Of a DNA stretch of 53,732 nt, positions 1 to 53,732 are shown one piece after another. Under the pieces are notes generated by a model. The model did not search any database. It was not told where the DNA came from and saw only the letters and a program-made list of their open reading frames with translations. The first letter of the stretch is position 1, and each line of letters opens with the position of its first letter. The stretch comes from a virus, in IMG/VR virus record IMGVR_UViG_3300031999_000026, positions 1 through 53,732 of that record; one strand, given 5' to 3'. A program made the translations under genes and the position numbers.

Positions 1-66
1 TATATTATCGATAATGTGTTTAGTTAAATCGGTATTTTCTACATTATTAATTTGCTCATTTTCCAT
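1..66 (-). CDS. N-terminal fragment of an unidentified protein, cut by the window edge
   Basis: An ATG at position 66 opens a frame of 22 codons that runs off the left edge without a stop. The visible residues are polar (start MENEQINNVENTDLTKH) and show no recognisable domain. It lies downstream of a hairpin terminator that ends the preceding transcript. The sequence TATATAAAATAAA just upstream resembles the late-promoter-like boxes seen before other structural genes here, so it may start its own late transcript. This is an inference from position only. Confidence 0.5.
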   Translation of the reverse strand, partial: MENEQINNVENTDLTKHIIDNI

Positions 67-97
67 AAGTTTCTGTTTATTTTATATATTCTATAAT

Positions 98-128
98 AAA
101 AAAGGAGCAAAGTTTTTGCTCCTTTTAT
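98..128 (-). terminator. Hairpin terminator after the first tail gene
   Basis: A perfect 10-bp inverted repeat (AAGGAGCAAA / TTTGCTCCTT, 3-base loop) is followed on the minus strand by a run of six T. It sits directly after the stop of the 163-1569 gene. T-rich sequence on the other side as well means it could work in both directions. Confidence 0.8.
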
Positions 129-162
129 AATAAAATTATAATTCATCAGTATAGTAATCCTG

Positions 163-1569
163 TTAGGTCGCCTGTGGATCAGTTGCTAAGATCGGGCTAA
201 ATGATAATCCGGCTGGGCCAAATACTGTATCTGCAGTATAAGGTTGATATCCATATTTACGTACTACTGTTCTTACTGGAATATCAGCTGAGTAGATAAT
301 ATTTGATGAAGATAAAGATACAGCATTTATTGAACCATCTAATAAAGGAACATATATTGAATTATCCATTCCCAGTCCTATAGGTGATGGAGAAACTCCA
401 GTAAATACAGAAGCATCAAATCCAGTATATGTAAATCTTGTATCACCTATTCTAAAAGAACCAGTTTGAGGAGTCTTGTTAATATCTATATCTGTAGTTG
501 TATAAAGTGAATTAGCAGTAGATGCATCTATTCTATACATGTTTTTTACAATACCGACACCTAAAATACTTACTTCGGATACAAATATATTGCAACCGGC
601 AAGATTAGCATGGGTAGCTGTAACTTTTTGATAATTAGGAGGGGATTGAGTAACATCAAGAGAATCTTTTAATACAAATGATGCCGTTGCATAATTACTA
701 AACCATACTCCTCTAGCACCATATACTGTAGTTCCTGCAAGTGTTCCAAATGGAGCAACTTTTATTTCTGACCAATTACCTTCACTAGCTGATCTATATT
801 CTTGTCCAGCATCAGCATTTAAAACTCTTGTAGAACCGTATCTAGTAACAAATTTTAAAGCTTCATAAACTTGAGGCATTGTATGTCCAGAACAATCTAC
901 TTCAACTTGATAAGATCTTAATCCTGCACCATTATTAAGGTTTCTTGAAATAGCTGCAAATCCTATTGAAAGATCATTTGCCCAAGTAGAAGCATCTGCA
1001 ATTGCACTTGCATTTCCTGCATCTGCGGCTGTATTCACACCAACAGGGTTTCTACCACCACCAGCTAAGTCAACATATCCGTGGTCATATAAATCCCCGT
1101 ATTTTCTAGCATAAACCCAAACTCCTCCATCTGTTTGAACCCCTGCTGTATTTTCTGATTTAATCCAGGTTCCTCCAGATTTTACCATTACTAAAATATC
1201 TATATTTCCTGTACTCCACCAAGGAGTAATTTCTGCATCATTTTGAAATAAAACAATTTGTGTTCCGGCAGCTTGAGAACCAATTGAATATAGGTTAGCC
1301 CACACATAGTTACTATCTGATGATGTAATACCTCCCCCACTTAAAAACTTATAATCTGATGTGGGAGCACCAAATGCCCAACTATTTACCCAACGATAAA
1401 CTGTAGGTGTATCTGATACAAATGCATAATCATCATCCATTTGTGATGAAGCAGCAAAGGTAGCTGCTAACCATTGAAAAAATGATAATACAGTATAAAC
1501 TGTTGCTCCTGAAGAGTGAGTCACGGTTTTAGCACTGTAATTTATTGTAAAATCTGAAGCTATTGGCAT
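163..1569 (-). CDS. Putative phage tail/adhesin structural protein (468 aa)
   Basis: The protein is rich in Gly, Ser, Thr, Ala and aromatic residues and lacks charged helices, as expected of a beta-rich virion surface protein. Its N-terminal third (VLSFFQWLAATF, then a stretch containing MDDD) resembles a module I associate with phage structural proteins, but I cannot name a family. The last 45 residues (RKYGYQPYTAD ... ATDPQ) match in pattern the C-terminus of the next gene upstream (RKYGYKPFVAL ... ADPQQ), so the two share a C-terminal domain. A TATAAATA box lies 26 bases before the start, suggesting late expression. A terminator follows. A tail fibre, spike or baseplate role is inferred from composition and neighbours. 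Confidence 0.6.
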   Translation of the reverse strand: MPIASDFTINYSAKTVTHSSGATVYTVLSFFQWLAATFAASSQMDDDYAFVSDTPTVYRWVNSWAFGAPTSDYKFLSGGGITSSDSNYVWANLYSIGSQAAGTQIVLFQNDAEITPWWSTGNIDILVMVKSGGTWIKSENTAGVQTDGGVWVYARKYGDLYDHGYVDLAGGGRNPVGVNTAADAGNASAIADASTWANDLSIGFAAISRNLNNGAGLRSYQVEVDCSGHTMPQVYEALKFVTRYGSTRVLNADAGQEYRSASEGNWSEIKVAPFGTLAGTTVYGARGVWFSNYATASFVLKDSLDVTQSPPNYQKVTATHANLAGCNIFVSEVSILGVGIVKNMYRIDASTANSLYTTTDIDINKTPQTGSFRIGDTRFTYTGFDASVFTGVSPSPIGLGMDNSIYVPLLDGSINAVSLSSSNIIYSADIPVRTVVRKYGYQPYTADTVFGPAGLSFSPILATDPQAT

Positions 1570-1594
1570 ATTTTAAATTTTTTTAGTTTTTCTT

Positions 1595-1602
1595 TATTTA
1601 TA
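1595..1602 (-). promoter_or_regulatory. TATAAATA box, T4-late-promoter-like
   Basis: The minus strand reads TATAAATA about 26 bases upstream of the ATG at 1569. This is the exact T4 late-promoter core recognised by gp55-loaded RNA polymerase. It stands before a structural gene, as expected for a late promoter. In such AT-rich DNA the octamer also occurs by chance, so the call rests on position. Confidence 0.45.
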
Positions 1603-1628
1603 TATCTTTATAATATAAATTATTTTTG

Positions 1629-3203
1629 TTATATTTGTTGAGGATCTGCTATCATTGTTACTGGAATATCTTTAGCTCCTGTTGCTGGTATAGATGATAG
1701 TGCAACAAAGGGTTTATAACCATATTTTCTTGCTCGCCAAGTTGCAGTTGCTACTGCCCCACCGGTCCAAACTACTGATGCTATTCCTGATCCATTTGTT
1801 GAAGAATTCATGATAAATGGTGGTGCAACTGATGGATCAACGTTATCTATAAATGTTAATATTCCTTGTATCGGATTTCCGGCTTCATTTGTAACTGTCA
1901 TTGTTAAAGTTGATGAAGATGCGAAAGTGGTTGTGGCATTAGTTCCGTTTCTAACTGATGGTGTGTCTCCACTTAAAACACTTAGAGTAACAAGACCACT
2001 GGAATTATTATATAACGCCTCATTTCCAGTAGAACCATCAACTGTTGCATAACTAGTAAAAGAAAATCCAGATAATGAATACGTACCTCCTGAACAATCC
2101 GAGGTTAATTGCATTGCATGATTCATTCCATTACTTTCAAATTTACATCCAGAAACAAGAGCTAAATTGTTAACAAGAAATGATGTGCCTGTTGAAGCAT
2201 TTGAAAATGTACAATTAGTAAATGTACTTCCACCTTGTGTTACTTGTCTACAACGTCTAAATGTACTACTTGTTAAAACAGATTTTGATTTAAAAATAAA
2301 AGTATCCATACCAGTAAATACACATGAAGTAATATTTACACTAGCATCATCAATACATTCAAATTTCCCCCTTGAAACAGTTCCAAGAGCCGAAAAACTT
2401 ATGTTACTCCAATTCACTAGTGAAGAGGCTTGTCTTATTTCATAACTATTAAAAGAAGGTAAAACTTTTTTAGTATTAGCAATAAGGATACTTGTATTAC
2501 TATCTATGAAAGTTACTGCTGAAGTGTAACCCAATGTCACAAGCCCTTGTTGCAAATATCCACCATCAATAGCTTGAATCAATCCCCAACGATTTTGTGA
2601 TGTATCATTTACAGCAGCATATCCTGAAAATGTAGCATAATTTCCAGTTTCCCCACCATTTATTCTCGCCTCACAACGACCATATCTAATAGCATCGATA
2701 CCCGTTCCACCTTTAGCGTTAGCCAACTGGTTAATTGCACCACCAAACCATTGTTTTGTAGCAGTTGGAGCTCCTATTGTATAATCTGCAACTCCGTTAT
2801 TAATAGATGGATTTACTGCAAAACAGTTCCAACCACCGTAAGAATATGTATCTTTTCCTTTTACAGTCCAAGCATTAAAAGCAGTAGCTGAACTACCAAT
2901 AATTACACGCATACCACCACTGGCTTCAGTATCAATGTTGTTTGGACATTGCTGCATCATCCATGTTAAAACAGCACCGTTTAAAGGAATATTTATACCT
3001 GAACCAAAATTCATTACAAATCCTCCAAGTCCAACACCCCCAGTAGTCATATATTTCGCAACACAGTTCTGCCCTTGTATAAAAAAGTCCGGTTCAATAA
3101 TAGGGTTTGCTCCTGCTGTCCATGTACCAGTTTCTACCCAAGTTCCAATAACTTCAGAAAGTTCTATATTCGTTAAATCTGTTGTATATGAAGGTGCAGC
3201 CAT
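1629..3203 (-). CDS. Putative phage tail/adhesin structural protein (524 aa)
   Basis: This is another Gly/Ser/Thr/Asn-rich, beta-type protein. The central part, with many short polar strands and repeated S/T-x-S-T-F/N-x-C-x-F patterns, suggests a parallel beta-helix like those of tail spikes. A segment near residues 430-460 (TVTNEAGNPIQGILTFIDN) resembles Ig-like or carboxypeptidase-regulatory-like beta-sandwich linkers. The C-terminal RKYGYKPFVAL ... ADPQQ block is shared with the downstream 163-1569 protein, which points to a common assembly or attachment domain. The gene lies between two other tail-fibre-like genes. Identification as a tail spike or fibre is an inference. Confidence 0.6.
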   Translation of the reverse strand: MAAPSYTTDLTNIELSEVIGTWVETGTWTAGANPIIEPDFFIQGQNCVAKYMTTGGVGLGGFVMNFGSGINIPLNGAVLTWMMQQCPNNIDTEASGGMRVIIGSSATAFNAWTVKGKDTYSYGGWNCFAVNPSINNGVADYTIGAPTATKQWFGGAINQLANAKGGTGIDAIRYGRCEARINGGETGNYATFSGYAAVNDTSQNRWGLIQAIDGGYLQQGLVTLGYTSAVTFIDSNTSILIANTKKVLPSFNSYEIRQASSLVNWSNISFSALGTVSRGKFECIDDASVNITSCVFTGMDTFIFKSKSVLTSSTFRRCRQVTQGGSTFTNCTFSNASTGTSFLVNNLALVSGCKFESNGMNHAMQLTSDCSGGTYSLSGFSFTSYATVDGSTGNEALYNNSSGLVTLSVLSGDTPSVRNGTNATTTFASSSTLTMTVTNEAGNPIQGILTFIDNVDPSVAPPFIMNSSTNGSGIASVVWTGGAVATATWRARKYGYKPFVALSSIPATGAKDIPVTMIADPQQI

Positions 3204-3238
3204 GATATTTTTATTTTATTCTTTATAATTTATATATT

Positions 3239-4183
3239 TTAAGTTATATGTACAGCAATAACATTTGTATTAATATCTTTTTCGAATGTTACTGTTTTTA
3301 AGTTTAATCCGTAATTATTTATCAATATAGTAGATACATCTCCGTTAATATCATATACAAAATCTACTGTTTTTAATCCCGAATCATTAGTTGTAAGTAT
3401 TTGAGAAACTAATTCTCCTGAATAATAGAATGAAACATCTGAGGTTCTTGGTGAATATGTTGCGTAATCTATAGAAGAATCTAATCCCCCTATTGTATAT
3501 AATTCATTTATGGATAAATCTCTCGCATATAACGATCCATCTACATAAAATTGAGTAACTCCTCCGGCAATTACACTTACATCTGTATATAATTTTCCAC
3601 CTACCCAAATAAAATTATTGCTTAAAGAAACATCAGGAATATAAGTAGCTCGTATATTAGATAAAGATGAATCAACGTATGTTTGAGAAACTCCACTAGA
3701 TCCAGCAATACTTGGTTCTAAATATCCTTCTACCCATTTAAAATATGCGTCATTTAAAGAAGCTTCAGGAATATAGGTGGCTCTTATATTATTTAATGAT
3801 CCATCAATATATAATTGAGAAACTCCACCATCACCACCTATTACACTAACATCTAGAATTCCATTATCCCAATAAAATTGCGAAGTATTTAAAGAAGCAT
3901 CTGGAATATAAGTAGCTCTTATAGTATTATCTGCATTATCAACATATGATTGAGAAACTCCGCTCCCACCGATAACGCTAACATCCAAATAACCATTATT
4001 CCAAAAAAATTGCGCATGATTTAACGATGCGTCGTTAATATAATTTACTAAGAGGTTTTTTGATAGAGAGGTATCAACTATATTGATAATTTCACCTAAA
4101 CCATTATAATAACTGCCATCAATATATTGTATCAAATTGGCATAAGTTTCTGATACTTTTTTGCCAGTTAAATTATAATCCAT
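3239..4183 (-). CDS. Repeat-containing tail fibre-like protein (314 aa)
   Basis: About four imperfect repeats of roughly 45 residues fill positions 45-235. Each contains the pattern A/V-SLN, F-x-W-x-x-G-x-L, DVSVIGG, GVSQ-x-YVD and NIRATYIP. Such regularly repeated short beta units are typical of trimeric phage tail fibres. The N-terminus (MDYNLTGKKVSETYANLIQY, then IDG) looks like an attachment region. The C-terminus is a separate non-repeat domain of about 80 residues that could be the receptor-binding tip or a chaperone domain. The start is 4 bases from the end of the upstream gene, so the two are probably co-translated. Confidence 0.6.
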   Translation of the reverse strand: MDYNLTGKKVSETYANLIQYIDGSYYNGLGEIINIVDTSLSKNLLVNYINDASLNHAQFFWNNGYLDVSVIGGSGVSQSYVDNADNTIRATYIPDASLNTSQFYWDNGILDVSVIGGDGGVSQLYIDGSLNNIRATYIPEASLNDAYFKWVEGYLEPSIAGSSGVSQTYVDSSLSNIRATYIPDVSLSNNFIWVGGKLYTDVSVIAGGVTQFYVDGSLYARDLSINELYTIGGLDSSIDYATYSPRTSDVSFYYSGELVSQILTTNDSGLKTVDFVYDINGDVSTILINNYGLNLKTVTFEKDINTNVIAVHIT

Positions 4184-4187
4184 TACA

Positions 4188-4763
4188 TTATTCTTTTATA
4201 ATATTACTTAATTGTTTTTTAATTTCAATAATACGTTTTGTATCATTAACTGAATTTAATCTGCAATATTTTTCTACTAAATTATTAAATATAGTAGGGT
4301 TGTTAAATAAAGATTTGTAGTTTACTTTATTTTTTATTAGTATTTCAGATATATTATTTAAATCTTTAGAAACATCTATTTTTTCTTCTTTAAAATCAAT
4401 TTCTTCTTTCATTTTAAATGAAATTTTGGGTTTATTATTTTCTTCTTCAAATAAAGATTCGTTAATTTTAACTTCAACTTTTTTAGATAAATCAGTATGA
4501 TATTCACTTTCCCATGGTTTAAAAACTGTATCTTCAGCTATTACTTCTAATGATATTTTTCCAGTAAAATCTTCCTTTAATATTCCCTTTAATTTATTAA
4601 TTGGAATTTTAACAGTTCCGTCTGGTTTTATAGAACCTTTAAAAGTTATAGCAAAATGTTCAGATTCTAAAAGTAATCTTACTTCGCTTTTATTTAAGTC
4701 TGCGCCTTCAATTTGAATATCGCATTCAAAAATTTTATTTTGATCAAGAAATATTTTGTACAT
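4188..4763 (-). CDS. Unidentified protein next to tail genes (191 aa)
   Basis: No family is recognised. The first 105 residues alternate hydrophobic and polar residues (KIFECDIQIEG, FKGSIKPDGTVKIPI) and look like a beta-sandwich. The rest is acidic then lysine-rich and probably helical. The gene overlaps the upstream 4744-5082 gene by 20 bases and ends 4 bases before the fibre gene. A structural or assembly role is inferred from these neighbours only. Confidence 0.55.
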   Translation of the reverse strand: MYKIFLDQNKIFECDIQIEGADLNKSEVRLLLESEHFAITFKGSIKPDGTVKIPINKLKGILKEDFTGKISLEVIAEDTVFKPWESEYHTDLSKKVEVKINESLFEEENNKPKISFKMKEEIDFKEEKIDVSKDLNNISEILIKNKVNYKSLFNNPTIFNNLVEKYCRLNSVNDTKRIIEIKKQLSNIIKE

Positions 4764-5082
4764 TCACTTTTATATTATTTAAGATTTCATCAATAATTAT
4801 ATTAATATGTTCAACAGTTATATTAATATCTTCATCATTTTTATATTTATATTCTTCAAATTCTGTTCCTTGTATTTTACAAACAATATGTAATATTTTT
4901 CGTTTTTTCTTTTCTGGTAATTTATTAAGATTTTTTAAATCATACCATCTTTTACCAGTTACAGGTAATATTCCAACAAAGGGTAAAACATCATTAATTA
5001 ATATACCAACTTCTTCCCAATTTAAATTAACTGATTCCCAGTTTATATTAACTTCTTCCCAATTATAATAAACAAATGGCAT
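4744..5082 (-). CDS. Small protein with N-terminal NWE repeats (112 aa)
   Basis: Residues 6-26 hold three tandem copies of a seven-residue unit, x-NWE-x-V-x (YNWEEVN, INWESVN, LNWEEVG). This is followed by a hydrophobic stretch (ILINDVLPFVGILPV) and a basic, helical C-terminal half. The regular Trp spacing suggests a short structured repeat or a binding motif rather than chance. Function is unknown. It overlaps the downstream gene by 20 bases and lies among presumed structural genes. Confidence 0.55.
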   Translation of the reverse strand: MPFVYYNWEEVNINWESVNLNWEEVGILINDVLPFVGILPVTGKRWYDLKNLNKLPEKKKRKILHIVCKIQGTEFEEYKYKNDEDINITVEHINIIIDEILNNIKVNVQNIS

Positions 5083-5087
5083 TATGT

Positions 5088-5252
5088 TTATTTTAAATCT
5101 TTTAAAAGTTGTGTATATTCATCTTCTGTCGTATTTTTAGTTTTTTCCTTTATTTTTATATCTGTAGAAACTAATTCAGAAGATTCATTAATTTTCTTAT
5201 TTTTATTTACAAATTCTTCTAATGATTCAGATGTCAATATTATTTTTTTCAT
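5088..5252 (-). CDS. Small unidentified protein with tag-like N-terminus (54 aa)
   Basis: A 54-codon frame starts at the ATG ending at 5252 and stops 5 bases before the next gene start. The N-terminus, MKKIILTSESLEEF, ends in E-S-L like the shared N-terminal motif of the neighbouring proteins, though it is a looser match. The rest is highly charged (KNKKINESSEL, KIKEKTKNTTEDEY) and probably disordered. A TATAAAATA sequence lies about 20 bases upstream and may be a late promoter. Confidence 0.5.
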   Translation of the reverse strand: MKKIILTSESLEEFVNKNKKINESSELVSTDIKIKEKTKNTTEDEYTQLLKDLK

Positions 5253-5309
5253 TTTAATAAATGTTTTATTTTATATATTAACGAACTATTAACTTCACTT
5301 CACCTATTA

Positions 5310-5540
5310 TTAAAAGTCATAAAAATTCTTTCCCATATTTTCTATAAACCAATCTCGAAGTTTGCCATTTAATTTATGTAAATCATCATCATTTAATTTA
5401 GGATAAATTCTTTTACGAAGATAATTGATTATCTCATAAAAATAATGATCAACTATAACATCACTTTGTTTTAAAGATTCATTCTGTTTATTCATAAGAC
5501 CAGGATTGACACAAATAGATTCTTTTACTAGTTTTTTCAT
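5310..5540 (-). CDS. Small tagged protein of unknown function (76 aa)
   Basis: The protein opens with MKKLVKESI, one of the clearest examples of the short N-terminal motif shared by about a dozen proteins in this window. The remaining 65 residues are mostly helical and hydrophilic (DHYFYEIINYLRKRIYPKLN, then DDDLHKL). No known domain is visible. It starts 2 bases after the end of the upstream tagged gene. If the motif is a cleavable capsid-targeting peptide, as in T4 internal proteins, this would be a small virion-packaged protein; that is inference. Confidence 0.55.
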   Translation of the reverse strand: MKKLVKESICVNPGLMNKQNESLKQSDVIVDHYFYEIINYLRKRIYPKLNDDDLHKLNGKLRDWFIENMGKNFYDF

Positions 5541-5542
5541 AA

Positions 5543-5992
5543 TTATTCTTTATTTTCTTCATTTACTGTTATTGCGCGATTATTGTATTTTATTTCTTCT
5601 AAAATAATATTTTTAAATTCTATTTTCCTTATAGATCCATTTCTAAATTTAAATAAAAATGTGTTTTCTCCCATTTTTGCCATAGGGATTCCGTATAATA
5701 TTTTAGTTAAATCGTTCTTTAATCTAAATTTAACAATTCTTCTATTAAATTCAGGAAATTTAAGTTCATTAACTAATGCTTTGTGTAATTCATCATCAAA
5801 CCCATCTTCTTCGATGTCTATAGAATCGGTGTCAATCATATCAGATACATCAATGTCGATATCTTTAGTTTCTTCATCTTCTTCAGTATCACCCCATTTA
5901 TCAGTAGCACCAATTAAACGCGGAGTTTTTGTCTTTATATCTCTAATTTGTTTTGTAAATTCGTATAATGATTCTCTAACCATTGTTAACAT
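5543..5992 (-). CDS. Tagged acidic protein of unknown function (149 aa)
   Basis: The N-terminus reads MLTMVRESLYEF. The inner Met at residue 4 (position 5983) would give MVRESLYEF, which better fits the shared V-x-E-S-L motif and may be the true start. Residues 35-70 form a very acidic stretch (TEEDEETKDIDIDV), probably disordered. The last 80 residues are a mixed domain with alternating hydrophobics (FNRRIVKFRLKN, FLFKFRNGSIRKIEFKN). It lies 1 base from the upstream tagged gene and 2 bases from the downstream one, within an operon of tagged proteins. Confidence 0.55.
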   Translation of the reverse strand: MLTMVRESLYEFTKQIRDIKTKTPRLIGATDKWGDTEEDEETKDIDIDVSDMIDTDSIDIEEDGFDDELHKALVNELKFPEFNRRIVKFRLKNDLTKILYGIPMAKMGENTFLFKFRNGSIRKIEFKNIILEEIKYNNRAITVNEENKE

Positions 5993-5993
5993 A

Positions 5994-6326
5994 TTATTTT
6001 ATGATTTTAATACCACCTACACCATTAAAATTATCACTATCTGATTCAATTTCCTCTATAAATTTATTAAATTCTTTTAATATTCCTACTTCATCAGCCA
6101 AACGTTTAACATAAGACATTGATCTTATGTTATCATTTTCATCAAAAAATCTCCAATAATTAGTATCATTATTTTCTTTTCCAAAACTCCATTCAATTTT
6201 AAATCTTGGCTTATCAACATCTTCATATTGTGCTCTACTTAATAGATATGAACCACGAATCGGTTGATTTCGTGTATTATTTGTGAATGGTTGTTGAATA
6301 ATTTCATTAACTAATTTTGCTCTCAT
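5994..6326 (-). CDS. Tagged protein of unknown function (110 aa)
   Basis: It begins MRAKLVNEII, a close match to the shared N-terminal motif (MRAKLVKESI, MKAKLVKESV elsewhere), with Ile instead of Ser after the Glu. The body has a central aromatic segment (FKIEWSFGKENNDTNYWRFF) and a C-terminal helix ending in a Gly-rich tail. No family is recognised. A TATAAATA box sits 11-18 bases before the start, so it may head a late transcript with the following tagged genes. Confidence 0.55.
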   Translation of the reverse strand: MRAKLVNEIIQQPFTNNTRNQPIRGSYLLSRAQYEDVDKPRFKIEWSFGKENNDTNYWRFFDENDNIRSMSYVKRLADEVGILKEFNKFIEEIESDSDNFNGVGGIKIIK

Positions 6327-6336
6327 ATCTATTTTT

Positions 6337-6344
6337 TATTTATA
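6337..6344 (-). promoter_or_regulatory. TATAAATA box upstream of the first tagged operon
   Basis: The minus strand carries TATAAATA between the gp46 terminator and the ATG at 6326. Its place, after a terminator and before a run of three or four tagged genes, fits a late promoter of the T4 type. It is too short to be certain in AT-rich DNA. Confidence 0.45.
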
Positions 6345-6387
6345 TATTCAAAGCAAAAGGAGCTTTATGTTCTTTTGTTATATAAAC

Positions 6388-6420
6388 AAAAAGAAAAAAG
6401 TCACTATTGCTAATGACTTT
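6388..6420 (-). terminator. Hairpin terminator after gene 46
   Basis: The inverted repeat AAAGTCA / TGACTTT with a 10-base loop is followed on the minus strand by TTTCTTTTT. It lies about 27 bases beyond the stop of the gp46-like gene and separates it from the tagged operon downstream. Confidence 0.7.
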
Positions 6421-6446
6421 AATTATAAGATTATTTTAACTTTTTA

Positions 6447-8117
6447 TTATTCATCAAGATGTGTAATAATTAAATCAGAAAATCCATTATTTTTTTCTAT
6501 TTCAATTTTATGTGAAAAAAATTCTATTGGTAAAATACTGTGATTAATTACGAATATATTCATATTTAATTCTTTTGCAGAATTTTTTAGAACACCAAGA
6601 ACATCAAATATTTTATCACCATCAAGAGAAGATAAAACTTCATCTAACATAAAAATGTTTAATTGTGGATATTTCCTTTTTAACATTCTTATAATTGAAA
6701 TAAGAACAGTAATATCTGCAAGTTTTTTTTCTCCTGTACTTAATGTATCAACTCCTATTTCGAATCCCAAATGATGCATCTCTGGTTCAAAATCTGCATT
6801 AAAGAATAAAGTATAAGGAAAATGAAGTTCATGAAGAGTAAATTCAATTTCTTTATTAAGTGTTGGTAAATAACTTTCCAATATTTTCTTTTTAACTCCC
6901 GTATCCGAATAAAGTTGTTCAAGAATTGCTAAGTATTTATATTCTTCATCAAATTTAACCTTTTCATTACTCTTTGCTGTTAATGTTGTTGTGTTATTAG
7001 ATATAATATTTTGAATACTTGTAAATTCTTTAGGTTTATCCATTTTTAATTTAGTCATTTCAGCTTCAATAGTATTATAAAGTGTTTGAACTTGAATAAT
7101 AAAATTATTTATAGTAGTAATTCCTTCTTGTATTTTATTTGATGCTAATGTATATTTACTTTCTTCTGAATTTATTACATTTAATTCATTATTTTTAAGT
7201 ATAATATTCTCTTGTAATTGTTCTTTAATTAAATTAAATCTTGATTCAGAAAAAGGCGTTGCACAAGTAGGACATTTTTCTTGTTTAAATAAATCATTTT
7301 GTTCTTTTAAGTGTTTTATATCATGTTGTATTTTCATTCTTTGACGTTGAAAAACTGAGTACGCTTCATTTATTTCAGTTCTTTTATTTTCGTATATTTT
7401 CTTTTTATCATAACCGTTTTGTAATTTGGGTTTATACGCTTCTAACTTCTTTGATAATTGTATAATTTTTAAACTATTATCTTGTATTATTTGATCTTTT
7501 AATTTTTGTAGTTCTTTAACAGCAACATCAATGTTATTTTTTAATGATATTATTTCACGATCAAATAAATCCATGTTCATTTTTACATCTCGCAAATCTC
7601 TTTTTACCAACTCATTCATTTTATTGATAATCTCTATGGCAAACAATTTATCAATAATGATTCTCTTATCATAAGGAGTCATTGATATAAAAGATTTAAA
7701 ATCATTAATACTTAATGAAATAATATTTGAGAAAATATGATATGGTAATCCAGTGACTTCAAGATCTATATATGTTTGATAATCTACAATTCCCGCCTTT
7801 CCAATATCATTATCATTTTTTTCAACTAAAAGGGTTGATGGTAAAAAATTACGCTCAATAGTTATGTGTGTTTCAGGAGAAGTTCGAAAAGTTCCTTTAA
7901 TCCAAGCATGTATATTTAATCTATTTGCAATTTCATTTTTCTTAAATCTATCTAATCTTCCATATAAAAGAATTTTCGGAAGGTTAACAAAAAAACTTTT
8001 TCCAGCGCCATTTCTACCCAACACCATCCAGAGCCCACCTTCTTCTGGAAAATCAATTCGTTGAAGACGATTTCCGAATGGCCCTACATTTCGAAATTCA
8101 AGAGAATTTATATGCAT
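6447..8117 (-). CDS. 46: gp46/SbcC/Rad50-like recombination nuclease subunit
   Basis: This is the ATPase subunit of the T4-type gp46-gp47 complex, which resects DNA ends for recombination-dependent replication. It shows a Walker A motif (GRNGAGKS, residues 34-41), a long coiled-coil region with a zinc-hook CPTC near residue 285, the ABC signature LSTGEKKLAD at 459-468, and Walker B FMLDEVLSSLD from about 489. At 556 residues it matches T4 gp46 in size and looks complete, with no intein. The partner gp47 is encoded two genes upstream. A terminator follows the stop. Confidence is high for the family and good for the phage role. Confidence 0.93.
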   Translation of the reverse strand: MHINSLEFRNVGPFGNRLQRIDFPEEGGLWMVLGRNGAGKSFFVNLPKILLYGRLDRFKKNEIANRLNIHAWIKGTFRTSPETHITIERNFLPSTLLVEKNDNDIGKAGIVDYQTYIDLEVTGLPYHIFSNIISLSINDFKSFISMTPYDKRIIIDKLFAIEIINKMNELVKRDLRDVKMNMDLFDREIISLKNNIDVAVKELQKLKDQIIQDNSLKIIQLSKKLEAYKPKLQNGYDKKKIYENKRTEINEAYSVFQRQRMKIQHDIKHLKEQNDLFKQEKCPTCATPFSESRFNLIKEQLQENIILKNNELNVINSEESKYTLASNKIQEGITTINNFIIQVQTLYNTIEAEMTKLKMDKPKEFTSIQNIISNNTTTLTAKSNEKVKFDEEYKYLAILEQLYSDTGVKKKILESYLPTLNKEIEFTLHELHFPYTLFFNADFEPEMHHLGFEIGVDTLSTGEKKLADITVLISIIRMLKRKYPQLNIFMLDEVLSSLDGDKIFDVLGVLKNSAKELNMNIFVINHSILPIEFFSHKIEIEKNNGFSDLIITHLDE

Positions 8118-8147
8118 TTATAGATTAAAAAATTATGAATATTTTAT

Positions 8148-8633
8148 TTAAATACAATTATTATTAATTTCTCGTAATAACTCTTTTATTTCTTCTATCA
8201 TTGTATCTAAAGATGTGTGTATAATTTGTTCTGAACGTCCTAAAGTAGTTTGTATCATAACATCTTGTTTTCTTGTATATTCTGGATCAATCCCTACAAA
8301 AATATGTCTTTCTGAGAACATTCCATGAGCACCATATTCATATAAAACTATAGGATTTAGTGACCCACGAGAAAACCAGAATAAAATCATATCTGCATCT
8401 CTTAAATGATTAAATTCCCATGTAATTTGTTCTTCACTTGCTAAAGGATCCTCTATCGGAGAGTTTTTTCTACGCGGATTATAGATAGTAAGATTTTTAA
8501 CATCCTGTAATTCTCCTACTACGTAATTTTGCCAATCTTCGCAGCCAGCAATTCCTCCAGCTAAAAATAATTTAATATTATTATTATTATATAATGAATA
8601 GACTTCTTTGGGTGCTTCAATAATTAGTGCCAT
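8148..8633 (-). CDS. Nucleoside 2-deoxyribosyltransferase-like protein (161 aa)
   Basis: The pattern KLFLAGGIAGCEDWQ near the start, YNPRR in the middle, and WEFNHLRDADMILFWF followed by PIVLYEYGAHG matches the nucleoside 2-deoxyribosyltransferase-like fold (the Nuc_deoxyri_tr2 type). Members cleave or transfer the base of deoxynucleosides. The conserved E in LYEYGA and the D in RDADM are the expected active-site region. It lies between gp46 and gp47. A role in nucleotide salvage, modified-base synthesis or NAD/nucleoside metabolism during infection is possible, but the substrate cannot be told from sequence. Confidence 0.75.
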   Translation of the reverse strand: MALIIEAPKEVYSLYNNNNIKLFLAGGIAGCEDWQNYVVGELQDVKNLTIYNPRRKNSPIEDPLASEEQITWEFNHLRDADMILFWFSRGSLNPIVLYEYGAHGMFSERHIFVGIDPEYTRKQDVMIQTTLGRSEQIIHTSLDTMIEEIKELLREINNNCI

Positions 8634-8651
8634 ATTTTTAAAGTATTAAAT

Positions 8652-9767
8652 TTATATAATATTTTCATTGTTAGCTTTTTCATAAAATTTTCTATTCATA
8701 ATTTTTAATTTAACTAGTATTTCCATTTGATATCCAAGATCATCTATATTCATTTCTAACAGAGTTAAAATATCTCGAATATCAATGTTTTGTAGCGCAT
8801 TACTTAATTCATCATCAAGTTTTTTTCTTTCATTGGCTGTTTCAATTTTTTTATATTTACAATCCTTCAATATATCTATAAACTTAGTTAAATTAAATAA
8901 ATGTATATATTTGTCAGGAACTATAATATCCGTATAATTGTTGTTTAATAGTTTTATGGTGTCATCTAAAGAAAGTTCTAAAATTCCTTCTAAAAATATT
9001 CGTTGAAATATAGGTGAAAAATCATTTAAGATAAACGAGAAGGAATCCGTTTCAGGATTAAATAAATATAATCCTTTACTATTTCCAATATCTGAACGTT
9101 TCGTATGATACGGAGAGCCAATATAAATAAAGTTTCCTATTTCTTGTCTTTTATGAATATGCCCCGAAAATAACTTTTTAATATTTTTTTTGAATTTAAA
9201 TAAATTTGCTCCAGAAGTTTTAATTTCTCTTCCGTTATCATACTTAAATCCATTTATATCTATATGCGCAAAAACATAATCAATATTATTATTTGTATGA
9301 ATATAATTTTCTTCATCTTCTTTATTACCTATCCATGGTAAAATGAGTATTTTAGAATTACCATTTGTAACAATTGTGGGTTTTTGAAAAACAAATACAT
9401 TTGGTATAAATCTTAATGCAGCAATCGAGTTAATATCTGTATCATATTTCTTATAAATATCATGATTTCCTGTTAAAATACATATAGGAAGTATTTCAGC
9501 TAATTCAATAATTATATCAATAGCAGTGTTCATCATATAAATATCTAGAAGTTGACGATTGTCAAAAATATCTCCTAGTATGAATAAATGATCATTTTCT
9601 TTAACATTTTCTTTAATATATGGAATATAAAAATCTTTAAAAAATATTTTTATATTTTGTAACCATTCTAAAGAATTAGCTCGAACTCCTATATGTAAAT
9701 CACTTAAAAGAAAAATTCTATTATAATTAATATATTGTGTATTTAATTTAAAAGAGGTTACTTGCAT
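8652..9767 (-). CDS. 47: gp47/SbcD/Mre11-like nuclease subunit
   Basis: This is the metallophosphoesterase nuclease partner of gp46. The motifs appear in order: SDLHIG (residues 22-27), LGDIFDN (64-70), TGNHD (99-103), and FSGHIHKRQ near 200. Together they supply the two-metal site of the Mre11/SbcD family. The length of 371 is close to T4 gp47 (about 340). It lies just upstream of the deoxyribosyltransferase-like gene and gp46, keeping the T4 46/47 pairing with one insertion. It should resect double-strand ends in the phage replication complex. Confidence 0.92.
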   Translation of the reverse strand: MQVTSFKLNTQYINYNRIFLLSDLHIGVRANSLEWLQNIKIFFKDFYIPYIKENVKENDHLFILGDIFDNRQLLDIYMMNTAIDIIIELAEILPICILTGNHDIYKKYDTDINSIAALRFIPNVFVFQKPTIVTNGNSKILILPWIGNKEDEENYIHTNNNIDYVFAHIDINGFKYDNGREIKTSGANLFKFKKNIKKLFSGHIHKRQEIGNFIYIGSPYHTKRSDIGNSKGLYLFNPETDSFSFILNDFSPIFQRIFLEGILELSLDDTIKLLNNNYTDIIVPDKYIHLFNLTKFIDILKDCKYKKIETANERKKLDDELSNALQNIDIRDILTLLEMNIDDLGYQMEILVKLKIMNRKFYEKANNENII

Positions 9768-9782
9768 TTATAATATTTATTA

Positions 9783-10013
9783 TTAAATATGTAATTGTTC
9801 TTCTTTAATTACAACTTTTGTTTTAGCATTAAAAGCATTTTCTAAATCAATTCTCATTACTCTATTAAATATTTGTTCATTTACAAAATCTGGAGAAGGA
9901 TCGAATTCTACATCAATATTATATAATTTTAGTATTTCTTTTATTATATAAATTACTCTTGATTTACCAGTTTTAGCTTTACCGGATACTGCTATAGTTA
10001 TTTCGTTTTTCAT
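9783..10013 (-). CDS. Very small P-loop protein (76 aa)
   Basis: A Walker A motif, SGKAKTGKSR, sits at residues 10-19 after a beta-strand (EITIAV) and before a helix, exactly as in P-loop NTPases. The protein then stops at 76 residues, far too short for a complete NTPase domain. It may be a minimal nucleotide-binding protein or a decayed kinase. It sits 15 bases upstream of gp47 and 1 base downstream of the next gene. I do not know its function. Confidence 0.55.
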   Translation of the reverse strand: MKNEITIAVSGKAKTGKSRVIYIIKEILKLYNIDVEFDPSPDFVNEQIFNRVMRIDLENAFNAKTKVVIKEEQLHI

Positions 10014-10014
10014 A

Positions 10015-10494
10015 TTAAAATAATCTTTTTGTTTTAATTCTATGTATTAAACCATACTTTTCACTTAATTCTCGTAACAATTCTTCTTTATCAAGTACTC
10101 CAACTTCAGCATAAAGTTGATCATAATTAACCTGAAAAAATTCTGCAAACGCGATAAAAATTTCTATGTTGGAGTATTTTTTTTCTTCTAAAAGTTTTTC
10201 TTTGAAATAATAATACATTTTAATTCTATCATTTCCATCAGCTCTTTTAGGGGTTTTGTATTTTTCAAAATAAGGAGAAATTTCAAAAATATTATACATT
10301 TCATCATCTAACATTTTTAATGTTCGTTTTTCGATAATATTTTCTCCTAACTGATCTTCATAAAGTACAAATACACTATCATGAACTCTCATTGTGTTAC
10401 CAAAATCTTCATAAATTTGTTCGCCTTGATTAAAAGAGTTATTTATGATTTTATCAGTTTTTAATTCATTCTTATTTTCAACAGAATTTTTCAT
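10015..10494 (-). CDS. Unidentified replication-region protein (159 aa)
   Basis: No family is recognised. The N-terminal 30 residues are polar and likely disordered. The rest is helical with many aromatic residues (IEIFIAFAEFFQVNYDQLYA) and ends with a basic tail (IHRIKTKRLF). The start overlaps the stop of the small upstream gene (ATGA), so the two are translationally coupled. It sits between the gp41 C-terminal half and gp47. An accessory replication or late-transcription factor would fit the position, but no sequence evidence supports it. Confidence 0.5.
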   Translation of the reverse strand: MKNSVENKNELKTDKIINNSFNQGEQIYEDFGNTMRVHDSVFVLYEDQLGENIIEKRTLKMLDDEMYNIFEISPYFEKYKTPKRADGNDRIKMYYYFKEKLLEEKKYSNIEIFIAFAEFFQVNYDQLYAEVGVLDKEELLRELSEKYGLIHRIKTKRLF

Positions 10495-10649
10495 ATTTTG
10501 CTTATTTTATTTTGATCTTCTCCTGTAAGTTCAGGATAATCTTTATGAAGTTTATAAGTAAATATATTTATTTTTTTCATTAATATATGATATTCTTTCC
10601 ATAAATCATCCACTTCTTTTTCGCGACTATAATCTTCATTTTTTTTCAT
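10491..10649 (-). CDS. Small charged protein (52 aa)
   Basis: A 52-codon frame begins at the ATG ending at 10649, 4 bases after the stop of the gp41 C-terminal half, and ends in an ATGA overlap with the next gene. The sequence (start MKKNEDYSREKEVDDLWKEY) is hydrophilic and helical. Tight packing on both sides and start/stop overlap support it as a real gene; its function is unknown. Confidence 0.5.
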   Translation of the reverse strand: MKKNEDYSREKEVDDLWKEYHILMKKINIFTYKLHKDYPELTGEDQNKISKI

Positions 10650-10652
10650 AAT

Positions 10653-11204
10653 TTATATATTAAATAATTCATTTACACTATTTTTCACACTTCCAAAATC
10701 TATATTACTTGGAGAATTTGGTTCTAGAGGTTGAAGTGATTGGCTTATTACTGCATCAATAGTTGTAGTTGTTGAGTGTTGTTTTTGTCCTCTTGGTTGT
10801 TTTTGTCCTGCTGCTACATTATTGATAAAAAACTCCATATCTTGAATTGGAGAGTTTCTATCTTCTTCAATTCTCGCGTATTTCCAGTCTATTGTATATC
10901 TTTGTCTACAATTTTCATATCCTGCTACTCTATTTGCTAAACATTTTAAAAAGTATTCTCCCCTTGCTTTCATTTGTGGATCTGCTACAATTCCAAACAA
11001 AAGATCTACTGTATGTAATAAACCACCAGATTCTGCTAATGATGTAATATTTGAATCATTATTAAGCCAACCACTGTTATGTGTTAATATATCATTGGCA
11101 AAAAATAATTTATGGTTTGAATCTACCACAATATCAATTGTATCTATTATATCATATTCTTCAATAGATACGATTTCATCTTCAATAATTTTAATATCAT
11201 TCAT
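10653..11204 (-). CDS. 41: Replicative helicase gp41, C-terminal half with split-intein C part
   Basis: Residues 1-43 are the C part of a split intein: TIDIVVDSNHKLFFANDIL is block F and the end THN, followed by Ser44, is the block G splice junction. Residues 44-183 complete the RecA-like core of the DnaB/gp41 helicase (SGWLNNDSN, then the region with AGYENCRQRYTIDWKYARIEED). The N half is encoded at 12591-13931 and ends in the matching intein N part. Trans-splicing would join ...PTQTNR to SGWLNNDS, giving a helicase of about 496 residues, close to T4 gp41 (475). The C-terminal tail is polar and likely flexible. The start overlaps the homing endonuclease gene by 8 bases. Confidence 0.88.
   Translation of the reverse strand: MNDIKIIEDEIVSIEEYDIIDTIDIVVDSNHKLFFANDILTHNSGWLNNDSNITSLAESGGLLHTVDLLFGIVADPQMKARGEYFLKCLANRVAGYENCRQRYTIDWKYARIEEDRNSPIQDMEFFINNVAAGQKQPRGQKQHSTTTTIDAVISQSLQPLEPNSPSNIDFGSVKNSVNELFNI
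11076..11204 (-). other. Split intein, C part (gp41)
   Basis: This 43-residue intein fragment ends in His-Asn and is followed by Ser as the +1 nucleophile. Its size and motif (hydrophobic block F, NDILTHN end) match C parts of the naturally split gp41 inteins described in 'fractured' phage genes. Confidence 0.88.
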
Positions 11205-12570
11205 TTTTTAAAAAATTTAAACATTCATTTATAATTTCTTCTTTATTTTTATGATACACAGATTCCCATATAATTTTTATTTTATACTCATGTTTTGATG
11301 CTAATTCTTGTTTATATTTATCATTTTCCCATATATCTTTAGCATAAATATGAGTCATTTTATTAACATCATTTTCATTATATTTAAGTGGATTCATATG
11401 CCAAAAATCTCCATTAAACTCAATTATTTTATTATTATATGTAAAATCATAAAAAAATAATTTATTAGTTACTTCATCATAAATAAACATTTCTGTATTA
11501 TTTCCCATAAATTTACAATATTCATCATTAAGTTTATTTTTTAATATTTCAAATAAATTTTTTGAAATATCCGATGCATTCTTTTTATTTATTAAATTAT
11601 CAATTAATCTTTTTTTTGCTTTTATATATTCTATTTTACCTTGTTCTTCTCCATATTTTTCAATATAATATTCTATAGTATGCGCATATTTTTGTTTTAA
11701 AATATATTCATTATATTTTTTATTTCCTTCAATTTCACCATATATTTGAATATATTTTTCTTTATGTGGTATTTTAGATTTATTTCTTTTTTCTTTTAAA
11801 AAATTTTCAAACCATTTATTTCCGTGTTTTCTTCTTATATTACCATACCAAGTATGATCTTTGAATATTATTTTTCCATCCTCTCCATAAGTATCAATAT
11901 AATATTGTTTTGATTTTTTATATGAATTTTTTTTATTTTTATTCTCCCATTTTAATAATCCTTCTTTTTCTCCATGTCGTTGTATATAACCCTCTTTTGT
12001 ATTTACAACAGCATATGTTTCTTGTCTTTTATCATATAATTTTTTCCCGGTTTCTTTTCCATATTTTTTAATATATCCTTCAAGTGAATTTCCAAATTTA
12101 TAATTTTTTATATAATTATCATATTTTTTTCTTCCTTCTTCTTCTCCACATTTATTAATCAATGTATCCAAATTATTAGGACATTTCGATTTTAATATTA
12201 ATGTAGATTGTTCCTCTCCAAATTTATCAATTAAATATTCTTTTGTACTTGTTATTTTTTGTTTCTCTGATCTTTTTAAATATCTTTTTTCTCCTTCTAT
12301 TTCTCCATATCGTATTAAAAATGATTTTTTTGTTGAACTATCTTTTTTTAAATTTTTAATTTCTTGTAAACGCTTAATAATATCATATTCAGAAAAATCA
12401 TATATTAACAAATCTATTATTTTTCTTATATCATAATCATATGTATGATATTTATTTTTTGATTCTAAATAATCATTTAAACTTTTTAAAGTTTTAATAC
12501 AATGCATATCAAAACTTATATTAAAACTTAATTTTAATAGTTTAATTTTAAAATTTTCTATAGCTTCCAT
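11197..12570 (-). CDS. Vsr-like (EDxHD) homing endonuclease between gp41 halves (457 aa)
   Basis: The N-terminal 330 residues contain about nine copies of a module patterned S/T-x-x-x-Y-I-x-x-Y/H-GE-x-x-G-x-x-x-Y (for example EGYIKKYGKETGKKLYDK), probably DNA-binding. The C-terminal 100 residues hold the nuclease: FYDFTYNNKIIEFNGDFWHM then NP at about 373-394, followed by KIKIIWESVYHKNKE. This is the pattern of the Vsr-related EDxHD homing endonucleases known from fractured genes with split inteins. It stands free between the gp41 halves, 20 bases after one and overlapping the other by 8. It should cut an uninterrupted gp41 allele and spread the arrangement by gene conversion. It looks intact. 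Confidence 0.82.
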   Translation of the reverse strand: MEAIENFKIKLLKLSFNISFDMHCIKTLKSLNDYLESKNKYHTYDYDIRKIIDLLIYDFSEYDIIKRLQEIKNLKKDSSTKKSFLIRYGEIEGEKRYLKRSEKQKITSTKEYLIDKFGEEQSTLILKSKCPNNLDTLINKCGEEEGRKKYDNYIKNYKFGNSLEGYIKKYGKETGKKLYDKRQETYAVVNTKEGYIQRHGEKEGLLKWENKNKKNSYKKSKQYYIDTYGEDGKIIFKDHTWYGNIRRKHGNKWFENFLKEKRNKSKIPHKEKYIQIYGEIEGNKKYNEYILKQKYAHTIEYYIEKYGEEQGKIEYIKAKKRLIDNLINKKNASDISKNLFEILKNKLNDEYCKFMGNNTEMFIYDEVTNKLFFYDFTYNNKIIEFNGDFWHMNPLKYNENDVNKMTHIYAKDIWENDKYKQELASKHEYKIKIIWESVYHKNKEEIINECLNFLKNE

Positions 12571-12590
12571 AACTCATATATTTTTTTCGT

Positions 12591-13931
12591 TTACTCATTT
12601 GTTCTTATATATATCTTATCTCCCTTATGAAAATTTGATACTTGTTGTAATGAGTTGTTAATAGGAAATACATGATTTTTAGAACAGATGATTTCTTTTC
12701 CAGATTTAGTTTTTATTTTATATGTTTTTGTACTTTTATTATTATAAATATTATTAACTTTTACATACCCTTCATCTCCTAATATAAAATCATTTATTTT
12801 TAAATCTTTAAGTTTAATTTTTCCCTTATCTTTATGATATATTATAGTATTTGGGTCTAAACAACGATTGGTTTGAGTAGGTGAAATAATAGCCCAATTA
12901 TTTTCTTGCCCCATTGCTCTAACATCTTCAGAAATTTGTTTTATTTTCATATATAAATTCTCAGTGTTAGGATTTCTCCAATTTTTCATAATATTTAAAT
13001 AATCTATAAAAATGTTTTCAAATTTATACCCCAATATTTCTTGAGCTTTTCTTAAGTAAGCACCAATATCATTTGCAGATGCAGTTGAAGATGGAAATTC
13101 TTTAACATGTAATTCACCAAGAGGTTTAATAGATCTTTGTTTTAAATTCGTAAGTTTTTGTTTAAGTAATGATTGATCTTTTGTAAATTCTTCATAATCA
13201 TCTAAAGGAATATTTAACATATTTGCGCCTATTCTCATGTTTACAATTTCTTCTTGTAATTCTAATGTGATATATGCTGTATTGTGCCCATTAATTACAG
13301 ATTTTGCTGCTAAATTACAAAGCCAAGTAGATTTTCCGGCTTTAGGTGCACCCAATAACACTATAAGTGATCCTTTCCAATTACCACCTTTAGTACATAA
13401 ATCTATAAAATTATATCCCGTAGAAGTTCTTGCTAATCTTGTTTGTAAGTGAGATGCAGCGTCAAAGAAATTTTTACCCATATTAAAAGTAAAGTCTATA
13501 ATAGTTTCTGACGTTAGCATATGACGTGCTTTTTCAACAACTTCTTTTGCATTTTCTGCTGTAACTGTTGTAGTTTTCATGTATGCGATTACTTTTCGCA
13601 TCACATTATCAAGATTTCTAATTTCAATCCATGGTCCTATATTATTTTCCAACCATTGATCACCATATTGTGATAAAAGTTGTTTTGTATTATAAACAGC
13701 ATCAATTATATCATTAGTAAATTTTTCACTTAGTCCTTTTATTTGAACCAATTGAATCATTTGTTCCTTTGAGGGTGCTTCTTTATATCTTAAACAATGC
13801 TCTTTGGCAATTTCAAATAATTCTTTAATATTTTGATTTGTGAAAAAATCAGGCTTTGTTGTATTAAGAAATAAAGAATTGCTTAAGATATAATGGTAGA
13901 AAATTTGCTCTTGGTAGCTATTTATGCTCAT
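12591..13931 (-). CDS. 41: Replicative helicase gp41, N-terminal half with split-intein N part
   Basis: The first 356 residues are a DnaB/gp41-type helicase: N-terminal helical domain, then Walker A GAPKAGKST (194-202), Walker B IFIDYLNIM near 317-325 and the segment IISPTQTNR. At Cys357 a split-intein N part of 90 residues begins: CLDPNTIIYH is block A and GKEIICSKNHVF is block B, with Ser replacing the usual Thr of TxxH. The stop comes right after the intein part. The other half lies at 10653-11204. The product should be the 5'-3' replicative helicase working with primase. The insertion site, between QTNR and SG, is in the most conserved part of the ATPase. A degraded copy of this gene's 5' end lies at 33454-33552. 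Confidence 0.9.
   Translation of the reverse strand: MSINSYQEQIFYHYILSNSLFLNTTKPDFFTNQNIKELFEIAKEHCLRYKEAPSKEQMIQLVQIKGLSEKFTNDIIDAVYNTKQLLSQYGDQWLENNIGPWIEIRNLDNVMRKVIAYMKTTTVTAENAKEVVEKARHMLTSETIIDFTFNMGKNFFDAASHLQTRLARTSTGYNFIDLCTKGGNWKGSLIVLLGAPKAGKSTWLCNLAAKSVINGHNTAYITLELQEEIVNMRIGANMLNIPLDDYEEFTKDQSLLKQKLTNLKQRSIKPLGELHVKEFPSSTASANDIGAYLRKAQEILGYKFENIFIDYLNIMKNWRNPNTENLYMKIKQISEDVRAMGQENNWAIISPTQTNRCLDPNTIIYHKDKGKIKLKDLKINDFILGDEGYVKVNNIYNNKSTKTYKIKTKSGKEIICSKNHVFPINNSLQQVSNFHKGDKIYIRTNE
12594..12863 (-). other. Split intein, N part (gp41)
   Basis: This 90-residue fragment starts with the catalytic Cys (CLDPNT) and contains the block B histidine (SKNH). The length is that of canonical split inteins cut at the usual endonuclease position. 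Confidence 0.88.
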
Positions 13932-13944
13932 ATTAAATGAATAT

Positions 13945-14220
13945 TTATAATTCCCATAAATGTTTTATTACTTTATAATTTGAATATTTAAGTTTTTCTA
14001 AATATCCCAGTTTAACTAATTCATCTAAATCATCAGACAAAAGAGATGAAATTCTTACTCGAGTTTTAAGAAATGCTTCATGTGTTTTAAATTCTGATTC
14101 ATATCGTCTTTCATTATCTAGAAATGATACAATTTCAAATAAAAGATCTATGTGTGTAGGATTTTCAATTATTCCAATAAGGTTTTTAATTTTAACAATT
14201 TTTTCATTTATAGGCTTCAT
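13945..14220 (-). CDS. Unidentified small helical protein (91 aa)
   Basis: The protein is almost entirely helical, with leucine-rich amphipathic segments (IKNLIGIIENPTHIDLLFEI) and a C-terminal LDELVKLGYLEKLKYSNYKV that resembles the wing region of a winged helix. DNA binding is possible but unproven. It lies 13 bases upstream of the gp41 N half and downstream of a terminator, so it may be first in the helicase transcript. Confidence 0.5.
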   Translation of the reverse strand: MKPINEKIVKIKNLIGIIENPTHIDLLFEIVSFLDNERRYESEFKTHEAFLKTRVRISSLLSDDLDELVKLGYLEKLKYSNYKVIKHLWEL

Positions 14221-14246
14221 ATTCTAAAAATAGTTTATTTTTATAT

Positions 14247-14281
14247 CAACAAAAAGATCTAAAGTTTTCTCTAGATCTTTA
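14247..14281 (-). terminator. Hairpin terminator after the 14301-14525 gene
   Basis: A 9-bp inverted repeat (AAAGATCTA / TAGATCTTT) with a 10-base loop is followed on the minus strand by TTTTTG. It ends the uvsX transcript and separates it from the gp41 operon. Confidence 0.75.
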
Positions 14282-14300
14282 ATAAATTGTTAAAAGATTC

Positions 14301-14525
14301 TTATATAGTTGGTGTAAAATCTACATAATATTCTAAACCTACTTCAAAAAAATCGTTTTTTACAGATGATACTTCTATTAAACCTGTTGGTGTAGCAGCA
14401 TAAAATTTTAAGTTTTCATCACTGCCGCTTGTAACGGGAGTGAATTTTGCAGCCCATAAATACTTATGTTCTCCCCACCCTAATCTTTTTTCTACACTAT
14501 TACATTTGAATTTTGCTCTTGTCAT
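14301..14525 (-). CDS. Conserved-looking small phage protein of unknown function (74 aa)
   Basis: The protein (MTRAKFKCNSVEKRLGWGEH, then KYLWAAKFTPVTSGSDE and a terminal EVGLEYYVDFTPTI) is a short all-beta sequence. From memory I associate this layout with a small phage family lying near recombination genes, but I cannot name it. It is the last gene before the terminator and lies 11 bases after uvsX. It is too small for an enzyme; an OB-like nucleic-acid-binding fold is a guess. Confidence 0.55.
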   Translation of the reverse strand: MTRAKFKCNSVEKRLGWGEHKYLWAAKFTPVTSGSDENLKFYAATPTGLIEVSSVKNDFFEVGLEYYVDFTPTI

Positions 14526-14536
14526 ATTAGTTATTT

Positions 14537-16144
14537 TTAATTTCCTAAATTTGTTAAATCAATTGGATCTTCTATTATTTCATTGTCATCTAATAAATCA
14601 TCGGTTACTTCAGCTAAATCTTCTAAACTTTCTATTGAAGGCAAAGAAAATGTCTTCTTTATGATATTATTATCTAATTCATGCAATACTTCATCTGTAA
14701 ATACTGTTGAAGTATATAATTGTGATACGGGAAATTCTCCTCCTAAATGTTTACAAACAAGATATTTTGATGTATCTCTTGGTTCTACCCAAACTTTGGC
14801 GTTAGGTTTTTTTACTGAAACAGTTAAGCCTTTTGTGTTTATTTCTTCAACTAAATCCCAACCCTGCCACTGAAAAGATACCTTTTTTTCATCATCTTTT
14901 AATTTATCATATTCTATTTGGGTATGCATTTTTCCTCTAACAATTCCACAATTATCCCAATTTACAAATCTTTCTAAACCTACATAAGGATTTGGCTTTT
15001 TATAAAATGGAATATGAATTTTAACAGGAATTGGCCGTGCAAATCTTTGCTTATAGGGCCAAAGGGTTACAACTATACCAACTTTTGCTCCCTCAAGTCC
15101 TTGTTTTTTAACATGTTCTTCAGAATCTTTATCAGTCAATTTTGATTTCGTAAGTGTAAACATTATCGAAGGTGAATATTTTCCTCCTCCACCACCAGAT
15201 ATAGTATTACCACCTATAAATGAACCGATTGAAGCGTACACGTGGTTGCAAATTACAAAGGGTATACCTTTCTTAGCAAAATCATTACCAATAACTCTAA
15301 AAGTTCTACGAATTTGTTGAGATTTGGTCATATCCCTTTTATCTGATCCGCTTGTAGCGTCAGTCTTTTCTTTTGTAGATGATAAACTTCCTAATGAATC
15401 AAGAACAACCATGATTTTTGGTACATCTTTCTTAGCAGCTTTAAGTTCTGAAACAGTCTCATTAAGCTTAGCAGCTAAAGTTGTAAATTCTTCAACTGTA
15501 CCTACGTTTTCAATACGGATTTTCGCAGTATCGATTCCTAATCTTTTAAGAAAATCGACATCAATAGAACCTTCTGAATCATAATAGATTGGAAAATAAC
15601 CCATTGATTGAGCATTACGTACAATACTGCAAGCAAGATATGTCTTACCAGAATTATGACTACTTAAACCATTTCCTGACCAATATCGATGATTATCATG
15701 AAGAATTTCAAAATCATAAACAATTTCTGATTTATATGATTTTTTTATTTTTAGTTTTCTATATCCATCTTTTGTTAGTAAAAGATCACTTAATATTAAA
15801 TCTTCGGTTTTTTTCCATCCTTTAGATGTTTCAAACATATGATCACTAGAGCACTTTGTTTTAAAGTTATCTACTGTCTCTATGTAAAATATAGGTTTTG
15901 GACCTTTTATATAAAAGTCTCCTACTTCACTAAACCCATCAGGAGTATCTATGACGAACGCAGTCTCTTGATAATTATCAATTAAATCTTTGATTTTTAT
16001 TTTCTGAGAATGATTCTTAACATATTCATCAAATTTCTTTTTCAGATATTCTTCACTACATTCTATTAAAGATTTTCCTAAAAATGTTTTAAAATTTTCT
16101 CCTAAAACAAATTGCAATTCTTGTTTAATTAGTTCTACATTCAT
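14537..16144 (-). CDS. uvsX: UvsX/RecA-like recombinase, C-terminal half with long split-intein C part
   Basis: Residues 1-164 are an unusually long intein C part. It includes a block-B-like TKCSSDHMF (96-104), block F (VYDFEILHDNHRYW) and the end SSHN. Ser165 starts the extein with SGKTYLACS, completing a Walker A motif begun in the N half (GEEG). The following 370 residues are a RecA/UvsX core: Walker B KIMVVLDSLGSL, loop regions with SGGGGGKYSPSIMF, and an acidic C-terminal tail ending in DPIDLTNLGN. Spliced, the recombinase is about 450 residues. It would coat single-stranded DNA and drive strand exchange. The start overlaps the homing endonuclease by 20 bases. The first 45 residues precede recognisable intein sequence and may be a partner-binding extension. 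Confidence 0.87.
   Translation of the reverse strand: MNVELIKQELQFVLGENFKTFLGKSLIECSEEYLKKKFDEYVKNHSQKIKIKDLIDNYQETAFVIDTPDGFSEVGDFYIKGPKPIFYIETVDNFKTKCSSDHMFETSKGWKKTEDLILSDLLLTKDGYRKLKIKKSYKSEIVYDFEILHDNHRYWSGNGLSSHNSGKTYLACSIVRNAQSMGYFPIYYDSEGSIDVDFLKRLGIDTAKIRIENVGTVEEFTTLAAKLNETVSELKAAKKDVPKIMVVLDSLGSLSSTKEKTDATSGSDKRDMTKSQQIRRTFRVIGNDFAKKGIPFVICNHVYASIGSFIGGNTISGGGGGKYSPSIMFTLTKSKLTDKDSEEHVKKQGLEGAKVGIVVTLWPYKQRFARPIPVKIHIPFYKKPNPYVGLERFVNWDNCGIVRGKMHTQIEYDKLKDDEKKVSFQWQGWDLVEEINTKGLTVSVKKPNAKVWVEPRDTSKYLVCKHLGGEFPVSQLYTSTVFTDEVLHELDNNIIKKTFSLPSIESLEDLAEVTDDLLDDNEIIEDPIDLTNLGN
15653..16144 (-). other. Atypically split intein, C part (uvsX)
   Basis: This 164-residue fragment carries nearly the whole intein fold, including the block B His, and ends in His-Asn before Ser. 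It pairs with an N part of only 26 residues. The layout is like the atypically split AceL-TerL and VidaL inteins, though with an N-terminal extension. Confidence 0.82.
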
Positions 16145-17369
16145 TTAATTCTAATATTTTATTAATTATTCTATTCTTAGCATATTCAAAAGTTTCATTT
16201 TCCCATATTACCAGATAATTAAATTTTCTCGACAACGCTAATTGCTGTTTATACTCATCATTTAAATATTGTTCATCTGCAGTTTTTCTAGATATAGGAT
16301 TAATCCATTTTTTCCATTCTGATTCGGAAAGTATATCTTTATTCGGATGAAAAGCTACTCCATTATACTCTATAATTAAATTTATATCTTTTATACATAG
16401 ATCATAAAAATTTATCTTTTTATTATCATAATTATATATGAAATATTCATTACTTCCCATATATACTCTTTTAAATTCAATATTATACTTATTTTTTATT
16501 ACTTTTAAAACTTCTTCAAATAAATCTATAGATTTTTGTGAATATCGTTTAGATCGTGTTGTTTTTCTTATAAGTATACTTAATTTTTCTTCATTTGTTT
16601 TAGAATTTAATGTGTTTAACCATTTATCTATTGTTTTCTTAAATTTTATTATACCCTCTTCTCTACCATATAATTCTATGTAATGATCTAAAGATCGTGT
16701 ATCTTGAATTTGGCGTAATTGTTCTGATGCGTCGTTAAGTGAAAGCCCTTTATTAATCCAATATTTTATTTGTCTAACTGTTAAAATTTCTTCTCCATTT
16801 TCTTTTCGTTTAATATAAGATTCTTTTCCTAGATTAGAATAAAAATTAAACATCTTTGCTTTCGCATCATCTTCACTAATTCCCTTATCTAACCAATAAT
16901 TTATCTGTGAAGGTCTCCAAAATTTTTTATGTTTACCCGCATTGTAATTTAATGAATACGTATTACATCTCTTAATAGTATATTCATTAAATTTTTCTAA
17001 ACCTAATCTCTCTCCGTATTTTTTAACGAATTTTTCTAGAGAATTATTAGATTGTAATTTTTTAATGAAAGATATAGATTCTTCTTCGCTCCATCCTCTA
17101 CTAATATAATATCTTTTATTTAAACGAGTATTACTATAGAATCCTAAAAATGATAAGTTAGGTTGGGATTTTTTTAATTTAAAAATATTTAAATAATGTT
17201 CATATTTTTGTATAAGAAAATTTTCTTCTATATTCTTATTCAAAGATGGAATTATCTCAAAAATGATTTCTTTGAATAAATCATAAGAAACAGGATTGTT
17301 TAATCGTTTTCTTTTATGATTCGAATTAGAAGTAAAGAAAAATAAATCTTCAAGATTTTTTGATTTCAT
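16125..17369 (-). CDS. Vsr-like (EDxHD) homing endonuclease between uvsX halves (414 aa)
   Basis: The C-terminal 100 residues contain NFYDLCIKDINLIIEYNGVA followed by FHPNKD (320-345) and FNYLVIWENETFEYAKNRI, the same nuclease pattern as the gp41-associated enzyme. The N-terminal part has two to three of the Y-G-x-x-x-G repeats (KKYGERLGLEKFNEY, LYGREEGIIKFKK) and two other repeated modules patterned INYWL/I-x-KG-I/L-S. It overlaps both uvsX halves by exactly 20 bases. It probably cleaves intein-less uvsX alleles to spread the fracture. It appears intact. Confidence 0.8.
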   Translation of the reverse strand: MKSKNLEDLFFFTSNSNHKRKRLNNPVSYDLFKEIIFEIIPSLNKNIEENFLIQKYEHYLNIFKLKKSQPNLSFLGFYSNTRLNKRYYISRGWSEEESISFIKKLQSNNSLEKFVKKYGERLGLEKFNEYTIKRCNTYSLNYNAGKHKKFWRPSQINYWLDKGISEDDAKAKMFNFYSNLGKESYIKRKENGEEILTVRQIKYWINKGLSLNDASEQLRQIQDTRSLDHYIELYGREEGIIKFKKTIDKWLNTLNSKTNEEKLSILIRKTTRSKRYSQKSIDLFEEVLKVIKNKYNIEFKRVYMGSNEYFIYNYDNKKINFYDLCIKDINLIIEYNGVAFHPNKDILSESEWKKWINPISRKTADEQYLNDEYKQQLALSRKFNYLVIWENETFEYAKNRIINKILELNECRTN

Positions 17370-17667
17370 GTTTTTGAGATATATTACTTTTTAATATATA
17401 TATCTCAATTTTTTCATCTTTTTGTAAACATCCCTCTTCTCCTGCGAACATAAGTGATCTCCTGTTAGGCATACCACCGAATAGGGAACCACTTAACGCA
17501 GCATTAAGGATATACGAACCGGTAGGTATCCATTCGTCTATCCTCGCATATATACTATCTTCTACTATTGCTCCGTCTGGAGAAAATTTTGAGAGCAAAT
17601 CATTTAATTCTGTGAATGAAGGTTTGCTATTTCCTGAGGATTTAGCTGCAGACATTTTTTTAGCCAT
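17350..17667 (-). CDS. uvsX: UvsX/RecA-like recombinase, N-terminal half with ultra-short intein N part
   Basis: Residues 1-79 are the N-terminal region of a UvsX/RecA-like recombinase and end inside the Walker A motif (SLMFAGEEG). Cys80 starts a split-intein N part of only 26 residues (CLQKDEKIEIYIL, then a polar tail) before the stop. The rest is encoded at 14537-16144. The start, MAKKMSAAKSSGNSKPS, follows an A/T-only leader. Because the P-loop is cut in two, neither half can bind ATP, so recombinase activity depends entirely on trans-splicing. Confidence 0.85.
   Translation of the reverse strand: MAKKMSAAKSSGNSKPSFTELNDLLSKFSPDGAIVEDSIYARIDEWIPTGSYILNAALSGSLFGGMPNRRSLMFAGEEGCLQKDEKIEIYILKSNISQKHEIKKS
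17353..17430 (-). other. Atypically split intein, ultra-short N part (uvsX)
   Basis: Only 26 residues, starting with Cys, remain after the extein. Canonical intein N parts are 90-120 residues; this one contains little more than block A. It must pair with the 164-residue C part at 15653-16144. Confidence 0.82.
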
Positions 17668-17799
17668 AAAATTATTTAAATATTATATAACTTTATGGCA
17701 AAAAAGTTTTAATAGATTTTTATATTTTATTTAATACTGTTATCTGCCCATATACATCTGCCCAAGCATATTCCATATTATTTGGAATCAAATGTTTTT

Positions 17800-18198
17800 T
17801 CAAATAAAGTAAATTATATTCTCATCAATATAATTTATGTATCCTTCATCTTTTAGTTTAATTTCATCTATGTTGAATTCAAGTCCTACTTCTTCTTTAG
17901 TTTCTCGTATTGCTGCAGTCAAACGATCTTCACCCTCTTCAATGTGACCCTTTGGAATACTATAAGTACCATACCACTTTGACCCTGTTGGGTGCTCTAA
18001 CAGTAGTTGTGATACGATGGTAATCCCCTTTTCCAAGATATGAGCACGATTAGCTACTAATTTACCCTTTGAGTTATTGCTCTTCTCTGGGAAAGCTGTT
18101 TCTCTCATTGGGATATATCTAGTTGCCCTGGACTTATCAACTTTAACACCAGCCGGTGAACCTGTTAATTGGTTCCGCAAATTTTTTGAACTTGGCAT
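17800..18198 (-). CDS. Nudix hydrolase, probably frameshifted near its end
   Basis: The Nudix box is complete: GHIEEGEDRLTAAIRETKEE then VGLEF fits G-x5-E-x7-REUxEExGU. Such enzymes hydrolyse nucleoside diphosphates linked to other groups (oxidised dNTPs, ADP-ribose, NAD). The frame stops after YIDENIIYFI at 132 residues, but the -1 frame continues from about 17820 with NLLYLKKHLIPNNMEYAWAD and further residues to a stop at 17720. That would give a product of about 158 residues, more usual for the family. An indel or sequencing error is more likely than programmed shifting, since no slippery heptamer is visible. The gene is downstream of two small genes and next to uvsX. Confidence 0.78.
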   Translation of the reverse strand: MPSSKNLRNQLTGSPAGVKVDKSRATRYIPMRETAFPEKSNNSKGKLVANRAHILEKGITIVSQLLLEHPTGSKWYGTYSIPKGHIEEGEDRLTAAIRETKEEVGLEFNIDEIKLKDEGYINYIDENIIYFI

Positions 18199-18275
18199 TG
18201 TCTTTTATTTTTAAGTTAGCAAATGTAATAAATTCCGAAAAAACATTATAATGACTAAACCAGCAGATTCTATCA

Positions 18276-18545
18276 TTAGAATGTTCCTAACCAAACTAAA
18301 TTAGCGTCGGCCCAATCATAAAAATCCTGCCATACATAATCAAATTCTTCAATATCTTCTACATCACGAAGGTTTTGAATTAGATCTTCAAATTTCATCG
18401 CTTCATATTCACCTAACTTATCATTAACTTCATCAATATCTGCTGATAATCTATCGCAAATTTCGCTTTGTATTTCTTCAAAATTATCTTCATCATAACG
18501 ATCCCAGATATCAGATACATCAATTTTTATTTTCCAGTTTGCCAT
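18276..18545 (-). CDS. Small acidic protein of unknown function (89 aa)
   Basis: The protein is strongly acidic (EDNFEEIQSEICDRLSADID, then EVNDKLGEYE) with several Trp residues at the ends (MANWKIKIDVSDIWD ... WADANLVWLG). It may mimic DNA or bind a basic partner, but this is only suggested by charge. It lies between the phosphoesterase and the Nudix gene. Confidence 0.5.
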   Translation of the reverse strand: MANWKIKIDVSDIWDRYDEDNFEEIQSEICDRLSADIDEVNDKLGEYEAMKFEDLIQNLRDVEDIEEFDYVWQDFYDWADANLVWLGTF

Positions 18546-18569
18546 ATTTTTTATTATATTTATTTAATA

Positions 18570-19220
18570 TCAAACAAAAGTTTTTTCACCATTTTTGTGT
18601 AATAAAGATTTTAATATACTTTCTTCATCATATCCTAATTCTTTCTTATTCATTATTTGACATATTTCATATAAATTATATGGACGCCATAAACCTATTC
18701 TATCTATACCTACATCAAATGATAATTTAGGCTGTCCCTCTAAAGGACGACAATGACTATGACCAAAAAGATGCCACGCGTTATGTATCATACGATTATA
18801 TGATAACATACAATAGTGACAAAGTACTATATGAATATTTAATCCAAACTTTGAGTAAGAAAAATCTTTTATTTGAGTTATCTGTGTAAATCTTGTAGAT
18901 TTTTCTAAACTTTTATCATGATTACCAAGAATAAGAAACTTTTCACCATTAAGTCTATCAACAAATCTATCTGCATCAGGTTTACGTGCAAATGAAATAT
19001 CTCCTATATAATAAACCACATCTTTCTTTTTAACATAATTATTAATAACATCTTTAACTAACCATTCTTCATGCATTAGCTGAGAACAAGGCCTTCCACA
19101 AATTGAAATTATTCGATCATGAGAATGATGTAAATCTGCAGTAAACCATATTTTCTGCATATCCTGAATAATTTCGGGAGTTAACTTATCAATTATATCT
19201 ATTTTAATGTTTATTTTCAT
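18570..19220 (-). CDS. Calcineurin-like metallophosphoesterase (216 aa)
   Basis: The motifs follow in order: FTADLHHSHDRI (26-37), YIGDISFARKPDADRF, ILGNHDKS, VLCHYC and FGHSH. These provide the two-metal site of a small metallophosphoesterase. Unlike gp47 it has no extra capping domain. Small phage members may act on phosphodiesters or nucleotides; the substrate is unknown. Its start overlaps the end of the upstream 3'-phosphoesterase-like gene by 4 bases, suggesting coupled translation and perhaps a shared role in end processing or repair. Confidence 0.82.
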   Translation of the reverse strand: MKINIKIDIIDKLTPEIIQDMQKIWFTADLHHSHDRIISICGRPCSQLMHEEWLVKDVINNYVKKKDVVYYIGDISFARKPDADRFVDRLNGEKFLILGNHDKSLEKSTRFTQITQIKDFSYSKFGLNIHIVLCHYCMLSYNRMIHNAWHLFGHSHCRPLEGQPKLSFDVGIDRIGLWRPYNLYEICQIMNKKELGYDEESILKSLLHKNGEKTFV

Positions 19221-19663
19221 TTATTTATCTTTATCAAATAATTTTTTCCAGTATTAAATATCGTGTACCAATGCTCGTTATATTCGAATGTAATTTTTTC
19301 ATCTGTATAATTTGATACATTAACATAATCACAAAAAAGTAACTTAACTTCACCAGCACCATAACCAGATTCTATAGTTCCCTCAAAATCTTTGTATTCC
19401 CATGGATGGTCTTCAACTTTAATTGCCATAAGAACTTTTCCGGGAATTGTAGGAAATTGATGTTTAGGAATAACAAATGATCTAAGTACTCTATATCCTG
19501 AATGTGATATCTTATCAGCACCAGTACTGTAAGGTTCTTTTGTGCTTGGATCTCTTTTTTCTATATACATGTGTATATCACCATAATCTTCAAATCTAAC
19601 ATCCCAGTGTAATCCTGCACGATTAGCATTATGCTCTTGTATAACTAATAGTCTTTTTTCCAT
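19217..19663 (-). CDS. LigD-type 3'-phosphoesterase domain protein (148 aa)
   Basis: The sequence contains VIQEHNANRAGLHWDVRFED (7-26), SFVIPK (62-67) and KVEDHPWEYKDFEGTIESGY then GAGEV (82-106). These are the signature elements of the 3'-phosphoesterase domain of bacterial LigD, which trims 3' ends before non-homologous end joining. The expected metal and catalytic residues are present: His11, His19, Asp21, Arg23 and the His of VEDHP. Here the domain stands alone. Two polynucleotide ligases and a Pol X-like protein are encoded elsewhere in the window, so a phage end-repair set is plausible. Confidence 0.82.
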   Translation of the reverse strand: MEKRLLVIQEHNANRAGLHWDVRFEDYGDIHMYIEKRDPSTKEPYSTGADKISHSGYRVLRSFVIPKHQFPTIPGKVLMAIKVEDHPWEYKDFEGTIESGYGAGEVKLLFCDYVNVSNYTDEKITFEYNEHWYTIFNTGKNYLIKINK

Positions 19664-20061
19664 TACTTATGGGCATTATGATATTCTTTTACTTTATTCC
19701 AATTAACTAATTCTCTTACCAAGGCATAAGGCATTAACTGAAAATACATTTCATTTTCTTCACAATATTTTTTCGCAGCTTTACATTTAAACGGAAGTTC
19801 AGGTTTATCATCACTTCCTTTAATTTCTAATATAATTCTTCTATCAACTTCATCTATGAAAAAATCTGGTATATAGTTTCTTTGTTTTCCCTCAAACAAA
19901 TAAGGAATACGAAATTTGGTATTCTTTTCCCACTTCAAATCATTATCATCCATATACATCATCATTGCTAATTCTGTCATAGAATCATAATGATATTTGA
20001 TTCCGGATTTAGAATCATAATAACCTTTACAAGAAGGAATACCTTTTCTTTTTTCTAACAT
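19663..20061 (-). CDS. PD-(D/E)XK nuclease, T4 gp4 head-completion/TnsA-like (132 aa)
   Basis: The core reads S-MTELAMMMYMDDN (with Glu30), RIPYLF, NYIPDFFIDE (Asp66) and RRIILEIKG (Glu79-x-Lys81), the standard PD-(D/E)XK arrangement. The order of elements, including KWEKNTKFRIPY before the catalytic Asp, resembles T4 gp4 head-completion protein and the TnsA catalytic domain. A head-completion nuclease role is the likelier reading in a phage. The start overlaps nothing but its stop is shared with the next gene start by one base. Confidence 0.7.
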   Translation of the reverse strand: MLEKRKGIPSCKGYYDSKSGIKYHYDSMTELAMMMYMDDNDLKWEKNTKFRIPYLFEGKQRNYIPDFFIDEVDRRIILEIKGSDDKPELPFKCKAAKKYCEENEMYFQLMPYALVRELVNWNKVKEYHNAHK

Positions 20062-20062
20062 A

Positions 20063-20383
20063 TTAGAATTTCTTTTGAAGTTTATTAAATTTATTAAGTC
20101 TGCGTTTCATAGCTGCCAAAACATTTACTGTATTCGGCCATGGCATATAAATATCATTATAATAATTAAATTCATGAGAATTAATAACATTTTCCCATGA
20201 AAGTCTTTGACAAAATGCTGCGCAATCATCATCTTCCATAACATCAAAATCAAATTTAATTTTATTTTTAACAAAATAAAAGGTTAAATGTCTTTGTGAT
20301 TCATTAACTAAAATTTCGTTATAATTATTATCTGTTAAAAACTTGTAAATAGTGTCTTTGTTTACGTCTGAAAAGAAGCTCAT
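20063..20383 (-). CDS. Unidentified protein, paralogue of the 52264-52656 product (106 aa)
   Basis: The pattern I-x-F-D/N-F-D/E-V-x-x-D-D-D-x-AAF-x-x-x-L-x-W, followed by a C-terminal A-x-KRRLNKF/L, is shared with the protein encoded at 52264-52656. That indicates a duplicated family. Unlike its paralogue it lacks the MKTKLVKES N-terminal motif. No function is recognised. It is the first gene after a terminator and a promoter-like element. Confidence 0.6.
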   Translation of the reverse strand: MSFFSDVNKDTIYKFLTDNNYNEILVNESQRHLTFYFVKNKIKFDFDVMEDDDCAAFCQRLSWENVINSHEFNYYNDIYMPWPNTVNVLAAMKRRLNKFNKLQKKF

Positions 20384-20406
20384 ATTGTTTATTTTTAGTT
20401 TATTTT

Positions 20407-20430
20407 TATAGTACTAATATAATCAAAAAA
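20407..20430 (-). promoter_or_regulatory. Promoter-like element repeated at 51329-51351
   Basis: The 23-bp minus-strand sequence TTTTTGATTATATTAGTACT followed by ATA is identical at two loci. In both it directly follows a terminator hairpin and precedes a gene start by a few tens of bases. The TATATT core resembles the -7 region of Bacteroidota promoters or a -10 box. A promoter role is inferred from position and repetition. Confidence 0.5.
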
Positions 20431-20456
20431 TCCGACAAATAAAAATTTGTCGGACT
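20424..20456 (-). terminator. Hairpin terminator after the 20477-20743 gene
   Basis: A 10-bp stem (GTCCGACAAAT pairing with ATTTGTCGGA) with a 4-base loop is followed by TTTTTT on the minus strand. The same stem sequence, slightly altered, is used at 44836-44870. Confidence 0.85.
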
Positions 20457-20476
20457 TTATTTTATTATGTTTATAT

Positions 20477-20743
20477 TTATAAAATCTTAGTCCATTCACT
20501 ATTAGGATAAGCTTCTTTTAATAGTTGCTTATATGTTAAATTGTGTGGAATTTTCTTAACATATTTATATGCTCCAGAATAAATTCTGCATAAATAACCA
20601 GCTTGTGTAAGATAATTTCGATAATTATCAACTGTTGAACAACCTTTATAAATATTGAATTTAATAAGATTCTGTCTAAATATTGTGTTGCCAATATCAG
20701 CAATTTGAATGTAAGTTAATACATCTTCAAAAATTGTAGTCAT
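20477..20743 (-). CDS. Unidentified small protein (88 aa)
   Basis: The protein has a helical first half (VLTYIQIADIGNTIFRQNLI) and a middle patterned like a helix-turn-helix/winged-helix domain (VDNYRNYLTQAGYLCRIYSG), ending in a basic and aromatic tail. DNA binding is possible. It follows the gp43 C half by 35 bases and ends before a strong terminator. Confidence 0.5.
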   Translation of the reverse strand: MTTIFEDVLTYIQIADIGNTIFRQNLIKFNIYKGCSTVDNYRNYLTQAGYLCRIYSGAYKYVKKIPHNLTYKQLLKEAYPNSEWTKIL

Positions 20744-20777
20744 GGTTTTATTTTTTAAAAAAGTGAATTAAATCTTT

Positions 20778-21734
20778 TCAAAAAAGAGCAGATGCATAAA
20801 TTAAATTTTCTGGTATGGGATTAAACCCCATAGCTTCCATAATACGATTAAACGGATCAATTATAGTTTTACTAAATTGCAAATCATAATCAACTTCTGG
20901 TGCAAATTCGCAAGGAAAACAATTAGGCAAGAAACCAAATACTTCATTGCCATCTTTTGTGTAATAAAATTTAATCTTATCTCCGGTTTTAATTATATTG
21001 TATTTAGTTTTCCATTTAGGACTATTTAAAATAATATGATTATATACTGCAGAAGCTCTAACATTTTGAGGGCACTTATCTGCTAAACGTATTTGTTTTT
21101 TATCTTCTAAAGCATATTTTTCATAATCACCAAGTGCTTGTGTTTTTGCAACATCTTCGGGATTTTGAAGAACATATTCTTTTTTGTATTCTTTTAATCT
21201 TTTAACTACATCTGTATATTGAATATTTTTTCCTTTTTCACAAGCCATTTTTATCATTTCTTTTAAAGCTTTTCTTGCAAATTTTGGAGTTGAACCCTGA
21301 ACAATTTCTACACCCACAAATTTAATTTTCTCTTGTGGTTTAAAACTAACACCCGGTTCTTTCCATACTAAATCTAAAATATATTTCTTTTTTGCAACCA
21401 TAATTGCAGAATAAGAAATTTTTTCTAATTCTAAATTTTGTATATTTATAGTATTAAACTTTTTAGCATATTCTTCGAATTTTTTATTAAGATAACTGTC
21501 TAATCTTAATTTTTTAATATTAAGAATAAAATCTACTTGATCTCCAGAATAATCACATGATTTTAATACAGGATCATATGTAATGAAACAACTATTATGT
21601 ACTAATATATCGTTTGCAATAAATGTATGAGTATCATCATCTACTTCAACATCATAGACATATTCATCTTCAAATGTTCCAATTTCTTCACAAGATTCTA
21701 TTTCATCAAAATAAAATTCCATATTATTTTTCAT
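20778..21734 (-). CDS. 43: DNA polymerase gp43, C-terminal piece with split-intein C part
   Basis: Residues 1-47 are an intein C part: YVYDVEVDDDTHTFIANDIL is block F and VHN is the end. Ser48 is the +1 residue and completes motif C (YMDTD joined to SCFITYD). The next 270 residues are the family B polymerase palm-thumb: AIMVAKKKYILDLVWKEPG, IKFVGVEIVQGSTPKFAR (KxY/KGxE region) and a C-terminal end ASALF. The C-terminus would be the site for clamp binding in T4-type polymerases. The preceding piece is at 21922-22620. Between them lie only scars of a homing endonuclease. Confidence 0.87.
   Translation of the reverse strand: MKNNMEFYFDEIESCEEIGTFEDEYVYDVEVDDDTHTFIANDILVHNSCFITYDPVLKSCDYSGDQVDFILNIKKLRLDSYLNKKFEEYAKKFNTINIQNLELEKISYSAIMVAKKKYILDLVWKEPGVSFKPQEKIKFVGVEIVQGSTPKFARKALKEMIKMACEKGKNIQYTDVVKRLKEYKKEYVLQNPEDVAKTQALGDYEKYALEDKKQIRLADKCPQNVRASAVYNHIILNSPKWKTKYNIIKTGDKIKFYYTKDGNEVFGFLPNCFPCEFAPEVDYDLQFSKTIIDPFNRIMEAMGFNPIPENLIYASALF
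21594..21734 (-). other. Split intein, C part (gp43)
   Basis: This is a 47-residue C part ending Val-His-Asn before Ser. It pairs with the Ser-initiated N part at 21925-22272. Confidence 0.85.
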
Positions 21735-21739
21735 ATTTA

Positions 21740-21821
21740 GTTATAATAATCATTCCAAATCTTTAATCCTTTTTCTTCTCCGTGTTTAATTATAGATTTT
21801 TCTTTAGTAGGAGTTGTATAT
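21740..21821 (-). pseudogene. Minus-strand scar of a homing endonuclease between gp43 halves
   Basis: The minus strand encodes YTTPTKEKSIIKHGEEKGLK followed by IWNDYYN and a stop, with no start codon. This matches the repeat module of the gp41-associated endonuclease (KEGYIQRHGEKEGLLKWEN). It abuts the intein C-part gene and is best read as the last fragment of a lost endonuclease. Confidence 0.7.
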
Positions 21822-21825
21822 TAAT

Positions 21826-21921
21826 AAATCAAAATCTTTAACATTAAATAATTTTAAACGAAAATATGGTGATAAAAAAGGAACCAAAAAATTTATTGAA
21901 TATGCAGATACTGATAAAATG
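21826..21921 (+). pseudogene. Plus-strand scar of a homing endonuclease between gp43 halves
   Basis: The plus strand encodes SKSLTLNNFKRKYGDKKGTK then KFIEYADTDKM, which fits the same Y-G-x-K-x-G-x-x-x-F/Y module as the Vsr-like endonucleases but on the opposite strand. It abuts the intein N-part stop. An open frame continues into antisense polymerase sequence, which is not expected to be meaningful. Confidence 0.6.
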
Positions 21922-22620
21922 TTACTTAATGCATATAACTTTGTCGCCTCGCCTAACATCTTTAGGTTTAATTTCTATTTGATGATTATTTCGAAAAACT
22001 ATCAATGAATGATCATTAGTAACGATAACTTCTTTACCTGATTTAGTTTTAAGTTTCCATTTCGATTTTGAAACTTTATGACGAATTATACGTTTAATGG
22101 GTGTAAAATATAAACCACCATCGGGACTCCAGTTTAAAATTTTATCAAGGGATGATACTGATTCATGACCAATTAAAGTTTTATCATATTTATTTTTAAA
22201 ATTTTCATTATATAATGTTTCTATTGTCATACTTTTTTTATTCGTTGTTACTCTTGTATCTTTTCCGACGCTATCCGTATCCATATAAATTGTAAAAGTT
22301 TTTTCATTAAGTTTATTAATTCGAGTTAATCCTAAAGCTTTATGAAGTTCAGTATCAGTATGCCAATAATTTAAAAAATATTCATCAATACATTTACTTG
22401 CATATTTTGCTACATCTTGGCCTTGTAATGTAACGGCTTCCGCTAAAAGTACGTTATAACACTCAAACCAAGGTGAACCCGATGCCCCATAGATCGAATT
22501 TATAAATACCTTTATCGCATTTTGAATGCCATTATATTCTTCTTTCAAATTATTTAATCTTTCTACTTCTCCTTCTAATTCTTCTATACTGCAATTATAC
22601 GGATCTATTTTAAATTCCAT
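21922..22620 (-). CDS. 43: DNA polymerase gp43, middle (palm/motif B-C) piece with split-intein N part
   Basis: Residues 1-116 contain polymerase motif B (AIKVFINSIYGASGSPWF, 35-52) and end at motif C, YMDTD. Ser117 begins a 116-residue intein N part (SVGKDTRVTT, block B GKEVIVTNDHSL). The insertion point, after DTD with an intein starting SVxxDT, is the classic site of archaeal PolB inteins. The piece begins just before motif B, so the 3'-5' exonuclease domain and motif A (DxxSLYPS) are missing. They do not occur in this window. The enzyme must therefore be assembled from at least three polypeptides, or the rest lies elsewhere as a gp43A-type gene. Confidence 0.87.
   Translation of the reverse strand: MEFKIDPYNCSIEELEGEVERLNNLKEEYNGIQNAIKVFINSIYGASGSPWFECYNVLLAEAVTLQGQDVAKYASKCIDEYFLNYWHTDTELHKALGLTRINKLNEKTFTIYMDTDSVGKDTRVTTNKKSMTIETLYNENFKNKYDKTLIGHESVSSLDKILNWSPDGGLYFTPIKRIIRHKVSKSKWKLKTKSGKEVIVTNDHSLIVFRNNHQIEIKPKDVRRGDKVICIK
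21925..22272 (-). other. Split intein, N part (gp43)
   Basis: This 116-residue N part starts with Ser rather than Cys and has a block B TNDH. Splicing would therefore use a Ser-initiated acyl shift. Confidence 0.83.
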
Positions 22621-22663
22621 GTTTTTATTAATTATATGATAATTGATTAATGAAGTTTTAAAA

Positions 22664-24352
22664 TTAACAAATCTTTAATATTGGTTCAGAATTTTTAATA
22701 AGCCATTCAGTTTTCTTCTTTTCTTGAATTTCTTTTGTTTTAATTTTTTGTATACTCTTAAACATTTGTTGATATCGATCAGACCATCGCTTGTATTTAA
22801 CTTCAAATTCTTTTTTGCGTGCAGATTCATATTTCTGATTGTGTAAAACATCTTGTAAATTATAATAGAAATCTTCGTAGCGGATTTTTCTTATTGCATA
22901 TCTAAATATTTCTTTATCACAATCAAATTGTTGTATTATCTCTTTAATTATCAGTTTCCATTCTAAAAATGCAGTTTTTGCTATACTTTCTGTTTTTTTT
23001 GATATATCAGTTTCTAAAAATTTAACTGCAGCTTGAGTTATATTATAAAAAACAAATTCCCCCTTTTTTATTATATTAACTTTATTTGGTCTAAATATAA
23101 TAAATGCGTTTAATTTAGAATTTTCTTCAAAATATATAATGGAAACATTTTCTAAATCATCATCTAATTTTTCTGGATATCTAACATAATATAAATCATC
23201 TAATTTAGTAATAACGTCTTCGGGAATAGAAGTTTTTTCATATTTACTTTTTAATACTAATTCATGAGCTAAAAAGTACCACATTTTTAAAATAGCTAAA
23301 TTAGTATTACTAATTTCTCCAAATTGTATTCCTGCCGCAACAACCTTATTATATGATTCTTCATTTTTTTTATCATTTATTACGCATTTCCATATTGTAA
23401 AGAAATATTCTGAAAGCGATTGTTCTAAAATTTCTTGATTATTAATCATAATTTTAGAAACTACATGTATAGTTTTTTGTATTTTTTGCCAAAAGGGAAA
23501 TTTTGTAAGGTTTCCTTCCTTTCCCAATTTTATACCCGCTCTTTTATCATTTATATAACTTTTAACTTCATATATTTTTCCATTAAGAAAAACAATATCA
23601 TAAGATATTGCTCCACCCTGTGCTATAGCGCCTTTAAACAAATAACATATAAGAATTTCTCCACACCCCACTCCTTTTTCTTCAATATTCATTAAAGTAT
23701 TAATAAAAGTTCCGTGTTTAATAATTTCTTCTTGATAAAATGATCCTTTGTTCAATTCTTCAATTTCTTTAAAACTGTAAAAATATTTTATCATATCAAG
23801 TTTCCATTGATCTTGCTGTTGTTTATTTAAAATTATTTTTCTTCCTCCATTAATTGTAATATCTAATATTGGTGTTTCTTCGTTTATAATTTTACACATA
23901 ACAGTGAATAACTCATCAAGAGGATGTCGTATACGACCTATCGGAATATTATTAATAAATTCTTCAAAATCTTCTTTTTTTCCATGTTTACTAAAAAAAT
24001 TAGTTAAAGTTTCTATATTTTTTAATGTAAAATATTTAAGTAAATGTGTGGGTTTATTCTTTTTTTCTTTATTAAGTTCTTTAGTTTTAAATAATTCTAG
24101 TTGATAATCCCAAAAACTTCCAAATGTTATATTTTTACTATCCAAATTATTTAAACTTATTTCTTTAGTTTTTAAAAAATTATTTAAATAAGTTTTAAGT
24201 GGTATATATAATAGTTTATTAATATAATCTTTTGTTATTATATCTTTCCTTTTAATTTCGTCGATTGCTCTAACAATATCATCGTCTACTTCATCAAGTG
24301 TAATTATTGATGTTGGTTTAGCTATAAAAGGTCTAATGCTTGTTATTGACAT
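22664..24352 (-). CDS. Putative PD-(D/E)XK nuclease of unknown role (562 aa)
   Basis: The centre of the protein (about residues 225-290) reads GVGCGEILICYLF, then AIAQGGAISYDIVFLNGKIY followed by EVKSYIND. The D-(x)n-E-V-K arrangement is the hallmark of PD-(D/E)XK nucleases. The flanks are long, helical and very lysine/isoleucine rich, with no other recognisable domain. It is encoded between the clamp and the truncated gp43 piece, where a T4-like genome would have gp43 or clamp-loader genes. It may be a mobile endonuclease that separated the gp43 exonuclease half, or a restriction-like effector. It shows no polymerase or exonuclease motif, so it is not the missing gp43 N-terminus. Confidence 0.55.
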   Translation of the reverse strand: MSITSIRPFIAKPTSIITLDEVDDDIVRAIDEIKRKDIITKDYINKLLYIPLKTYLNNFLKTKEISLNNLDSKNITFGSFWDYQLELFKTKELNKEKKNKPTHLLKYFTLKNIETLTNFFSKHGKKEDFEEFINNIPIGRIRHPLDELFTVMCKIINEETPILDITINGGRKIILNKQQQDQWKLDMIKYFYSFKEIEELNKGSFYQEEIIKHGTFINTLMNIEEKGVGCGEILICYLFKGAIAQGGAISYDIVFLNGKIYEVKSYINDKRAGIKLGKEGNLTKFPFWQKIQKTIHVVSKIMINNQEILEQSLSEYFFTIWKCVINDKKNEESYNKVVAAGIQFGEISNTNLAILKMWYFLAHELVLKSKYEKTSIPEDVITKLDDLYYVRYPEKLDDDLENVSIIYFEENSKLNAFIIFRPNKVNIIKKGEFVFYNITQAAVKFLETDISKKTESIAKTAFLEWKLIIKEIIQQFDCDKEIFRYAIRKIRYEDFYYNLQDVLHNQKYESARKKEFEVKYKRWSDRYQQMFKSIQKIKTKEIQEKKKTEWLIKNSEPILKIC

Positions 24353-24483
24353 TTTATTTTTAAGTGTATTGAGTAATGTGTTCTCTGTGAATTTTTATCT
24401 GTTATCGCCGCCATTTACCATTGACGTTTCGTTTGATATGGACTTTTGATCCTTATCCGTAAGGCACGGATTTAACTTACCTA
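24353..24483 (-). other. GC-richer intergenic island with hairpin, no confirmed gene
   Basis: This 131-base gap between the clamp and nuclease genes is clearly less AT-rich than its surroundings. It contains a perfect 6-bp stem, ATCCGT-GCCTT-ACGGAT, without a T run. One minus-strand frame stays open from the clamp's end and encodes KLNPCLTDKDQKSISNETSM then VNGGDNR before a stop, but it has no start codon. It may be an RNA element, a regulatory leader of the nuclease gene, or a leftover of another gene. Confidence 0.35.
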
Positions 24484-25266
24484 TTAAGATTCTGTATCTT
24501 CTGCTTTACTAATAACTGTTGTAGTATCACTATCTTTTGATTTAAATACGAGTCTAGTTTCTCCTAAAAAAACAGTATAATTTTCAATATCTAAAGATGA
24601 ATATTGATCTTTAAATATTGTTATTTGAGCATCTGTAACTTTCTTTTCTTCAATTAACAAATCATATGATTTACCAGCTACATTAATATTATTATTTTTG
24701 AATGTAAATTCCATAAATTTATGTTCATTATCCAAATTATTAAGTGTATTAATTTTTTCAATTACTGTTTTAATTAATTCAAAATTACCAATTTCTTCTA
24801 CTACTGCAATAGTATTTATAAATAAATCATCAGAAATATATTTGAATATATTTAATGATGCACAATCAAGATTCATTTTCAAACTCTTACTTTTTAATAA
24901 AATTTTTTCTGCAGCATATTGTGTATCACTTTCGTTAACAATTTCTTGAAATTCAATTATAATTGTAAATTCTTCATCGTTGAATTGATCAATAGTTTTA
25001 ATTAAACGAGAAATATTAAAAATGCCAAGCTTAATTCTTTTTGCATCTTTAGTTGCTTTTGTCGTTAAACCTGCTTCATCAAATTTTATCTTAGAAAATT
25101 TCACGACTGAGCGATCCTCACTGTAAGTTTTAGCAATAAACTCTGATGTTGTGGTATCTATTTCTAATAGTAAAGAATTGTCTATACTTGAAAATCTTTT
25201 TAACCAATTAGTAAAGACTTTAACATTTTTTGCTGTAAATTCAATTTGTTTTTTAATTGTTGCCAT
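24484..25266 (-). CDS. 45: gp45-like sliding clamp (260 aa)
   Basis: The protein starts IEFTAKNVKVFTNWLKRFSS and contains repeated alternating beta segments (SLLLEIDTTTSEFIAKTYSE, IKLGIFNISRLIKTID). This matches the layout of T4-type sliding clamps, whose monomers are about 230 residues. The sequence is too diverged for certainty, but its position directly before the polymerase region and after a divergent promoter region supports the call. It would form a trimeric ring tethering gp43, and in T4 also acts as the late-transcription activator, which fits the late-promoter-like boxes seen here. Confidence 0.72.
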   Translation of the reverse strand: MATIKKQIEFTAKNVKVFTNWLKRFSSIDNSLLLEIDTTTSEFIAKTYSEDRSVVKFSKIKFDEAGLTTKATKDAKRIKLGIFNISRLIKTIDQFNDEEFTIIIEFQEIVNESDTQYAAEKILLKSKSLKMNLDCASLNIFKYISDDLFINTIAVVEEIGNFELIKTVIEKINTLNNLDNEHKFMEFTFKNNNINVAGKSYDLLIEEKKVTDAQITIFKDQYSSLDIENYTVFLGETRLVFKSKDSDTTTVISKAEDTES

Positions 25267-25430
25267 ATTTGTAGTTTATTTGTTATTGAATATTATATAA
25301 GACAAGAGATAAAAAGTTTTAATGAATATATAGAATATAGTAGTTAGATTTATATTAGAAGTATAAATCAACATTCGGATAAGTAAATGCTGTCCTACTA
25401 TAGTATATATTAAAAATAAGGATAAGATTC
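25267..25430. promoter_or_regulatory. Divergent promoter region with nested inverted repeats
   Basis: This is the only divergent intergenic region in the window. On the minus side, TATATAATATTCAA precedes the clamp start. A near-identical TATATAATATTTAA precedes uvsX. On the plus side, an 8-bp hairpin (GATTTATA-N7-TATAAATC, 25347-25369) lies inside an 8-bp inverted repeat (TATAGTAG 25336-25343, CTACTATA 25395-25402). An AAGGA sequence 8 bases before the plus-strand ATG is the clearest Shine-Dalgarno-like site seen. Confidence 0.5.
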
Positions 25431-26144
25431 ATGGAAAAACAATTTAATTTTGTGTATATTACTACAAACTTGATTAATGGCACGCAATATGTGGGCGATC
25501 ATTCAACAGATATAATAAATGATAATTATTTGGGTAGTGGAATTATATTTAATAAAGCAAAGAAAAAATACGGTAAAGAAAAATTTAAATGCAAAATTCT
25601 TGAATTTTTTTCTACTAAACAAGAAGCATTCAATGCACAGGAAAAATACATTATTCAATTTAATACGTTAGTTCCTAATGGTTATAATGTAAGTCCTAAA
25701 GGTGGATTACATGTTATGGGTTGCCATTCTGAAGAAACTAAATCAAAAATAGGTAATGCTAATAAAGGAAAAATAACGTGGATAAAAGGAAAACATCATT
25801 CTGACGAATCGAAAGAAAAAATAAAGAATTCTCATATAGGTAAAAAACTTTCTATAATACATAAAGAAAATATAGGGAAATCTTCAAAAAAATGGCATAC
25901 AGATATAGGTTTATCTGAAGAATCAAGAAAAAAAATATCTGAAAAACTTACGGGTAGGAAACTTTCAATAGAATCTAAACAAAAAATAAGTAACACACAA
26001 TTAGGTATTAAAAGATCAGAAGAATTTAAACAAAAGGTAAGTAATAGTATGAAAGGTGTAAACATTGGGAAAAAACATACCGAAGAAGCAAAAAAACATA
26101 TGAGCGAAGCAGCAATAAAACGTTATAAACTACAAGATGCGTAA
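25431..26144 (+). CDS. GIY-YIG homing endonuclease with NUMOD3 repeats (237 aa)
   Basis: Residues 7-100 form a GIY-YIG nuclease domain (FVYITTNLINGTQYVGDHS ... YGKEKFKCKILEFF ... QEKYIIQFNT). The C-terminal half has about six NUMOD3-type DNA-binding repeats (SEETKSKIGNANKGK, SDESKEKIKNSHIGK, SEESRKKISEKLTGR). This is the I-TevI/Seg type of free-standing or intron-borne homing endonuclease. It is the only intact plus-strand gene in the window and carries its own leader and terminator, both signs of independent insertion. It may target a nearby site at the clamp/26-kb boundary. Confidence 0.88.
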   Translation: MEKQFNFVYITTNLINGTQYVGDHSTDIINDNYLGSGIIFNKAKKKYGKEKFKCKILEFFSTKQEAFNAQEKYIIQFNTLVPNGYNVSPKGGLHVMGCHSEETKSKIGNANKGKITWIKGKHHSDESKEKIKNSHIGKKLSIIHKENIGKSSKKWHTDIGLSEESRKKISEKLTGRKLSIESKQKISNTQLGIKRSEEFKQKVSNSMKGVNIGKKHTEEAKKHMSEAAIKRYKLQDA

Positions 26145-26167
26145 AGTTTTAACAATACGCATTTTTA
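26137..26167 (+). terminator. Hairpin terminator of the GIY-YIG gene
   Basis: A perfect 7-bp stem (ATGCGTA / TACGCAT, 12-base loop) is followed by TTTTT on the plus strand. It overlaps the last codons and stop of the gene and separates it from the convergent minus-strand gene. Confidence 0.75.
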
Positions 26168-26205
26168 ATTTTCTTTTAATAAATTATTTGTTAAATCCTT
26201 CTCCA

Positions 26206-26991
26206 TTATGTTCCGCCCCATTTTCTCTTGAATGATTGTTCATCACTATCTCCAAGTCCTCCCATTTCATGCTGTTCTGAACGTATATTTCTTTTCTTTT
26301 TATATATTGGTTCGAGATGATAGCCCGATACGGCTATCATTTCTATACCATCACCAAATTCAATATCATAGTACTCAAAATTCTTATCACCTAAATCATC
26401 CACTGTAGCTGTTGCAGTTGCTATGCTGCTTATGATTGCCTTTTGTCCATTATGAGATTCTGCCAATTCTTCATTATCTTCAAAATCTTCAGGCGAAACA
26501 TCTTTCATTTGGAATCTTACTTCATCACCTTTTTTATATGTCCACATTTCTAGATGACTAAAAATATCTTCATTTAGTGATTCATTAACTTTTTTTGCTC
26601 TTATAGTTTCTTGTTTATTTTCAGATACATTATTATCTCTACGATATTTGTTAACTACTCGTAAAATAATTTCAGCTAATCCTGAATAATCACCCGGTTT
26701 AAGAATACGAGAAGCTTCACGTTTTCTATTAGCGTTAGTAGATAGTTTTTTATTTAACTGATACATCGCCGCAGGTTGTTTGCCATGCATAACCCAGCGT
26801 GATACTCCTCCAAAAATGTGACGTCTTGCATATCCGCTTGCAGTTATAGAATATCTAACATATTTTAGTTTAGTATCTTGAAACATTAATGTTCCGTGTT
26901 TAATTTGAAGAGGTGTACTTATTAACTTAAGACCTTCTTCTTCAAGCATATTGATTGCTTCTACTTGATCATTATTAAACGTATTTTTCAT
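26206..26991 (-). CDS. Unidentified protein with an internal tag motif (261 aa)
   Basis: The protein looks like two parts fused. Residues 1-130 form one domain (KYVRYSITASGYARRHIFGG). At residue 131 the sequence IRAKKVNESLNEDI appears, which is the shared N-terminal tag with Ile (ATA) where other tagged proteins have the start Met. Residues 150-261 form a second, acidic domain ending in a probable SH3-like segment (GQKAIISSIATATATVDDLG, then YYDIEFGDG). A single A-to-G change would recreate a start codon, so this may be a readthrough fusion of two genes. It heads a run of four tagged genes. Confidence 0.55.
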   Translation of the reverse strand: MKNTFNNDQVEAINMLEEEGLKLISTPLQIKHGTLMFQDTKLKYVRYSITASGYARRHIFGGVSRWVMHGKQPAAMYQLNKKLSTNANRKREASRILKPGDYSGLAEIILRVVNKYRRDNNVSENKQETIRAKKVNESLNEDIFSHLEMWTYKKGDEVRFQMKDVSPEDFEDNEELAESHNGQKAIISSIATATATVDDLGDKNFEYYDIEFGDGIEMIAVSGYHLEPIYKKKRNIRSEQHEMGGLGDSDEQSFKRKWGGT

Positions 26992-27015
26992 ATTTGCATT
27001 TATTATTTTTTTATT

Positions 27016-27375
27016 TTACCAATTTTCTAAAGCATATTCAATCCAGCCTTCAATAGCATTTATAGCATCTTCAAGATCATCGAATTCTTCTTCATCATTA
27101 TAAGGCCTATATTGATCCTCAAAACCTGCAAGATATGGACTATTTTTTGTTGCATCATATTGAATTGTATAGAAACCTCCCATTTTTTTATGTTTTATCT
27201 CAAACACAAATCCATAACCTGGAGCATCACCAAGCAAAGATAAGTCAAGTTTTTCAACTTCTGAACCATTTAGATCATAAGTTTCTATTATATTACGTAA
27301 AGCAGATTCAATTTCTGCTAATATTTCATTAGAATTACTTGATTCATTCAAATTTTCTTTTACTAATTTTTTCAT
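27016..27375 (-). CDS. Tagged acidic protein of unknown function (119 aa)
   Basis: It opens MKKLVKENLNES, a clear example of the shared N-terminal motif. The remaining sequence is acidic with one beta-type core (GYGFVFEIKHKKMGGFYTIQ) and a C-terminal acidic helix (NDEEEFDDLEDAINAIEGWI). No family is recognised. It lies 24 bases from the upstream gene boundary and 4 bases from the next, in the tagged cluster. Confidence 0.55.
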   Translation of the reverse strand: MKKLVKENLNESSNSNEILAEIESALRNIIETYDLNGSEVEKLDLSLLGDAPGYGFVFEIKHKKMGGFYTIQYDATKNSPYLAGFEDQYRPYNDEEEFDDLEDAINAIEGWIEYALENW

Positions 27376-27379
27376 ATTT

Positions 27380-27754
27380 TTAATCTCTTATTGATACTGA
27401 AAAACCATAATCTTGATTTCCGGGAAATTGTACATTTACCTTATGTTTTTTTAATAAATCAAAATGTTCCTGTGTAAGAGCGCTGAAATAAGTTGTTAAG
27501 CATCTTGATATTCTCATTCCTTTGTACCATGGATCTTTTTTCCAAAAGCTTTCTTCAGATTTTCCCCACAATACTGTCCAGATAAAATGCTGAATTTCTG
27601 TAAATGTTGCACCTTCTTCTCTTTTGCTTCCTATAAATTCAAGAATTTTCCAAGTATTAGTCAAGGGCTTTTTCCCATAATTCATACCGAGAGCCGTTTT
27701 AGGATCTCGATATCTTTGAAAAGATATAGATTCATTTACGGTTTTAGCTCTCAT
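27380..27754 (-). CDS. Tagged protein, possible winged-helix domain (124 aa)
   Basis: It begins MRAKTVNESISFQRYRDPKT, combining the shared tag with a following F-x-R-x-x-DP-x-x-ALG segment. The middle (WKILEFIGSKREEGATFTEI, then QHFIWTVLWG) is paralogous to the 28548-28949 product (KILQFIEDAGPEGRRYSDII, KLAYELKYG) and looks like a winged-helix fold. A DNA-packaged or injected DNA-binding protein is possible. Function is not known. Confidence 0.55.
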   Translation of the reverse strand: MRAKTVNESISFQRYRDPKTALGMNYGKKPLTNTWKILEFIGSKREEGATFTEIQHFIWTVLWGKSEESFWKKDPWYKGMRISRCLTTYFSALTQEHFDLLKKHKVNVQFPGNQDYGFSVSIRD

Positions 27755-27756
27755 AT

Positions 27757-28530
27757 TTAAGCGTAATCATTAAGTAGTCTTTTATAATCTTTAACTACGC
27801 GATCATATATAGGTTTAGTTAAAAGTGCTACATCAATATGAGCCGGAATTAAAGATTGATACATTTCATTCTCTTCTTGTTTACTATGAGCAGATGTAGC
27901 TAAAGGTTGAGGACCTGCATAAAATTGAAATCCATTATCTTCATCTATTACAAGTGCTAGAGGATTATCTTCATCTTGTTTAACTTTTCTATCGATTACA
28001 TCGAATATTAAGCAAGCTATTTCTTCGCCATCTTCTCTTAAAGCTAGTTCATCACCAAGATCATCTGTTGGAAGTTCATCTAATTGAATTCCTAATTTTG
28101 CTTCTAAACTTCTGGCTACTTCACGAATTTGAGGATATTTTGCTTTAAATCCTTCTTTCATTTCATCTCTTTGAGCAAAGAAATCATCATTGCTCATATT
28201 TTCATTAACACCCTTTAATTCTGCTACATCAAATACTGCTGCAGCTTCTCCGCCGTCAAGCTCTACTACTTTAAAATTAATTCCTTTTTCTTCTAATTTA
28301 GCTAAAACTGCGTGCCAATCATATGCAGCATACGATGGAATAAAAACAGCTGATTCTGTGTCAATTCCCATTTCATCTACAGTTCTATAAATGTCTTCAA
28401 TATCTTGATCATATTCTGGATCACCTTTTTGTGGGCTTTGAGGCATATCTGCTACATAGTTTATTTCTTCTTCAAGATCAACTTTATAATCTTGATCATT
28501 TAAACTTTCATTAACTGATTTCGCTTTCAT
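27757..28530 (-). CDS. Tagged acidic protein of unknown function (257 aa)
   Basis: It starts MKAKSVNESLNDQD, a strong match to the shared motif. The body is acidic and includes an alpha/beta segment (ESAVFIPSYAAYDWHAVLAK, then LEEKGINFKVVELDGGEAAA) and a second one with LALVIDEDNGFQFYAG. No known enzyme motif was found. It lies 2 bases from the next tagged gene, in the same operon. Confidence 0.55.
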   Translation of the reverse strand: MKAKSVNESLNDQDYKVDLEEEINYVADMPQSPQKGDPEYDQDIEDIYRTVDEMGIDTESAVFIPSYAAYDWHAVLAKLEEKGINFKVVELDGGEAAAVFDVAELKGVNENMSNDDFFAQRDEMKEGFKAKYPQIREVARSLEAKLGIQLDELPTDDLGDELALREDGEEIACLIFDVIDRKVKQDEDNPLALVIDEDNGFQFYAGPQPLATSAHSKQEENEMYQSLIPAHIDVALLTKPIYDRVVKDYKRLLNDYA

Positions 28531-28547
28531 ATTTGTTATAATTTATT

Positions 28548-28949
28548 TTATACATTGAATTTTCCACCTGGTAATACTTTAGGTCCTATAGTCGATGACC
28601 CATAACGTGCACTGTTACTTACTTTTGCTTCTTCTTCTGGAGACATTTTTTGTTTTCTCAATATCCAGTTTCCTTTGTCATTTTTTGTAATATACTTTAT
28701 TAGATGACCAAAACCTCTATCATCTGGTGTAGGAGTTTTGAATGCACCTGACCAATGACCTCTATGTTCTCTAGAATAAGTTCCAGGACCATATTTTAGT
28801 TCATATGCAAGTTTTATAATATCTGAATATCTTCTTCCTTCAGGACCTGCATCTTCAATAAATTGAAGAATTTTATCAGATGTGCCTATTGAAGATACTC
28901 TTTTAGACTCTTCACGATTTATAGATTCATTAACGGTTCTTGCTTTCAT
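28548..28949 (-). CDS. Tagged protein, possible winged-helix domain (133 aa)
   Basis: The start at 28949 is chosen because it gives MKARTVNESINREE, aligning with the other tagged proteins; an upstream ATG at 28970 would add MKIKINK. The body (KILQFIEDAGPEGRRYSDII, KLAYELKYG, then HLIKYITKNDKGNWILRKQK) has helix-helix-wing character and resembles the 27380-27754 product, so the two are paralogues. No function is known. Confidence 0.6.
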   Translation of the reverse strand: MKARTVNESINREESKRVSSIGTSDKILQFIEDAGPEGRRYSDIIKLAYELKYGPGTYSREHRGHWSGAFKTPTPDDRGFGHLIKYITKNDKGNWILRKQKMSPEEEAKVSNSARYGSSTIGPKVLPGGKFNV

Positions 28950-28993
28950 TTTATTTATTTTTATTTTCATGTTTAGAAATTTATTTTTATTAT

Positions 28994-30448
28994 TTATTCA
29001 TCTTCCTCTTCTTCTTTTTTATCTTTTTCGTCGAATATATCTTCACCCTGCCATATTGTTACACCATCTAAATCGTGAATATCTTCTGTCTCAAATAAGT
29101 TAACTACACTTACTCTATGACCTACACCTTTTACAAGTGTTGGGTCTATAAATTTATCATAAGCATTTTGAGAAATTATAAGTTCTGATTCTTTATCTTT
29201 TAATTCTTTTACTAATTGTTTTATAGTTGTTTTAGTTTCAGCTAATTCATCTGTTGTGAATTTCCTTGCTGTCATTCTTTCAAGTCTTTCACAAATATCT
29301 TTATCGTATGGTTTTAACCAAGTATCTATTTCTTCATTACTTCTTTTCTTGGTTAATATAAATGTAATAAATAATTCTTTAGCATAATTAAATTTAAGAT
29401 CAAATGCCAATTTATCACGTTCATAAAGAATATTTTTTAGTTTTAAACGAACTATCTGCCACTTATAATCCTCTAAATACTGCTCTATTGAATTGTATAT
29501 AAGAACAGTACCATCTTTTATAAATACTGGGTTTTCATTGACAATTATTGAAAAGATTTTTTGTACATATTTTTGGATATCTTCCCAATCATCTTTACTT
29601 TTACCAGTATAAACAATGTCGATGTTAATTTTAATATTTGAGTTATTTATAATACGTATGTTATTTTCATATCTATTAATAAGATGATCTAATTTTTTCA
29701 ATACTGTTTCGTACTTAAGAATTGGAGGGATTTCACGAACCAAAATTCGTTTCGGTTCAATTATAATATTTGATGAAATTAACCATGTTTTATCAACACC
29801 CCTATACTTTTCAATTGTGCCGGTAAATCCTTCAAAATAAGGTTTAACAGTTTTACGAGTTCCAGCAAAAAATTCTTGAATATCTTTTAATTTACGAGGA
29901 AGAACTGTAGATTTATAGCCTACTGCAATACCAACAATTGGAGAAACAAGTCCTAATGGAATATCCATCCACAGTGGATCATACGGCCCATCTGGTGTTC
30001 GAGAAGTGAGGTGATTATATTTGTTTAATAGACTATTGGTTATTGCAGAAACTTTTACTCCAGTGTATCGAGAAGCGGCTGGTGATGGAGATACTTCAGT
30101 ACCAAAAAAACCATCACCTTCAAGTATCGGCAGAGCGTTACCAAATGGACGAGCTAATTTATTGATAGCACCTTCGATAGAATTTGGGCCATGATGATAA
30201 CCATCTTGTATGCATTTTCCTACTACTGTTAATGTTTTAACAAATGAAGTAGGTGTATTTTTTAAAATATAACGTTGAACAGGTGTAAATGCATCATAAA
30301 AACTGGGTATACCTCTTTGTTCAAGGACATATATAGCATAATCCCTAAATTTTGTATCTATGAATTTACTGATGGGTAATCGAATTATTTTTTCTTTACG
30401 TTTTGGTTTTGTTAAATCTTTTGATTTTTTTGCTTTTACTTTTCGCAT
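28994..30448 (-). CDS. 52: Type II DNA topoisomerase gp52-like (GyrA/ParC-type) subunit
   Basis: This is the DNA-cleaving subunit of a T4-type topoisomerase II. The pattern GIPSFYDAFTPVQRYIL, GYHHGPNSIEGAINKLARPF and SPSPAASRYTG is the GyrA/gp52 breakage-reunion domain; the active-site tyrosine is Tyr128 next to Arg127. The length of 484 matches T4 gp52 (442) and it lacks the GyrA beta-pinwheel. A C-terminal acidic tail follows. The ATPase partner is encoded 8 kb away at 38532-40343. The enzyme would relieve replication stress and support origin function. Confidence 0.9.
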   Translation of the reverse strand: MRKVKAKKSKDLTKPKRKEKIIRLPISKFIDTKFRDYAIYVLEQRGIPSFYDAFTPVQRYILKNTPTSFVKTLTVVGKCIQDGYHHGPNSIEGAINKLARPFGNALPILEGDGFFGTEVSPSPAASRYTGVKVSAITNSLLNKYNHLTSRTPDGPYDPLWMDIPLGLVSPIVGIAVGYKSTVLPRKLKDIQEFFAGTRKTVKPYFEGFTGTIEKYRGVDKTWLISSNIIIEPKRILVREIPPILKYETVLKKLDHLINRYENNIRIINNSNIKINIDIVYTGKSKDDWEDIQKYVQKIFSIIVNENPVFIKDGTVLIYNSIEQYLEDYKWQIVRLKLKNILYERDKLAFDLKFNYAKELFITFILTKKRSNEEIDTWLKPYDKDICERLERMTARKFTTDELAETKTTIKQLVKELKDKESELIISQNAYDKFIDPTLVKGVGHRVSVVNLFETEDIHDLDGVTIWQGEDIFDEKDKKEEEEDE

Positions 30449-30587
30449 GTTTCTTTTTTATTTTTATCGGCGGTTCATCAAGTTTTTCTTCTTCATCTTT
30501 ATCAGAATAATCTCCGTCATCTAACCAATGTGAAAACGGACCAATATCGTCATTATGGTGGTCATCACCTAAACTAAAAAATGCCAT
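30396..30587 (-). CDS. Small unidentified charged protein (63 aa)
   Basis: The first half is acidic and His-rich (SLGDDHHNDDIGPFSHWLDD) and the last 20 residues are almost all Lys/Arg (IKKKHAKSKSKKIKRFNKTK). The gene overlaps the topoisomerase start by 53 bases, which weakens confidence. The tight junction with the upstream membrane protein gene supports it. Function unknown. Confidence 0.45.
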   Translation of the reverse strand: MAFFSLGDDHHNDDIGPFSHWLDDGDYSDKDEEEKLDEPPIKIKKKHAKSKSKKIKRFNKTKT

Positions 30588-30593
30588 AATATT

Positions 30594-30827
30594 CTATATA
30601 TCAAGAAGGAACTTTAAAGTTTCACGAGGTGTTTTAAGAGAGGAATATTCATAACATCTCCAAGATCGATTCCATACTTTATTATATGGTGACCAATCTT
30701 CCCACCTAAAATCAAATTTAAGCGTCCAAATAATATACATAGTGTATCCGATTGGAAAAGACATACATATACCTAACCAATATACAACCATGATGAATTT
30801 CCATAATACTATAAAAATATATTTCAT
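30594..30827 (-). CDS. Small membrane protein (77 aa)
   Basis: One or two hydrophobic helices fill residues 3-36 (IFIVLWKFIMVVYWLGICMS, then FPIGYTMYIIWTL), followed by an aromatic, basic tail that would face the cytoplasm or periplasm. It lies between the topoisomerase cluster and a NADAR-like gene. A role in the host envelope is possible but unknown. Confidence 0.55.
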   Translation of the reverse strand: MKYIFIVLWKFIMVVYWLGICMSFPIGYTMYIIWTLKFDFRWEDWSPYNKVWNRSWRCYEYSSLKTPRETLKFLLDI

Positions 30828-30834
30828 AAGATAG

Positions 30835-31287
30835 CTATTCTTTTAATGTTCCAAAATCTCTTAGTTTTGTGAGTCTTTCACAAAATTCTCTTCGAGTTAA
30901 TACTGTATCAGTTTCTTTAATCTTTCCGATATCATGTGTTAATGTAGCTTTTCCCGAAGCTTCTAATGCAGCTTTAAATTTTGTGTTTTTGTACAATTCA
31001 GTAAAAGCTCTATCAAGTAAATTTTGATATTCTTTTGATGATCTTTTTATTGGTGTTCCTCTCCAATATAATGTTTGACTTTGACGCCAATCTTTAGTGC
31101 GACCCCTTTTCTTTGCAGTAATACCGATAAGAGAACAAACGTATTCTTGTACATCTAATGATTCAAATTTTACGGATTGTAAAAAACCTTCCATTGAATT
31201 ACAATGTACCCCGTCAATATCGAATGGATGTGGTGAGAAGTTACTAAGTGAATTAGCAGGATATGTATTTTTTGATCCTATGTCCAT
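30835..31287 (-). CDS. NADAR/YbiA-like protein (150 aa)
   Basis: The start DIGSKNTYPANSLSNFSPHP followed by FDIDGVHCNSMEGFLQSVKF matches the opening motif of the NADAR (YbiA) family (NF-x-PSPF-x-IDG-x-x-Y-x-S-x-E-x-x-x-Q-x-x-KF). NADAR proteins are N-glycosidases that act on ADP-ribosylated or riboside substrates; some reverse ADP-ribosylation of DNA. The rest of the domain, including LYWRGTPIKRSSKEYQNLLD, is consistent. A second NADAR gene lies at 34549-35055. A counter-defence role is an inference. Confidence 0.7.
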   Translation of the reverse strand: MDIGSKNTYPANSLSNFSPHPFDIDGVHCNSMEGFLQSVKFESLDVQEYVCSLIGITAKKRGRTKDWRQSQTLYWRGTPIKRSSKEYQNLLDRAFTELYKNTKFKAALEASGKATLTHDIGKIKETDTVLTRREFCERLTKLRDFGTLKE

Positions 31288-31297
31288 ATTTTTAAAT

Positions 31298-31546
31298 TTA
31301 AATTTTTACAAAGCCTTTACCTTTATAAAATTCAACCCAATCTTCATAAGAATCCATATTAATTCCTTCATTCAAAGTTATAACTCCAGTTTTAGTTTTA
31401 AAACAAAGTTTGTCAATGTATGAATTATCTTTAACAGTTGATACAAATTTAACAGATCTTCCAGTACTTGGTTTAACCAAATGAACTAATATATTAGCAG
31501 TTGCATAATCTAAAATGTTTTCTATTTTAGGAGTTCTTTTAAACAT
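31298..31546 (-). CDS. Unidentified small protein (82 aa)
   Basis: The sequence has a central beta-type stretch (ILVHLVKPSTGRSVKFVSTV, then KDNSYIDKLCFKTKTGVITL) and no known motif. It ends 10 bases before the NADAR-like gene, so they are probably one transcript. A promoter-like element lies just upstream at 31561-31607. Confidence 0.5.
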   Translation of the reverse strand: MFKRTPKIENILDYATANILVHLVKPSTGRSVKFVSTVKDNSYIDKLCFKTKTGVITLNEGINMDSYEDWVEFYKGKGFVKI

Positions 31547-31560
31547 AATTATATCTTTTA

Positions 31561-31607
31561 GTTATAGAGTAAATATAACAATAATTTCTGAATAAAAAAA
31601 ATATTTT
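31561..31607 (-). promoter_or_regulatory. Promoter-like element shared with 32969-33015 and 42969-43006
   Basis: The minus strand reads ATTATTGTTATATTTACTCT followed by ATAAC, preceded by TTTTTTTTATTCAGAA. Nearly the same 45-base block occurs upstream of the xSEL array and of the 42547 gene, each time just before a start codon. Repetition and position suggest a promoter for an early or middle gene class. Confidence 0.5.
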
Positions 31608-31644
31608 AACATTTATTTACCAATTACATATAATCTGTTATCAC

Positions 31645-32079
31645 TCATTTTGTTAATTTTAATTCAGAATTCAATTTAGAACTTAATTTAGAATCCAGTT
31701 CAGAATTTAATTCAGATCTCAATTCAGAACTCAATTCAGAATGTAATTCAGACCACAATTCAGAACTCAATTCAGAATACAATTCAGAATTCAATTCAGA
31801 ATTCAATTCAGAACTCAATTCAGAATCCAATTCAGAATACAATTCAGAAGCTAATTCAAAACTTAATTCAGAATCCAATTCAGAATTTAATTCAGAATTT
31901 AATTCAGAATTCAATTCAGAACTCAATTCAGAATCCAATTCAGAATTCAATTCAGAACTCAATTCAGAATCCAATTCAGACCACAATTCAGAATACAATT
32001 CAGAATCCAATTCAGAACTCAATTCAGAATACAATTCAGAATACAATTCAGATATTTCAAATATATTCATCTTATTCAT
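31645..32079 (-). CDS. xSEL tetrapeptide-repeat protein A4 (144 aa)
   Basis: After the leader MNKMNIFEISEL the protein is an unbroken series of x-Ser-Glu-Leu tetrapeptides to its C-terminus (SELKLTK). The x position is variable (Y, D, W, S, N, H, R). It is the last of four chained frames: its ATG is one base after the TAA of the previous one (TAATATG). No family is recognised. A repeat-protein rod, amphipathic helix or coiled structure is possible. A DNA-level role for the repeat is also possible. Confidence 0.55.
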   Translation of the reverse strand: MNKMNIFEISELYSELYSELSSELDSELYSELWSELDSELSSELNSELDSELSSELNSELNSELNSELDSELSFELASELYSELDSELSSELNSELNSELYSELSSELWSELHSELSSELRSELNSELDSKLSSKLNSELKLTK

Positions 32080-32080
32080 A

Positions 32081-32323
32081 TTATAATTCAGAACCCAATT
32101 CAGATCTCAATTCAGAATCTAATTCAAATCTCAATTCAGAATTCAATTCAGAATCTAATTCAAATCTCAATTCAGAATTCAATTCAGAATACAATTCAGA
32201 ATTCAATTCAGAACCCAATTCAGATCTCAATTCAGAATCCAATTCAGACCATAATTCAGAATCTAATTCTGAATCCAATTCAGATATTTCAAATATATTC
32301 ATCTTATTCATATTATAATTCAA
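32081..32323 (-). CDS. xSEL tetrapeptide-repeat protein A3 (80 aa)
   Basis: The frame starts MNYNMNKMNIFEISEL; the inner MNKMN is an alternative start that matches the other leaders. It continues as xSEL repeats, with occasional Phe replacing Ser (RFEL), to a stop formed by the next leader (GAATTATAA). It overlaps the upstream frame by 11 bases. Confidence 0.5.
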   Translation of the reverse strand: MNYNMNKMNIFEISELDSELDSELWSELDSELRSELGSELNSELYSELNSELRFELDSELNSELRFELDSELRSELGSEL

Positions 32324-32627
32324 AACCTAATTCAGAATCCAATTCAGAACACAATTCAGACCATAATTCAGACCATAATTCAGACCATAATTTAGAACGC
32401 ACTTCAAAATACAATTCAGAACGCAATTCAGACCACAATTCAGACCATAATTTAGAACGCACTTCAAAATACAATTCAGAACGCAATTCAGACCACAATT
32501 CAGAATACAATTCAGAATCCAATTCAGAATACAATTCAGAATCTAATTCAAATCTCAATTCAGAATTCAATTCAGAATACAATTCAGATATTTCAAATAC
32601 ATTCATCTTATTCATATTATAATTCAT
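32313..32627 (-). CDS. xSEL tetrapeptide-repeat protein A2 (104 aa)
   Basis: The leader is MNYNMNKMNVFEISEL, followed by xSEL repeats. Its middle contains two copies of a variant block with LYFEVRSKLWSEL, arising from the 60-base duplication. It overlaps the previous and next frames by 11 bases each. Confidence 0.5.
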   Translation of the reverse strand: MNYNMNKMNVFEISELYSELNSELRFELDSELYSELDSELYSELWSELRSELYFEVRSKLWSELWSELRSELYFEVRSKLWSELWSELWSELCSELDSELGFEL

Positions 32628-32961
32628 ATTCCAATTTAGAATCCAATTCAGATCTCAATTCAGAATCTAATTCAGAACACAATTCAGAATCCAATTCAGA
32701 ACACAATTCAGAACCCAATTCAGATCTCAATTCAGAATCCAATTCAAAACTTAATTCAGATCTCAATTCAGAACGCAATTCAGAACTCAATTCAGACCAC
32801 AATTCAGAATCCAATTCAGAACACAATTCAGAACCCAATTCAGATCTCAATTCAGAATCCAATTCAAAACTTAATTCAGATCTCAATTCAGAACGCAATT
32901 CAGAACTCAATTCAGACCATAATTTAGAACGCACTTCAAAATACAATTCCATATCACTCAT
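32617..32961 (-). CDS. xSEL tetrapeptide-repeat protein A1, first of the array (114 aa)
   Basis: The start, MSDMELYFEVRSKLWSEL, lacks the MNKMN leader. Instead it uses the variant block that also occurs inside protein A2, so it may be derived by duplication. It contains the 120-base-period duplication. It is the first gene after the promoter-like element at 32969-33015. Confidence 0.5.
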   Translation of the reverse strand: MSDMELYFEVRSKLWSELSSELRSELRSELSFELDSELRSELGSELCSELDSELWSELSSELRSELRSELSFELDSELRSELGSELCSELDSELCSELDSELRSELDSKLEYEL

Positions 32962-32968
32962 CTTACTA

Positions 32969-33015
32969 GTTTATAGAGTAAAATATAACAATAATTTCTG
33001 AATAAAAAAATATTT
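32969..33015 (-). promoter_or_regulatory. Promoter-like element upstream of the xSEL array
   Basis: The minus strand reads ATTATTGTTATATTTTACTC followed by TATAAAC, nearly identical to the elements at 31561-31607 and 42969-43006. It lies 8 bases before the first xSEL start. Confidence 0.5.
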
Positions 33016-33025
33016 CAACAACTTA

Positions 33026-33208
33026 TTACCAACTACTATAATCTGTAATATCTTTTTTCTTTTTTCCTACTTTTACTGTAATCCCTGTACCAATTCCACA
33101 AAAAGAAAATATAATTTTAGTTTTTTTTAATTTTTCATTGGAAAATTTTTTAGTAAAAGCGATATAAGCTGCTTCTTCTTTTTCGTTTAATTCAAATTTT
33201 CTTATCAT
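33026..33208 (-). CDS. Small basic protein of unknown function (60 aa)
   Basis: The protein (start MIRKFELNEKEEAAYIAFTK) has a helical first half, a short hydrophobic strand (IIFSFCGIGTGITVKV) and a C-terminal KKKDITDYSSW. No motif is recognised. Its start overlaps the end of the upstream Cys-rich gene by 17 bases. Confidence 0.5.
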   Translation of the reverse strand: MIRKFELNEKEEAAYIAFTKKFSNEKLKKTKIIFSFCGIGTGITVKVGKKKKDITDYSSW

Positions 33209-33347
33209 ATTTTTTCATATTATAAACATATTCTTTACATTCTCCTTCTATAAATAGAGGTTTGCAAAACCATGATTGGTAATCGCCTGGTTCAGTGTTA
33301 TATTTGAAGCAATTTTCTTTTAAAGGGCAATTTTTGCCTGTACACAT
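33192..33347 (-). CDS. Small Cys-rich protein (51 aa)
   Basis: The 51-codon frame begins MCTGKNCPLKENCFKYNTEP and holds five cysteines, including C-x4-C-x5-C at the start, then WFCKPLF and GECKEY. The spacing suggests a metal-binding or disulfide-stabilised mini-protein; I associate similar MCxGxxCPLKxxCxRY starts with phage and bacterial small proteins. It overlaps the next gene by 17 bases. Function unknown. Confidence 0.6.
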   Translation of the reverse strand: MCTGKNCPLKENCFKYNTEPGDYQSWFCKPLFIEGECKEYVYNMKKYDKKI

Positions 33348-33453
33348 TGTCCATCGAGACCCTAAACCGACAAGTAGGAGCAGAACAAACTTATGTTTTT
33401 ATAATTTTATATGTAAATATAAAAAATATATCTGACATTAAAAAATTATAACG

Positions 33454-33552
33454 TTAAAAAATTGTTAAAAAATAGGGTGCTTCTTTATATCTAGAATTGC
33501 TTAAGATATAATGGTAGAAGATTTGCTCTTGGTATGAATTTCCTATACTCAT
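33454..33552 (-). pseudogene. Degraded duplicate of the gp41 5' end
   Basis: The minus strand encodes MSIGNSYQEQIFYHYILSNS followed by RYKEAP and a stop. The first 20 residues copy the gp41 N-terminus (MSINSYQEQIFYHYILSNS), and RYKEAP matches gp41 residues 48-53, so an internal deletion joined them. The copy is nearly identical at DNA level over about 40 bases and lies 20 kb from the true gene. It is a recombination scar, not a functional gene. Confidence 0.8.
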
Positions 33553-33561
33553 TTATTTATA

Positions 33562-33753
33562 TTAATAGTCATTAATAGCTCTATATATCTTAAGATCTTC
33601 TGTTATATCTGAAAGCTCTGATACATCATCGTGTGTCCATTCGTGTTTAGTAGTATTTAATTTCTTAAGTCTTTCTCTACATTCAGATTCACTTCTTGGA
33701 TGATTATAATAAGGTTTAGATCTTTCTTTTCCCACTCCTTCGTCTTTATTCAT
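33562..33753 (-). CDS. Small charged protein of unknown function (63 aa)
   Basis: The protein (MNKDEGVGKERSKPYYNHPR then SESECRERLKKLN) is hydrophilic and ends in an acidic helix (DVSELSDITEDLKIYRAIND). No domain is visible. TATAAATA lies 10-17 bases upstream, and the gp41 fragment follows its stop by 9 bases. Confidence 0.45.
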   Translation of the reverse strand: MNKDEGVGKERSKPYYNHPRSESECRERLKKLNTTKHEWTHDDVSELSDITEDLKIYRAINDY

Positions 33754-33784
33754 ATAATTTATTATTTATATTCATAATTCTATT

Positions 33785-33931
33785 TTATTTTGAAAAAAGT
33801 CCTCCAATTCCATTTGCGCCGGAGCCCGCTTTTACCCTAAGCCAGCCTTTCTTTTTTACGAGAAACACGGGATCGCAGGAATCTACCTCTCTTTTCTGGA
33901 CTTTTTTGGCTGCCCTACTTATATCTGCCAT
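33785..33931 (-). CDS. Small basic Gly-rich protein (48 aa)
   Basis: A 48-codon frame starts at the ATG ending at 33931. It reads MADISRAAKKVQKREVDSCD, then PVFLVKKKGWLRV and a Gly-rich end (GANGIGGLFSK). Base composition is noticeably less AT-rich than its neighbours. It is followed closely by the 63-residue gene. Function unknown. Confidence 0.5.
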   Translation of the reverse strand: MADISRAAKKVQKREVDSCDPVFLVKKKGWLRVKAGSGANGIGGLFSK

Positions 33932-33949
33932 ATTTTTATCAGGGATTTT

Positions 33950-34549
33950 TTAAAATAATTTTTTAGGTTTTAATTCTTCTTTTTTAATCATCTCTGTTAA
34001 AAGTTTATAAATTACAAAAGCATGTCCCATTTTTTTCTGAGGGTCATTTATAACTTGTTCCATAGATTTATTTATCTTAACATGATTATATCCATCAAAA
34101 TCCATTAAATAAATATCTCTTTCTTCTTTTTCATAAAGTTCTAAAAGTTTTTTAAATGCTTCAGTTTTTATAACTGCCCTTGCATATATAGGAATGTAGA
34201 TTTTCTTTCTAGCAGAAACATAATCTAATTTTTCACCATCCCAATAACTATATTCAGGAATTCTTCCTTTTCCCATAGGATATCTATAAGCATAAGAAGA
34301 ATTCCATATAGCTAAAGCCCATTTAAAATATTCTTCAGTTGGCATTCCATTTTTTCCCATATATTCAGAATATACTTTTGATGCTTGCCAAGCATTCTCA
34401 ACATTTTTTGCATAATAATCACCATATAAATGCCCACCCTCTAATAAGAAAGGTGATAATCCTCTACCAAAATCATCCGATTTTGATGTAGTATTAATCC
34501 TTATTGCATTATCAGGAGTTTTTTTGAAATAATTCTCTACATATAACAT
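33950..34549 (-). CDS. Unidentified protein in the NADAR cluster (199 aa)
   Basis: The protein has LSPFLLEGGHLYGDYYAKNV followed by ENAWQASKVY, a pattern reminiscent of the NADAR motif (F/SPF ... ENxxQxxK) but diverged, and a long helical C-terminus. It shares a base with the true NADAR gene upstream (stop at 34549). It may be a distant member of the same fold and act in the same pathway. Not certain. Confidence 0.5.
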   Translation of the reverse strand: MLYVENYFKKTPDNAIRINTTSKSDDFGRGLSPFLLEGGHLYGDYYAKNVENAWQASKVYSEYMGKNGMPTEEYFKWALAIWNSSYAYRYPMGKGRIPEYSYWDGEKLDYVSARKKIYIPIYARAVIKTEAFKKLLELYEKEERDIYLMDFDGYNHVKINKSMEQVINDPQKKMGHAFVIYKLLTEMIKKEELKPKKLF

Positions 34550-35055
34550 TACGCAACTTTTAATTCCTCTCTTACGTCCATTAATACTTTACCTAAAAGA
34601 TTCTGACCTCTCCAATTCTTTTCATCAAGTATTTGGTCATCATCCCATTTTATTTTTACTCCCCAAATTCCATCGAATGGTGTTCCTTCAACAAGAATTT
34701 TATCTCCTGTTGCTAAAAGCTTATCTTTTAATTCTTTGTCAGATTTAAATTTAGCCATTACAGCTTTATACATCATTTCTTCACGAACTAAAGCCCATTT
34801 TTCTTCAACATATCCTCTAACTTGCCTTCCTAAATTTTTAGCAACTTTAGGGTCTTGCCCAGTTATTACTATTTCCCAAGCCTTTTCTTCATCATTAAAA
34901 TATAATGCTTTAAACCACATAAAAAGTTGTTCAGCAGTATTAAAACAATATAGTTCATTTCTTGTTGGGTGTTCATAATATATTTTGCAATCTCGTGGAA
35001 TCCAATTCGACATCCAACTGCCCCAAAAATAAATATGCGTATCAGTTATTCTCAT
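34549..35055 (-). CDS. NADAR-family N-glycosidase (168 aa)
   Basis: The sequence follows the family closely: FWGSWMSNWIP, AEQLFMWFKALYFNDEEKAW, DPKVAKNLGRQVRGYVEEKW, MYKAVMAKFKSDKEL, LLATGDKILVEGTPFDGIWG and WRGQNLLGKVLMDVRE. NADAR enzymes hydrolyse N-glycosidic bonds of ADP-ribose-type substrates and can remove ADP-ribose from modified guanine in DNA. In a phage this could counter ADP-ribosylating defence systems. Neighbouring NADAR-like and DUF488-like genes support a shared function. Confidence 0.88.
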   Translation of the reverse strand: MRITDTHIYFWGSWMSNWIPRDCKIYYEHPTRNELYCFNTAEQLFMWFKALYFNDEEKAWEIVITGQDPKVAKNLGRQVRGYVEEKWALVREEMMYKAVMAKFKSDKELKDKLLATGDKILVEGTPFDGIWGVKIKWDDDQILDEKNWRGQNLLGKVLMDVREELKVA

Positions 35056-35401
35056 TTTTTATGATTAATTTTTCTATAATTTTCAATAATTTTATTTTAT
35101 CAGCAAGAATAATATTAGATCTACTATGATATTTTTTTCTTATTCCTTCAACTTCACATTCTACCAATACTAAATCTCTTTGTTTTCTAAATTTTTTAAT
35201 AAATTCTCTACATTCATTTATATCTTCTAGTGCATGAAATCCTGAAATATAATTTATAGAAGTTTTTCTTGATCCATCACTTACATTTTTTATATCTGCT
35301 GTAAGCCATTTATTCATTGGAAGAACTCTACTTCCTTTATTAGGATGAAATAAAGTTAAAAGATTTTCTCCCTTTCTTTCACATATTCTATAAGCTATCA
35401 T
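35042..35401 (-). CDS. Unidentified conserved-looking phage protein (119 aa)
   Basis: The layout AYRICERKGENLLTLFHPNK, then GSRVLPMNKWLTADIKNVSD, GFHAL and a KYHSRSNIILADKIKLL end looks like a small beta-rich family of large phages; I cannot name it. It overlaps the NADAR gene start by 14 bases, so translation is probably coupled. A role connected to nucleotide or ADP-ribose handling is only suggested by this linkage. Confidence 0.55.
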   Translation of the reverse strand: MIAYRICERKGENLLTLFHPNKGSRVLPMNKWLTADIKNVSDGSRKTSINYISGFHALEDINECREFIKKFRKQRDLVLVECEVEGIRKKYHSRSNIILADKIKLLKIIEKLIIKNENN

Positions 35402-35405
35402 AATA

Positions 35406-35783
35406 CTAAAATAAAGGATTAGAATTTTTCTTTATAATTTTTTCATCATTTGGTGTCCATTCATTTACTATTACACCCAAGGTTTCATACAGCCACTTTG
35501 CTACGATACGGCGGTGGCAAAACACACCTGAATCTTCCCAACATAAAAGAACATTATTCTTAAACATATTGTAAATATCTTGAGGATTTAATCTTGCTAA
35601 TACGTTTTCTCTATATAACTTTTCGTATTGTTCTTGAGTTATCTGACCATTTTTAATAGCATAAAATGCTTGTCTTTCAGGTTCAAGAGCTGGATATCGA
35701 CATCCCGACCAATCTACTGGAGGATATATGCATATAGCTACACCATTATCACCTGTATAATATTTAAAATAAGAAGTTTTCAT
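35406..35783 (-). CDS. DUF488-like protein (125 aa)
   Basis: The C-terminal region, VLLCWEDSGVFCHRRIVAKW then LYETLGVIVNEW, is the characteristic C-x(n)-CHR-x-x-V/IA-x-WL end of DUF488-type proteins. The N-terminal part (YFKYYTGDNGVAICIYPPVD) starts with a beta-strand as usual. Family function is unknown. It is in the NADAR cluster, 4 bases from the next gene. Confidence 0.72.
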   Translation of the reverse strand: MKTSYFKYYTGDNGVAICIYPPVDWSGCRYPALEPERQAFYAIKNGQITQEQYEKLYRENVLARLNPQDIYNMFKNNVLLCWEDSGVFCHRRIVAKWLYETLGVIVNEWTPNDEKIIKKNSNPLF

Positions 35784-35793
35784 TTATAAAATC

Positions 35794-36414
35794 TTATTTT
35801 TCTTTTAAAGGTTCCCAAACTAATTTTTTTAATTTTTCATTTTTCTCTAAACAATCCAAACAACACGTGGTTAACCATCCCTTTGTACAACCTACATTTT
35901 TTGTAGTTCCACATATTTCACATGTTTTATAAGACATGCTTTCTGCCAAATTAACCATTCCTGAAATTATATCGTCGCCACCATTATAATAGAAACGTAA
36001 ACCTGAAAACTTTTCTTTAATTTGAGTAACATTTACAGTAATTGGAATTTGTTTTTTCCTTGGGGCTTTTTTATAAAGCCATTCAGCAAAAGCTTTAAGT
36101 TTTGGTTTTTTGTAGTGTTTTCTACGTAAATAAGTTTGTAGATTCCACATCCATTTATATTTAAATTCATTGGCTCTATAACGATTTTTATTTTCAAGAT
36201 ACCATTTAATATTTTGCATAAGAGTGTCTAGAATCACATACCAACCATTTCCAGTTTCTATTCCAAACTGTATTGGCTCTACAATTTCTTTTTGTTTTGC
36301 TAATTCTTCAATTTCTTCTATCATTGGCTTTTCACGAATATAGATTTTTTGTTTAGTATGCGAAAAAAATTCTGAATATTTATCTAATAATTTTCTTTGT
36401 AAATTTGTTTCCAT
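35794..36414 (-). CDS. Unidentified protein with C-terminal zinc-finger-like region (206 aa)
   Basis: The C-terminal 50 residues contain CEICGTTKNVGCTKGWLTTC followed by CLDC: two CxxC pairs and further Cys, a likely zinc ribbon. The middle has VTQIKEKFSGLRFYYNGGDD. The basic central region (YLRRKHYKKPKLKAFAEWLY) may bind nucleic acid. It is the first gene of the NADAR cluster transcript. Function unknown. Confidence 0.6.
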   Translation of the reverse strand: METNLQRKLLDKYSEFFSHTKQKIYIREKPMIEEIEELAKQKEIVEPIQFGIETGNGWYVILDTLMQNIKWYLENKNRYRANEFKYKWMWNLQTYLRRKHYKKPKLKAFAEWLYKKAPRKKQIPITVNVTQIKEKFSGLRFYYNGGDDIISGMVNLAESMSYKTCEICGTTKNVGCTKGWLTTCCLDCLEKNEKLKKLVWEPLKEK

Positions 36415-36445
36415 GGTGTTAAATTTTTTGTTAATGTTTAATTTT

Positions 36446-37291
36446 TTAAAATCCTATTTTCTTTGTTTTAAAATTATCACTGTTATTATCAGTTCCATAA
36501 AAATAGATATCTGCAAGTGTCATAGATTCTTTAATTTCAACATTATGACCCAACTTTTTTAATAATGCTTGAGATTTATTAGCAACTAATTTTTCAAATT
36601 TATAATTCATTAAAAGTCTTCCTCTTCTTGTAAGTGCTTCATCAATATTCTTTTCTTTTGTATTAAAAGTAGCAACAATTGATATTTTTAAACAATCTGA
36701 AAGTAAACCATCAGTAAGATTAAGTACATTACTTACCGCACTACTTCTGCCTGCGGAATTTCTTTTTTCAAGAGCAGGTTCTGCATCTTCAATTATAAGA
36801 ATTGAATTATTATTGTTTATTAAAAATGGTATAAACGCTGGATCTGTAATCGAATCAACCATGTCTGGAGATATAAAGATGATATTCTTTTTAAGTTTAG
36901 TAGCAAGATAACGAATAAAACTAGTATTATGAGACAAAATACCATTTGTATAATATCTTTTATTTGAATCATAATCTAATTCTAGATCATACATATTTTC
37001 CGAAATACCTTTACTTTTTATAGAAATAACTTCAATTGGCCCCAATATACTATCAAGTATATCACCTTTAGAAAGATTTATAACAAATTCTTCTTTCCCA
37101 TTTTTAAATATTATATGATTATCTGCACAAAATAATTCAAATTTATTTGTAATTAAATGACATATATCATATTTAATAGTTTTATGTATAGCATTTATAT
37201 CAACCCACCCAGTATCTGTAAAAACTTCGTAATCATCTATTTTTTTTGATTCTATGAATTTTTTACTTAAATTAAATTTCTTTTTATTCAT
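36446..37291 (-). CDS. AAA+ ATPase, C-terminal half with long split-intein C part
   Basis: Residues 1-122 are an intein C part with block-B-like LFCADNHIIF (53-62), block F (MYDLELDYDSNKRYYTNGIL) and end SHN. Thr123 is the +1 residue and starts TSFIRYLATKL, completing the Walker A motif (GETGTGK joined to TSF). The remaining 158 residues carry Walker B (SILIIEDAEPAL), sensor 1 (ISIVATFNTKEK) and an arginine-finger-like EALTRRGRLLMNY, as in Bcs1-type or ClpX-like AAA+ enzymes. Spliced, the protein is about 439 residues. Its role in the phage is unknown. Confidence 0.83.
   Translation of the reverse strand: MNKKKFNLSKKFIESKKIDDYEVFTDTGWVDINAIHKTIKYDICHLITNKFELFCADNHIIFKNGKEEFVINLSKGDILDSILGPIEVISIKSKGISENMYDLELDYDSNKRYYTNGILSHNTSFIRYLATKLKKNIIFISPDMVDSITDPAFIPFLINNNNSILIIEDAEPALEKRNSAGRSSAVSNVLNLTDGLLSDCLKISIVATFNTKEKNIDEALTRRGRLLMNYKFEKLVANKSQALLKKLGHNVEIKESMTLADIYFYGTDNNSDNFKTKKIGF
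36926..37291 (-). other. Atypically split intein, C part (AAA+ ATPase)
   Basis: This 122-residue C part, including the block B His (ADNH), ends His-Asn before Thr. It pairs with a 27-residue N part, the AceL-TerL-like arrangement. Confidence 0.82.
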
Positions 37292-37526
37292 TTTTTAAAA
37301 AATTTATACATTCTTTTAATACAATTTCTTTATTCTTAAATATATTTAATTCCCATATAATTAAAATTTCATATCCTAATTTCTTAAGAGTTTTTATTTT
37401 AAATTCATCTTTTTTCCAAATTTGTTTAGCAGTTTTAATATTATTTTTAGCTATTAATGAATTAGATTCATATAATTCAGGATTAGCATGATAAATATCC
37501 ATGATAAAAATAACAGGAATTGCCAA
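37284..37526 (-). pseudogene. Truncated Vsr-like homing endonuclease between AAA+ halves (80 aa)
   Basis: Only the C-terminal part of the endonuclease remains: MDIYHANPELY aligns with GDFWHMNPLKY of the gp41-associated enzyme, and KKLGYEILIIWELNIFKNKE with HEYKIKIIWESVYHKNKE, both ending ECINFLKNE or similar. The N-terminal repeats and the first catalytic acidic residues are missing, so it should be inactive. An open frame persists from an ATG at 37526. It overlaps the intein C-part gene by 8 bases. Confidence 0.78.
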
Positions 37527-37528
37527 AA

Positions 37529-38452
37529 CTACATCAAATCTGCAATGTTAATTTCTTCTATTTTTTTAGTTTTTTTATTACGTATAGTTATTTTTGTATT
37601 TCCTACTACACATTTTCCTGTTCCAGTTTCTCCACTTAAAATAACAAGGTGGGTTTCTTTTTTAGAGTTTAATCCATCAACAATTTTTTGAGCTATTTCA
37701 GGAAAATTGTCATTATAATTTTCCTCAAGATTCATTTTTATTTTATTTACACTAAAACCTGTTTTTTCAAATGCATTAGTATTACGATGAACGACATAAA
37801 TTTTATTTTTTGTTAATTTAGGACGTTTAACACTTTTTAAAAGTCCTAATAGTATATAGAAAAAAGAATCTTTATTATTTTCATCTTTTGGGTTATAATA
37901 AATTGCGCCTTTATCTTTACCATCAACATATAGTAATAAATCTTCTTTAAAAGCAATAAGTAATGATGTTATACGTGCTTCATTTCTGCTTTGATGTGAA
38001 ACTTTAACATAAGATTCTTCGGGTACATTACAATGTTTAAATAAATTCTTAATAAAAGTAGTTATATTAAACTGCTCAAATCTATAGATATTAGGATGAA
38101 ATTTATTTATCTTATGATAACGATAAGCAAAATATTCCAATTCATCAGAAGAATTAAGATGTCCTTCTGAGCCATCATTCATATACACAAATTCATTTAC
38201 TCTATAAAAAGGCGTATTTTTAATATTTGTAAATTTTTGAAGTGGAATTTTGGCAATATTAACTGCAATATTTTTCCAATTTTGCTTATCTTCTATTGGA
38301 TTACCATTGTCATCATATTCATCATAATTTTCTATCTGCATAGCTTTTTTATTTTTTAAAAATATTTCTAGTTCTTTTTGAACTTCAGTATTTAAAATAT
38401 GTCCCCAATCAATTGCATCTGGGTCAACTTCTATTATTTTCCTTTGAGGCAT
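37529..38452 (-). CDS. AAA+ ATPase, N-terminal half with ultra-short intein N part
   Basis: Residues 1-280 are an unfamiliar N-terminal domain (VYMNDGSEGHLNSSDELEYF, then VYVVHRNTNAFEKTG) followed by the start of an AAA+ core ending in the Walker A segment LSGETGTGK (272-280). Cys281 begins a 27-residue intein N part (CVVGNTKITIRNKKTKKIEE, then INIADLM) before the stop. As with uvsX, the P-loop is severed between Lys and Thr, so the enzyme works only after trans-splicing with the product of 36446-37291. Confidence 0.82.
   Translation of the reverse strand: MPQRKIIEVDPDAIDWGHILNTEVQKELEIFLKNKKAMQIENYDEYDDNGNPIEDKQNWKNIAVNIAKIPLQKFTNIKNTPFYRVNEFVYMNDGSEGHLNSSDELEYFAYRYHKINKFHPNIYRFEQFNITTFIKNLFKHCNVPEESYVKVSHQSRNEARITSLLIAFKEDLLLYVDGKDKGAIYYNPKDENNKDSFFYILLGLLKSVKRPKLTKNKIYVVHRNTNAFEKTGFSVNKIKMNLEENYNDNFPEIAQKIVDGLNSKKETHLVILSGETGTGKCVVGNTKITIRNKKTKKIEEINIADLM
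37532..37612 (-). other. Atypically split intein, ultra-short N part (AAA+ ATPase)
   Basis: The 27-residue N part starts with Cys and ends before the usual block B, like the 25-residue N part of AceL-TerL. The pattern C-V-x-G-x-T is similar to that intein's start. Confidence 0.82.
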
Positions 38453-38531
38453 TTACATCTTTAATCACATGTATCCAATAATATATTCCATAGATATGTT
38501 CAAGATTTTAATAAGTTTTAATAACTATTAA

Positions 38532-40343
38532 TTATTTTCCCCTTTCCTCAAGCCACAGTTTTCTTTTCAAACTTGAATCGCCAAACGCAATTTCCAAAAA
38601 CCGATTTGCACTTCTATCATTAATAATGGAAAATAAAATTTTATGTTCCATAACGTATTCCCAATCTTTTAAGGAAAGAGAACCGAGTCCTTTAAGATAT
38701 TTAACATTAGTTACTTTATTTTCACTTATAAATGTTTGAAATTCTTCTATTGTATGAAAGTACTTTCTTTCTTTAATTAAATCACATGCAATTAAAGGTG
38801 TTATTATTCTATAAAGTCTTTTATCTTCAATAATTTGCGGAAACCATTTATAAAAGAAATTTATAATCAATGAACTAATATGTTCACCATCTGGATCACT
38901 GTCGCTAGCGATGATAATTTTATCATATACTGGAAGTTTTAAATTACCTGGTTCTATTTCCAAAATACTCATTATATCCATCCATTCAACATTAGCAGTA
39001 AGGTCAGAAAGTTTTCTGGCATTCTTTACTTTACCCTTTAAAGCATATATTGCATCGATTTCTGAATCTCTTGCTTGTTTCACCGAACCTGCAGCAGATA
39101 AGCCCTCTGTTATGTATATATTTTGTTTGTATTTCGAAGCTGGACTAAACTTATCTGATATTTTTCGTTTTGATTGCTTTTGTGCTCTTTTGATCTTATT
39201 CATGTTTTCATTATGAAGACGATCTTCAATAGCTTTTTCAATATTACGAGCAATTTCAGATTTACTTAAAAGTCTTAATAATTTATTATTAAAAAGTTCA
39301 TTTATTTCTTCTTCCATTTCACCCCGAGAAGTTGCAAATTTTGTTTTATTTTGATCTGCAAACCTCATTAAATGAGATGGAACATTAAAAGATATTAGTG
39401 TTTCATAGAAATGATGAGCATATGTGTAGTTAAAGTATCCATTTACCCAATCATTTATAATCTTCTGATGTATCCCTGTGCACTGTGAACCATTAATAAA
39501 GGATAATGAACATGAATTTTCATAAGCTTCCCAAAGATATATCATACCAAAATTTGTAGATACAACTATATGATTATGAGGAACAAATGTAACTATTATA
39601 GGAATAATTTTTTCTATACCATCTTTAATAAAATAACCATTTAAATTAAGTTTATTAATTATTGGGTCATTTTTAACGAGAAAAGTTTTAAATGATAAGT
39701 AAGTAGTTATTAAATCTATATCCCACTTGTAATTAAGAAACATTTCTGGTGAAGGAATAAAAGTAATGGTTGTACCTAATTTATCCTTTGATTCTTTTTT
39801 TCTTATTTCTTCGTCAACTACTTTAAAATTATCCCACTCAAATTTTACGTAATGAGTTTTGTTTGTAGTTTCAACTTTAAAATTTTTAGATAAAATGTTA
39901 ACTACAGCAGCGCCCAAACCAAAAGTTCCTAGTAGATTTGTCGACGTGTCTACAAAATTTGAACCTGCGTGCAATTCTTCTAGAGCAGTTCTAACTACAT
40001 TTTTTTTAGTTTTTTTATGTTTTTGAGCGGCATCATGAAAACCTAAGCCTTCATCAATTATAGAAATTTCATTATTGTTCAAATTAACAGTAACTGTTAT
40101 ATTTTTCATTTTACCCTTGCAACGTTTAGCTTCATCTAAAGCATTTTCTAATATTTCTATAAACAATTGATAAAACCCGGGTGAATATTTTTTTTGTATA
40201 TCGGTAAGTATACCATTAATAATTAAGGGACACTTATCATCAACTTCAGCAATTTGACCAACATATAATGTTGGTCTTAATCTAATTGCTGTAAAATTAT
40301 CTAATGCTATTATTTCTTTATTATTCGGAATATTTTTTGACAT
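38532..40343 (-). CDS. 39: Type II DNA topoisomerase ATPase subunit, gp39(+60)-like
   Basis: The GHKL ATPase motifs are present (EILENALDEAKRC, ISIIDEGLGFHD, LGTFGLGAAVVNIL), followed by a transducer region. The Toprim domain has YITEGLSAAGSVKQARD and DSDPDGEHISSLIINF. T4 divides this protein into gp39 and gp60; here 603 residues contain both in a single chain. The subunit pairs with the gp52-like protein at 28994-30448. A small leftover frame overlaps its start. It looks intact, with no intein. Confidence 0.92.
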   Translation of the reverse strand: MSKNIPNNKEIIALDNFTAIRLRPTLYVGQIAEVDDKCPLIINGILTDIQKKYSPGFYQLFIEILENALDEAKRCKGKMKNITVTVNLNNNEISIIDEGLGFHDAAQKHKKTKKNVVRTALEELHAGSNFVDTSTNLLGTFGLGAAVVNILSKNFKVETTNKTHYVKFEWDNFKVVDEEIRKKESKDKLGTTITFIPSPEMFLNYKWDIDLITTYLSFKTFLVKNDPIINKLNLNGYFIKDGIEKIIPIIVTFVPHNHIVVSTNFGMIYLWEAYENSCSLSFINGSQCTGIHQKIINDWVNGYFNYTYAHHFYETLISFNVPSHLMRFADQNKTKFATSRGEMEEEINELFNNKLLRLLSKSEIARNIEKAIEDRLHNENMNKIKRAQKQSKRKISDKFSPASKYKQNIYITEGLSAAGSVKQARDSEIDAIYALKGKVKNARKLSDLTANVEWMDIMSILEIEPGNLKLPVYDKIIIASDSDPDGEHISSLIINFFYKWFPQIIEDKRLYRIITPLIACDLIKERKYFHTIEEFQTFISENKVTNVKYLKGLGSLSLKDWEYVMEHKILFSIINDRSANRFLEIAFGDSSLKRKLWLEERGK

Positions 40344-40470
40344 AGTTTTCTATAAATTCAGTATAATGTTTATCTAATATTAAAATATAGTTATATCCCA
40401 TTTCTTTTACTGCTTCGCCTTTTACTTCTATTTTTTCTTTATATCTCTTTAAAAGATATTTGTTTTTTAA
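40321..40470 (-). pseudogene. C-terminal remnant of an endonuclease-like gene
   Basis: An open frame without a start codon encodes IEVKGEAVKEMGYNYILILD followed by KHYTEFIENYVKKYSE and a stop. The GYNYI-x-I-x-D-K-x-Y-x-x-F pattern is like the C-terminal end of Vsr/HNH-type phage endonucleases. It overlaps the topoisomerase start by 23 bases in another frame. It is probably the tail of a deleted gene. Confidence 0.4.
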
Positions 40471-40471
40471 A

Positions 40472-40744
40472 TTATTGTTTATATCCTGATAATTCTGCTG
40501 CGTTAGGAAAAATTATCCAAATTTTCCTACGATTATCATCTGGATATGAAAAATCTTCTAATTCTCTTTGAGAAAAAATGTATCCTGCAGCATCAAATGG
40601 CCCATTTTCAACAACACATACAAGATTTTCTACCCATTTTTTAGGTTGTGGAATTTTTTGACCTCCTAATGCGATCAATTGATCAGCTTTACCTCTTGCA
40701 GGTAATGCTTCTCCATACGATGTGTGATTAATATAATATCCCAT
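40472..40744 (-). CDS. Unidentified small phage protein (90 aa)
   Basis: The protein opens MGYYINHTSYGEALPARGKA and contains WVENLVCVVENGPFDAAGYI followed by FSQRELEDF. From memory I associate this layout with a small phage protein, but no function is known. It lies 11 bases after the next upstream gene, in the DUF932 transcript. Confidence 0.55.
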   Translation of the reverse strand: MGYYINHTSYGEALPARGKADQLIALGGQKIPQPKKWVENLVCVVENGPFDAAGYIFSQRELEDFSYPDDNRRKIWIIFPNAAELSGYKQ

Positions 40745-40755
40745 TTTTTAGTTTT

Positions 40756-41121
40756 TTATTTTGTTTTAATAACTGCAACTGCGTGAGATTTCCAAAAATT
40801 AAATCCTGCATTTTCATGTTCAAAACGAGCATCACTTTCATAAAGAATGTATAAATCTTCTTTAAGTTCATCTGCAATACTTTTAAGATTGTCAAATTCC
40901 ATAGTTATGTCAACATCACCATACCAAATTTTACCAGATTTTTTAGTAATAATATTTGAATTAAATACTACTGTATTATCTGGATATTGTTTATGATACA
41001 TAGTTTTTGAACCAGATAACATTCTACCTGGTTCAAAACTATATTTCCTGAACACTTTAGTATAATCAGGTTTTTCTTTAAATTCTGAAGGAAAAATCCC
41101 CTTTAATTTAATTATTTTCAT
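40756..41121 (-). CDS. Unidentified protein (121 aa)
   Basis: The protein has a beta-type middle (TVVFNSNIITKKSGKIWYGD, then VDITMEFDNLKSIADELKED) and ends GFNFWKSHAVAVIKTK. No family is recognised with confidence. It is 16 bases downstream of DUF932 and may be functionally linked to it. Confidence 0.55.
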   Translation of the reverse strand: MKIIKLKGIFPSEFKEKPDYTKVFRKYSFEPGRMLSGSKTMYHKQYPDNTVVFNSNIITKKSGKIWYGDVDITMEFDNLKSIADELKEDLYILYESDARFEHENAGFNFWKSHAVAVIKTK

Positions 41122-41137
41122 ATTAGATTTTTAAAAA

Positions 41138-42007
41138 TTATGCGACTATTTCAGAAACTTCGGAAAGATAGCTTTCAGCTATTTCCCAAAGTGACTTGTT
41201 GAAGTTAATATGACGAGTAGCATTATTTATGCCACGAGGTTTAGTCCTACGACCGTTCATCGTCTGACGTTCGAATTCACCCTTAACAAGACGTTCCTGG
41301 ATGACATTGAACACTGTCCAAAGGTCTTCCTTCTTGTCTTCTCCTCTGAGAGGTTCAACAATCTGGGCAGGCTTGATGATGGTAGTGGCTCTCTTCATAT
41401 CGATGGTACCGTCTTCCTTAACGAATACGTGAGGTTCCCTGGCAGCAACTGCCCTGATAACGAATTCTTCCCTCTGGTCCTGGTTCAATTTGAACTCCTG
41501 CATGGCTTCAATGTGTGAACCAATCGTAGTGTACTGATTGGCAACAATTTCCATGAGTTTCTTCAACTCATTGAGGTCGATACCGACGTGGCGAAGCTTA
41601 ACTGAAGTGTACATGCCAGGCATTGCAACTACAAGACCGTTGGTGCAGACGAGGCGGAAAAGGCCCATATGAATCTGAGCAGGGGAGCAGCCATTGTGGG
41701 AATTGTCAAGGACAATCTGTGGCTTAACGAGGTCAGTCTTCAATTTCATGAAGCCGAGGTCAGGATTCGTGAGGCGAACCATATGGCGGGCATAAGGACC
41801 TGTACCATTCTGGCGAGTGTGAGTTGGTGCCCATCCAAGAGTATCAAAAGCGTTGAGTAACTCAACAGTAGGTACAAACGAATAACGTTTAGAGAGTTTA
41901 GGGCTTTCGTGATTGGAGAAAGCTGCTGGAGAAAAGTTACGGACGTCTTCAATAGAAGATACCGAATAACCAATACTAGTTAAATTAATTTGATTAATTT
42001 GTGTCAT
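41138..42007 (-). CDS. DUF932 (phage/plasmid-like TIGR03299) protein (289 aa)
   Basis: The central region, PQIVLDNSHNGCSPAQIHMG then LFRLVCTNGLVVAM, is the DUF932 core seen in many phages and plasmids. The rest, including a basic C-terminus ending EIAESYLSEVSEIVA, fits the family. Its biochemical role is not established; some relatives lie near recombination genes. The start at 42007 (MTQINQINLT) is preferred over the ATG at 42034, which adds nine residues in AT-rich sequence. The coding region is strikingly GC-richer than the window, suggesting high expression or recent acquisition. Confidence 0.8.
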   Translation of the reverse strand: MTQINQINLTSIGYSVSSIEDVRNFSPAAFSNHESPKLSKRYSFVPTVELLNAFDTLGWAPTHTRQNGTGPYARHMVRLTNPDLGFMKLKTDLVKPQIVLDNSHNGCSPAQIHMGLFRLVCTNGLVVAMPGMYTSVKLRHVGIDLNELKKLMEIVANQYTTIGSHIEAMQEFKLNQDQREEFVIRAVAAREPHVFVKEDGTIDMKRATTIIKPAQIVEPLRGEDKKEDLWTVFNVIQERLVKGEFERQTMNGRRTKPRGINNATRHINFNKSLWEIAESYLSEVSEIVA

Positions 42008-42056
42008 TGTGTATTTTTTAATGATTAATGGCAATGGTAAATTAATTCCTTAAAAA

Positions 42057-42512
42057 TTATTTACTATTTATTTTTAAATTAAGTTTTTCGAAAAATTCTT
42101 CAGCAATTTTCGTTATTTTAGAATCTGAAGATAATCTGGCATGTGCTATATAATATCCTTGTAAGAATCCTTTATAAAGAGGATCATGTAAAAGATTATG
42201 TAATTGTTTAATTTTTTTAATGTTATTACCAAAATTTTCATTTATAAGATTAATAGCTGATTCAAGCAAATATCCATCTCTCTTTTCATAAAGTTCTGCA
42301 CGATATTTACTTAATTCTCGTGAGTTAGATATTGCTATTACATTAAATATCAATCCTATAAAAATTCCTAAAATGCTGCCATACCAAAAATACATATTTG
42401 AAATTGATAAAGCTGCAATTAGAAATATTATAAAACATATTCCTGAACTATAAGCTAAAATTAAAAAAGTTTTAGCAGATTTTTTTATTTTATTTTTTTC
42501 TATACGTGTCAT
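42057..42512 (-). CDS. Membrane protein with duplicated C-terminal tail (151 aa)
   Basis: Two hydrophobic helices occupy residues 16-62 (TFLILAYSSGICFIIFLIAA and YGSILGIFIGLIFNVIAISN). A soluble helical domain follows. The C-terminal KIAEEFFEKLNLK is nearly the same as the end of the next upstream gene's product, due to a duplicated DNA segment. Function unknown. Confidence 0.55.
   Translation of the reverse strand: MTRIEKNKIKKSAKTFLILAYSSGICFIIFLIAALSISNMYFWYGSILGIFIGLIFNVIAISNSRELSKYRAELYEKRDGYLLESAINLINENFGNNIKKIKQLHNLLHDPLYKGFLQGYYIAHARLSSDSKITKIAEEFFEKLNLKINSK
42058..42112 (-). repeat. Duplicated segment, copy 1 (second copy 42539-42592)
   Basis: About 55 bases covering the gene end and stop are repeated with one small indel at 42539-42592. 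The repeat encodes the shared C-terminal EEFFEKLNL. Confidence 0.85.
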
Positions 42513-42538
42513 TTTATTTAAAATTAATTTTCAATAAT

Positions 42539-42592
42539 TTTATTTACTATTTATTTAAATTAAGTTTTTCGAAAAATTCTTCAGCAATTTCG
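42539..42592 (-). repeat. Duplicated segment, copy 2 (first copy 42058-42112)
   Basis: This copy encodes the C-terminus of the 42547 gene. The spacing between copies is about 480 bases. Recombination between them would delete the membrane protein gene. Confidence 0.85.
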
Positions 42593-42951
42593 AATTCACT
42601 CCAATAAAGAATGAAATAATCATGTTTATCAACCCAATTCATATCTCTGTCTTCACCATAATGACCAGGTTTTGCATTTCTACGAAGATATTCAATTAAC
42701 TTTTTATCTGTAGGAACTGCGATGCCCCAACCACGCTGACCACATTCATCATCTTCCCATTCTTTTATAACTTTAATAGTTGCAGGAAATGTAAATTTTT
42801 CATCATAATCCCAATTTGACATTCCAGTTCCTCCATATACATTATTAAAAGAAAACGATTTTACAGTGATAATATCACCAACTTCGGGAATAATTTTAAT
42901 TTTCATATTAATATTTAATTTCCATTTATTGAAAACAATTTGATCTTTCAT
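42547..42951 (-). CDS. Unidentified protein (134 aa)
   Basis: The sequence has a beta-type start (MKIKIIPEVGDIITVKSFSF, from an internal Met at 42906 that may be the real start) and a segment ECGQRGWGIAVP, then HYGEDRDMNWVDKHDYFILY. The C-terminus, EIAEEFFEKLNLNK, is duplicated in the downstream membrane protein. A promoter-like element is immediately upstream. Function unknown. Confidence 0.55.
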   Translation of the reverse strand: MKDQIVFNKWKLNINMKIKIIPEVGDIITVKSFSFNNVYGGTGMSNWDYDEKFTFPATIKVIKEWEDDECGQRGWGIAVPTDKKLIEYLRRNAKPGHYGEDRDMNWVDKHDYFILYWSEFEIAEEFFEKLNLNK

Positions 42952-42968
42952 AATATATTTTTAATTAT

Positions 42969-43006
42969 AATAGTAATTTAACAATAATTTCTGATATAAA
43001 AAAATA
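42969..43006 (-). promoter_or_regulatory. Promoter-like element, third copy of the TTATTGTTA block
   Basis: The minus strand reads TTTTTTTATATCAGAAATTA then TTGTTAAATTACTATTATAA, closely like the elements at 31561 and 32969. It ends about 17 bases before the ATG at 42951. Confidence 0.45.
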
Positions 43007-43021
43007 ATTATGCAACTATTT

Positions 43022-43219
43022 TTAAAAATGTTCAAAATTCATTCCATAATCTGGAAGTTCACTTGGTTTGATAGTACCACTTTTTAATATTTCCATGAGA
43101 CAATCAAAATTTCTTATGCCCTCAGGAATAGAATCAAAATCTCTTATATAATCATTTTCGTGAAGAAAACAATAAGAAATTGCTTCTTCTTTTGTTATTT
43201 TGTTAAAATCTATTTTCAT
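43022..43219 (-). CDS. Unidentified small protein (65 aa)
   Basis: The protein (MKIDFNKITKEEAISYCFLH, then ENDYIRDFDSIPEGIRNFDC) is mostly helical and ends SELPDYGMNFEHF. No family is recognised. It follows the ligase gene by 10 bases and is probably co-transcribed with it. Confidence 0.55.
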   Translation of the reverse strand: MKIDFNKITKEEAISYCFLHENDYIRDFDSIPEGIRNFDCLMEILKSGTIKPSELPDYGMNFEHF

Positions 43220-43229
43220 TTTTTATTTT

Positions 43230-43859
43230 TTAAAATGCATAATTCTTTGTTGGCTTTCTGCATTTGATTTGCGTTCGAATATTATTTTGACTATTAAACC
43301 CATTCTCTAATTTACCATTTCTCATCTTCAAAACCAATCCTTCATACATCTGATAATTAATAATATTGGAATAAACTTCTGTAAAATCTTTTAGTATAGA
43401 ATTTACTCTAAAGCAATTTTCAGATATCTGATGTAAATGCTTTTTGACAAGATTATCAGGATAAAGTTTTTGTAAAATTTTATATCTTTCTTCGAACGTG
43501 GTTCCTAAAAGATATTCTCCATTAAAAACTAAAATATCAAAAATAACAAATTTTATATTCCAATATTTTCCATATTCATCTTTTTGATTTTTATTCATAT
43601 ATTCTCCACAAAGAACTATCCAGCCCTTTCCTCGATGAAGAGATTTTAATTCATCACTATTCATTTTATTAGTGAGAGATTCGTGATGTCGATTCATCAC
43701 TATAAGCTCATCATCATTAGTGTAAATTTGCATTGAACTTCCATTCAATTTTGGTTGGCCAAGAAATTTACTCATCTTCTCAAAGGTGCCAAGACCGGAA
43801 ATAGTAGTCTTAATCTCAGGTCTAGGAGGATAGATATACCTATAATGATCATAGTTCAT
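43230..43859 (-). CDS. Minimal ATP-dependent polynucleotide ligase (209 aa)
   Basis: Nucleotidyltransferase motifs are present: motif I QPKLNGSS (Lys37 as the adenylated lysine), motif III FVIFDILVFNG, motif IV YEGLVLKMRNG and motif V QIKCRKPTKNY. There is no visible OB or DNA-binding domain, and 209 residues is close to the smallest ligases. Substrate cannot be told; the FDILVFNGEYLLG-TTFEERY region resembles DNA ligases more than RNA ligases. It could seal nicks with the 3'-phosphoesterase and Pol X-like proteins. Confidence 0.8.
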   Translation of the reverse strand: MNYDHYRYIYPPRPEIKTTISGLGTFEKMSKFLGQPKLNGSSMQIYTNDDELIVMNRHHESLTNKMNSDELKSLHRGKGWIVLCGEYMNKNQKDEYGKYWNIKFVIFDILVFNGEYLLGTTFEERYKILQKLYPDNLVKKHLHQISENCFRVNSILKDFTEVYSNIINYQMYEGLVLKMRNGKLENGFNSQNNIRTQIKCRKPTKNYAF

Positions 43860-44008
43860 TATTCTTTTTTTTTCTTAAAAGAATCTTTAATAGCACAAAG
43901 ACAAATCATTCCTTCAATTAGGAAAATATATTCATATCTAATAATAAATTCTGGTAATATAGAAAATGTGATAAATCCTAAGGAAAGGAATAAAATAATT
44001 ATTTTCAT
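43859..44008 (-). CDS. Small membrane protein (49 aa)
   Basis: A 49-codon frame (start MKIIILFLSLGFITFSILPE) has two hydrophobic segments and a basic C-terminus (KDSFKKKKE). The stop overlaps the ligase start codon by one base (TAATG). A membrane role is evident; the function is not. Confidence 0.5.
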   Translation of the reverse strand: MKIIILFLSLGFITFSILPEFIIRYEYIFLIEGMICLCAIKDSFKKKKE

Positions 44009-44020
44009 AATTTTTATTTT

Positions 44021-44176
44021 TTATTTAATATAATAAAAAGTAGAAACATCACTTTCTTGAATTGCTTCTTTATCAGCTTCAAAATCAGCAATAAATTGAG
44101 CTAATGCTTGTTCTTCATTGGTATCTTCAAAACCTTTATTGATCTCATTGAAATAGAAATTTTTTGTAGCACTCAT
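44021..44176 (-). CDS. Small acidic protein (51 aa)
   Basis: The start at 44176 gives MSATKNFYFNEINKGFEDTN, then an acidic helix. An upstream ATG at 44248 would overlap the previous gene by 62 bases and is not preferred. Ten bases separate it from the 44187-44801 gene. Function unknown. Confidence 0.55.
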   Translation of the reverse strand: MSATKNFYFNEINKGFEDTNEEQALAQFIADFEADKEAIQESDVSTFYYIK

Positions 44177-44186
44177 GATTTTATTT

Positions 44187-44801
44187 TTAAATAGCCTGAA
44201 TTGATTTAATTGAAAATATTGGACGAATGTCTTCCATAATTTGACCAACCGATTTCAGTTTCTTATCGGAAGCAATCTTGGTCAGATTATTAATAGTGCC
44301 TTTCTTTATAGAGAAAGTAGTGTTACTGAGGAGTAAATTTTCCTTATCATTATCAGAAATTTTCTTGGTTAACATAAGAAGATCGGAAATAACTTCCTGA
44401 TACTTCATCAAAATCTCAGTATTAAAATAGTAAGTCGTTTCTTCGTTGGTTATTCCATTGCCATAAGTTTTACGAAGTTCTTCACAACGTTCTTGATCAA
44501 TGGTGATATACTTATCTGAAGTGATAAACTGAAAACCCATCGTTCCAGCAACTACTTTAAGAGTTCTAGGAAAAATCTTTTTCTGATCATATAAATTGAT
44601 CATTTCAAGTTTTGCGGCTTCACGAACTTCAGTATCCAAAACAGCTTTTTCGGTTTCTAAATCAGCCAATTCGGTATTGATTTTGGCCATGCGAATCAAA
44701 GATTCTTCGAATTCAGGTTTCAAGTTAACTACAGTGTGTTTTTCTGTTTTCTTAACTTCTGCTACTGATTTTGCTTTGTCGAATAAATTTATCTTTACCA
44801 T
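44187..44801 (-). CDS. Unidentified coiled-coil protein (204 aa)
   Basis: Residues 30-70 form a probable coiled coil (IRMAKINTELADLETEKAVL, then DTEVREAAKLEM). The rest is mixed alpha/beta. Base composition is less AT-rich than average here. It follows a terminator-promoter region. A scaffold or nucleic-acid-associated role is possible; no family is recognised. Confidence 0.55.
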   Translation of the reverse strand: MVKINLFDKAKSVAEVKKTEKHTVVNLKPEFEESLIRMAKINTELADLETEKAVLDTEVREAAKLEMINLYDQKKIFPRTLKVVAGTMGFQFITSDKYITIDQERCEELRKTYGNGITNEETTYYFNTEILMKYQEVISDLLMLTKKISDNDKENLLLSNTTFSIKKGTINNLTKIASDKKLKSVGQIMEDIRPIFSIKSIQAI

Positions 44802-44835
44802 TGTTTAATGTTTTAATTGTATAGTAAATATAACA

Positions 44836-44870
44836 ACAAAATCCGACAAATAAAAATATTTATCGGATTA
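44836..44870 (-). terminator. Hairpin terminator after xSEL array B
   Basis: The stem ATCCGATAAATA / TATTTGTCGGAT (one mismatch, 4-base loop) is followed by TTTTGTT on the minus strand. It then runs into a TTGTTATATTTACTATA promoter-like sequence before the 44801 start. Confidence 0.75.
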
Positions 44871-44895
44871 TTTAATATTTATTTATAATAAATAT

Positions 44896-45159
44896 CTATT
44901 CAGAATCCAATTTAGAACTTAATTCAGATTCTAATTCAGAATCCAATTCAAAATTCAATTCAGAACTCAATTCAGAACTCAATTCAGAACCCAATTCAGA
45001 TCTCAATTCAGAATACAATTCAGAATACAATTCAGATCTCAATTCAGAACTCAATTCAGAACTCAATTCAGAACACAATTCAGAATCCAATTCAGAATAC
45101 AATTCAAATCTCAATTCAGAATCCAATTCAGATATTTCAAATATATTCATCTTATTCAT
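44896..45159 (-). CDS. xSEL tetrapeptide-repeat protein B2 (87 aa)
   Basis: The leader MNKMNIFEISEL is identical to that of protein A4 in the other array, 13 kb away. xSEL repeats run to the end (SELDSE). The start is one base after the stop of the previous frame. A terminator follows. Confidence 0.55.
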   Translation of the reverse strand: MNKMNIFEISELDSELRFELYSELDSELCSELSSELSSELRSELYSELYSELRSELGSELSSELSSELNFELDSELESELSSKLDSE

Positions 45160-45430
45160 ATTATAATTCAGATTCCAATTCAGAATTTAATTCAGAATAC
45201 AATTCAGATCTCAATTCAGAATCCAATTCAGAACTCAATTCAGATCTCAATTCAGAATCCACAGAATCCAATTCAAAAACTAACTCAGAACACAATTCAG
45301 AACCCAATTCAGAATACAATTCAGACCACAATTCAAATTTCAATTCAGAATACAATTCAGAATCTAATTCAGACTGTAATTCAGAATCCAATTCAAAAAC
45401 TAACTCAGAACACAATTCAGAATCCAATTT
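44900..45430 (-). repeat. Tandem 12-bp repeat array B (xSEL), about 44 units
   Basis: The same TCTGAATTG-plus-codon unit as array A is repeated about 44 times. A block with CCAATTCAAAAACTAACTCA occurs twice (45268-45300 and 45388-45420), showing internal duplication. The array directly follows, and partly overlaps, the end of a tagged gene. Confidence 0.9.
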
Positions 45431-45472
45431 AATGTTTATCATAAGTTTTCTCTGTATATCCTTGAACATCAT
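45161..45472 (-). CDS. xSEL tetrapeptide-repeat protein B1 (103 aa)
   Basis: It starts MMFKDIQRKLMINIKLDSEL inside the 3' end of the tagged gene, overlapping it by 44 bases, then continues as xSEL repeats with VFELDS variants. The unusual start suggests the array was inserted or grew next to the tagged gene. A different true start is possible. Confidence 0.45.
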   Translation of the reverse strand: MMFKDIQRKLMINIKLDSELCSELVFELDSELQSELDSELYSELKFELWSELYSELGSELCSELVFELDSVDSELRSELSSELDSELRSELYSELNSELESEL

Positions 45473-46088
45473 AAGTTTGAGAAATACTCTTCCCCCATTT
45501 ATTAATGTGACCTAGTGTTGCAGGTCTTGCATCAAGATAATTTTGCCATAATGTTTTTTCTGGATCGCCATATTTATAAACATAAGCAACTTTAAGCATA
45601 TTTGTTTCATGATCTGTAAGTTGTTTATCGAATCGATAATATGCTGTTTCTGTGCTACCATCTGTAGATCTTAAAACCTTATCAGTTTCTTCTGCGGCTT
45701 CTGCTGGAATTTCAGCTTCATCAAAAAATTCGAGTGGAACATCTCCATGAACAACTTTTTCTTGAAATTTTACTTCTGATCGTTCTTCTCTAGTGAGTTT
45801 AAGTTTATCAGAAAAATTGAGAATAACTGCAGCTTGAAGTATGAGATTTTTAACTTCGGCAAGAGAATTTTTTATACCATAAGTTCTCTTTAAGTTATAG
45901 TAAAATTTATCAATATCAAGTTTTCCCTCAAGAAATGCGTTATCTGGAATTCGTTGTAATTCATTTGCAACTCGTGCAAATAAAGCAGATTTAAAGATTG
46001 TGTATTTTTCTCGTAGATTTCTTGTGTCTCCGATTGGAATGTTTTTCATTTCTAAAAGAATAGATTCTTTAACAAGTTTTGCTCTCAT
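45429..46088 (-). CDS. Tagged protein of unknown function (219 aa)
   Basis: It begins MRAKLVKESILLEM, the clearest consensus tag, and is preceded by a TATAAATA box. The N-terminal half is helical (YTIFKSALFARVANELQRIP), followed by an acidic linker (FFDEAEIPAEAAEETDKVLR) and a C-terminal region with ETNMLKVAYVYKYGDPEKTL resembling the winged-helix-like tagged proteins. Its 3' end overlaps xSEL array B. No function is known. Confidence 0.6.
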   Translation of the reverse strand: MRAKLVKESILLEMKNIPIGDTRNLREKYTIFKSALFARVANELQRIPDNAFLEGKLDIDKFYYNLKRTYGIKNSLAEVKNLILQAAVILNFSDKLKLTREERSEVKFQEKVVHGDVPLEFFDEAEIPAEAAEETDKVLRSTDGSTETAYYRFDKQLTDHETNMLKVAYVYKYGDPEKTLWQNYLDARPATLGHINKWGKSISQTYDVQGYTEKTYDKH

Positions 46089-46104
46089 ATAAATATAATC
46101 ATTT

Positions 46105-46112
46105 TATTTATA
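46105..46112 (-). promoter_or_regulatory. TATAAATA box upstream of a tagged gene
   Basis: The octamer lies 17-24 bases before the ATG at 46088. It is another T4-late-like box before a tagged gene. Confidence 0.45.
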
Positions 46113-46155
46113 TATCTTAATAAAATGATTGTTAAAGTTTTGTTAAAAGATAACT

Positions 46156-46404
46156 TCAAGGATTCCATCCAATCTTTTTAGATATTTCAACCTGTTTTTC
46201 GGGTGATAATTTATCTTTCTTTTCATTCATCGATTTACTAAAATATGTTCCAAGTTTTCCTTGAAATAATCTGTTTCCTACAGGAGAAAATCTCCATAAT
46301 TCTAACATATTATAATAACTCATATCATCTATAAATTTTTTAAGCTTTTCAAATTCATTATCAGATATTTTTTCATTATTTAAATTTTCTAATCTAGTTT
46401 TCAT
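46156..46404 (-). CDS. Unidentified small helical protein (82 aa)
   Basis: The protein is helical and lysine-rich (MKTRLENLNNEKISDNEFEK, then a C-terminal DKLSPEKQVEISKKIGWNP). Its start overlaps the stop of the upstream gene by one base. No domain recognised. Confidence 0.5.
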   Translation of the reverse strand: MKTRLENLNNEKISDNEFEKLKKFIDDMSYYNMLELWRFSPVGNRLFQGKLGTYFSKSMNEKKDKLSPEKQVEISKKIGWNP

Positions 46405-46907
46405 TATTTTATAAGTTTTATAAATTCATCTAAAGTTACATAAGGAAGCATTAATAATTGTTCAAAATTATATCCCATGTCGCCTGATTCTAACTGTATA
46501 CAACTATTCCTATTCACTCTCATTGTATCTTCTCTCTTAATTACTATACATTCATTTAATGACATACGCCAAAGAATAAAATAATCACCTTGAAATTTCT
46601 GTAATGATTCCCAAGATATCTTATCTCTTTTAACATCACATCTAAACTTTCGTTTTGATATGTAAAGGTCTCCGTTTATTTTATCATATTCTTGTAATTC
46701 TTTTAGTTCTTCTTTAGAAGATACGCTATCCCACCGTTCTTGACTAATAATTTGCTCGCAGTATATGTCTTGTTCTCTAAAAATGTTCACAGTTTTATCA
46801 GTAGCTTCATTGCCATACACCAATCGTTCTCTAAAAGTTGTTACTTGTTTATCACACCCTTTACTTAAATTCCAAGGTTGGTTAGTATGTAATGTTTTAT
46901 GTTTCAT
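46404..46907 (-). CDS. Unidentified protein (167 aa)
   Basis: The middle is polar and Glu-rich (SVSSKEELKELQEYDKINGD). The second half contains YFILWRMSLNECIVIKREDT, likely beta strands. No known motif. It begins 3 bases after the upstream gene's stop. Confidence 0.5.
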   Translation of the reverse strand: MKHKTLHTNQPWNLSKGCDKQVTTFRERLVYGNEATDKTVNIFREQDIYCEQIISQERWDSVSSKEELKELQEYDKINGDLYISKRKFRCDVKRDKISWESLQKFQGDYFILWRMSLNECIVIKREDTMRVNRNSCIQLESGDMGYNFEQLLMLPYVTLDEFIKLIK

Positions 46908-46910
46908 TAC

Positions 46911-47162
46911 CTATTGCTTAGCATTTTCAGCACACCATTTATTATATTTCTTCAAAGCTGATTTTTCATTCATTGCAATTACCTCCAATGTTCCGAAAGG
47001 TTCTTTATAAGTGTATTTTTGACAGCCTTTGGGGATTGGTCGTTCTTTAGGTTTTAAATCTAAATCAGATAGTTTAGTTCGTCTTATTGGTTTATCATAA
47101 TTATGCATCGCCTGGTCGAACATTGCAGCCATTGTAGTTAACACCATTAAAGTTTTTTTCAT
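46911..47162 (-). CDS. Small protein with possible signal-like N-terminus (83 aa)
   Basis: The first 20 residues (MKKTLMVLTTMAAMFDQAMH) are basic then weakly hydrophobic, like a signal or membrane-associated segment. Next come a basic linker and a C-terminal EPFGTLEVIAMNEKSALKKY domain. The overall layout is, from memory, like a small family in large phages; the function is unknown. Confidence 0.55.
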   Translation of the reverse strand: MKKTLMVLTTMAAMFDQAMHNYDKPIRRTKLSDLDLKPKERPIPKGCQKYTYKEPFGTLEVIAMNEKSALKKYNKWCAENAKQ

Positions 47163-47180
47163 ATTATAAGATATTAATAA

Positions 47181-47429
47181 TTAAATAAATGTGGTATAAA
47201 AATGGGGTGTTGTGATTGCCCAATTGCCAATTGGCACTATTGAACATCTTATAAATATTTTATCATTTATCATTCCACTTTTAGTTGTTATTTGCATATT
47301 TTTACGCATTTCACTTTCAACATGGTAATTATCAGCTATTAAAGGCAACCATTCATCTATATAATTGGGCATAACACATGGTAAAACTCTATTGCCTTGT
47401 GTGTTTCCAATGATTCTAACTTCGTTCAT
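47181..47429 (-). CDS. Unidentified small protein (82 aa)
   Basis: The sequence (MNEVRIIGNTQGNRVLPCVM, then MINDKIFIRCSIVPIGNWAI) is beta-rich. It has no recognisable motif. Its upstream gene ends 31 bases before its start. Confidence 0.45.
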   Translation of the reverse strand: MNEVRIIGNTQGNRVLPCVMPNYIDEWLPLIADNYHVESEMRKNMQITTKSGMINDKIFIRCSIVPIGNWAITTPHFYTTFI

Positions 47430-47460
47430 TTTGTGTGTTTTGAATATTTGTCTCTCGTAT

Positions 47461-48225
47461 TTAAAAACGGCAACAAGAGTTTACAGAATTTCTAATAAAC
47501 CAATCTTTATAAGCTTCTATAGTTGAAAAGTAAATTAGTTCTTTTGAATTTCCATCATAAAACATGGCATCTTCTTTATCATCAAGTTTTTCATACACAT
47601 ATGAATCTTTCTTATCTATAGCAAAACATTTATCGTGTTTAAATATTTTAACACCATCTTCTGTAATAAAAAGATAATTTTTCTTTTTTATTTCTAAATT
47701 TTTATCAGTTTTTTCAGATACATACCTTTTTCCAAGTTCAGATTCATCCTTTTTTCCTGTTTCATATGCATTAACAATAACTTTATAAATAGCTTCTGTA
47801 AGTTCATTTACCTTAAAAAAAGAAAGTATACTTAAATGATTTAATATTATAGGATTACACTTATTTTTAAAAGTATCAAAATCAATAAAAGTATTACAAC
47901 GTGCCCATTTATTTTTTCTCCAAACCATTTTTTTAAGATCGATCTCTTCCTGTATGATTTGTTTCGCTAACCACGTTATGTGCTCTTGACCCTTTAACTG
48001 TCCGGCCCACGTTTTAATCAACCATATTTTAACTATGCGCCCCTGAAAAGGGACGTTAATCCTTTCAAACATTATATTTCGTACTGCTCGGAGAAACAAG
48101 TCCTTCGAAAAATCACCTAAGATATTATTCAGAGGCTCCCAGATATTAGGTCTTTTTACATATTTACCTGTGATACTGAGAATAAAATCTTCAACTTTTT
48201 TTACATGCAATTCAGTGATATTCAT
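47461..48225 (-). CDS. Unidentified protein (254 aa)
   Basis: The N-terminal 150 residues are helical (FILSITGKYVKRPNIWEPLN, then LAKQIIQEEIDLKKMVWRKN). The last 80 residues form a small beta-rich domain (KNYLFITEDGVKIFKHDKCF) ending in SVNSCCRF. No family recognised. Confidence 0.5.
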   Translation of the reverse strand: MNITELHVKKVEDFILSITGKYVKRPNIWEPLNNILGDFSKDLFLRAVRNIMFERINVPFQGRIVKIWLIKTWAGQLKGQEHITWLAKQIIQEEIDLKKMVWRKNKWARCNTFIDFDTFKNKCNPIILNHLSILSFFKVNELTEAIYKVIVNAYETGKKDESELGKRYVSEKTDKNLEIKKKNYLFITEDGVKIFKHDKCFAIDKKDSYVYEKLDDKEDAMFYDGNSKELIYFSTIEAYKDWFIRNSVNSCCRF

Positions 48226-48252
48226 ATTTTTAATTTTTATGTATTATTTACT

Positions 48253-48447
48253 CTATTTAACATACGCATCTTTGACTTTAGGATTTTTTAATGTCATTGC
48301 AATATAAGCGCCCGGATACTTTATTTTATCATACTCTCTCACAAGAGGTGGTTGAGCCGATTCATGATATTCCACTATTACAGTGCATCCGCCTGGATAC
48401 AAAGACAGTGAGTTTTTTCTAAATTCATCTTTAATTTTAAACCCCAT
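48253..48447 (-). CDS. Small conserved-looking phage protein (64 aa)
   Basis: The pattern KIKDEFRKNSLSLYPGGCTV, VIVEYHES and VREYDKIKYPGAYI resembles a small phage protein family I cannot name. It lies 2 bases downstream of the HNH endonuclease gene. Function unknown. Confidence 0.55.
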   Translation of the reverse strand: MGFKIKDEFRKNSLSLYPGGCTVIVEYHESAQPPLVREYDKIKYPGAYIAMTLKNPKVKDAYVK

Positions 48448-48449
48448 AA

Positions 48450-49277
48450 TTATTTATTTTTATTCTTTAATGTATTACTTATACTTTTTTTATGTTCCTC
48501 AGAAAGTTTTTTACCCTTTAAAGATTCACTAATATTTTTACAATGTTCCTTTGTTCTGGTTTTTCCTATGTGGCTTTCAGACATATGAAGTTTAGCAATA
48601 TCTGTATGTTTTCTTCCAATATTTGCCTTACTAATATTTTTACAATGTTCTTTACTTCTTATAGGTTTTTTTCTTCCTTTTAATCTTTCACTTAATTTTA
48701 ATTTATGTTCATTAGATAGTGTTTTATGTTTTTTGTTTTTCCCAAGTTTTACACCCTTTTTTGCTTTGCTAATATGTAATTTATGCTCATCTGAAAATGG
48801 TTTTAATTTTTTCCCTTTATTCTTAGATTTACCTTTATTACCCTTTCTTATTTTTTCCTTTGTTTCTTTTGAACAAGGATTTCGTTTTCTTCCGATTTTC
48901 TTTTCATTTTGTTTTTTCTTTGTTTCTTCTGATATTGGCGTATTTTTATGTAATTCAGTAGCATATTTATAATCTCTGGCTGAAACTATTTTTCCAAATT
49001 TTTTACTATACGTCATATAATGAAATGCGCATGTAAGTTTTCTATTTCCTACATAAATATAAGTTAATAATTTATGACATAAATAATGTTCTCTGGGTGT
49101 TAATAATACTTTATTATCATCCGCATCAGTTCCATTTAAACATTTAGGTAAAATGTGATGACTTTCATAATAAGATAATTTAAAATTTGATTTTTTTCTA
49201 AAATAATAAGTATATTTAACTCTGTTTTCTAATTTTGCGTTACTAATTATAGCATCATAAATTTTTTGATGATTCAT
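48450..49277 (-). CDS. HNH homing endonuclease with NUMOD3 repeats (275 aa)
   Basis: Residues 38-72 hold the HNH-type core (ESHHILPKCLNGTDADDNKV, then LLTPREHYLCHKLL). The C-terminal 150 residues consist of about seven Lys-rich NUMOD3-like DNA-binding modules (SDEHKLHISKAKKGVKLG, SEEHKKSISNTLK). This is a free-standing mobile endonuclease inserted between hypothetical genes. It is distinct from the Vsr-like enzymes and the GIY-YIG enzyme, so three endonuclease classes are present. Confidence 0.88.
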   Translation of the reverse strand: MNHQKIYDAIISNAKLENRVKYTYYFRKKSNFKLSYYESHHILPKCLNGTDADDNKVLLTPREHYLCHKLLTYIYVGNRKLTCAFHYMTYSKKFGKIVSARDYKYATELHKNTPISEETKKKQNEKKIGRKRNPCSKETKEKIRKGNKGKSKNKGKKLKPFSDEHKLHISKAKKGVKLGKNKKHKTLSNEHKLKLSERLKGRKKPIRSKEHCKNISKANIGRKHTDIAKLHMSESHIGKTRTKEHCKNISESLKGKKLSEEHKKSISNTLKNKNK

Positions 49278-49318
49278 TTTTATTGTATATATTCATAGAT
49301 TTTGCTTTAATCATTAAC

Positions 49319-50536
49319 TTATTTTCCTTTAAGCATATCAAAAGTCCTCGACTTGGCTTTAAAGCTCAGACGCCCAAAAGATGAACGAGTGATTCGAACA
49401 GTTGCTGGAATCGTTTCTCTTGCAACATACACGAAGCCTTCGATCAGTTGGTTGGGGTTGTTTCCAAACACTGTAGTCGTCTTGTCAGCTTCTTCAAGGA
49501 GCTCTTTAGCCGTTTCGGGCAGTGTGTAGTTATCCTCGAGGATAGGCACAGTATGCAATCCAGATTCAGTATCTTTAAGCAAATTAATAAATGCTTCAAA
49601 GTTCCAATATTCTTGTAAACCAATATCAAATGCATTGTAAAAACAAACTTGTTGTCCTTTAAGCTTGTAAATATTTCCTTGAACTCCTTCACCCACAATT
49701 TCACCTTGTAAAGCAAAGTCATTTATATCATATTCAATAGCCATTTTACGCATTTTAGTTTCAAGTTTAAACTTCTTTGCTACTTTCCAGTACACGTTCA
49801 TTGCGTCCCATGCGTCATTTTCGTCAGGCACCTGGAAGTCGATAGTGCGTCCGCAAACTCCGAATCTGCCAGCTTTCAAGTAAACCGTACATGAGGTGCC
49901 GTCGAGCTTCTCAGTCTTGTAGTACGTGAACTGCTTAAGAGCTTCGTACTTGCTTGACAGGTTTTCGATGCGTTCTTCGTCTGTGATGAGTAGGCCGACA
50001 CCCGTGAGCATACCTGCAGCATTGCCGCCCATAGTTGCTGGGTCCGGCGCAATGTACTGAGTGACTCCGAGAATGTCAGTTACATTATCATCTTCAGCCC
50101 AAATTTCTGTATTGTTAAAGATAGAAAGTGGAAAACAAATCCCCTGTGAAATTTCTCCAAGAATTTTCCTTGTTTTCACATGAAACTTAACCGCACGAAG
50201 AAATTCAAATTCAGGACGAATATTTAACTTTGAGATTTCTGCCATTTGAGCACGAAGTAAATCTCTTTGTTCTTCAGATTCAGCTTTTGACATTTGCTTA
50301 TTAAGAGCTCGCCATTCCTCTTGTTTTTCAATACTAAGACCATCCGGTAAAATACTATCGATTTCAATATAGATACATAAGTCACCTACTTTATACTCGC
50401 CTTTTCTTGCGATACATTGCCACCCCCTGACAAATATTTTTTCGATATTGTCAGCATCGGGGATAGGCTGAATATCAAGAATCTTTGTAATAGTTGCTAG
50501 TTTTCTTTCGTTATTTAATTCATTTATTTTTTCCAT
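49319..50536 (-). CDS. RNA ligase, Rnl5/DRB0094 family (405 aa)
   Basis: The N-terminal OB-like module (LATITKILDIQPIPDADNIE, GWQCIARKGEYKVGDLCIYI) followed by a nucleotidyltransferase domain with motif I TEKLDGTS (Lys210 as nucleophile), motif III-like CFYNAFDIG and motif IV LIEGFVYVA is the layout of the Deinococcus RnlA (DRB0094, Rnl5) family. The end (LSFKAKSRTFDML) would be motif V. It likely repairs nicked RNA, for example tRNAs cut by host defences. The gene is a mosaic of GC-rich and AT-rich segments. Confidence 0.85.
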   Translation of the reverse strand: MEKINELNNERKLATITKILDIQPIPDADNIEKIFVRGWQCIARKGEYKVGDLCIYIEIDSILPDGLSIEKQEEWRALNKQMSKAESEEQRDLLRAQMAEISKLNIRPEFEFLRAVKFHVKTRKILGEISQGICFPLSIFNNTEIWAEDDNVTDILGVTQYIAPDPATMGGNAAGMLTGVGLLITDEERIENLSSKYEALKQFTYYKTEKLDGTSCTVYLKAGRFGVCGRTIDFQVPDENDAWDAMNVYWKVAKKFKLETKMRKMAIEYDINDFALQGEIVGEGVQGNIYKLKGQQVCFYNAFDIGLQEYWNFEAFINLLKDTESGLHTVPILEDNYTLPETAKELLEEADKTTTVFGNNPNQLIEGFVYVARETIPATVRITRSSFGRLSFKAKSRTFDMLKGK

Positions 50537-50817
50537 TAGTATCTATATAAGTTAAAAATTTCATCATCACAATCTACACATCTTTTAATATACATTTCTG
50601 TGGTAACTTTATCCCCATGATCTTTTATCCATTCTTCAGAATTTGAAGCCCAATGACAGTAAATTGCCCAATCATTTGCATATCCTTTTTTAGCAACCCA
50701 ACGTAACATTCCACCATCTCTAGTCACAAAAATTCCTTCAGGAGAATTAGGGAGTACGCCTGTCGCAAAAACTTCACCATTTGGGAAGCTATCAAATAAT
50801 TCTTTTGTAAGTTTCAT
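50536..50817 (-). CDS. Unidentified small phage protein (93 aa)
   Basis: The protein (TKELFDSFPNGEVFATGVLP then GGMLRWVAKKGYANDWAIYC) has a short beta-type core and conserved-looking Trp residues. It shares a base with the RNA ligase start, so the two are translationally coupled. Function unknown. Confidence 0.55.
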   Translation of the reverse strand: MKLTKELFDSFPNGEVFATGVLPNSPEGIFVTRDGGMLRWVAKKGYANDWAIYCHWASNSEEWIKDHGDKVTTEMYIKRCVDCDDEIFNLYRY

Positions 50818-50834
50818 GATTATTAATTTAAATA

Positions 50835-51209
50835 TTATAAATTTACTTCAATCCATTTTTTTATATCAAAGGCTTTTGGATTTCTCAAACAATTACTTAA
50901 ATGTACACCATAATCTTTAGTACACTTTAATAGAATTTCTCCTAATTCATCAATATTCCAATTATTTTTTAATATTTTAATTATAATAGTGTTATCTTTA
51001 GAAACTTTCAATTGATTTAATCTTTTATCTATGATTATATAACAACCTAAATTTGCTTGTTCTTCTGTGTAAAAATTAAGTTCTCCGCATTTTGAACATT
51101 TACAATAAAATGGTTTTTCCATTCCTTCACCTTCCTCCCCATCACCAGATAAAAGTTCTAATTCACCATTACACCTAACATATTTATCATCAAAATATTT
51201 AACCATCAC
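50835..51209 (-). CDS. Unidentified protein with a CxC/CxxC cluster (124 aa)
   Basis: The sequence YCKCSKCGELNFYTEEQANL (34-53) has CxCxxC spacing and may bind a metal. The rest has ILKNNWNIDELGEILLKCTK. The same frame is open for 18 codons upstream (IQKYIEEWNKDNKIEE) without an ATG, so the true start may differ or the gene may have been trimmed. Function unknown. Confidence 0.5.
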   Translation of the reverse strand: MMVKYFDDKYVRCNGELELLSGDGEEGEGMEKPFYCKCSKCGELNFYTEEQANLGCYIIIDKRLNQLKVSKDNTIIIKILKNNWNIDELGEILLKCTKDYGVHLSNCLRNPKAFDIKKWIEVNL

Positions 51210-51304
51210 TTCTTCAATCTTATTATCTTTATTCCATTCTTCAATATATTTTTGAATAAATGATTAGCCTCCTCTTTTAGCTGAAGCAATCCAGCTGTCG
51301 ACAT
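51206..51304 (-). CDS. Doubtful mini-ORF (32 aa)
   Basis: An ATG ending at 51304 opens a 32-codon frame (MSTAGLLQLKEEANHLFKNI) that overlaps the next start by 4 bases. The frame remains open further upstream through the terminator, which is not credible coding sequence. It could be a real leader peptide, but evidence is weak. Confidence 0.2.
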   Translation of the reverse strand: MSTAGLLQLKEEANHLFKNILKNGIKIIRLKK

Positions 51305-51328
51305 CTTCTTTATTTGTGATTTATAGAT

Positions 51329-51351
51329 TATAGTACTAATATAATCAAAAA
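51329..51351 (-). promoter_or_regulatory. Promoter-like element identical to 20407-20430
   Basis: The 23-base minus-strand block TTTTTGATTATATTAGTACT-ATA follows a terminator, as at 20.4 kb. It would drive the 51304-downward genes including the RNA ligase. Confidence 0.5.
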
Positions 51352-51376
51352 GCCTGAAATAAAAAAATTTCAGGTC
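51345..51376 (-). terminator. Hairpin terminator after the 51453-51797 tagged gene
   Basis: An 8-bp stem (CCTGAAAT / ATTTCAGG) is followed by CTTTTTG on the minus strand, about 75 bases after the tagged gene's stop. Confidence 0.75.
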
Positions 51377-51452
51377 ATTTATTTTCAATAAATTTTCATT
51401 AGCTACCCCGACAATCTCATATTCAGATAATTGTCTGGAGCTATTTATCTTA

Positions 51453-51797
51453 TCAGATTTCATCTGGACAATATAAATCAAATTGTATCTGAATTTTTTC
51501 TGTATTAATTTTTATAAATTCTATAGCTTCTTCTGCTGAATCGAACTTACGTTTAAGTCTAACGAATTTCCAAGAACAATTAGGATTTTTATCTTCCATA
51601 GGATCTTTTTTATTAACTTTAAAACCTATAGTAAATTTTCGTTCATCTTCTTTTATATTTCCTACCATTTTTCCATTCAATTTAATATCATAATTATCTT
51701 GAGGTTCAAATGAACGATATCGTCCTATTGGTCTATATTTCTTAAATGTAAATTTGCCTTTATTTTCATTAAGAGATTCATTTACTAATTTTTTCAT
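51453..51797 (-). CDS. Tagged basic protein of unknown function (114 aa)
   Basis: It begins MKKLVNESLNENKG, a strong motif match. The body is basic and beta-rich (KFTFKKYRPIGRYRSFEPQD, then KFTIGFKVNKKDP) and ends in an acidic helix. No domain known. It lies 16 bases after the Pol X-like gene's end region and before a terminator. Confidence 0.6.
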   Translation of the reverse strand: MKKLVNESLNENKGKFTFKKYRPIGRYRSFEPQDNYDIKLNGKMVGNIKEDERKFTIGFKVNKKDPMEDKNPNCSWKFVRLKRKFDSAEEAIEFIKINTEKIQIQFDLYCPDEI

Positions 51798-51812
51798 ATT
51801 ACTTCTTTATTT

Positions 51813-52256
51813 TTATTTACTTCTTAATTCTGGTTCTTTGTATTTTATTCCTAATGCATCATATATATCTTGTTCAGTTTTGGATGCAAGTAATTCACGT
51901 GTTTCTCTATCATATAAACCTTTTTGATTTAATAACATTCCTTTTCTTTTTGCTTTTGCTCTTAATATGATGTTGTATATTTGAGGCCCTATTAAAAATA
52001 ATGACATAGCCCCAAAATTTTCATAGTCAGTACGATAAACATCAACCTGTTCACCTCTTATCATAAATCGAGTTATGTCCTTTCCCTTAATAAATGCTGC
52101 TTGGCCTGGAATATTAGGAACTTTATCACCTACGTAAATTACGTCAAGGTCATGCAAATCTTCCTGTTTTCCACGTCTGGCAGAACCTGCTAAGAAGAAG
52201 TTGTCATCTATTGATTTAAGGAAGTTAAAGATCTCATATGCTTTTTGAGCGTTCAT
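51813..52256 (-). CDS. Minimal DNA polymerase beta/Pol X-like nucleotidyltransferase (147 aa)
   Basis: The palm motifs are visible: FLAGSARRGKQEDLHDLDVI (21-40), with Asp36 and Asp38 as metal ligands, and QVDVYRTD with Asp72. Then FGAMSLFLIGPQIYNIILRA, KAKRKGMLLNQKGLYDRETR and EQDIYDALGIKYKEPELR closely follow the C-terminal Pol X domain of bacterial/archaeal enzymes. There is no 8-kDa lyase, fingers helix-hairpin-helix or PHP domain. At 147 residues it is among the smallest of its type. It could fill gaps or add nucleotides at ends with the phage ligases. Confidence 0.83.
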   Translation of the reverse strand: MNAQKAYEIFNFLKSIDDNFFLAGSARRGKQEDLHDLDVIYVGDKVPNIPGQAAFIKGKDITRFMIRGEQVDVYRTDYENFGAMSLFLIGPQIYNIILRAKAKRKGMLLNQKGLYDRETRELLASKTEQDIYDALGIKYKEPELRSK

Positions 52257-52263
52257 ATTCGAT

Positions 52264-52656
52264 TTAGCCTCTATATGGTGGTTTTTCGTGGCCCATATCT
52301 TCTCTAGATAATTTGTTCAATCTTCTCTTAAGAGCTCTCAACGCATCATCTGTTCCGGAATCATCCATCCAATGTTTTGGTTGCCATCCTAGTATACGTC
52401 CGTTCTCATCATCCCAATCTAATTGATGTACAAAAGCTGCAGCATCATCATCTAGTTGAACTTCAAAATTGAAAGTGATGTTATTTTTCTTGAAACGGAA
52501 TTGAACTCCCATCCCCCATTCTCTTGCGTCAATGAATTCAAACCCGCGTGATTCAATTTCTTTCTTAAGAGGGTTAACTTCAATAGTACCCCACAGGTAT
52601 TTAGAGTTTAAGACTTGTCCTTCGTTGATACTTTCTTTAACTAATTTTGTTTTCAT
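52264..52656 (-). CDS. Tagged protein, paralogue of the 20063-20383 product (130 aa)
   Basis: The start at 52656 is chosen because it gives MKTKLVKESINEG, a consensus tag; an upstream ATG at 52662 adds two residues. The body shares ITFNFEVQLDDDAAAFVHQL and ALKRRLNKL with the untagged 20063-20383 protein. So the same domain occurs with and without the tag, which supports the tag being a separable signal. Function unknown. Confidence 0.65.
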   Translation of the reverse strand: MKTKLVKESINEGQVLNSKYLWGTIEVNPLKKEIESRGFEFIDAREWGMGVQFRFKKNNITFNFEVQLDDDAAAFVHQLDWDDENGRILGWQPKHWMDDSGTDDALRALKRRLNKLSREDMGHEKPPYRG

Positions 52657-52668
52657 ATTCATATTGAA

Positions 52669-52971
52669 TTATTTTTCATCAAGATATTTTTTAACTACTT
52701 CCATTTCTGGTTCATTAATAACTTCATCATCTAATTTAAAGAATGCGCCATATTCTTCTTCGCTAAGATCGTTAAAGGTTTCGTCATTTCCAAAAAATTC
52801 TTCGCCTATTTCTGTTAGCAATTCAGTATCATTAGATGAATATTCAAATTGAATATCGTCGAATGTTTCGTTTCCATCTTCATCTATATCAATGAAGCGA
52901 TTGTAATAATCTCTTATGAAGTCTTTTATTTCTTCTTTATGTAGATTTAAAATTTCTAAAAATTCGCTCAT
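52669..52971 (-). CDS. Acidic protein of unknown function (100 aa)
   Basis: About one third of the residues are Asp or Glu (FIDIDEDGNETFDDIQFEYS, then FNDLSEEEYGAFFKLDDEVI). It has a helical N-terminus and no Cys. It lies between two tagged genes but lacks the tag. A DNA-mimic or chaperone role is possible from charge alone. Confidence 0.5.
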   Translation of the reverse strand: MSEFLEILNLHKEEIKDFIRDYYNRFIDIDEDGNETFDDIQFEYSSNDTELLTEIGEEFFGNDETFNDLSEEEYGAFFKLDDEVINEPEMEVVKKYLDEK

Positions 52972-52988
52972 AGTTTTATTTTATTTTA

Positions 52989-53450
52989 TTAATCTTCATC
53001 AGGAGAATAATCTTTAATAACTTTGATACACCCCTCCCCATTTGCTTCAAATCCAACTTCTAAATAACCATCAGTATTGTTAGTTGATATTTCTACTAAT
53101 GAGATTCCGCCTTCTCCACTTTCTTTAATTTCACGTTTTCCCTCATTGAAAAGTTTTAACACTTCTGATAGTGTTAACCATTTAAAATCCATATGCGTAT
53201 AATCTGGCGTGATCGTGTTAATCATGTAAAATTTCTTCTGTCCCGTAGGAGTAGCATGCTGCTCAACTTCTTCGACAGATTCTTTCACTAATTTTGCTTT
53301 CATAGTATTTTTATTATTTTTGTTAGTTTTAAACGCATCATCCCAATCACTAGAATCATTAGCATCAGGATAATGCTTATGATGATAATTGTGATTAATG
53401 TCATCATAAATTAATTTTCCAGATTTAGTTTTACCTATAATTTGACTCAT
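52989..53450 (-). CDS. Fusion-like protein: GKTKSGK module plus tagged domain (153 aa)
   Basis: Residues 1-49 contain IGKTKSGKLIYDDINHNYHH then KHYPDANDSSDW, a short module I associate with other phage proteins (GKTKSGK-x-x-Y ... H-x-x-HK). At residue 50 there is MKAKLVKESVEEVE, a perfect tag starting with its own Met (position 53303). The C-terminal 90 residues are a small alpha/beta domain. Either this is one protein or two products are made, the second from the internal start. A TATAAATA box precedes the first start. Confidence 0.6.
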   Translation of the reverse strand: MSQIIGKTKSGKLIYDDINHNYHHKHYPDANDSSDWDDAFKTNKNNKNTMKAKLVKESVEEVEQHATPTGQKKFYMINTITPDYTHMDFKWLTLSEVLKLFNEGKREIKESGEGGISLVEISTNNTDGYLEVGFEANGEGCIKVIKDYSPDED

Positions 53451-53460
53451 GATTTCATTT

Positions 53461-53468
53461 TATTTATA
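53461..53468 (-). promoter_or_regulatory. TATAAATA box overlapping the end of the rightmost gene
   Basis: The octamer lies 11-18 bases before the ATG at 53450 and overlaps the last codons of the upstream gene (stop at 53464). Confidence 0.4.
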
Positions 53469-53732
53469 TATTCTCTAAGTACTTTAGTGTTTTCACTTTG
53501 TCTTTCCAATTAAATTTATTCATTAAAGCATCTTGGTACATCTTAGAAATTACATTCCCTACTTCCTCATCTTTAACGTTAAACTTGTCCATGATGTCAT
53601 GACCGTTTACGGGAATGTCTCCTAATTTCATTGGAATTTTTCCGTCTTTCATATCTTGAATTACTTCCCAAGCATTTTTAGGCATCACTATTGCGTTAGA
53701 TAACATAGGTGATGTTTTTAACATAAGAAATA
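53464..53732 (-). CDS. C-terminal part of a CCA/poly(A)-polymerase-like protein, cut by the window edge
   Basis: The visible sequence (MKLGDIPVNGHDIMDKFNVK, then EEVGNVISKMYQDALMNKFN and WKDKVKTLKYLENI) resembles the C-terminal RNA-binding end of tRNA nucleotidyltransferases/poly(A) polymerases, patterned V-NGxDLMxxxxxKGxEVGxxL. The catalytic DxD region is not in the window. An ATG lies at 53724, but the frame is open to the window edge, so this is most likely the tail of a longer gene. Confidence 0.6.
   Translation of the reverse strand, partial: FLMLKTSPMLSNAIVMPKNAWEVIQDMKDGKIPMKLGDIPVNGHDIMDKFNVKDEEVGNVISKMYQDALMNKFNWKDKVKTLKYLENI

What the first reader, a model, noticed from the sequence alone, without database searches (positions are those of the whole stretch)
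10653..38452. Four active-site genes fractured by split inteins in one phage segment
gp41, uvsX, gp43 and an AAA+ ATPase are each divided into two genes ending and starting with matching intein parts. All four break points are in catalytic motifs: gp41 at QTNR|SG, uvsX and AAA+ inside the P-loop, gp43 inside motif C (DTD|S). The intervening space holds the same Vsr-like endonuclease family in four states: intact (gp41), intact (uvsX), C-terminal stump (AAA+), and two scars (gp43). This is a snapshot of the life cycle of fractured genes. Individual fractured gp41 genes are known from metagenomes; so many in one genome, with two split types side by side, seems unusual. Core replication and recombination would depend on four orthogonal trans-splicing reactions.
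Basis: partly seen in the sequence, partly recalled or inferred. Interest (0 to 1): 0.93.

Follow-up and report, generated by a model that had tools for sequence, protein, structure and literature searches.

The report
Four phage genes fractured by split inteins
A large bacterial virus carries four DNA-handling genes that are each broken in two and probably rejoined only as protein, by a known kind of parasitic element (a split intein with its own DNA-cutting enzyme); four in one genome is rich but not a record, and relatives show that such breaks open and close repeatedly.

Summary
In a 53.7-kb fragment of a jumbo-phage genome, gp41 helicase, uvsX, gp43 polymerase and an AAA+ ATPase are each split into two genes that carry complementary split-intein halves. 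Against intein-free relatives all four junctions are exact, and all lie in catalytic motifs. Two inteins are canonical (nearest gp41-1 and Aes123 PolB1); two are atypical, with 26-27-residue N parts (nearest VidaL and CatC). Vsr/EDxHD endonuclease genes are intact in gp41 and uvsX, a dead stump in AAA+, and two fragments (one inverted) in gp43.

These are 'fractured genes', a known kind. The rarity claim fails: public phage LR756500 has at least six, and two relatives of the window have three each.

The 'life cycle' idea gained support. A sister phage carries the uvsX and gp43 inteins unbroken; on a tree of 60 gp43 alleles, split and contiguous states interchange about 15 times; and one contiguous intein still contains the tail of a lost endonuclease, so fractures can heal. 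Trans-splicing and orthogonality remain inferred.

The parts
12864..13931 (-). gp41 (DnaB-type helicase) N-extein, ends ..SPTQTNR (motif H4)
   Evidence: Pfam DnaB_C 1.8e-18, phrog_19 8e-50; junction alignment
12591..12863 (-). gp41 N-intein, 90 aa, CLDPNTIIYH.., canonical split, plus stop codon
   Evidence: joined intein matches gp41-1 6QAZ, E 1.5e-19
11197..12570 (-). intact Vsr/EDxHD homing endonuclease, 457 aa, overlaps the C-half start by 8 nt
   Evidence: alignment A1 with conserved D375, E384, H391; profile to Vsr 1ODG/1VSR/1CW0
11076..11204 (-). gp41 C-intein, 43 aa, ..FFANDILTHN
10653..11075 (-). gp41 C-extein, SGWLNNDS.., plus stop codon
   Evidence: phrog_19 7.6e-5
17431..17667 (-). 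uvsX N-extein, ends ..FAGEEG inside the P-loop
17350..17430 (-). uvsX N-intein, 26 aa, CLQKDEKIEIYILKSNISQKHEIKKS, atypical split, plus stop codon
   Evidence: homologous to the start of the contiguous intein in G006
16125..17369 (-). intact Vsr-like homing endonuclease, 414 aa, overlaps both halves by 20 nt
   Evidence: sister of the LR756500 phoH endonuclease, 100/99
15653..16144 (-). uvsX C-intein, 164 aa, ..SGNGLSSHN
   Evidence: Pfam Intein_splicing 3.8e-5; VidaL 6VGV 2.3e-12
14537..15652 (-). uvsX C-extein, SGKTYLAC.., plus stop codon
   Evidence: phrog_97 UvsX-like recombinase 4e-39
22273..22620 (-). gp43B N-extein: motif B to motif C ..YMDTD (exonuclease and motif A not in window)
   Evidence: Pfam DNA_pol_B 2.8e-11; 43A absent from window
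21922..22272 (-). gp43 N-intein, 116 aa, SVGKDTRV.., canonical split, plus stop codon
   Evidence: Pfam Intein_splicing 3.1e-9; Aes123 PolB1 9HTH 9e-17
21814..21908 (+). inverted scar: fragment of an endonuclease DNA-binding repeat (INKSKSLTLNNFKRKYGDKKGTKKFIEY)
   Evidence: tblastn to gp43-linked endonucleases, E 2e-12
21740..21808 (-). sense-strand scar: second endonuclease repeat fragment (TKEKSIIKHGEEKGLKIWNDYYN)
   Evidence: tblastn E 1.6e-7
21594..21734 (-). gp43 C-intein, 47 aa, ..FIANDILVHN
   Evidence: Pfam Intein_splicing 1.5e-5
20778..21593 (-). gp43 C-extein, SCFITYDP.., plus stop codon
   Evidence: phrog_1918 1e-42
37613..38452 (-). AAA+ ATPase N-extein, ends ..SGETGTGK (P-loop)
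   Evidence: aligned with intact relatives G004-G007
37529..37612 (-). AAA+ N-intein, 27 aa, CVVGNTKITIRNKKTKKIEEINIADLM, atypical split, plus stop codon
   Evidence: 93%/85% identical in G001/G002
37284..37526 (-). endonuclease stump (last ~75-80 aa; catalytic D and IIEFNG segment lost), overlaps the C-half start by 8 nt
36926..37291 (-). AAA+ C-intein, 122 aa, ..TNGILSHN
   Evidence: model Foldseek top hits VidaL 6VGV 4.7e-5 and gp41-1; CatC 4e-4
36446..36925 (-). AAA+ C-extein, TSFIRYLA.., plus stop codon
   Evidence: Pfam AAA 3.8e-4; p97/26S-type AAA matches

Best explanation
These are four fractured genes of the kind described by Dassa et al. 2009 (paper not held here; known from citations and memory). 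Each host gene was invaded, at the DNA for a catalytic motif, by an intein. A homing endonuclease gene of the Vsr/EDxHD family, not fused to the intein, sits between the intein halves, so one gene became two plus the endonuclease. Inferred steps: the halves are translated separately (C-halves probably coupled to the overlapping endonuclease or stump frame), the two intein halves associate and splice in trans, and the active site is restored exactly. The endonuclease would spread the unit into intein-free alleles of co-infecting phages (inferred) and decays once sites are filled: deletion to a dead stump in AAA+, fragments with one inversion in gp43 (shown). The gene can re-fuse to a contiguous mini-intein, as in relatives (shown by comparison). 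In this phage replication and recombination would need four trans-splicing events, and the polymerase would also need pairing with a separate 43A subunit.
For: Exact gap-free junctions against relatives. All catalytic intein residues present: C1 or S1, block B His, terminal His-Asn, +1 Ser/Thr. Each intein matches a solved intein. Intein dN/dS 0.17-0.52 in five comparisons. Contiguous homologues of the uvsX and gp43 inteins in sister phage G006 show that the halves belong to one intein. Endonucleases keep Vsr catalytic residues and match Vsr structures. Empty alleles in relatives. Stump orthologous to complete AAA+ endonucleases. Scars are real endonuclease fragments. Opposite charges of the canonical halves: gp41 +8/-9, gp43 +13/-14. 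The C half of PA5oct UvsX, split the same way, is noted as detected by mass spectrometry (annotation). 53 of 74 gp43 intein alleles are split.
Against: No splicing, expression or endonuclease activity was measured. The record is a 53.7-kb fragment of a genome that is probably several hundred kb (a relative has 405 kb), so an intact second copy cannot be excluded. The window's AAA+ intein has no Pfam intein hit and its model has low confidence (mean pLDDT 52). Synonymous sites are near saturation in some dN/dS pairs, and those ratios average over both lineages.
Confidence: 0.9

Rival explanations
1. The split genes are dead or dying remnants, and the phage uses other copies or host proteins.
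For: Two of the four sites have decayed endonucleases; the record is incomplete.
Against: All eight frames are open. Inteins and exteins are under purifying selection. Relatives hold a single uvsX and gp43B. Catalytic residues are intact. Split alleles make up 53 of 74 gp43 inteins.
Confidence: 0.05
2. The halves assemble without splicing, as in genes-in-pieces enzymes, and the intein parts are passive.
For: 43A and 43B appear as separate proteins in related phages. A ribonucleotide reductase split by a homing endonuclease that works as two peptides is cited in PMC10448857.
Against: The breaks lie inside P-loops and the DTD motif, where a chain break plus 26-164 foreign residues should destroy the site. 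The intein catalytic residues are conserved.
Confidence: 0.04
3. Frame breaks are assembly or sequencing errors in otherwise contiguous inteins.
For: Metagenomic contig; contiguous versions exist in G006.
Against: Whole endonuclease genes or large fragments lie between the halves. The same AAA+ split recurs in G001 and G002 and the uvsX split in PA5oct.
Confidence: 0.01

Closest known systems
Fractured genes with split inteins and Vsr/EDxHD homing endonucleases (Dassa et al. 2009, NAR 37:2560; cited in PMC12350094, PMC6892783)
   Same: gene split at an intein site, complementary intein halves, endonuclease gene between them
   Different: four in one contig here, in four decay states, canonical and atypical splits side by side; comparative evidence that fractures heal
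gp41-1 split intein (PDB 6QAZ)
   Same: canonical split; closest solved homologue of the gp41 intein
   Different: new sequence with its intact flanking endonuclease in a known genome context
VidaL atypically split intein (PDB 6VGV; PMC13014065)
   Same: closest solved homologue of the uvsX intein; short N part
   Different: 26-residue instead of 16-residue N part and an extra ~45-residue N-terminal region of the C part
Aes123 PolB1 split intein and gp43A/gp43B1/VSR/gp43B2 of Aeromonas phages (JN377902; PDB 9HTH)
   Same: same DTD|S site, same three-gene polymerase, same endonuclease family
   Different: endonuclease decayed to two fragments here
AceL-TerL type atypical inteins (consensus CatC, PDB 6DSL)
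   Same: N part of about 25 residues; weak sequence match of the AAA+ C-intein
   Different: host gene is an AAA+ ATPase, not terminase
Phage LR756500 (public, unannotated, 462 kb)
   Same: at least six fractured genes: gp43B, RNR, clamp loader, both topoisomerase subunits, phoH
   Different: gp41 and uvsX are intact there; its phoH carries the sister of this uvsX intein

Membership tests
Fractured gene (Dassa et al.) | host gene divided into two genes exactly at an intein insertion site | tested here: met
   gap-free junctions versus intein-free relatives for all four
Fractured gene (Dassa et al.) | complementary intein halves with catalytic residues | tested here: met
Fractured gene (Dassa et al.) | homing endonuclease gene between the halves | tested here: met
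   intact in gp41 and uvsX; stump in AAA+; fragments in gp43
Fractured gene (Dassa et al.) | protein trans-splicing restores the host protein | not testable with these tools
   needs expression of both halves
Vsr/EDxHD homing endonuclease | Vsr-like catalytic core | tested here: met
   profile of 14 members hits 1ODG, 1VSR and 1CW0 at E 9e-4 to 1.2e-3; D375, E384 and H391 conserved. The AAA+ stump fails this: core lost
Vsr/EDxHD homing endonuclease | cleaves the empty allele and homes | not testable with these tools
   empty alleles exist in relatives
Canonically split intein (gp41, gp43) | N part about 90-120 aa, C part about 35-50 aa | tested here: met
   gp41 90/43, gp43 116/47
Atypically split intein (uvsX, AAA+) | N part about 15-37 aa, long C part | tested here: met
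   uvsX 26/164, AAA+ 27/122; range from PMC13014065
Atypically split intein (AAA+) | intein (HINT) fold of the C part | tested here: inconclusive
   Foldseek top hit VidaL 4.7e-5, but model pLDDT is low; sequence hit to CatC 4e-4
Mutually orthogonal split inteins | no cross-splicing among the four pairs | not testable with these tools
   pairwise intein identity 29-38% only suggests orthogonality

The most novel reading that the evidence does not exclude
Fracturing of phage genes by split inteins is a reversible, fast-turning cycle, not a one-way street from contiguous to split. gp43 alleles switch state about 15 times on a 60-allele tree; models with change in both directions beat one-way models by 10-12 log-likelihood units on the extein tree; and one contiguous intein (IMGVR_UViG_3300032242_002192) keeps in frame the tail of a lost endonuclease and the old start codon of the C-half. 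The same intein + endonuclease unit also occurs in unrelated P-loop genes (uvsX here, phoH in LR756500) at the same Walker-A position.
Probability: 0.6. Interest if true: 0.68.

Novelty: new member of a known kind. Interest (0 to 1): 0.52.

Why it matters
The window and its relatives hold, for the same genes, empty, contiguous, split-with-endonuclease, split-with-dead-endonuclease and re-fused alleles. That makes the origin and fate of natural split inteins testable: whether splitting comes first, what keeps a gene split after the endonuclease dies, and how it heals. Current literature says split inteins are believed to derive from contiguous ones (PMC12707363); the fossil endonuclease tail shows that the reverse also happens. 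The four inteins are also candidate protein-ligation tools: two with short N parts and two with strong opposite charges.

Tried and rejected
Homology between the extra N-terminal region of the uvsX C-intein (or the phoH one) and the N-terminus of the endonuclease of the same site was suggested by eye and rejected by shuffles, p 0.45-0.59. A scan of IMG/VR with the uvsX C-half as a single query found nothing; relatives came from the AAA+ and gp41 C-halves. A model of the intact AAA+ homologue for identification had low confidence (pLDDT 50) and was not searched further. No Pfam family matched the endonucleases above its cut-off. The idea that four fractured genes in one genome is a record was rejected. 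Dassa et al. 2009 could not be read, so its defining features are used from citations and memory.
Full report
WHAT WAS CHECKED. The window is an IMG/VR virus record of 53,732 bases with no other contig. The eight half-genes were read directly. I cut each half at its intein boundary, joined the exteins in silico only for comparison, and aligned them with homologues of related phages. In all four genes the intein-free relatives match across the junction without a gap: QTNR|SGW in gp41, AGEEG|SGKT in uvsX, YMDTD|S in gp43 and GTGK|T in the AAA+ protein.

INTEINS. gp41: 90 + 43 residues, closest solved structure gp41-1 (E 1.5e-19). gp43: 116 + 47 residues with Ser1, closest Aes123 PolB1 (9e-17). 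uvsX: 26 + 164 residues, closest VidaL (2.3e-12). AAA+: 27 + 122 residues, closest consensus CatC (4e-4) and VidaL (0.03). A low-confidence model of the AAA+ C-half has VidaL and gp41-1 inteins as its best structural matches, followed by p97/26S AAA domains. So two splits are canonical and two atypical; the published range for atypical N parts is 15-37 residues (PMC13014065). The inteins are 29-38% identical to one another, and the canonical pairs carry opposite charges, +8/-9 and +13/-14. dN/dS is 0.17 (uvsX) and 0.19 (gp43) against G006 and 0.27-0.52 for AAA+ against G001 and G002, which points to selection for function.

ENDONUCLEASES. The 457-aa and 414-aa proteins between the gp41 and uvsX halves align with endonucleases of other fractured genes. 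Conserved residues include D375, E384, H391 and W435, and the profile finds E. coli Vsr structures. The AAA+ stump covers only the last 75-80 residues, lacks the catalytic aspartate and the IIEFNG strand, and groups with the complete ~300-aa AAA+ endonucleases of G001 and G002 (support 99/97). The gp43 gap of 187 bases holds two DNA-binding-repeat fragments, one sense and one inverted (46.6 bits against a shuffle maximum of 26.9). C-half starts overlap the endonuclease or stump by 8-20 bases in three genes; translational coupling is my inference.

RELATIVES. Nine related IMG/VR records were found, among them a 405-kb contig (G002). States: gp41 is empty in all relatives seen. uvsX is empty in G002, G005, G007, G008 and LR756500, but contiguous with the same intein in G006. 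gp43B is empty in G002, G005, G007 and G008, contiguous in G006, and split in LR756500. AAA+ is split with a complete endonuclease in G001 and G002 and empty in G004-G007. Other fractured genes of the clade: the TOPRIM subunit of topoisomerase II in G002 (DED|C), the other topoisomerase subunit in G001 and G008 (HHGD|C), IMPDH in G001 and G002 and at a second site in G005. The window's own topoisomerase genes are unbroken. Ribonucleotide reductase has contiguous inteins in G002 and G005. LR756500 has at least six fractured genes (gp43B, RNR, clamp loader, two topoisomerase subunits, phoH). So the number in the window is high but not exceptional. Jug phages are another published case of many interrupted core genes (PMC12363816).

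GP43 IS IN THREE GENES. The window's gp43 begins at motif B. 43A, with the exonuclease and motif A, is absent from the window and lies about 50 kb away in G002 and G005. Aeromonas phage Aes509 is annotated with exactly this layout: gp43A, gp43B1 with N-intein, VSR endonuclease, gp43B2 with C-intein. Split gp43 is also annotated in Tenacibaculum phage PTm1 and readable in Lak, Campylobacter, Desulfovibrio and Vibrio phages.

IS THERE A LIFE CYCLE? A scan for gp43 C-halves gave 80 loci. With the public phages, 74 alleles could be scored: 53 split (34 with a Vsr endonuclease close by) and 21 contiguous; 20 of these are mini-inteins without an embedded endonuclease and one is a longer contiguous form. 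On an extein tree of 60 non-identical alleles the state changes 15 times, at least 12 of them forced by well-supported branches, and the states are no more clustered than shuffled labels. On the intein tree 16 changes are needed, 6 of them forced. A two-way model fits better than split-to-contiguous only or contiguous-to-split only, by 10.0 and 12.2 log units on the extein tree and 4.0 and 6.2 on the intein tree. Contiguous alleles nested among split ones include L163, L178/L181 and L117; for L178/L181 the intein tree does not confirm the sister relation to L172, so exchange of the intein is possible there. The clearest case of healing is L174: its contiguous intein contains VWQNDDLLNRQNQLIKI, matching the endonuclease tail VWQKDDFINRENILNKI of relative L142 at 11 of 17 positions (0 of 20,000 shuffles as good). 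It is followed by a methionine at the place of the C-half start. The simplest reading is that this gene was split, lost its endonuclease by an in-frame deletion and is one gene again. L163 keeps MN at the old start position as well. Published opinion is that split inteins derive from contiguous ones (PMC12707363); the data here add the reverse step.

MOVEMENT BETWEEN GENES. The uvsX intein of the window is 41% identical to the intein in phoH of LR756500 and 36% to that in PA5oct uvsX. The two endonucleases are sisters with 100/99 support, and both sit at the same Walker A position, G|[ST]GKT, of two non-homologous ATPases. The simplest reading is that the endonuclease recognises DNA for the P-loop motif and carried the unit from one gene to the other. 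The direction is open.

WHAT IS SHOWN AND WHAT IS INFERRED. Shown: gene structure, exact sites, family membership of inteins and endonucleases, conservation, allele states, decay. Inferred: trans-splicing in the cell, orthogonality, endonuclease homing, translational coupling, dependence of replication on splicing.

VERDICT. Real and rich, but of a known kind; the specific novelty is comparative: reversible fracturing, and the same P-loop unit in unrelated genes.

Noticed in passing
5310-5540, 5994-6326, 27016-27375, 27380-27754, 27757-28530, 28548-28970, 45429-46088, 51453-51797, 52264-52662 (all -): At least nine seemingly unrelated small proteins start with a shared leader, M-[KR]-x-K-[LTS]-V-[NK]-E-[SN]-[LI] (e.g. 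MRAKTVNESIS, MKAKSVNESLN, MKKLVNESLNE). It is hardly seen in seven stretches of relatives G006 and G002. Possibly a capsid-targeting peptide cut by a prohead protease; unexplained.
   Followed up: partly
31645-32961 and 44896-45472 (-): Runs of ORFs made almost only of an SEL[DYRSWN] repeat, in two separate clusters; function unknown.
   Followed up: no
22664-24352 (-): 562-aa protein with no Pfam or PHROG match between gp45 and gp43B; it contains a PD-(D/E)xK-like stretch (SYDIVFLNGKIYEVKSY) and has no match in the relatives' stretches searched.
   Followed up: partly
25431-26144 (+) and 48450-49277 (-): By eye, a GIY-YIG-type and an HNH-type free-standing homing endonuclease, further mobile elements in the same segment.
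   Followed up: no
L053:17321-19899 and L057:6450-9184: IMPDH (GuaB) is fractured at two different sites in two related phages, with endonucleases that look different.
   Followed up: partly
L086:2867-6129: LR756500 phoH is split in its P-loop by an atypical intein that is sister to the window's uvsX intein.
   Followed up: yes
L098:2284-5290: PA5oct uvsX is split in the P-loop (81-aa N gene with a 17-residue N-intein) with a Vsr-like endonuclease between; N gene and endonuclease are annotated as hypothetical proteins, the C-half as a recombinase seen by mass spectrometry.
   Followed up: partly

What the first reader, a model, noticed from the sequence alone, without database searches (positions are those of the whole stretch)
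31645..32961. xSEL array A: DNA-level conserved 12-mer with one hypervariable codon
About 105 copies of TCTGAATTG-NNN are present. Nine bases are nearly fixed, including silent positions, while the fourth codon changes freely, mainly among GAT, TAT, AGA, AGT, TGT, GGT, AAT and TGG. Protein-level selection alone would not fix silent sites, so either the array expands and homogenises very recently or the 9-mer matters as DNA or RNA. A repeat protein with one variable residue per four is also reminiscent of a designed binding surface.
Basis: seen in the sequence. Interest (0 to 1): 0.85.

Follow-up and report, generated by a model that had tools for sequence, protein, structure and literature searches.

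The report
Phage tetrapeptide-repeat proteins with hypervariable residue
A large virus of bacteria carries a chain of small genes for repetitive proteins (Ser-Glu-Leu plus one fast-changing residue), a kind of repeat that many phages have and that in one studied phage lets the virus retune itself against bacterial defences.

Summary
The array is real: 100 units of TCTGAATTG-NNN on the minus strand of a T4-like phage fragment, plus a second array at 44896-45472. All 93 exact 9-mers in the window lie in the two arrays. It is not one ORF: array A is four short ORFs (114, 104, 76 and 144 aa) joined by TAATATG stop/start couplings.

Relatives settle the silent-site puzzle. Other phages carry the same xSEL protein repeat with different silent bases, each nearly frozen inside its own array (TCAGAACTA, TCAGAACTT, TCGGAGCTT, AGCRAACTC). 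The 9-mer is therefore a trace of recent unit amplification, not a DNA or RNA motif. S, E and L are under purifying selection. The variable codon differs at its first and second bases, with no C-ending codons at all (0 of 99 NRY, 14.5 expected), which points to selection for amino-acid diversity.

Starting from an unnamed partner gene ("GHxH"), 56 of 80 viral loci hold such arrays and 52 hold a DUF6745-like gene; controls had none. Stand-alone array ORFs like those here lie beside or near that gene in three other phages.

The closest characterised case is Tweety gp54, whose 12-bp repeat number tunes counter-defence. Function here is inferred, not shown.

The parts
32617..32961 (-). ORF A1, 114 aa, MSDMELYFEVRSKLWSEL... 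xSEL repeats
   Evidence: Open frame; modelled as one continuous alpha-helix, mean pLDDT 92.9
32313..32627 (-). ORF A2, 104 aa, MNYNMNKMNVFEISEL... xSEL repeats
   Evidence: Open frame overlapping the stop of A1
32081..32311 (-). ORF A3, 76 aa, MNKMNIFEISELDSEL... xSEL repeats
   Evidence: Start one base after the stop of A2, TAATATG
31645..32079 (-). ORF A4, 144 aa, MNKMNIFEISELYSEL...KLTK
   Evidence: Start one base after the stop of A3, TAATATG
32583..32619 (-). Linker copy 1 (stop/start junction, 37 bp matched), encodes the N-terminal leader MNKMN[IV]FEI
   Evidence: Pattern match
32279..32315 (-). Linker copy 2
   Evidence: Pattern match
32047..32083 (-). Linker copy 3
   Evidence: Pattern match
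45161..45472 (-). ORF B1 of the second array (103 aa from the first ATG; an inner ATG at about 45442 gives MINIKLDSELCSEL...)
   Evidence: Open frame overlapping the 3' end of gene 45429-46088
44896..45159 (-). ORF B2 of the second array, 87 aa, MNKMNIFEISELDSEL...
   Evidence: Same TAATATG junction; linker at 45127-45163
31562..31581 (-). TTGTTATATTTACTCTATAA, promoter-like sequence downstream of array A, upstream of the next gene
   Evidence: 2 matches in the window within 3 mismatches, 0.12 expected; aligned copies
32971..32991 (-). The same promoter-like sequence (one extra T) directly upstream of ORF A1
   Evidence: Sequence and alignment
44817..44836 (-). The same promoter-like sequence (2 mismatches) downstream of array B

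Best explanation
The arrays encode small stand-alone tetrapeptide-repeat proteins (xSEL)n, probably helical, translated from strings of stop/start-coupled ORFs in an accessory region of a T4-like phage. Shown: units multiply and are lost in whole 12-bp steps (seen in relatives), which keeps the frame and repeatedly makes all units near-identical copies of a recent ancestor, so silent sites look frozen. Shown: the S, E and L positions are under purifying selection, while the x codon is diversified at its first and second bases. Inferred: x is under selection for variety because the proteins bind changing partners. Most likely they act in phage-host or phage-phage conflict, with unit number and x pattern tuning the interaction as in Tweety gp54. 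Also inferred: they are the stand-alone form of the arrays that other phages fuse to a DUF6745-like domain next to the 'GHxH' partner gene.
For: Coding and purifying selection: changes per synonymous versus non-synonymous site in the SEL core are 0.135 vs 0.032 (A), 0.122 vs 0.027 (B), 0.098 vs 0.006 (L035), 0.31 vs 0.018 (L031). Arrays lie in frame inside long proteins in other phages. L098/L237 carries about 18 overlapping 54-74 aa ORFs, MNNIREEL...(xSEL)n...INSMIDE. Silent sites differ between phages but are nearly frozen within each array. x codon: heterozygosity 0.71/0.51/0.40 against 0.02, 0.00 and 0.35 at the three silent core sites; 0 C-ending among 99 NRY x codons against 14.5 expected, log10 P = -6.9. 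Forty-six further arrays show the same signature: mean 0.56 and 0.31 at x bases 1 and 2, 0.09-0.14 at third codon bases of x and the two following residues. Unit-wise turnover: L091 and L100, 99.5% alike over 5.7 kb, differ by one 24-bp array indel. Partner link: GHxH lies beside the L098 ORF string (E 3e-11) and in the 340-kb G003; of 80 loci found by GHxH, 56 have arrays and 52 a DUF6745 C-terminal domain, controls none; L279 has GHxH, an array-less DUF6745 gene and three stand-alone array ORFs. Precedent for function: Tweety gp54 (PMC2884959; PMC9262239; PMC8549241).
Against: The window itself has neither GHxH nor DUF6745; it is a 53.7-kb fragment. Tweety gp54 shows no detectable homology outside its repeats. 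No array of this family is tied here to a defence gene. Synonymous and non-synonymous classes are confounded with base (core changes are mostly GC to AT) and with strand: G9 to A is silent on both strands. Copies are related by duplication, so the counts are not independent. Array length in a metagenome assembly may be wrong. Helicity rests on a model: the array in the fused protein L105 was modelled with low confidence.
Confidence: 0.6

Rival explanations
1. The 9-mer is a DNA or RNA element (iteron, protein-binding or structural array) and the open frame is incidental.
For: Silent positions 3 and 6 are near-invariant; the RNA of ORF A4 folds far better than dinucleotide shuffles, z -9.6.
Against: The 9-mer is absent from the rest of the window. 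Phages with the same peptide use other fixed bases. Among 72 synonymous encodings the real one ranks 48th, 25th, 13th, 68th and 67th for stability in five array stretches. No Rfam family matches. The frame is kept by 12-bp steps and purifying selection.
Confidence: 0.07
2. Neutral satellite DNA: slippage makes simple repeats that happen to stay open; x is just mutational noise.
For: Syntenic relatives lack the arrays, so they are dispensable; many bacterial hits of the same degenerate pattern are plain repeats with one constant x.
Against: Noise would hit silent and non-silent sites alike, but x varies at bases 1 and 2 and not at silent sites, in this phage and in 46 other arrays. The x alphabet recurs in unrelated phages and excludes most aliphatic residues. 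Arrays associate with GHxH and DUF6745.
Confidence: 0.13
3. Targeted mutagenesis of the x codon (diversity-generating retroelement or similar) rather than selection.
For: Variation is confined to one codon per unit; in some arrays 11 of 12 bases are invariant (L105).
Against: No reverse transcriptase (PF00078) in the window record or in six related or array-bearing records, including 340-kb and 129-kb ones. A mutator blind to codons would also change the third base; none of 99 NRY codons ends in C. Whole-unit indels explain part of the turnover.
Confidence: 0.08
4. A purely structural role: a helical spacer or filament of adjustable length, x free because it faces solvent.
For: Single helix predicted for A1, pLDDT 92.9. 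HsdS proteins carry similar TSEL/ESEL/TTEL repeats.
Against: A free position should show silent changes too; the ORFs here have no flanking domains to space; the x alphabet is rich in W, R, Y, C and D and poor in the helix formers K, E, Q and A.
Confidence: 0.2

Closest known systems
Mycobacteriophage Tweety gp54 (and Che8 gp57, PMC gp51) tetrapeptide-repeat protein (PMC2884959, PMC9262239, PMC8549241)
   Same: 12-bp in-frame units; third codon positions invariant, first and second positions of the variable residues differ; small alphabet including W, G, S and Y; absent from a close relative (Llij); repeat number reported to differ between related phages and to tune counter-defence.
   Different: Constant residues are AA, not SEL; one array inside a protein with its own N- and C-terminal regions; no detectable homology to DUF6745 or GHxH. 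The window has several stand-alone ORFs.
DUF6745 proteins (Pfam PF20530) with tetrapeptide arrays next to the GHxH gene (PHROG 27831, unknown function)
   Same: Same unit logic x-[S/D/A/N]-[E/Q/S/N]-[L/V]; some use xSEL with W/R/G; one case (L279) has stand-alone array ORFs like the window.
   Different: The window lacks both the DUF6745 domain and GHxH (fragment); its x alphabet is wider (D, R, S, N, Y, W, G, C).
Tandem small xSEL ORFs of L098/L237 (129-kb contig) and L043/L238 (340-kb contig)
   Same: Small ORFs made of xSEL units with M-N/K-N leaders (closely overlapping in L098); GHxH gene beside (L098) or about 16 kb away (L043).
   Different: Different fixed silent bases (TCAGAACTT, TCAGAACTA); more diverged, with a conserved C-terminal EINSMIDE in L098.
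HsdS TAEL-type spacer repeats of type I restriction enzymes
   Same: Four-residue xSEL-like or xTEL repeats; copy number known to vary in whole units (from general knowledge).
   Different: Constant x within an array, and a Methylase_S domain that the window ORFs lack.
Bordetella phage bbp36 VR2 repeats (cited in PMC2884959)
   Same: In-frame phage repeat with variable number.
   Different: 24-bp unit with 5-bp spacers; not compared by sequence here.

Membership tests
Tweety gp54-type tetrapeptide-repeat proteins | 12-bp in-frame tandem unit | tested here: met
Tweety gp54-type tetrapeptide-repeat proteins | Third codon positions invariant, first and second positions of variable residues differ | tested here: met
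   exception: Leu TTG/TTA 75/25
Tweety gp54-type tetrapeptide-repeat proteins | Homologous N- and C-terminal regions around the array | tested here: not met
   Window ORFs are stand-alone; no match of gp54 to the fused family outside the repeats
Tweety gp54-type tetrapeptide-repeat proteins | Repeat number tunes counter-defence | not testable with these tools
   Needs phage and host
DUF6745/GHxH array system | Hypervariable tetrapeptide array | tested here: met
DUF6745/GHxH array system | DUF6745 domain in the genome | tested here: not met
   on a 53.7-kb fragment; also absent from G003 and G004
DUF6745/GHxH array system | GHxH partner gene | tested here: not met
   window fragment; present in the other two stand-alone xSEL phages G003 and G004
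Diversity-generating retroelement | Reverse transcriptase | tested here: not met
   the records may be incomplete
HsdS spacer repeats | Methylase_S domain | tested here: not met
   Window ORFs: no such match; present in L118, L206, L170
DNA iteron or binding-site array | Motif conserved among phages with the array | tested here: not met
   Silent bases differ

The most novel reading that the evidence does not exclude
Phages of many lineages carry a recognition system in which a tetrapeptide array is a readable code: the order of x residues along a helical repeat sets which defence or rival-phage protein is bound, units are gained and lost in 12-bp steps, and a GHxH protein with or without a DUF6745 domain is the effector. 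The window would carry a stand-alone 'code strip' library of six ORFs.
Probability: 0.12. Interest if true: 0.92.

Novelty: new variant of a known kind. Interest (0 to 1): 0.62.

Why it matters
The oddity noted once for Tweety gp54 (frozen silent sites, changing amino acids) appears here as a general pattern in dozens of phage arrays, tied to two uncharacterised gene families. Since repeat number of gp54 is reported to tune counter-defence, this offers a concrete, searchable family in which fast phage adaptation could be tested, and a reason to look at repetitive ORFs that annotation usually discards.

Tried and rejected
tblastn with the xSEL peptide and with the L034 protein against phage and plasmid records found nothing; for the bare repeat this is uninformative, because the low-complexity filter is on. 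Pfam, PHROG and NCBIfam hits to bare xSEL ORFs (MgtE_N, Gp23, ClfA and others) are weak compositional matches and were rejected. An antisense reading (NSEx) is open inside blocks but breaks at every linker and does not fit the fused proteins. RNA structure: strong z-score but not consistent between arrays once only silent choice is varied. The fused protein L105 modelled poorly (pLDDT 55.9) and its fold search gave nothing. L087/L076 against L104: all 5 and 4 differences fall in the array, but the first two appear to end inside the array, so this is only suggestive. The synonymous/non-synonymous ratio cannot by itself tell the coding strand; the fused and ORF-string homologues do. My first count of DUF6745 neighbours (62 of 80) used a model that included array columns; the array-free model gives 52.

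Full report
What the window is. The window is a whole virus record of 53,732 bases, probably a fragment. Its genes (UvsX, two topoisomerase II subunits, SbcC/SbcD, RNA ligase, gp30.3, family-B DNA polymerase, DnaB-like helicase) mark it as a T4-like phage. It has no near relative among the GenBank phage records. IMG/VR relatives with 70-75% identical topoisomerases keep the local gene order but lack the arrays at both sites.

The array. Array A spans 31645-32961 on the minus strand. I parse 100 units of TCTGAATTG-NNN: 67 exact, 14 with TTA, and a few with TTT (Phe) or AAA (Lys) changes. All 93 exact 9-mers of the window are in arrays A and B, on one strand. Array A is four ORFs of 114, 104, 76 and 144 aa. 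Each junction is a 31-bp linker, TAATATGAATAAGATGAAT[AG]TATTTGAAATA, in which the next start follows the stop by one base, or overlaps it upstream. Array B is two more ORFs with the same junction. A 10-unit block of array A is duplicated in tandem at about 92% identity. A promoter-like sequence lies upstream of A1, downstream of A4 and downstream of array B.

Why the silent sites are frozen. Leu TTG is only 8% of Leu codons in the other window genes but 75% in the array, so TTG was inherited from a founding unit and is decaying to TTA. In a degenerate search, other phages show the same peptide with other fixed bases: TCAGAACTA in a 340-kb contig, TCAGAACTT in a 129-kb contig, TCGGAGCTT, TC[AG]GAGCTG, TCTGAACTT and AGCRAACTC in longer proteins, most with a DUF6745-like domain. 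Each is nearly frozen within its array. This is what unit amplification with rapid turnover gives, and it removes the need for a DNA-level role of TCTGAATTG. RNA folding of array A is strong, but when only the silent choice is varied the real encodings rank anywhere from 13th to 68th of 72.

Why the variable codon is not noise. In the SEL core, synonymous changes per site exceed non-synonymous ones four-fold or more in arrays A, B, L035 and L031. At x the picture is reversed: heterozygosity is 0.71 and 0.51 at the first two bases, the second base is a purine in 99 of 100 units, and no NRY codon ends in C where 14.5 of 99 would be expected from the codon usage of the phage. Residues are D, R, S, Y, N, W, G and C; W is 6.7-fold, C 5.1-fold and R 4.8-fold over background, and L, T, F, P and M are absent. 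Selection for different residues explains this better than a mutator that ignores codon position, and no reverse transcriptase was found. These counts are not independent, since units are copied from each other.

The family. L098/L237 has about 18 overlapping ORFs of 54-74 aa with leader MNNIREEL, diverged xSEL units and a C-terminal EINSMIDE. In other phages the array sits in frame inside a protein with a C-terminal DUF6745-like domain. Next to these lies a small gene with a conserved pattern GHxH...HEEH...QREYD...VxD, here called GHxH; it matches only PHROG 27831, of unknown function. A GHxH relative also follows the L098 ORF string (E 3e-11) and lies in the 340-kb phage (E 8e-22). To test the link without starting from arrays, I collected 80 viral loci by GHxH alone: 56 hold period-4 arrays and 52 a DUF6745 C-terminal domain by a model without array columns. 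None of 13 control loci without known arrays held an array, and none of the controls held the domain. Forty-six arrays show the same positional signature as the window. L279 joins the two layouts: GHxH, an array-less DUF6745 gene, and three separate small array ORFs such as MNIEDQLRGQLYGQLWGQL. Bacterial DUF6745 proteins mostly lack arrays; one actinobacterial case has HDAV/HGAV units.

Turnover. L091 and L100 are 99.5% identical over 5.7 kb and differ by a single 24-bp indel, two units, in the array. In another pair all differences fall in the array, but probably at contig ends, so this is weaker.

Structure. A1 is modelled as one continuous helix (mean pLDDT 92.9, pTM 0.42). The same kind of array in the fused protein L105 was modelled with low confidence, so helicity is an inference.

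Known relatives and function. Tweety gp54 has 48 tetrapeptide units of 12 bp, with third positions invariant and first and second positions varying; its authors read this as selection for variation (PMC2884959). Escape mutants that overcome prophage defence carry more or fewer units (PMC9262239; PMC8549241). gp54 shares the repeat logic but no detectable domain with the window or the DUF6745 family. I therefore propose that the window ORFs work like gp54, as tunable interaction proteins in phage conflict, without claiming that they are gp54 homologues. Shown: an open coding frame with core conservation, x diversity, unit-wise change in relatives, and the GHxH/DUF6745 association in relatives. 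Inferred: expression, helicity, binding and counter-defence.

Limits. The record is a metagenome fragment; array length may be mis-assembled; GHxH and DUF6745 are absent from the fragment; and no experiment is available.

Noticed in passing
window 14537-16144: The UvsX/RecA-like gene has an intein splicing domain match at residues 44-124 (Pfam Intein_splicing); two other window ORFs also match intein domains.
   Followed up: no
window 41138-42034: A gene with a TTG start, 72-81% identical in relatives, lies in a stretch of 42% G+C within a 28% G+C genome.
   Followed up: no
window 33950-34549: A DUF6939/NADAR-like gene (E 8.6e-9) lies upstream of array A in the direction of transcription, and another window ORF has a strong NADAR match (7e-45), hinting at an accessory conflict region.
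   Followed up: partly
L228, L234, L235, L236: The topoisomerase gene homologous to window 28994-30448 is split in several relatives by roughly 0.7-1.2-kb insertions near residue 88, as expected for an intron, intein or homing element.
   Followed up: no
L034:757-4482: The contig with the xSEL-DUF6745 protein also encodes a TROVE/Ro60-like protein, and, by eye, a band-7-like membrane protein and a pentapeptide-repeat protein.
   Followed up: partly
L118, L206, L170: The degenerate pattern also recovers type I restriction HsdS proteins with long TSEL, ESEL and TTEL repeats with constant x.
   Followed up: partly
L231:7818-8343: A 9-bp tandem repeat of 58 copies in a 405-kb relative; not examined further.
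   Followed up: no
L245: Around GHxH in the 340-kb phage lie eight small ORFs of 60-87 aa, several MKN-type with weak EL periodicity, possibly diverged relatives of xSEL ORFs.
   Followed up: partly
L035:1-672: In L035 the array converges on a gene of the opposite strand, unlike in the window, where arrays run with their neighbours.
   Followed up: no
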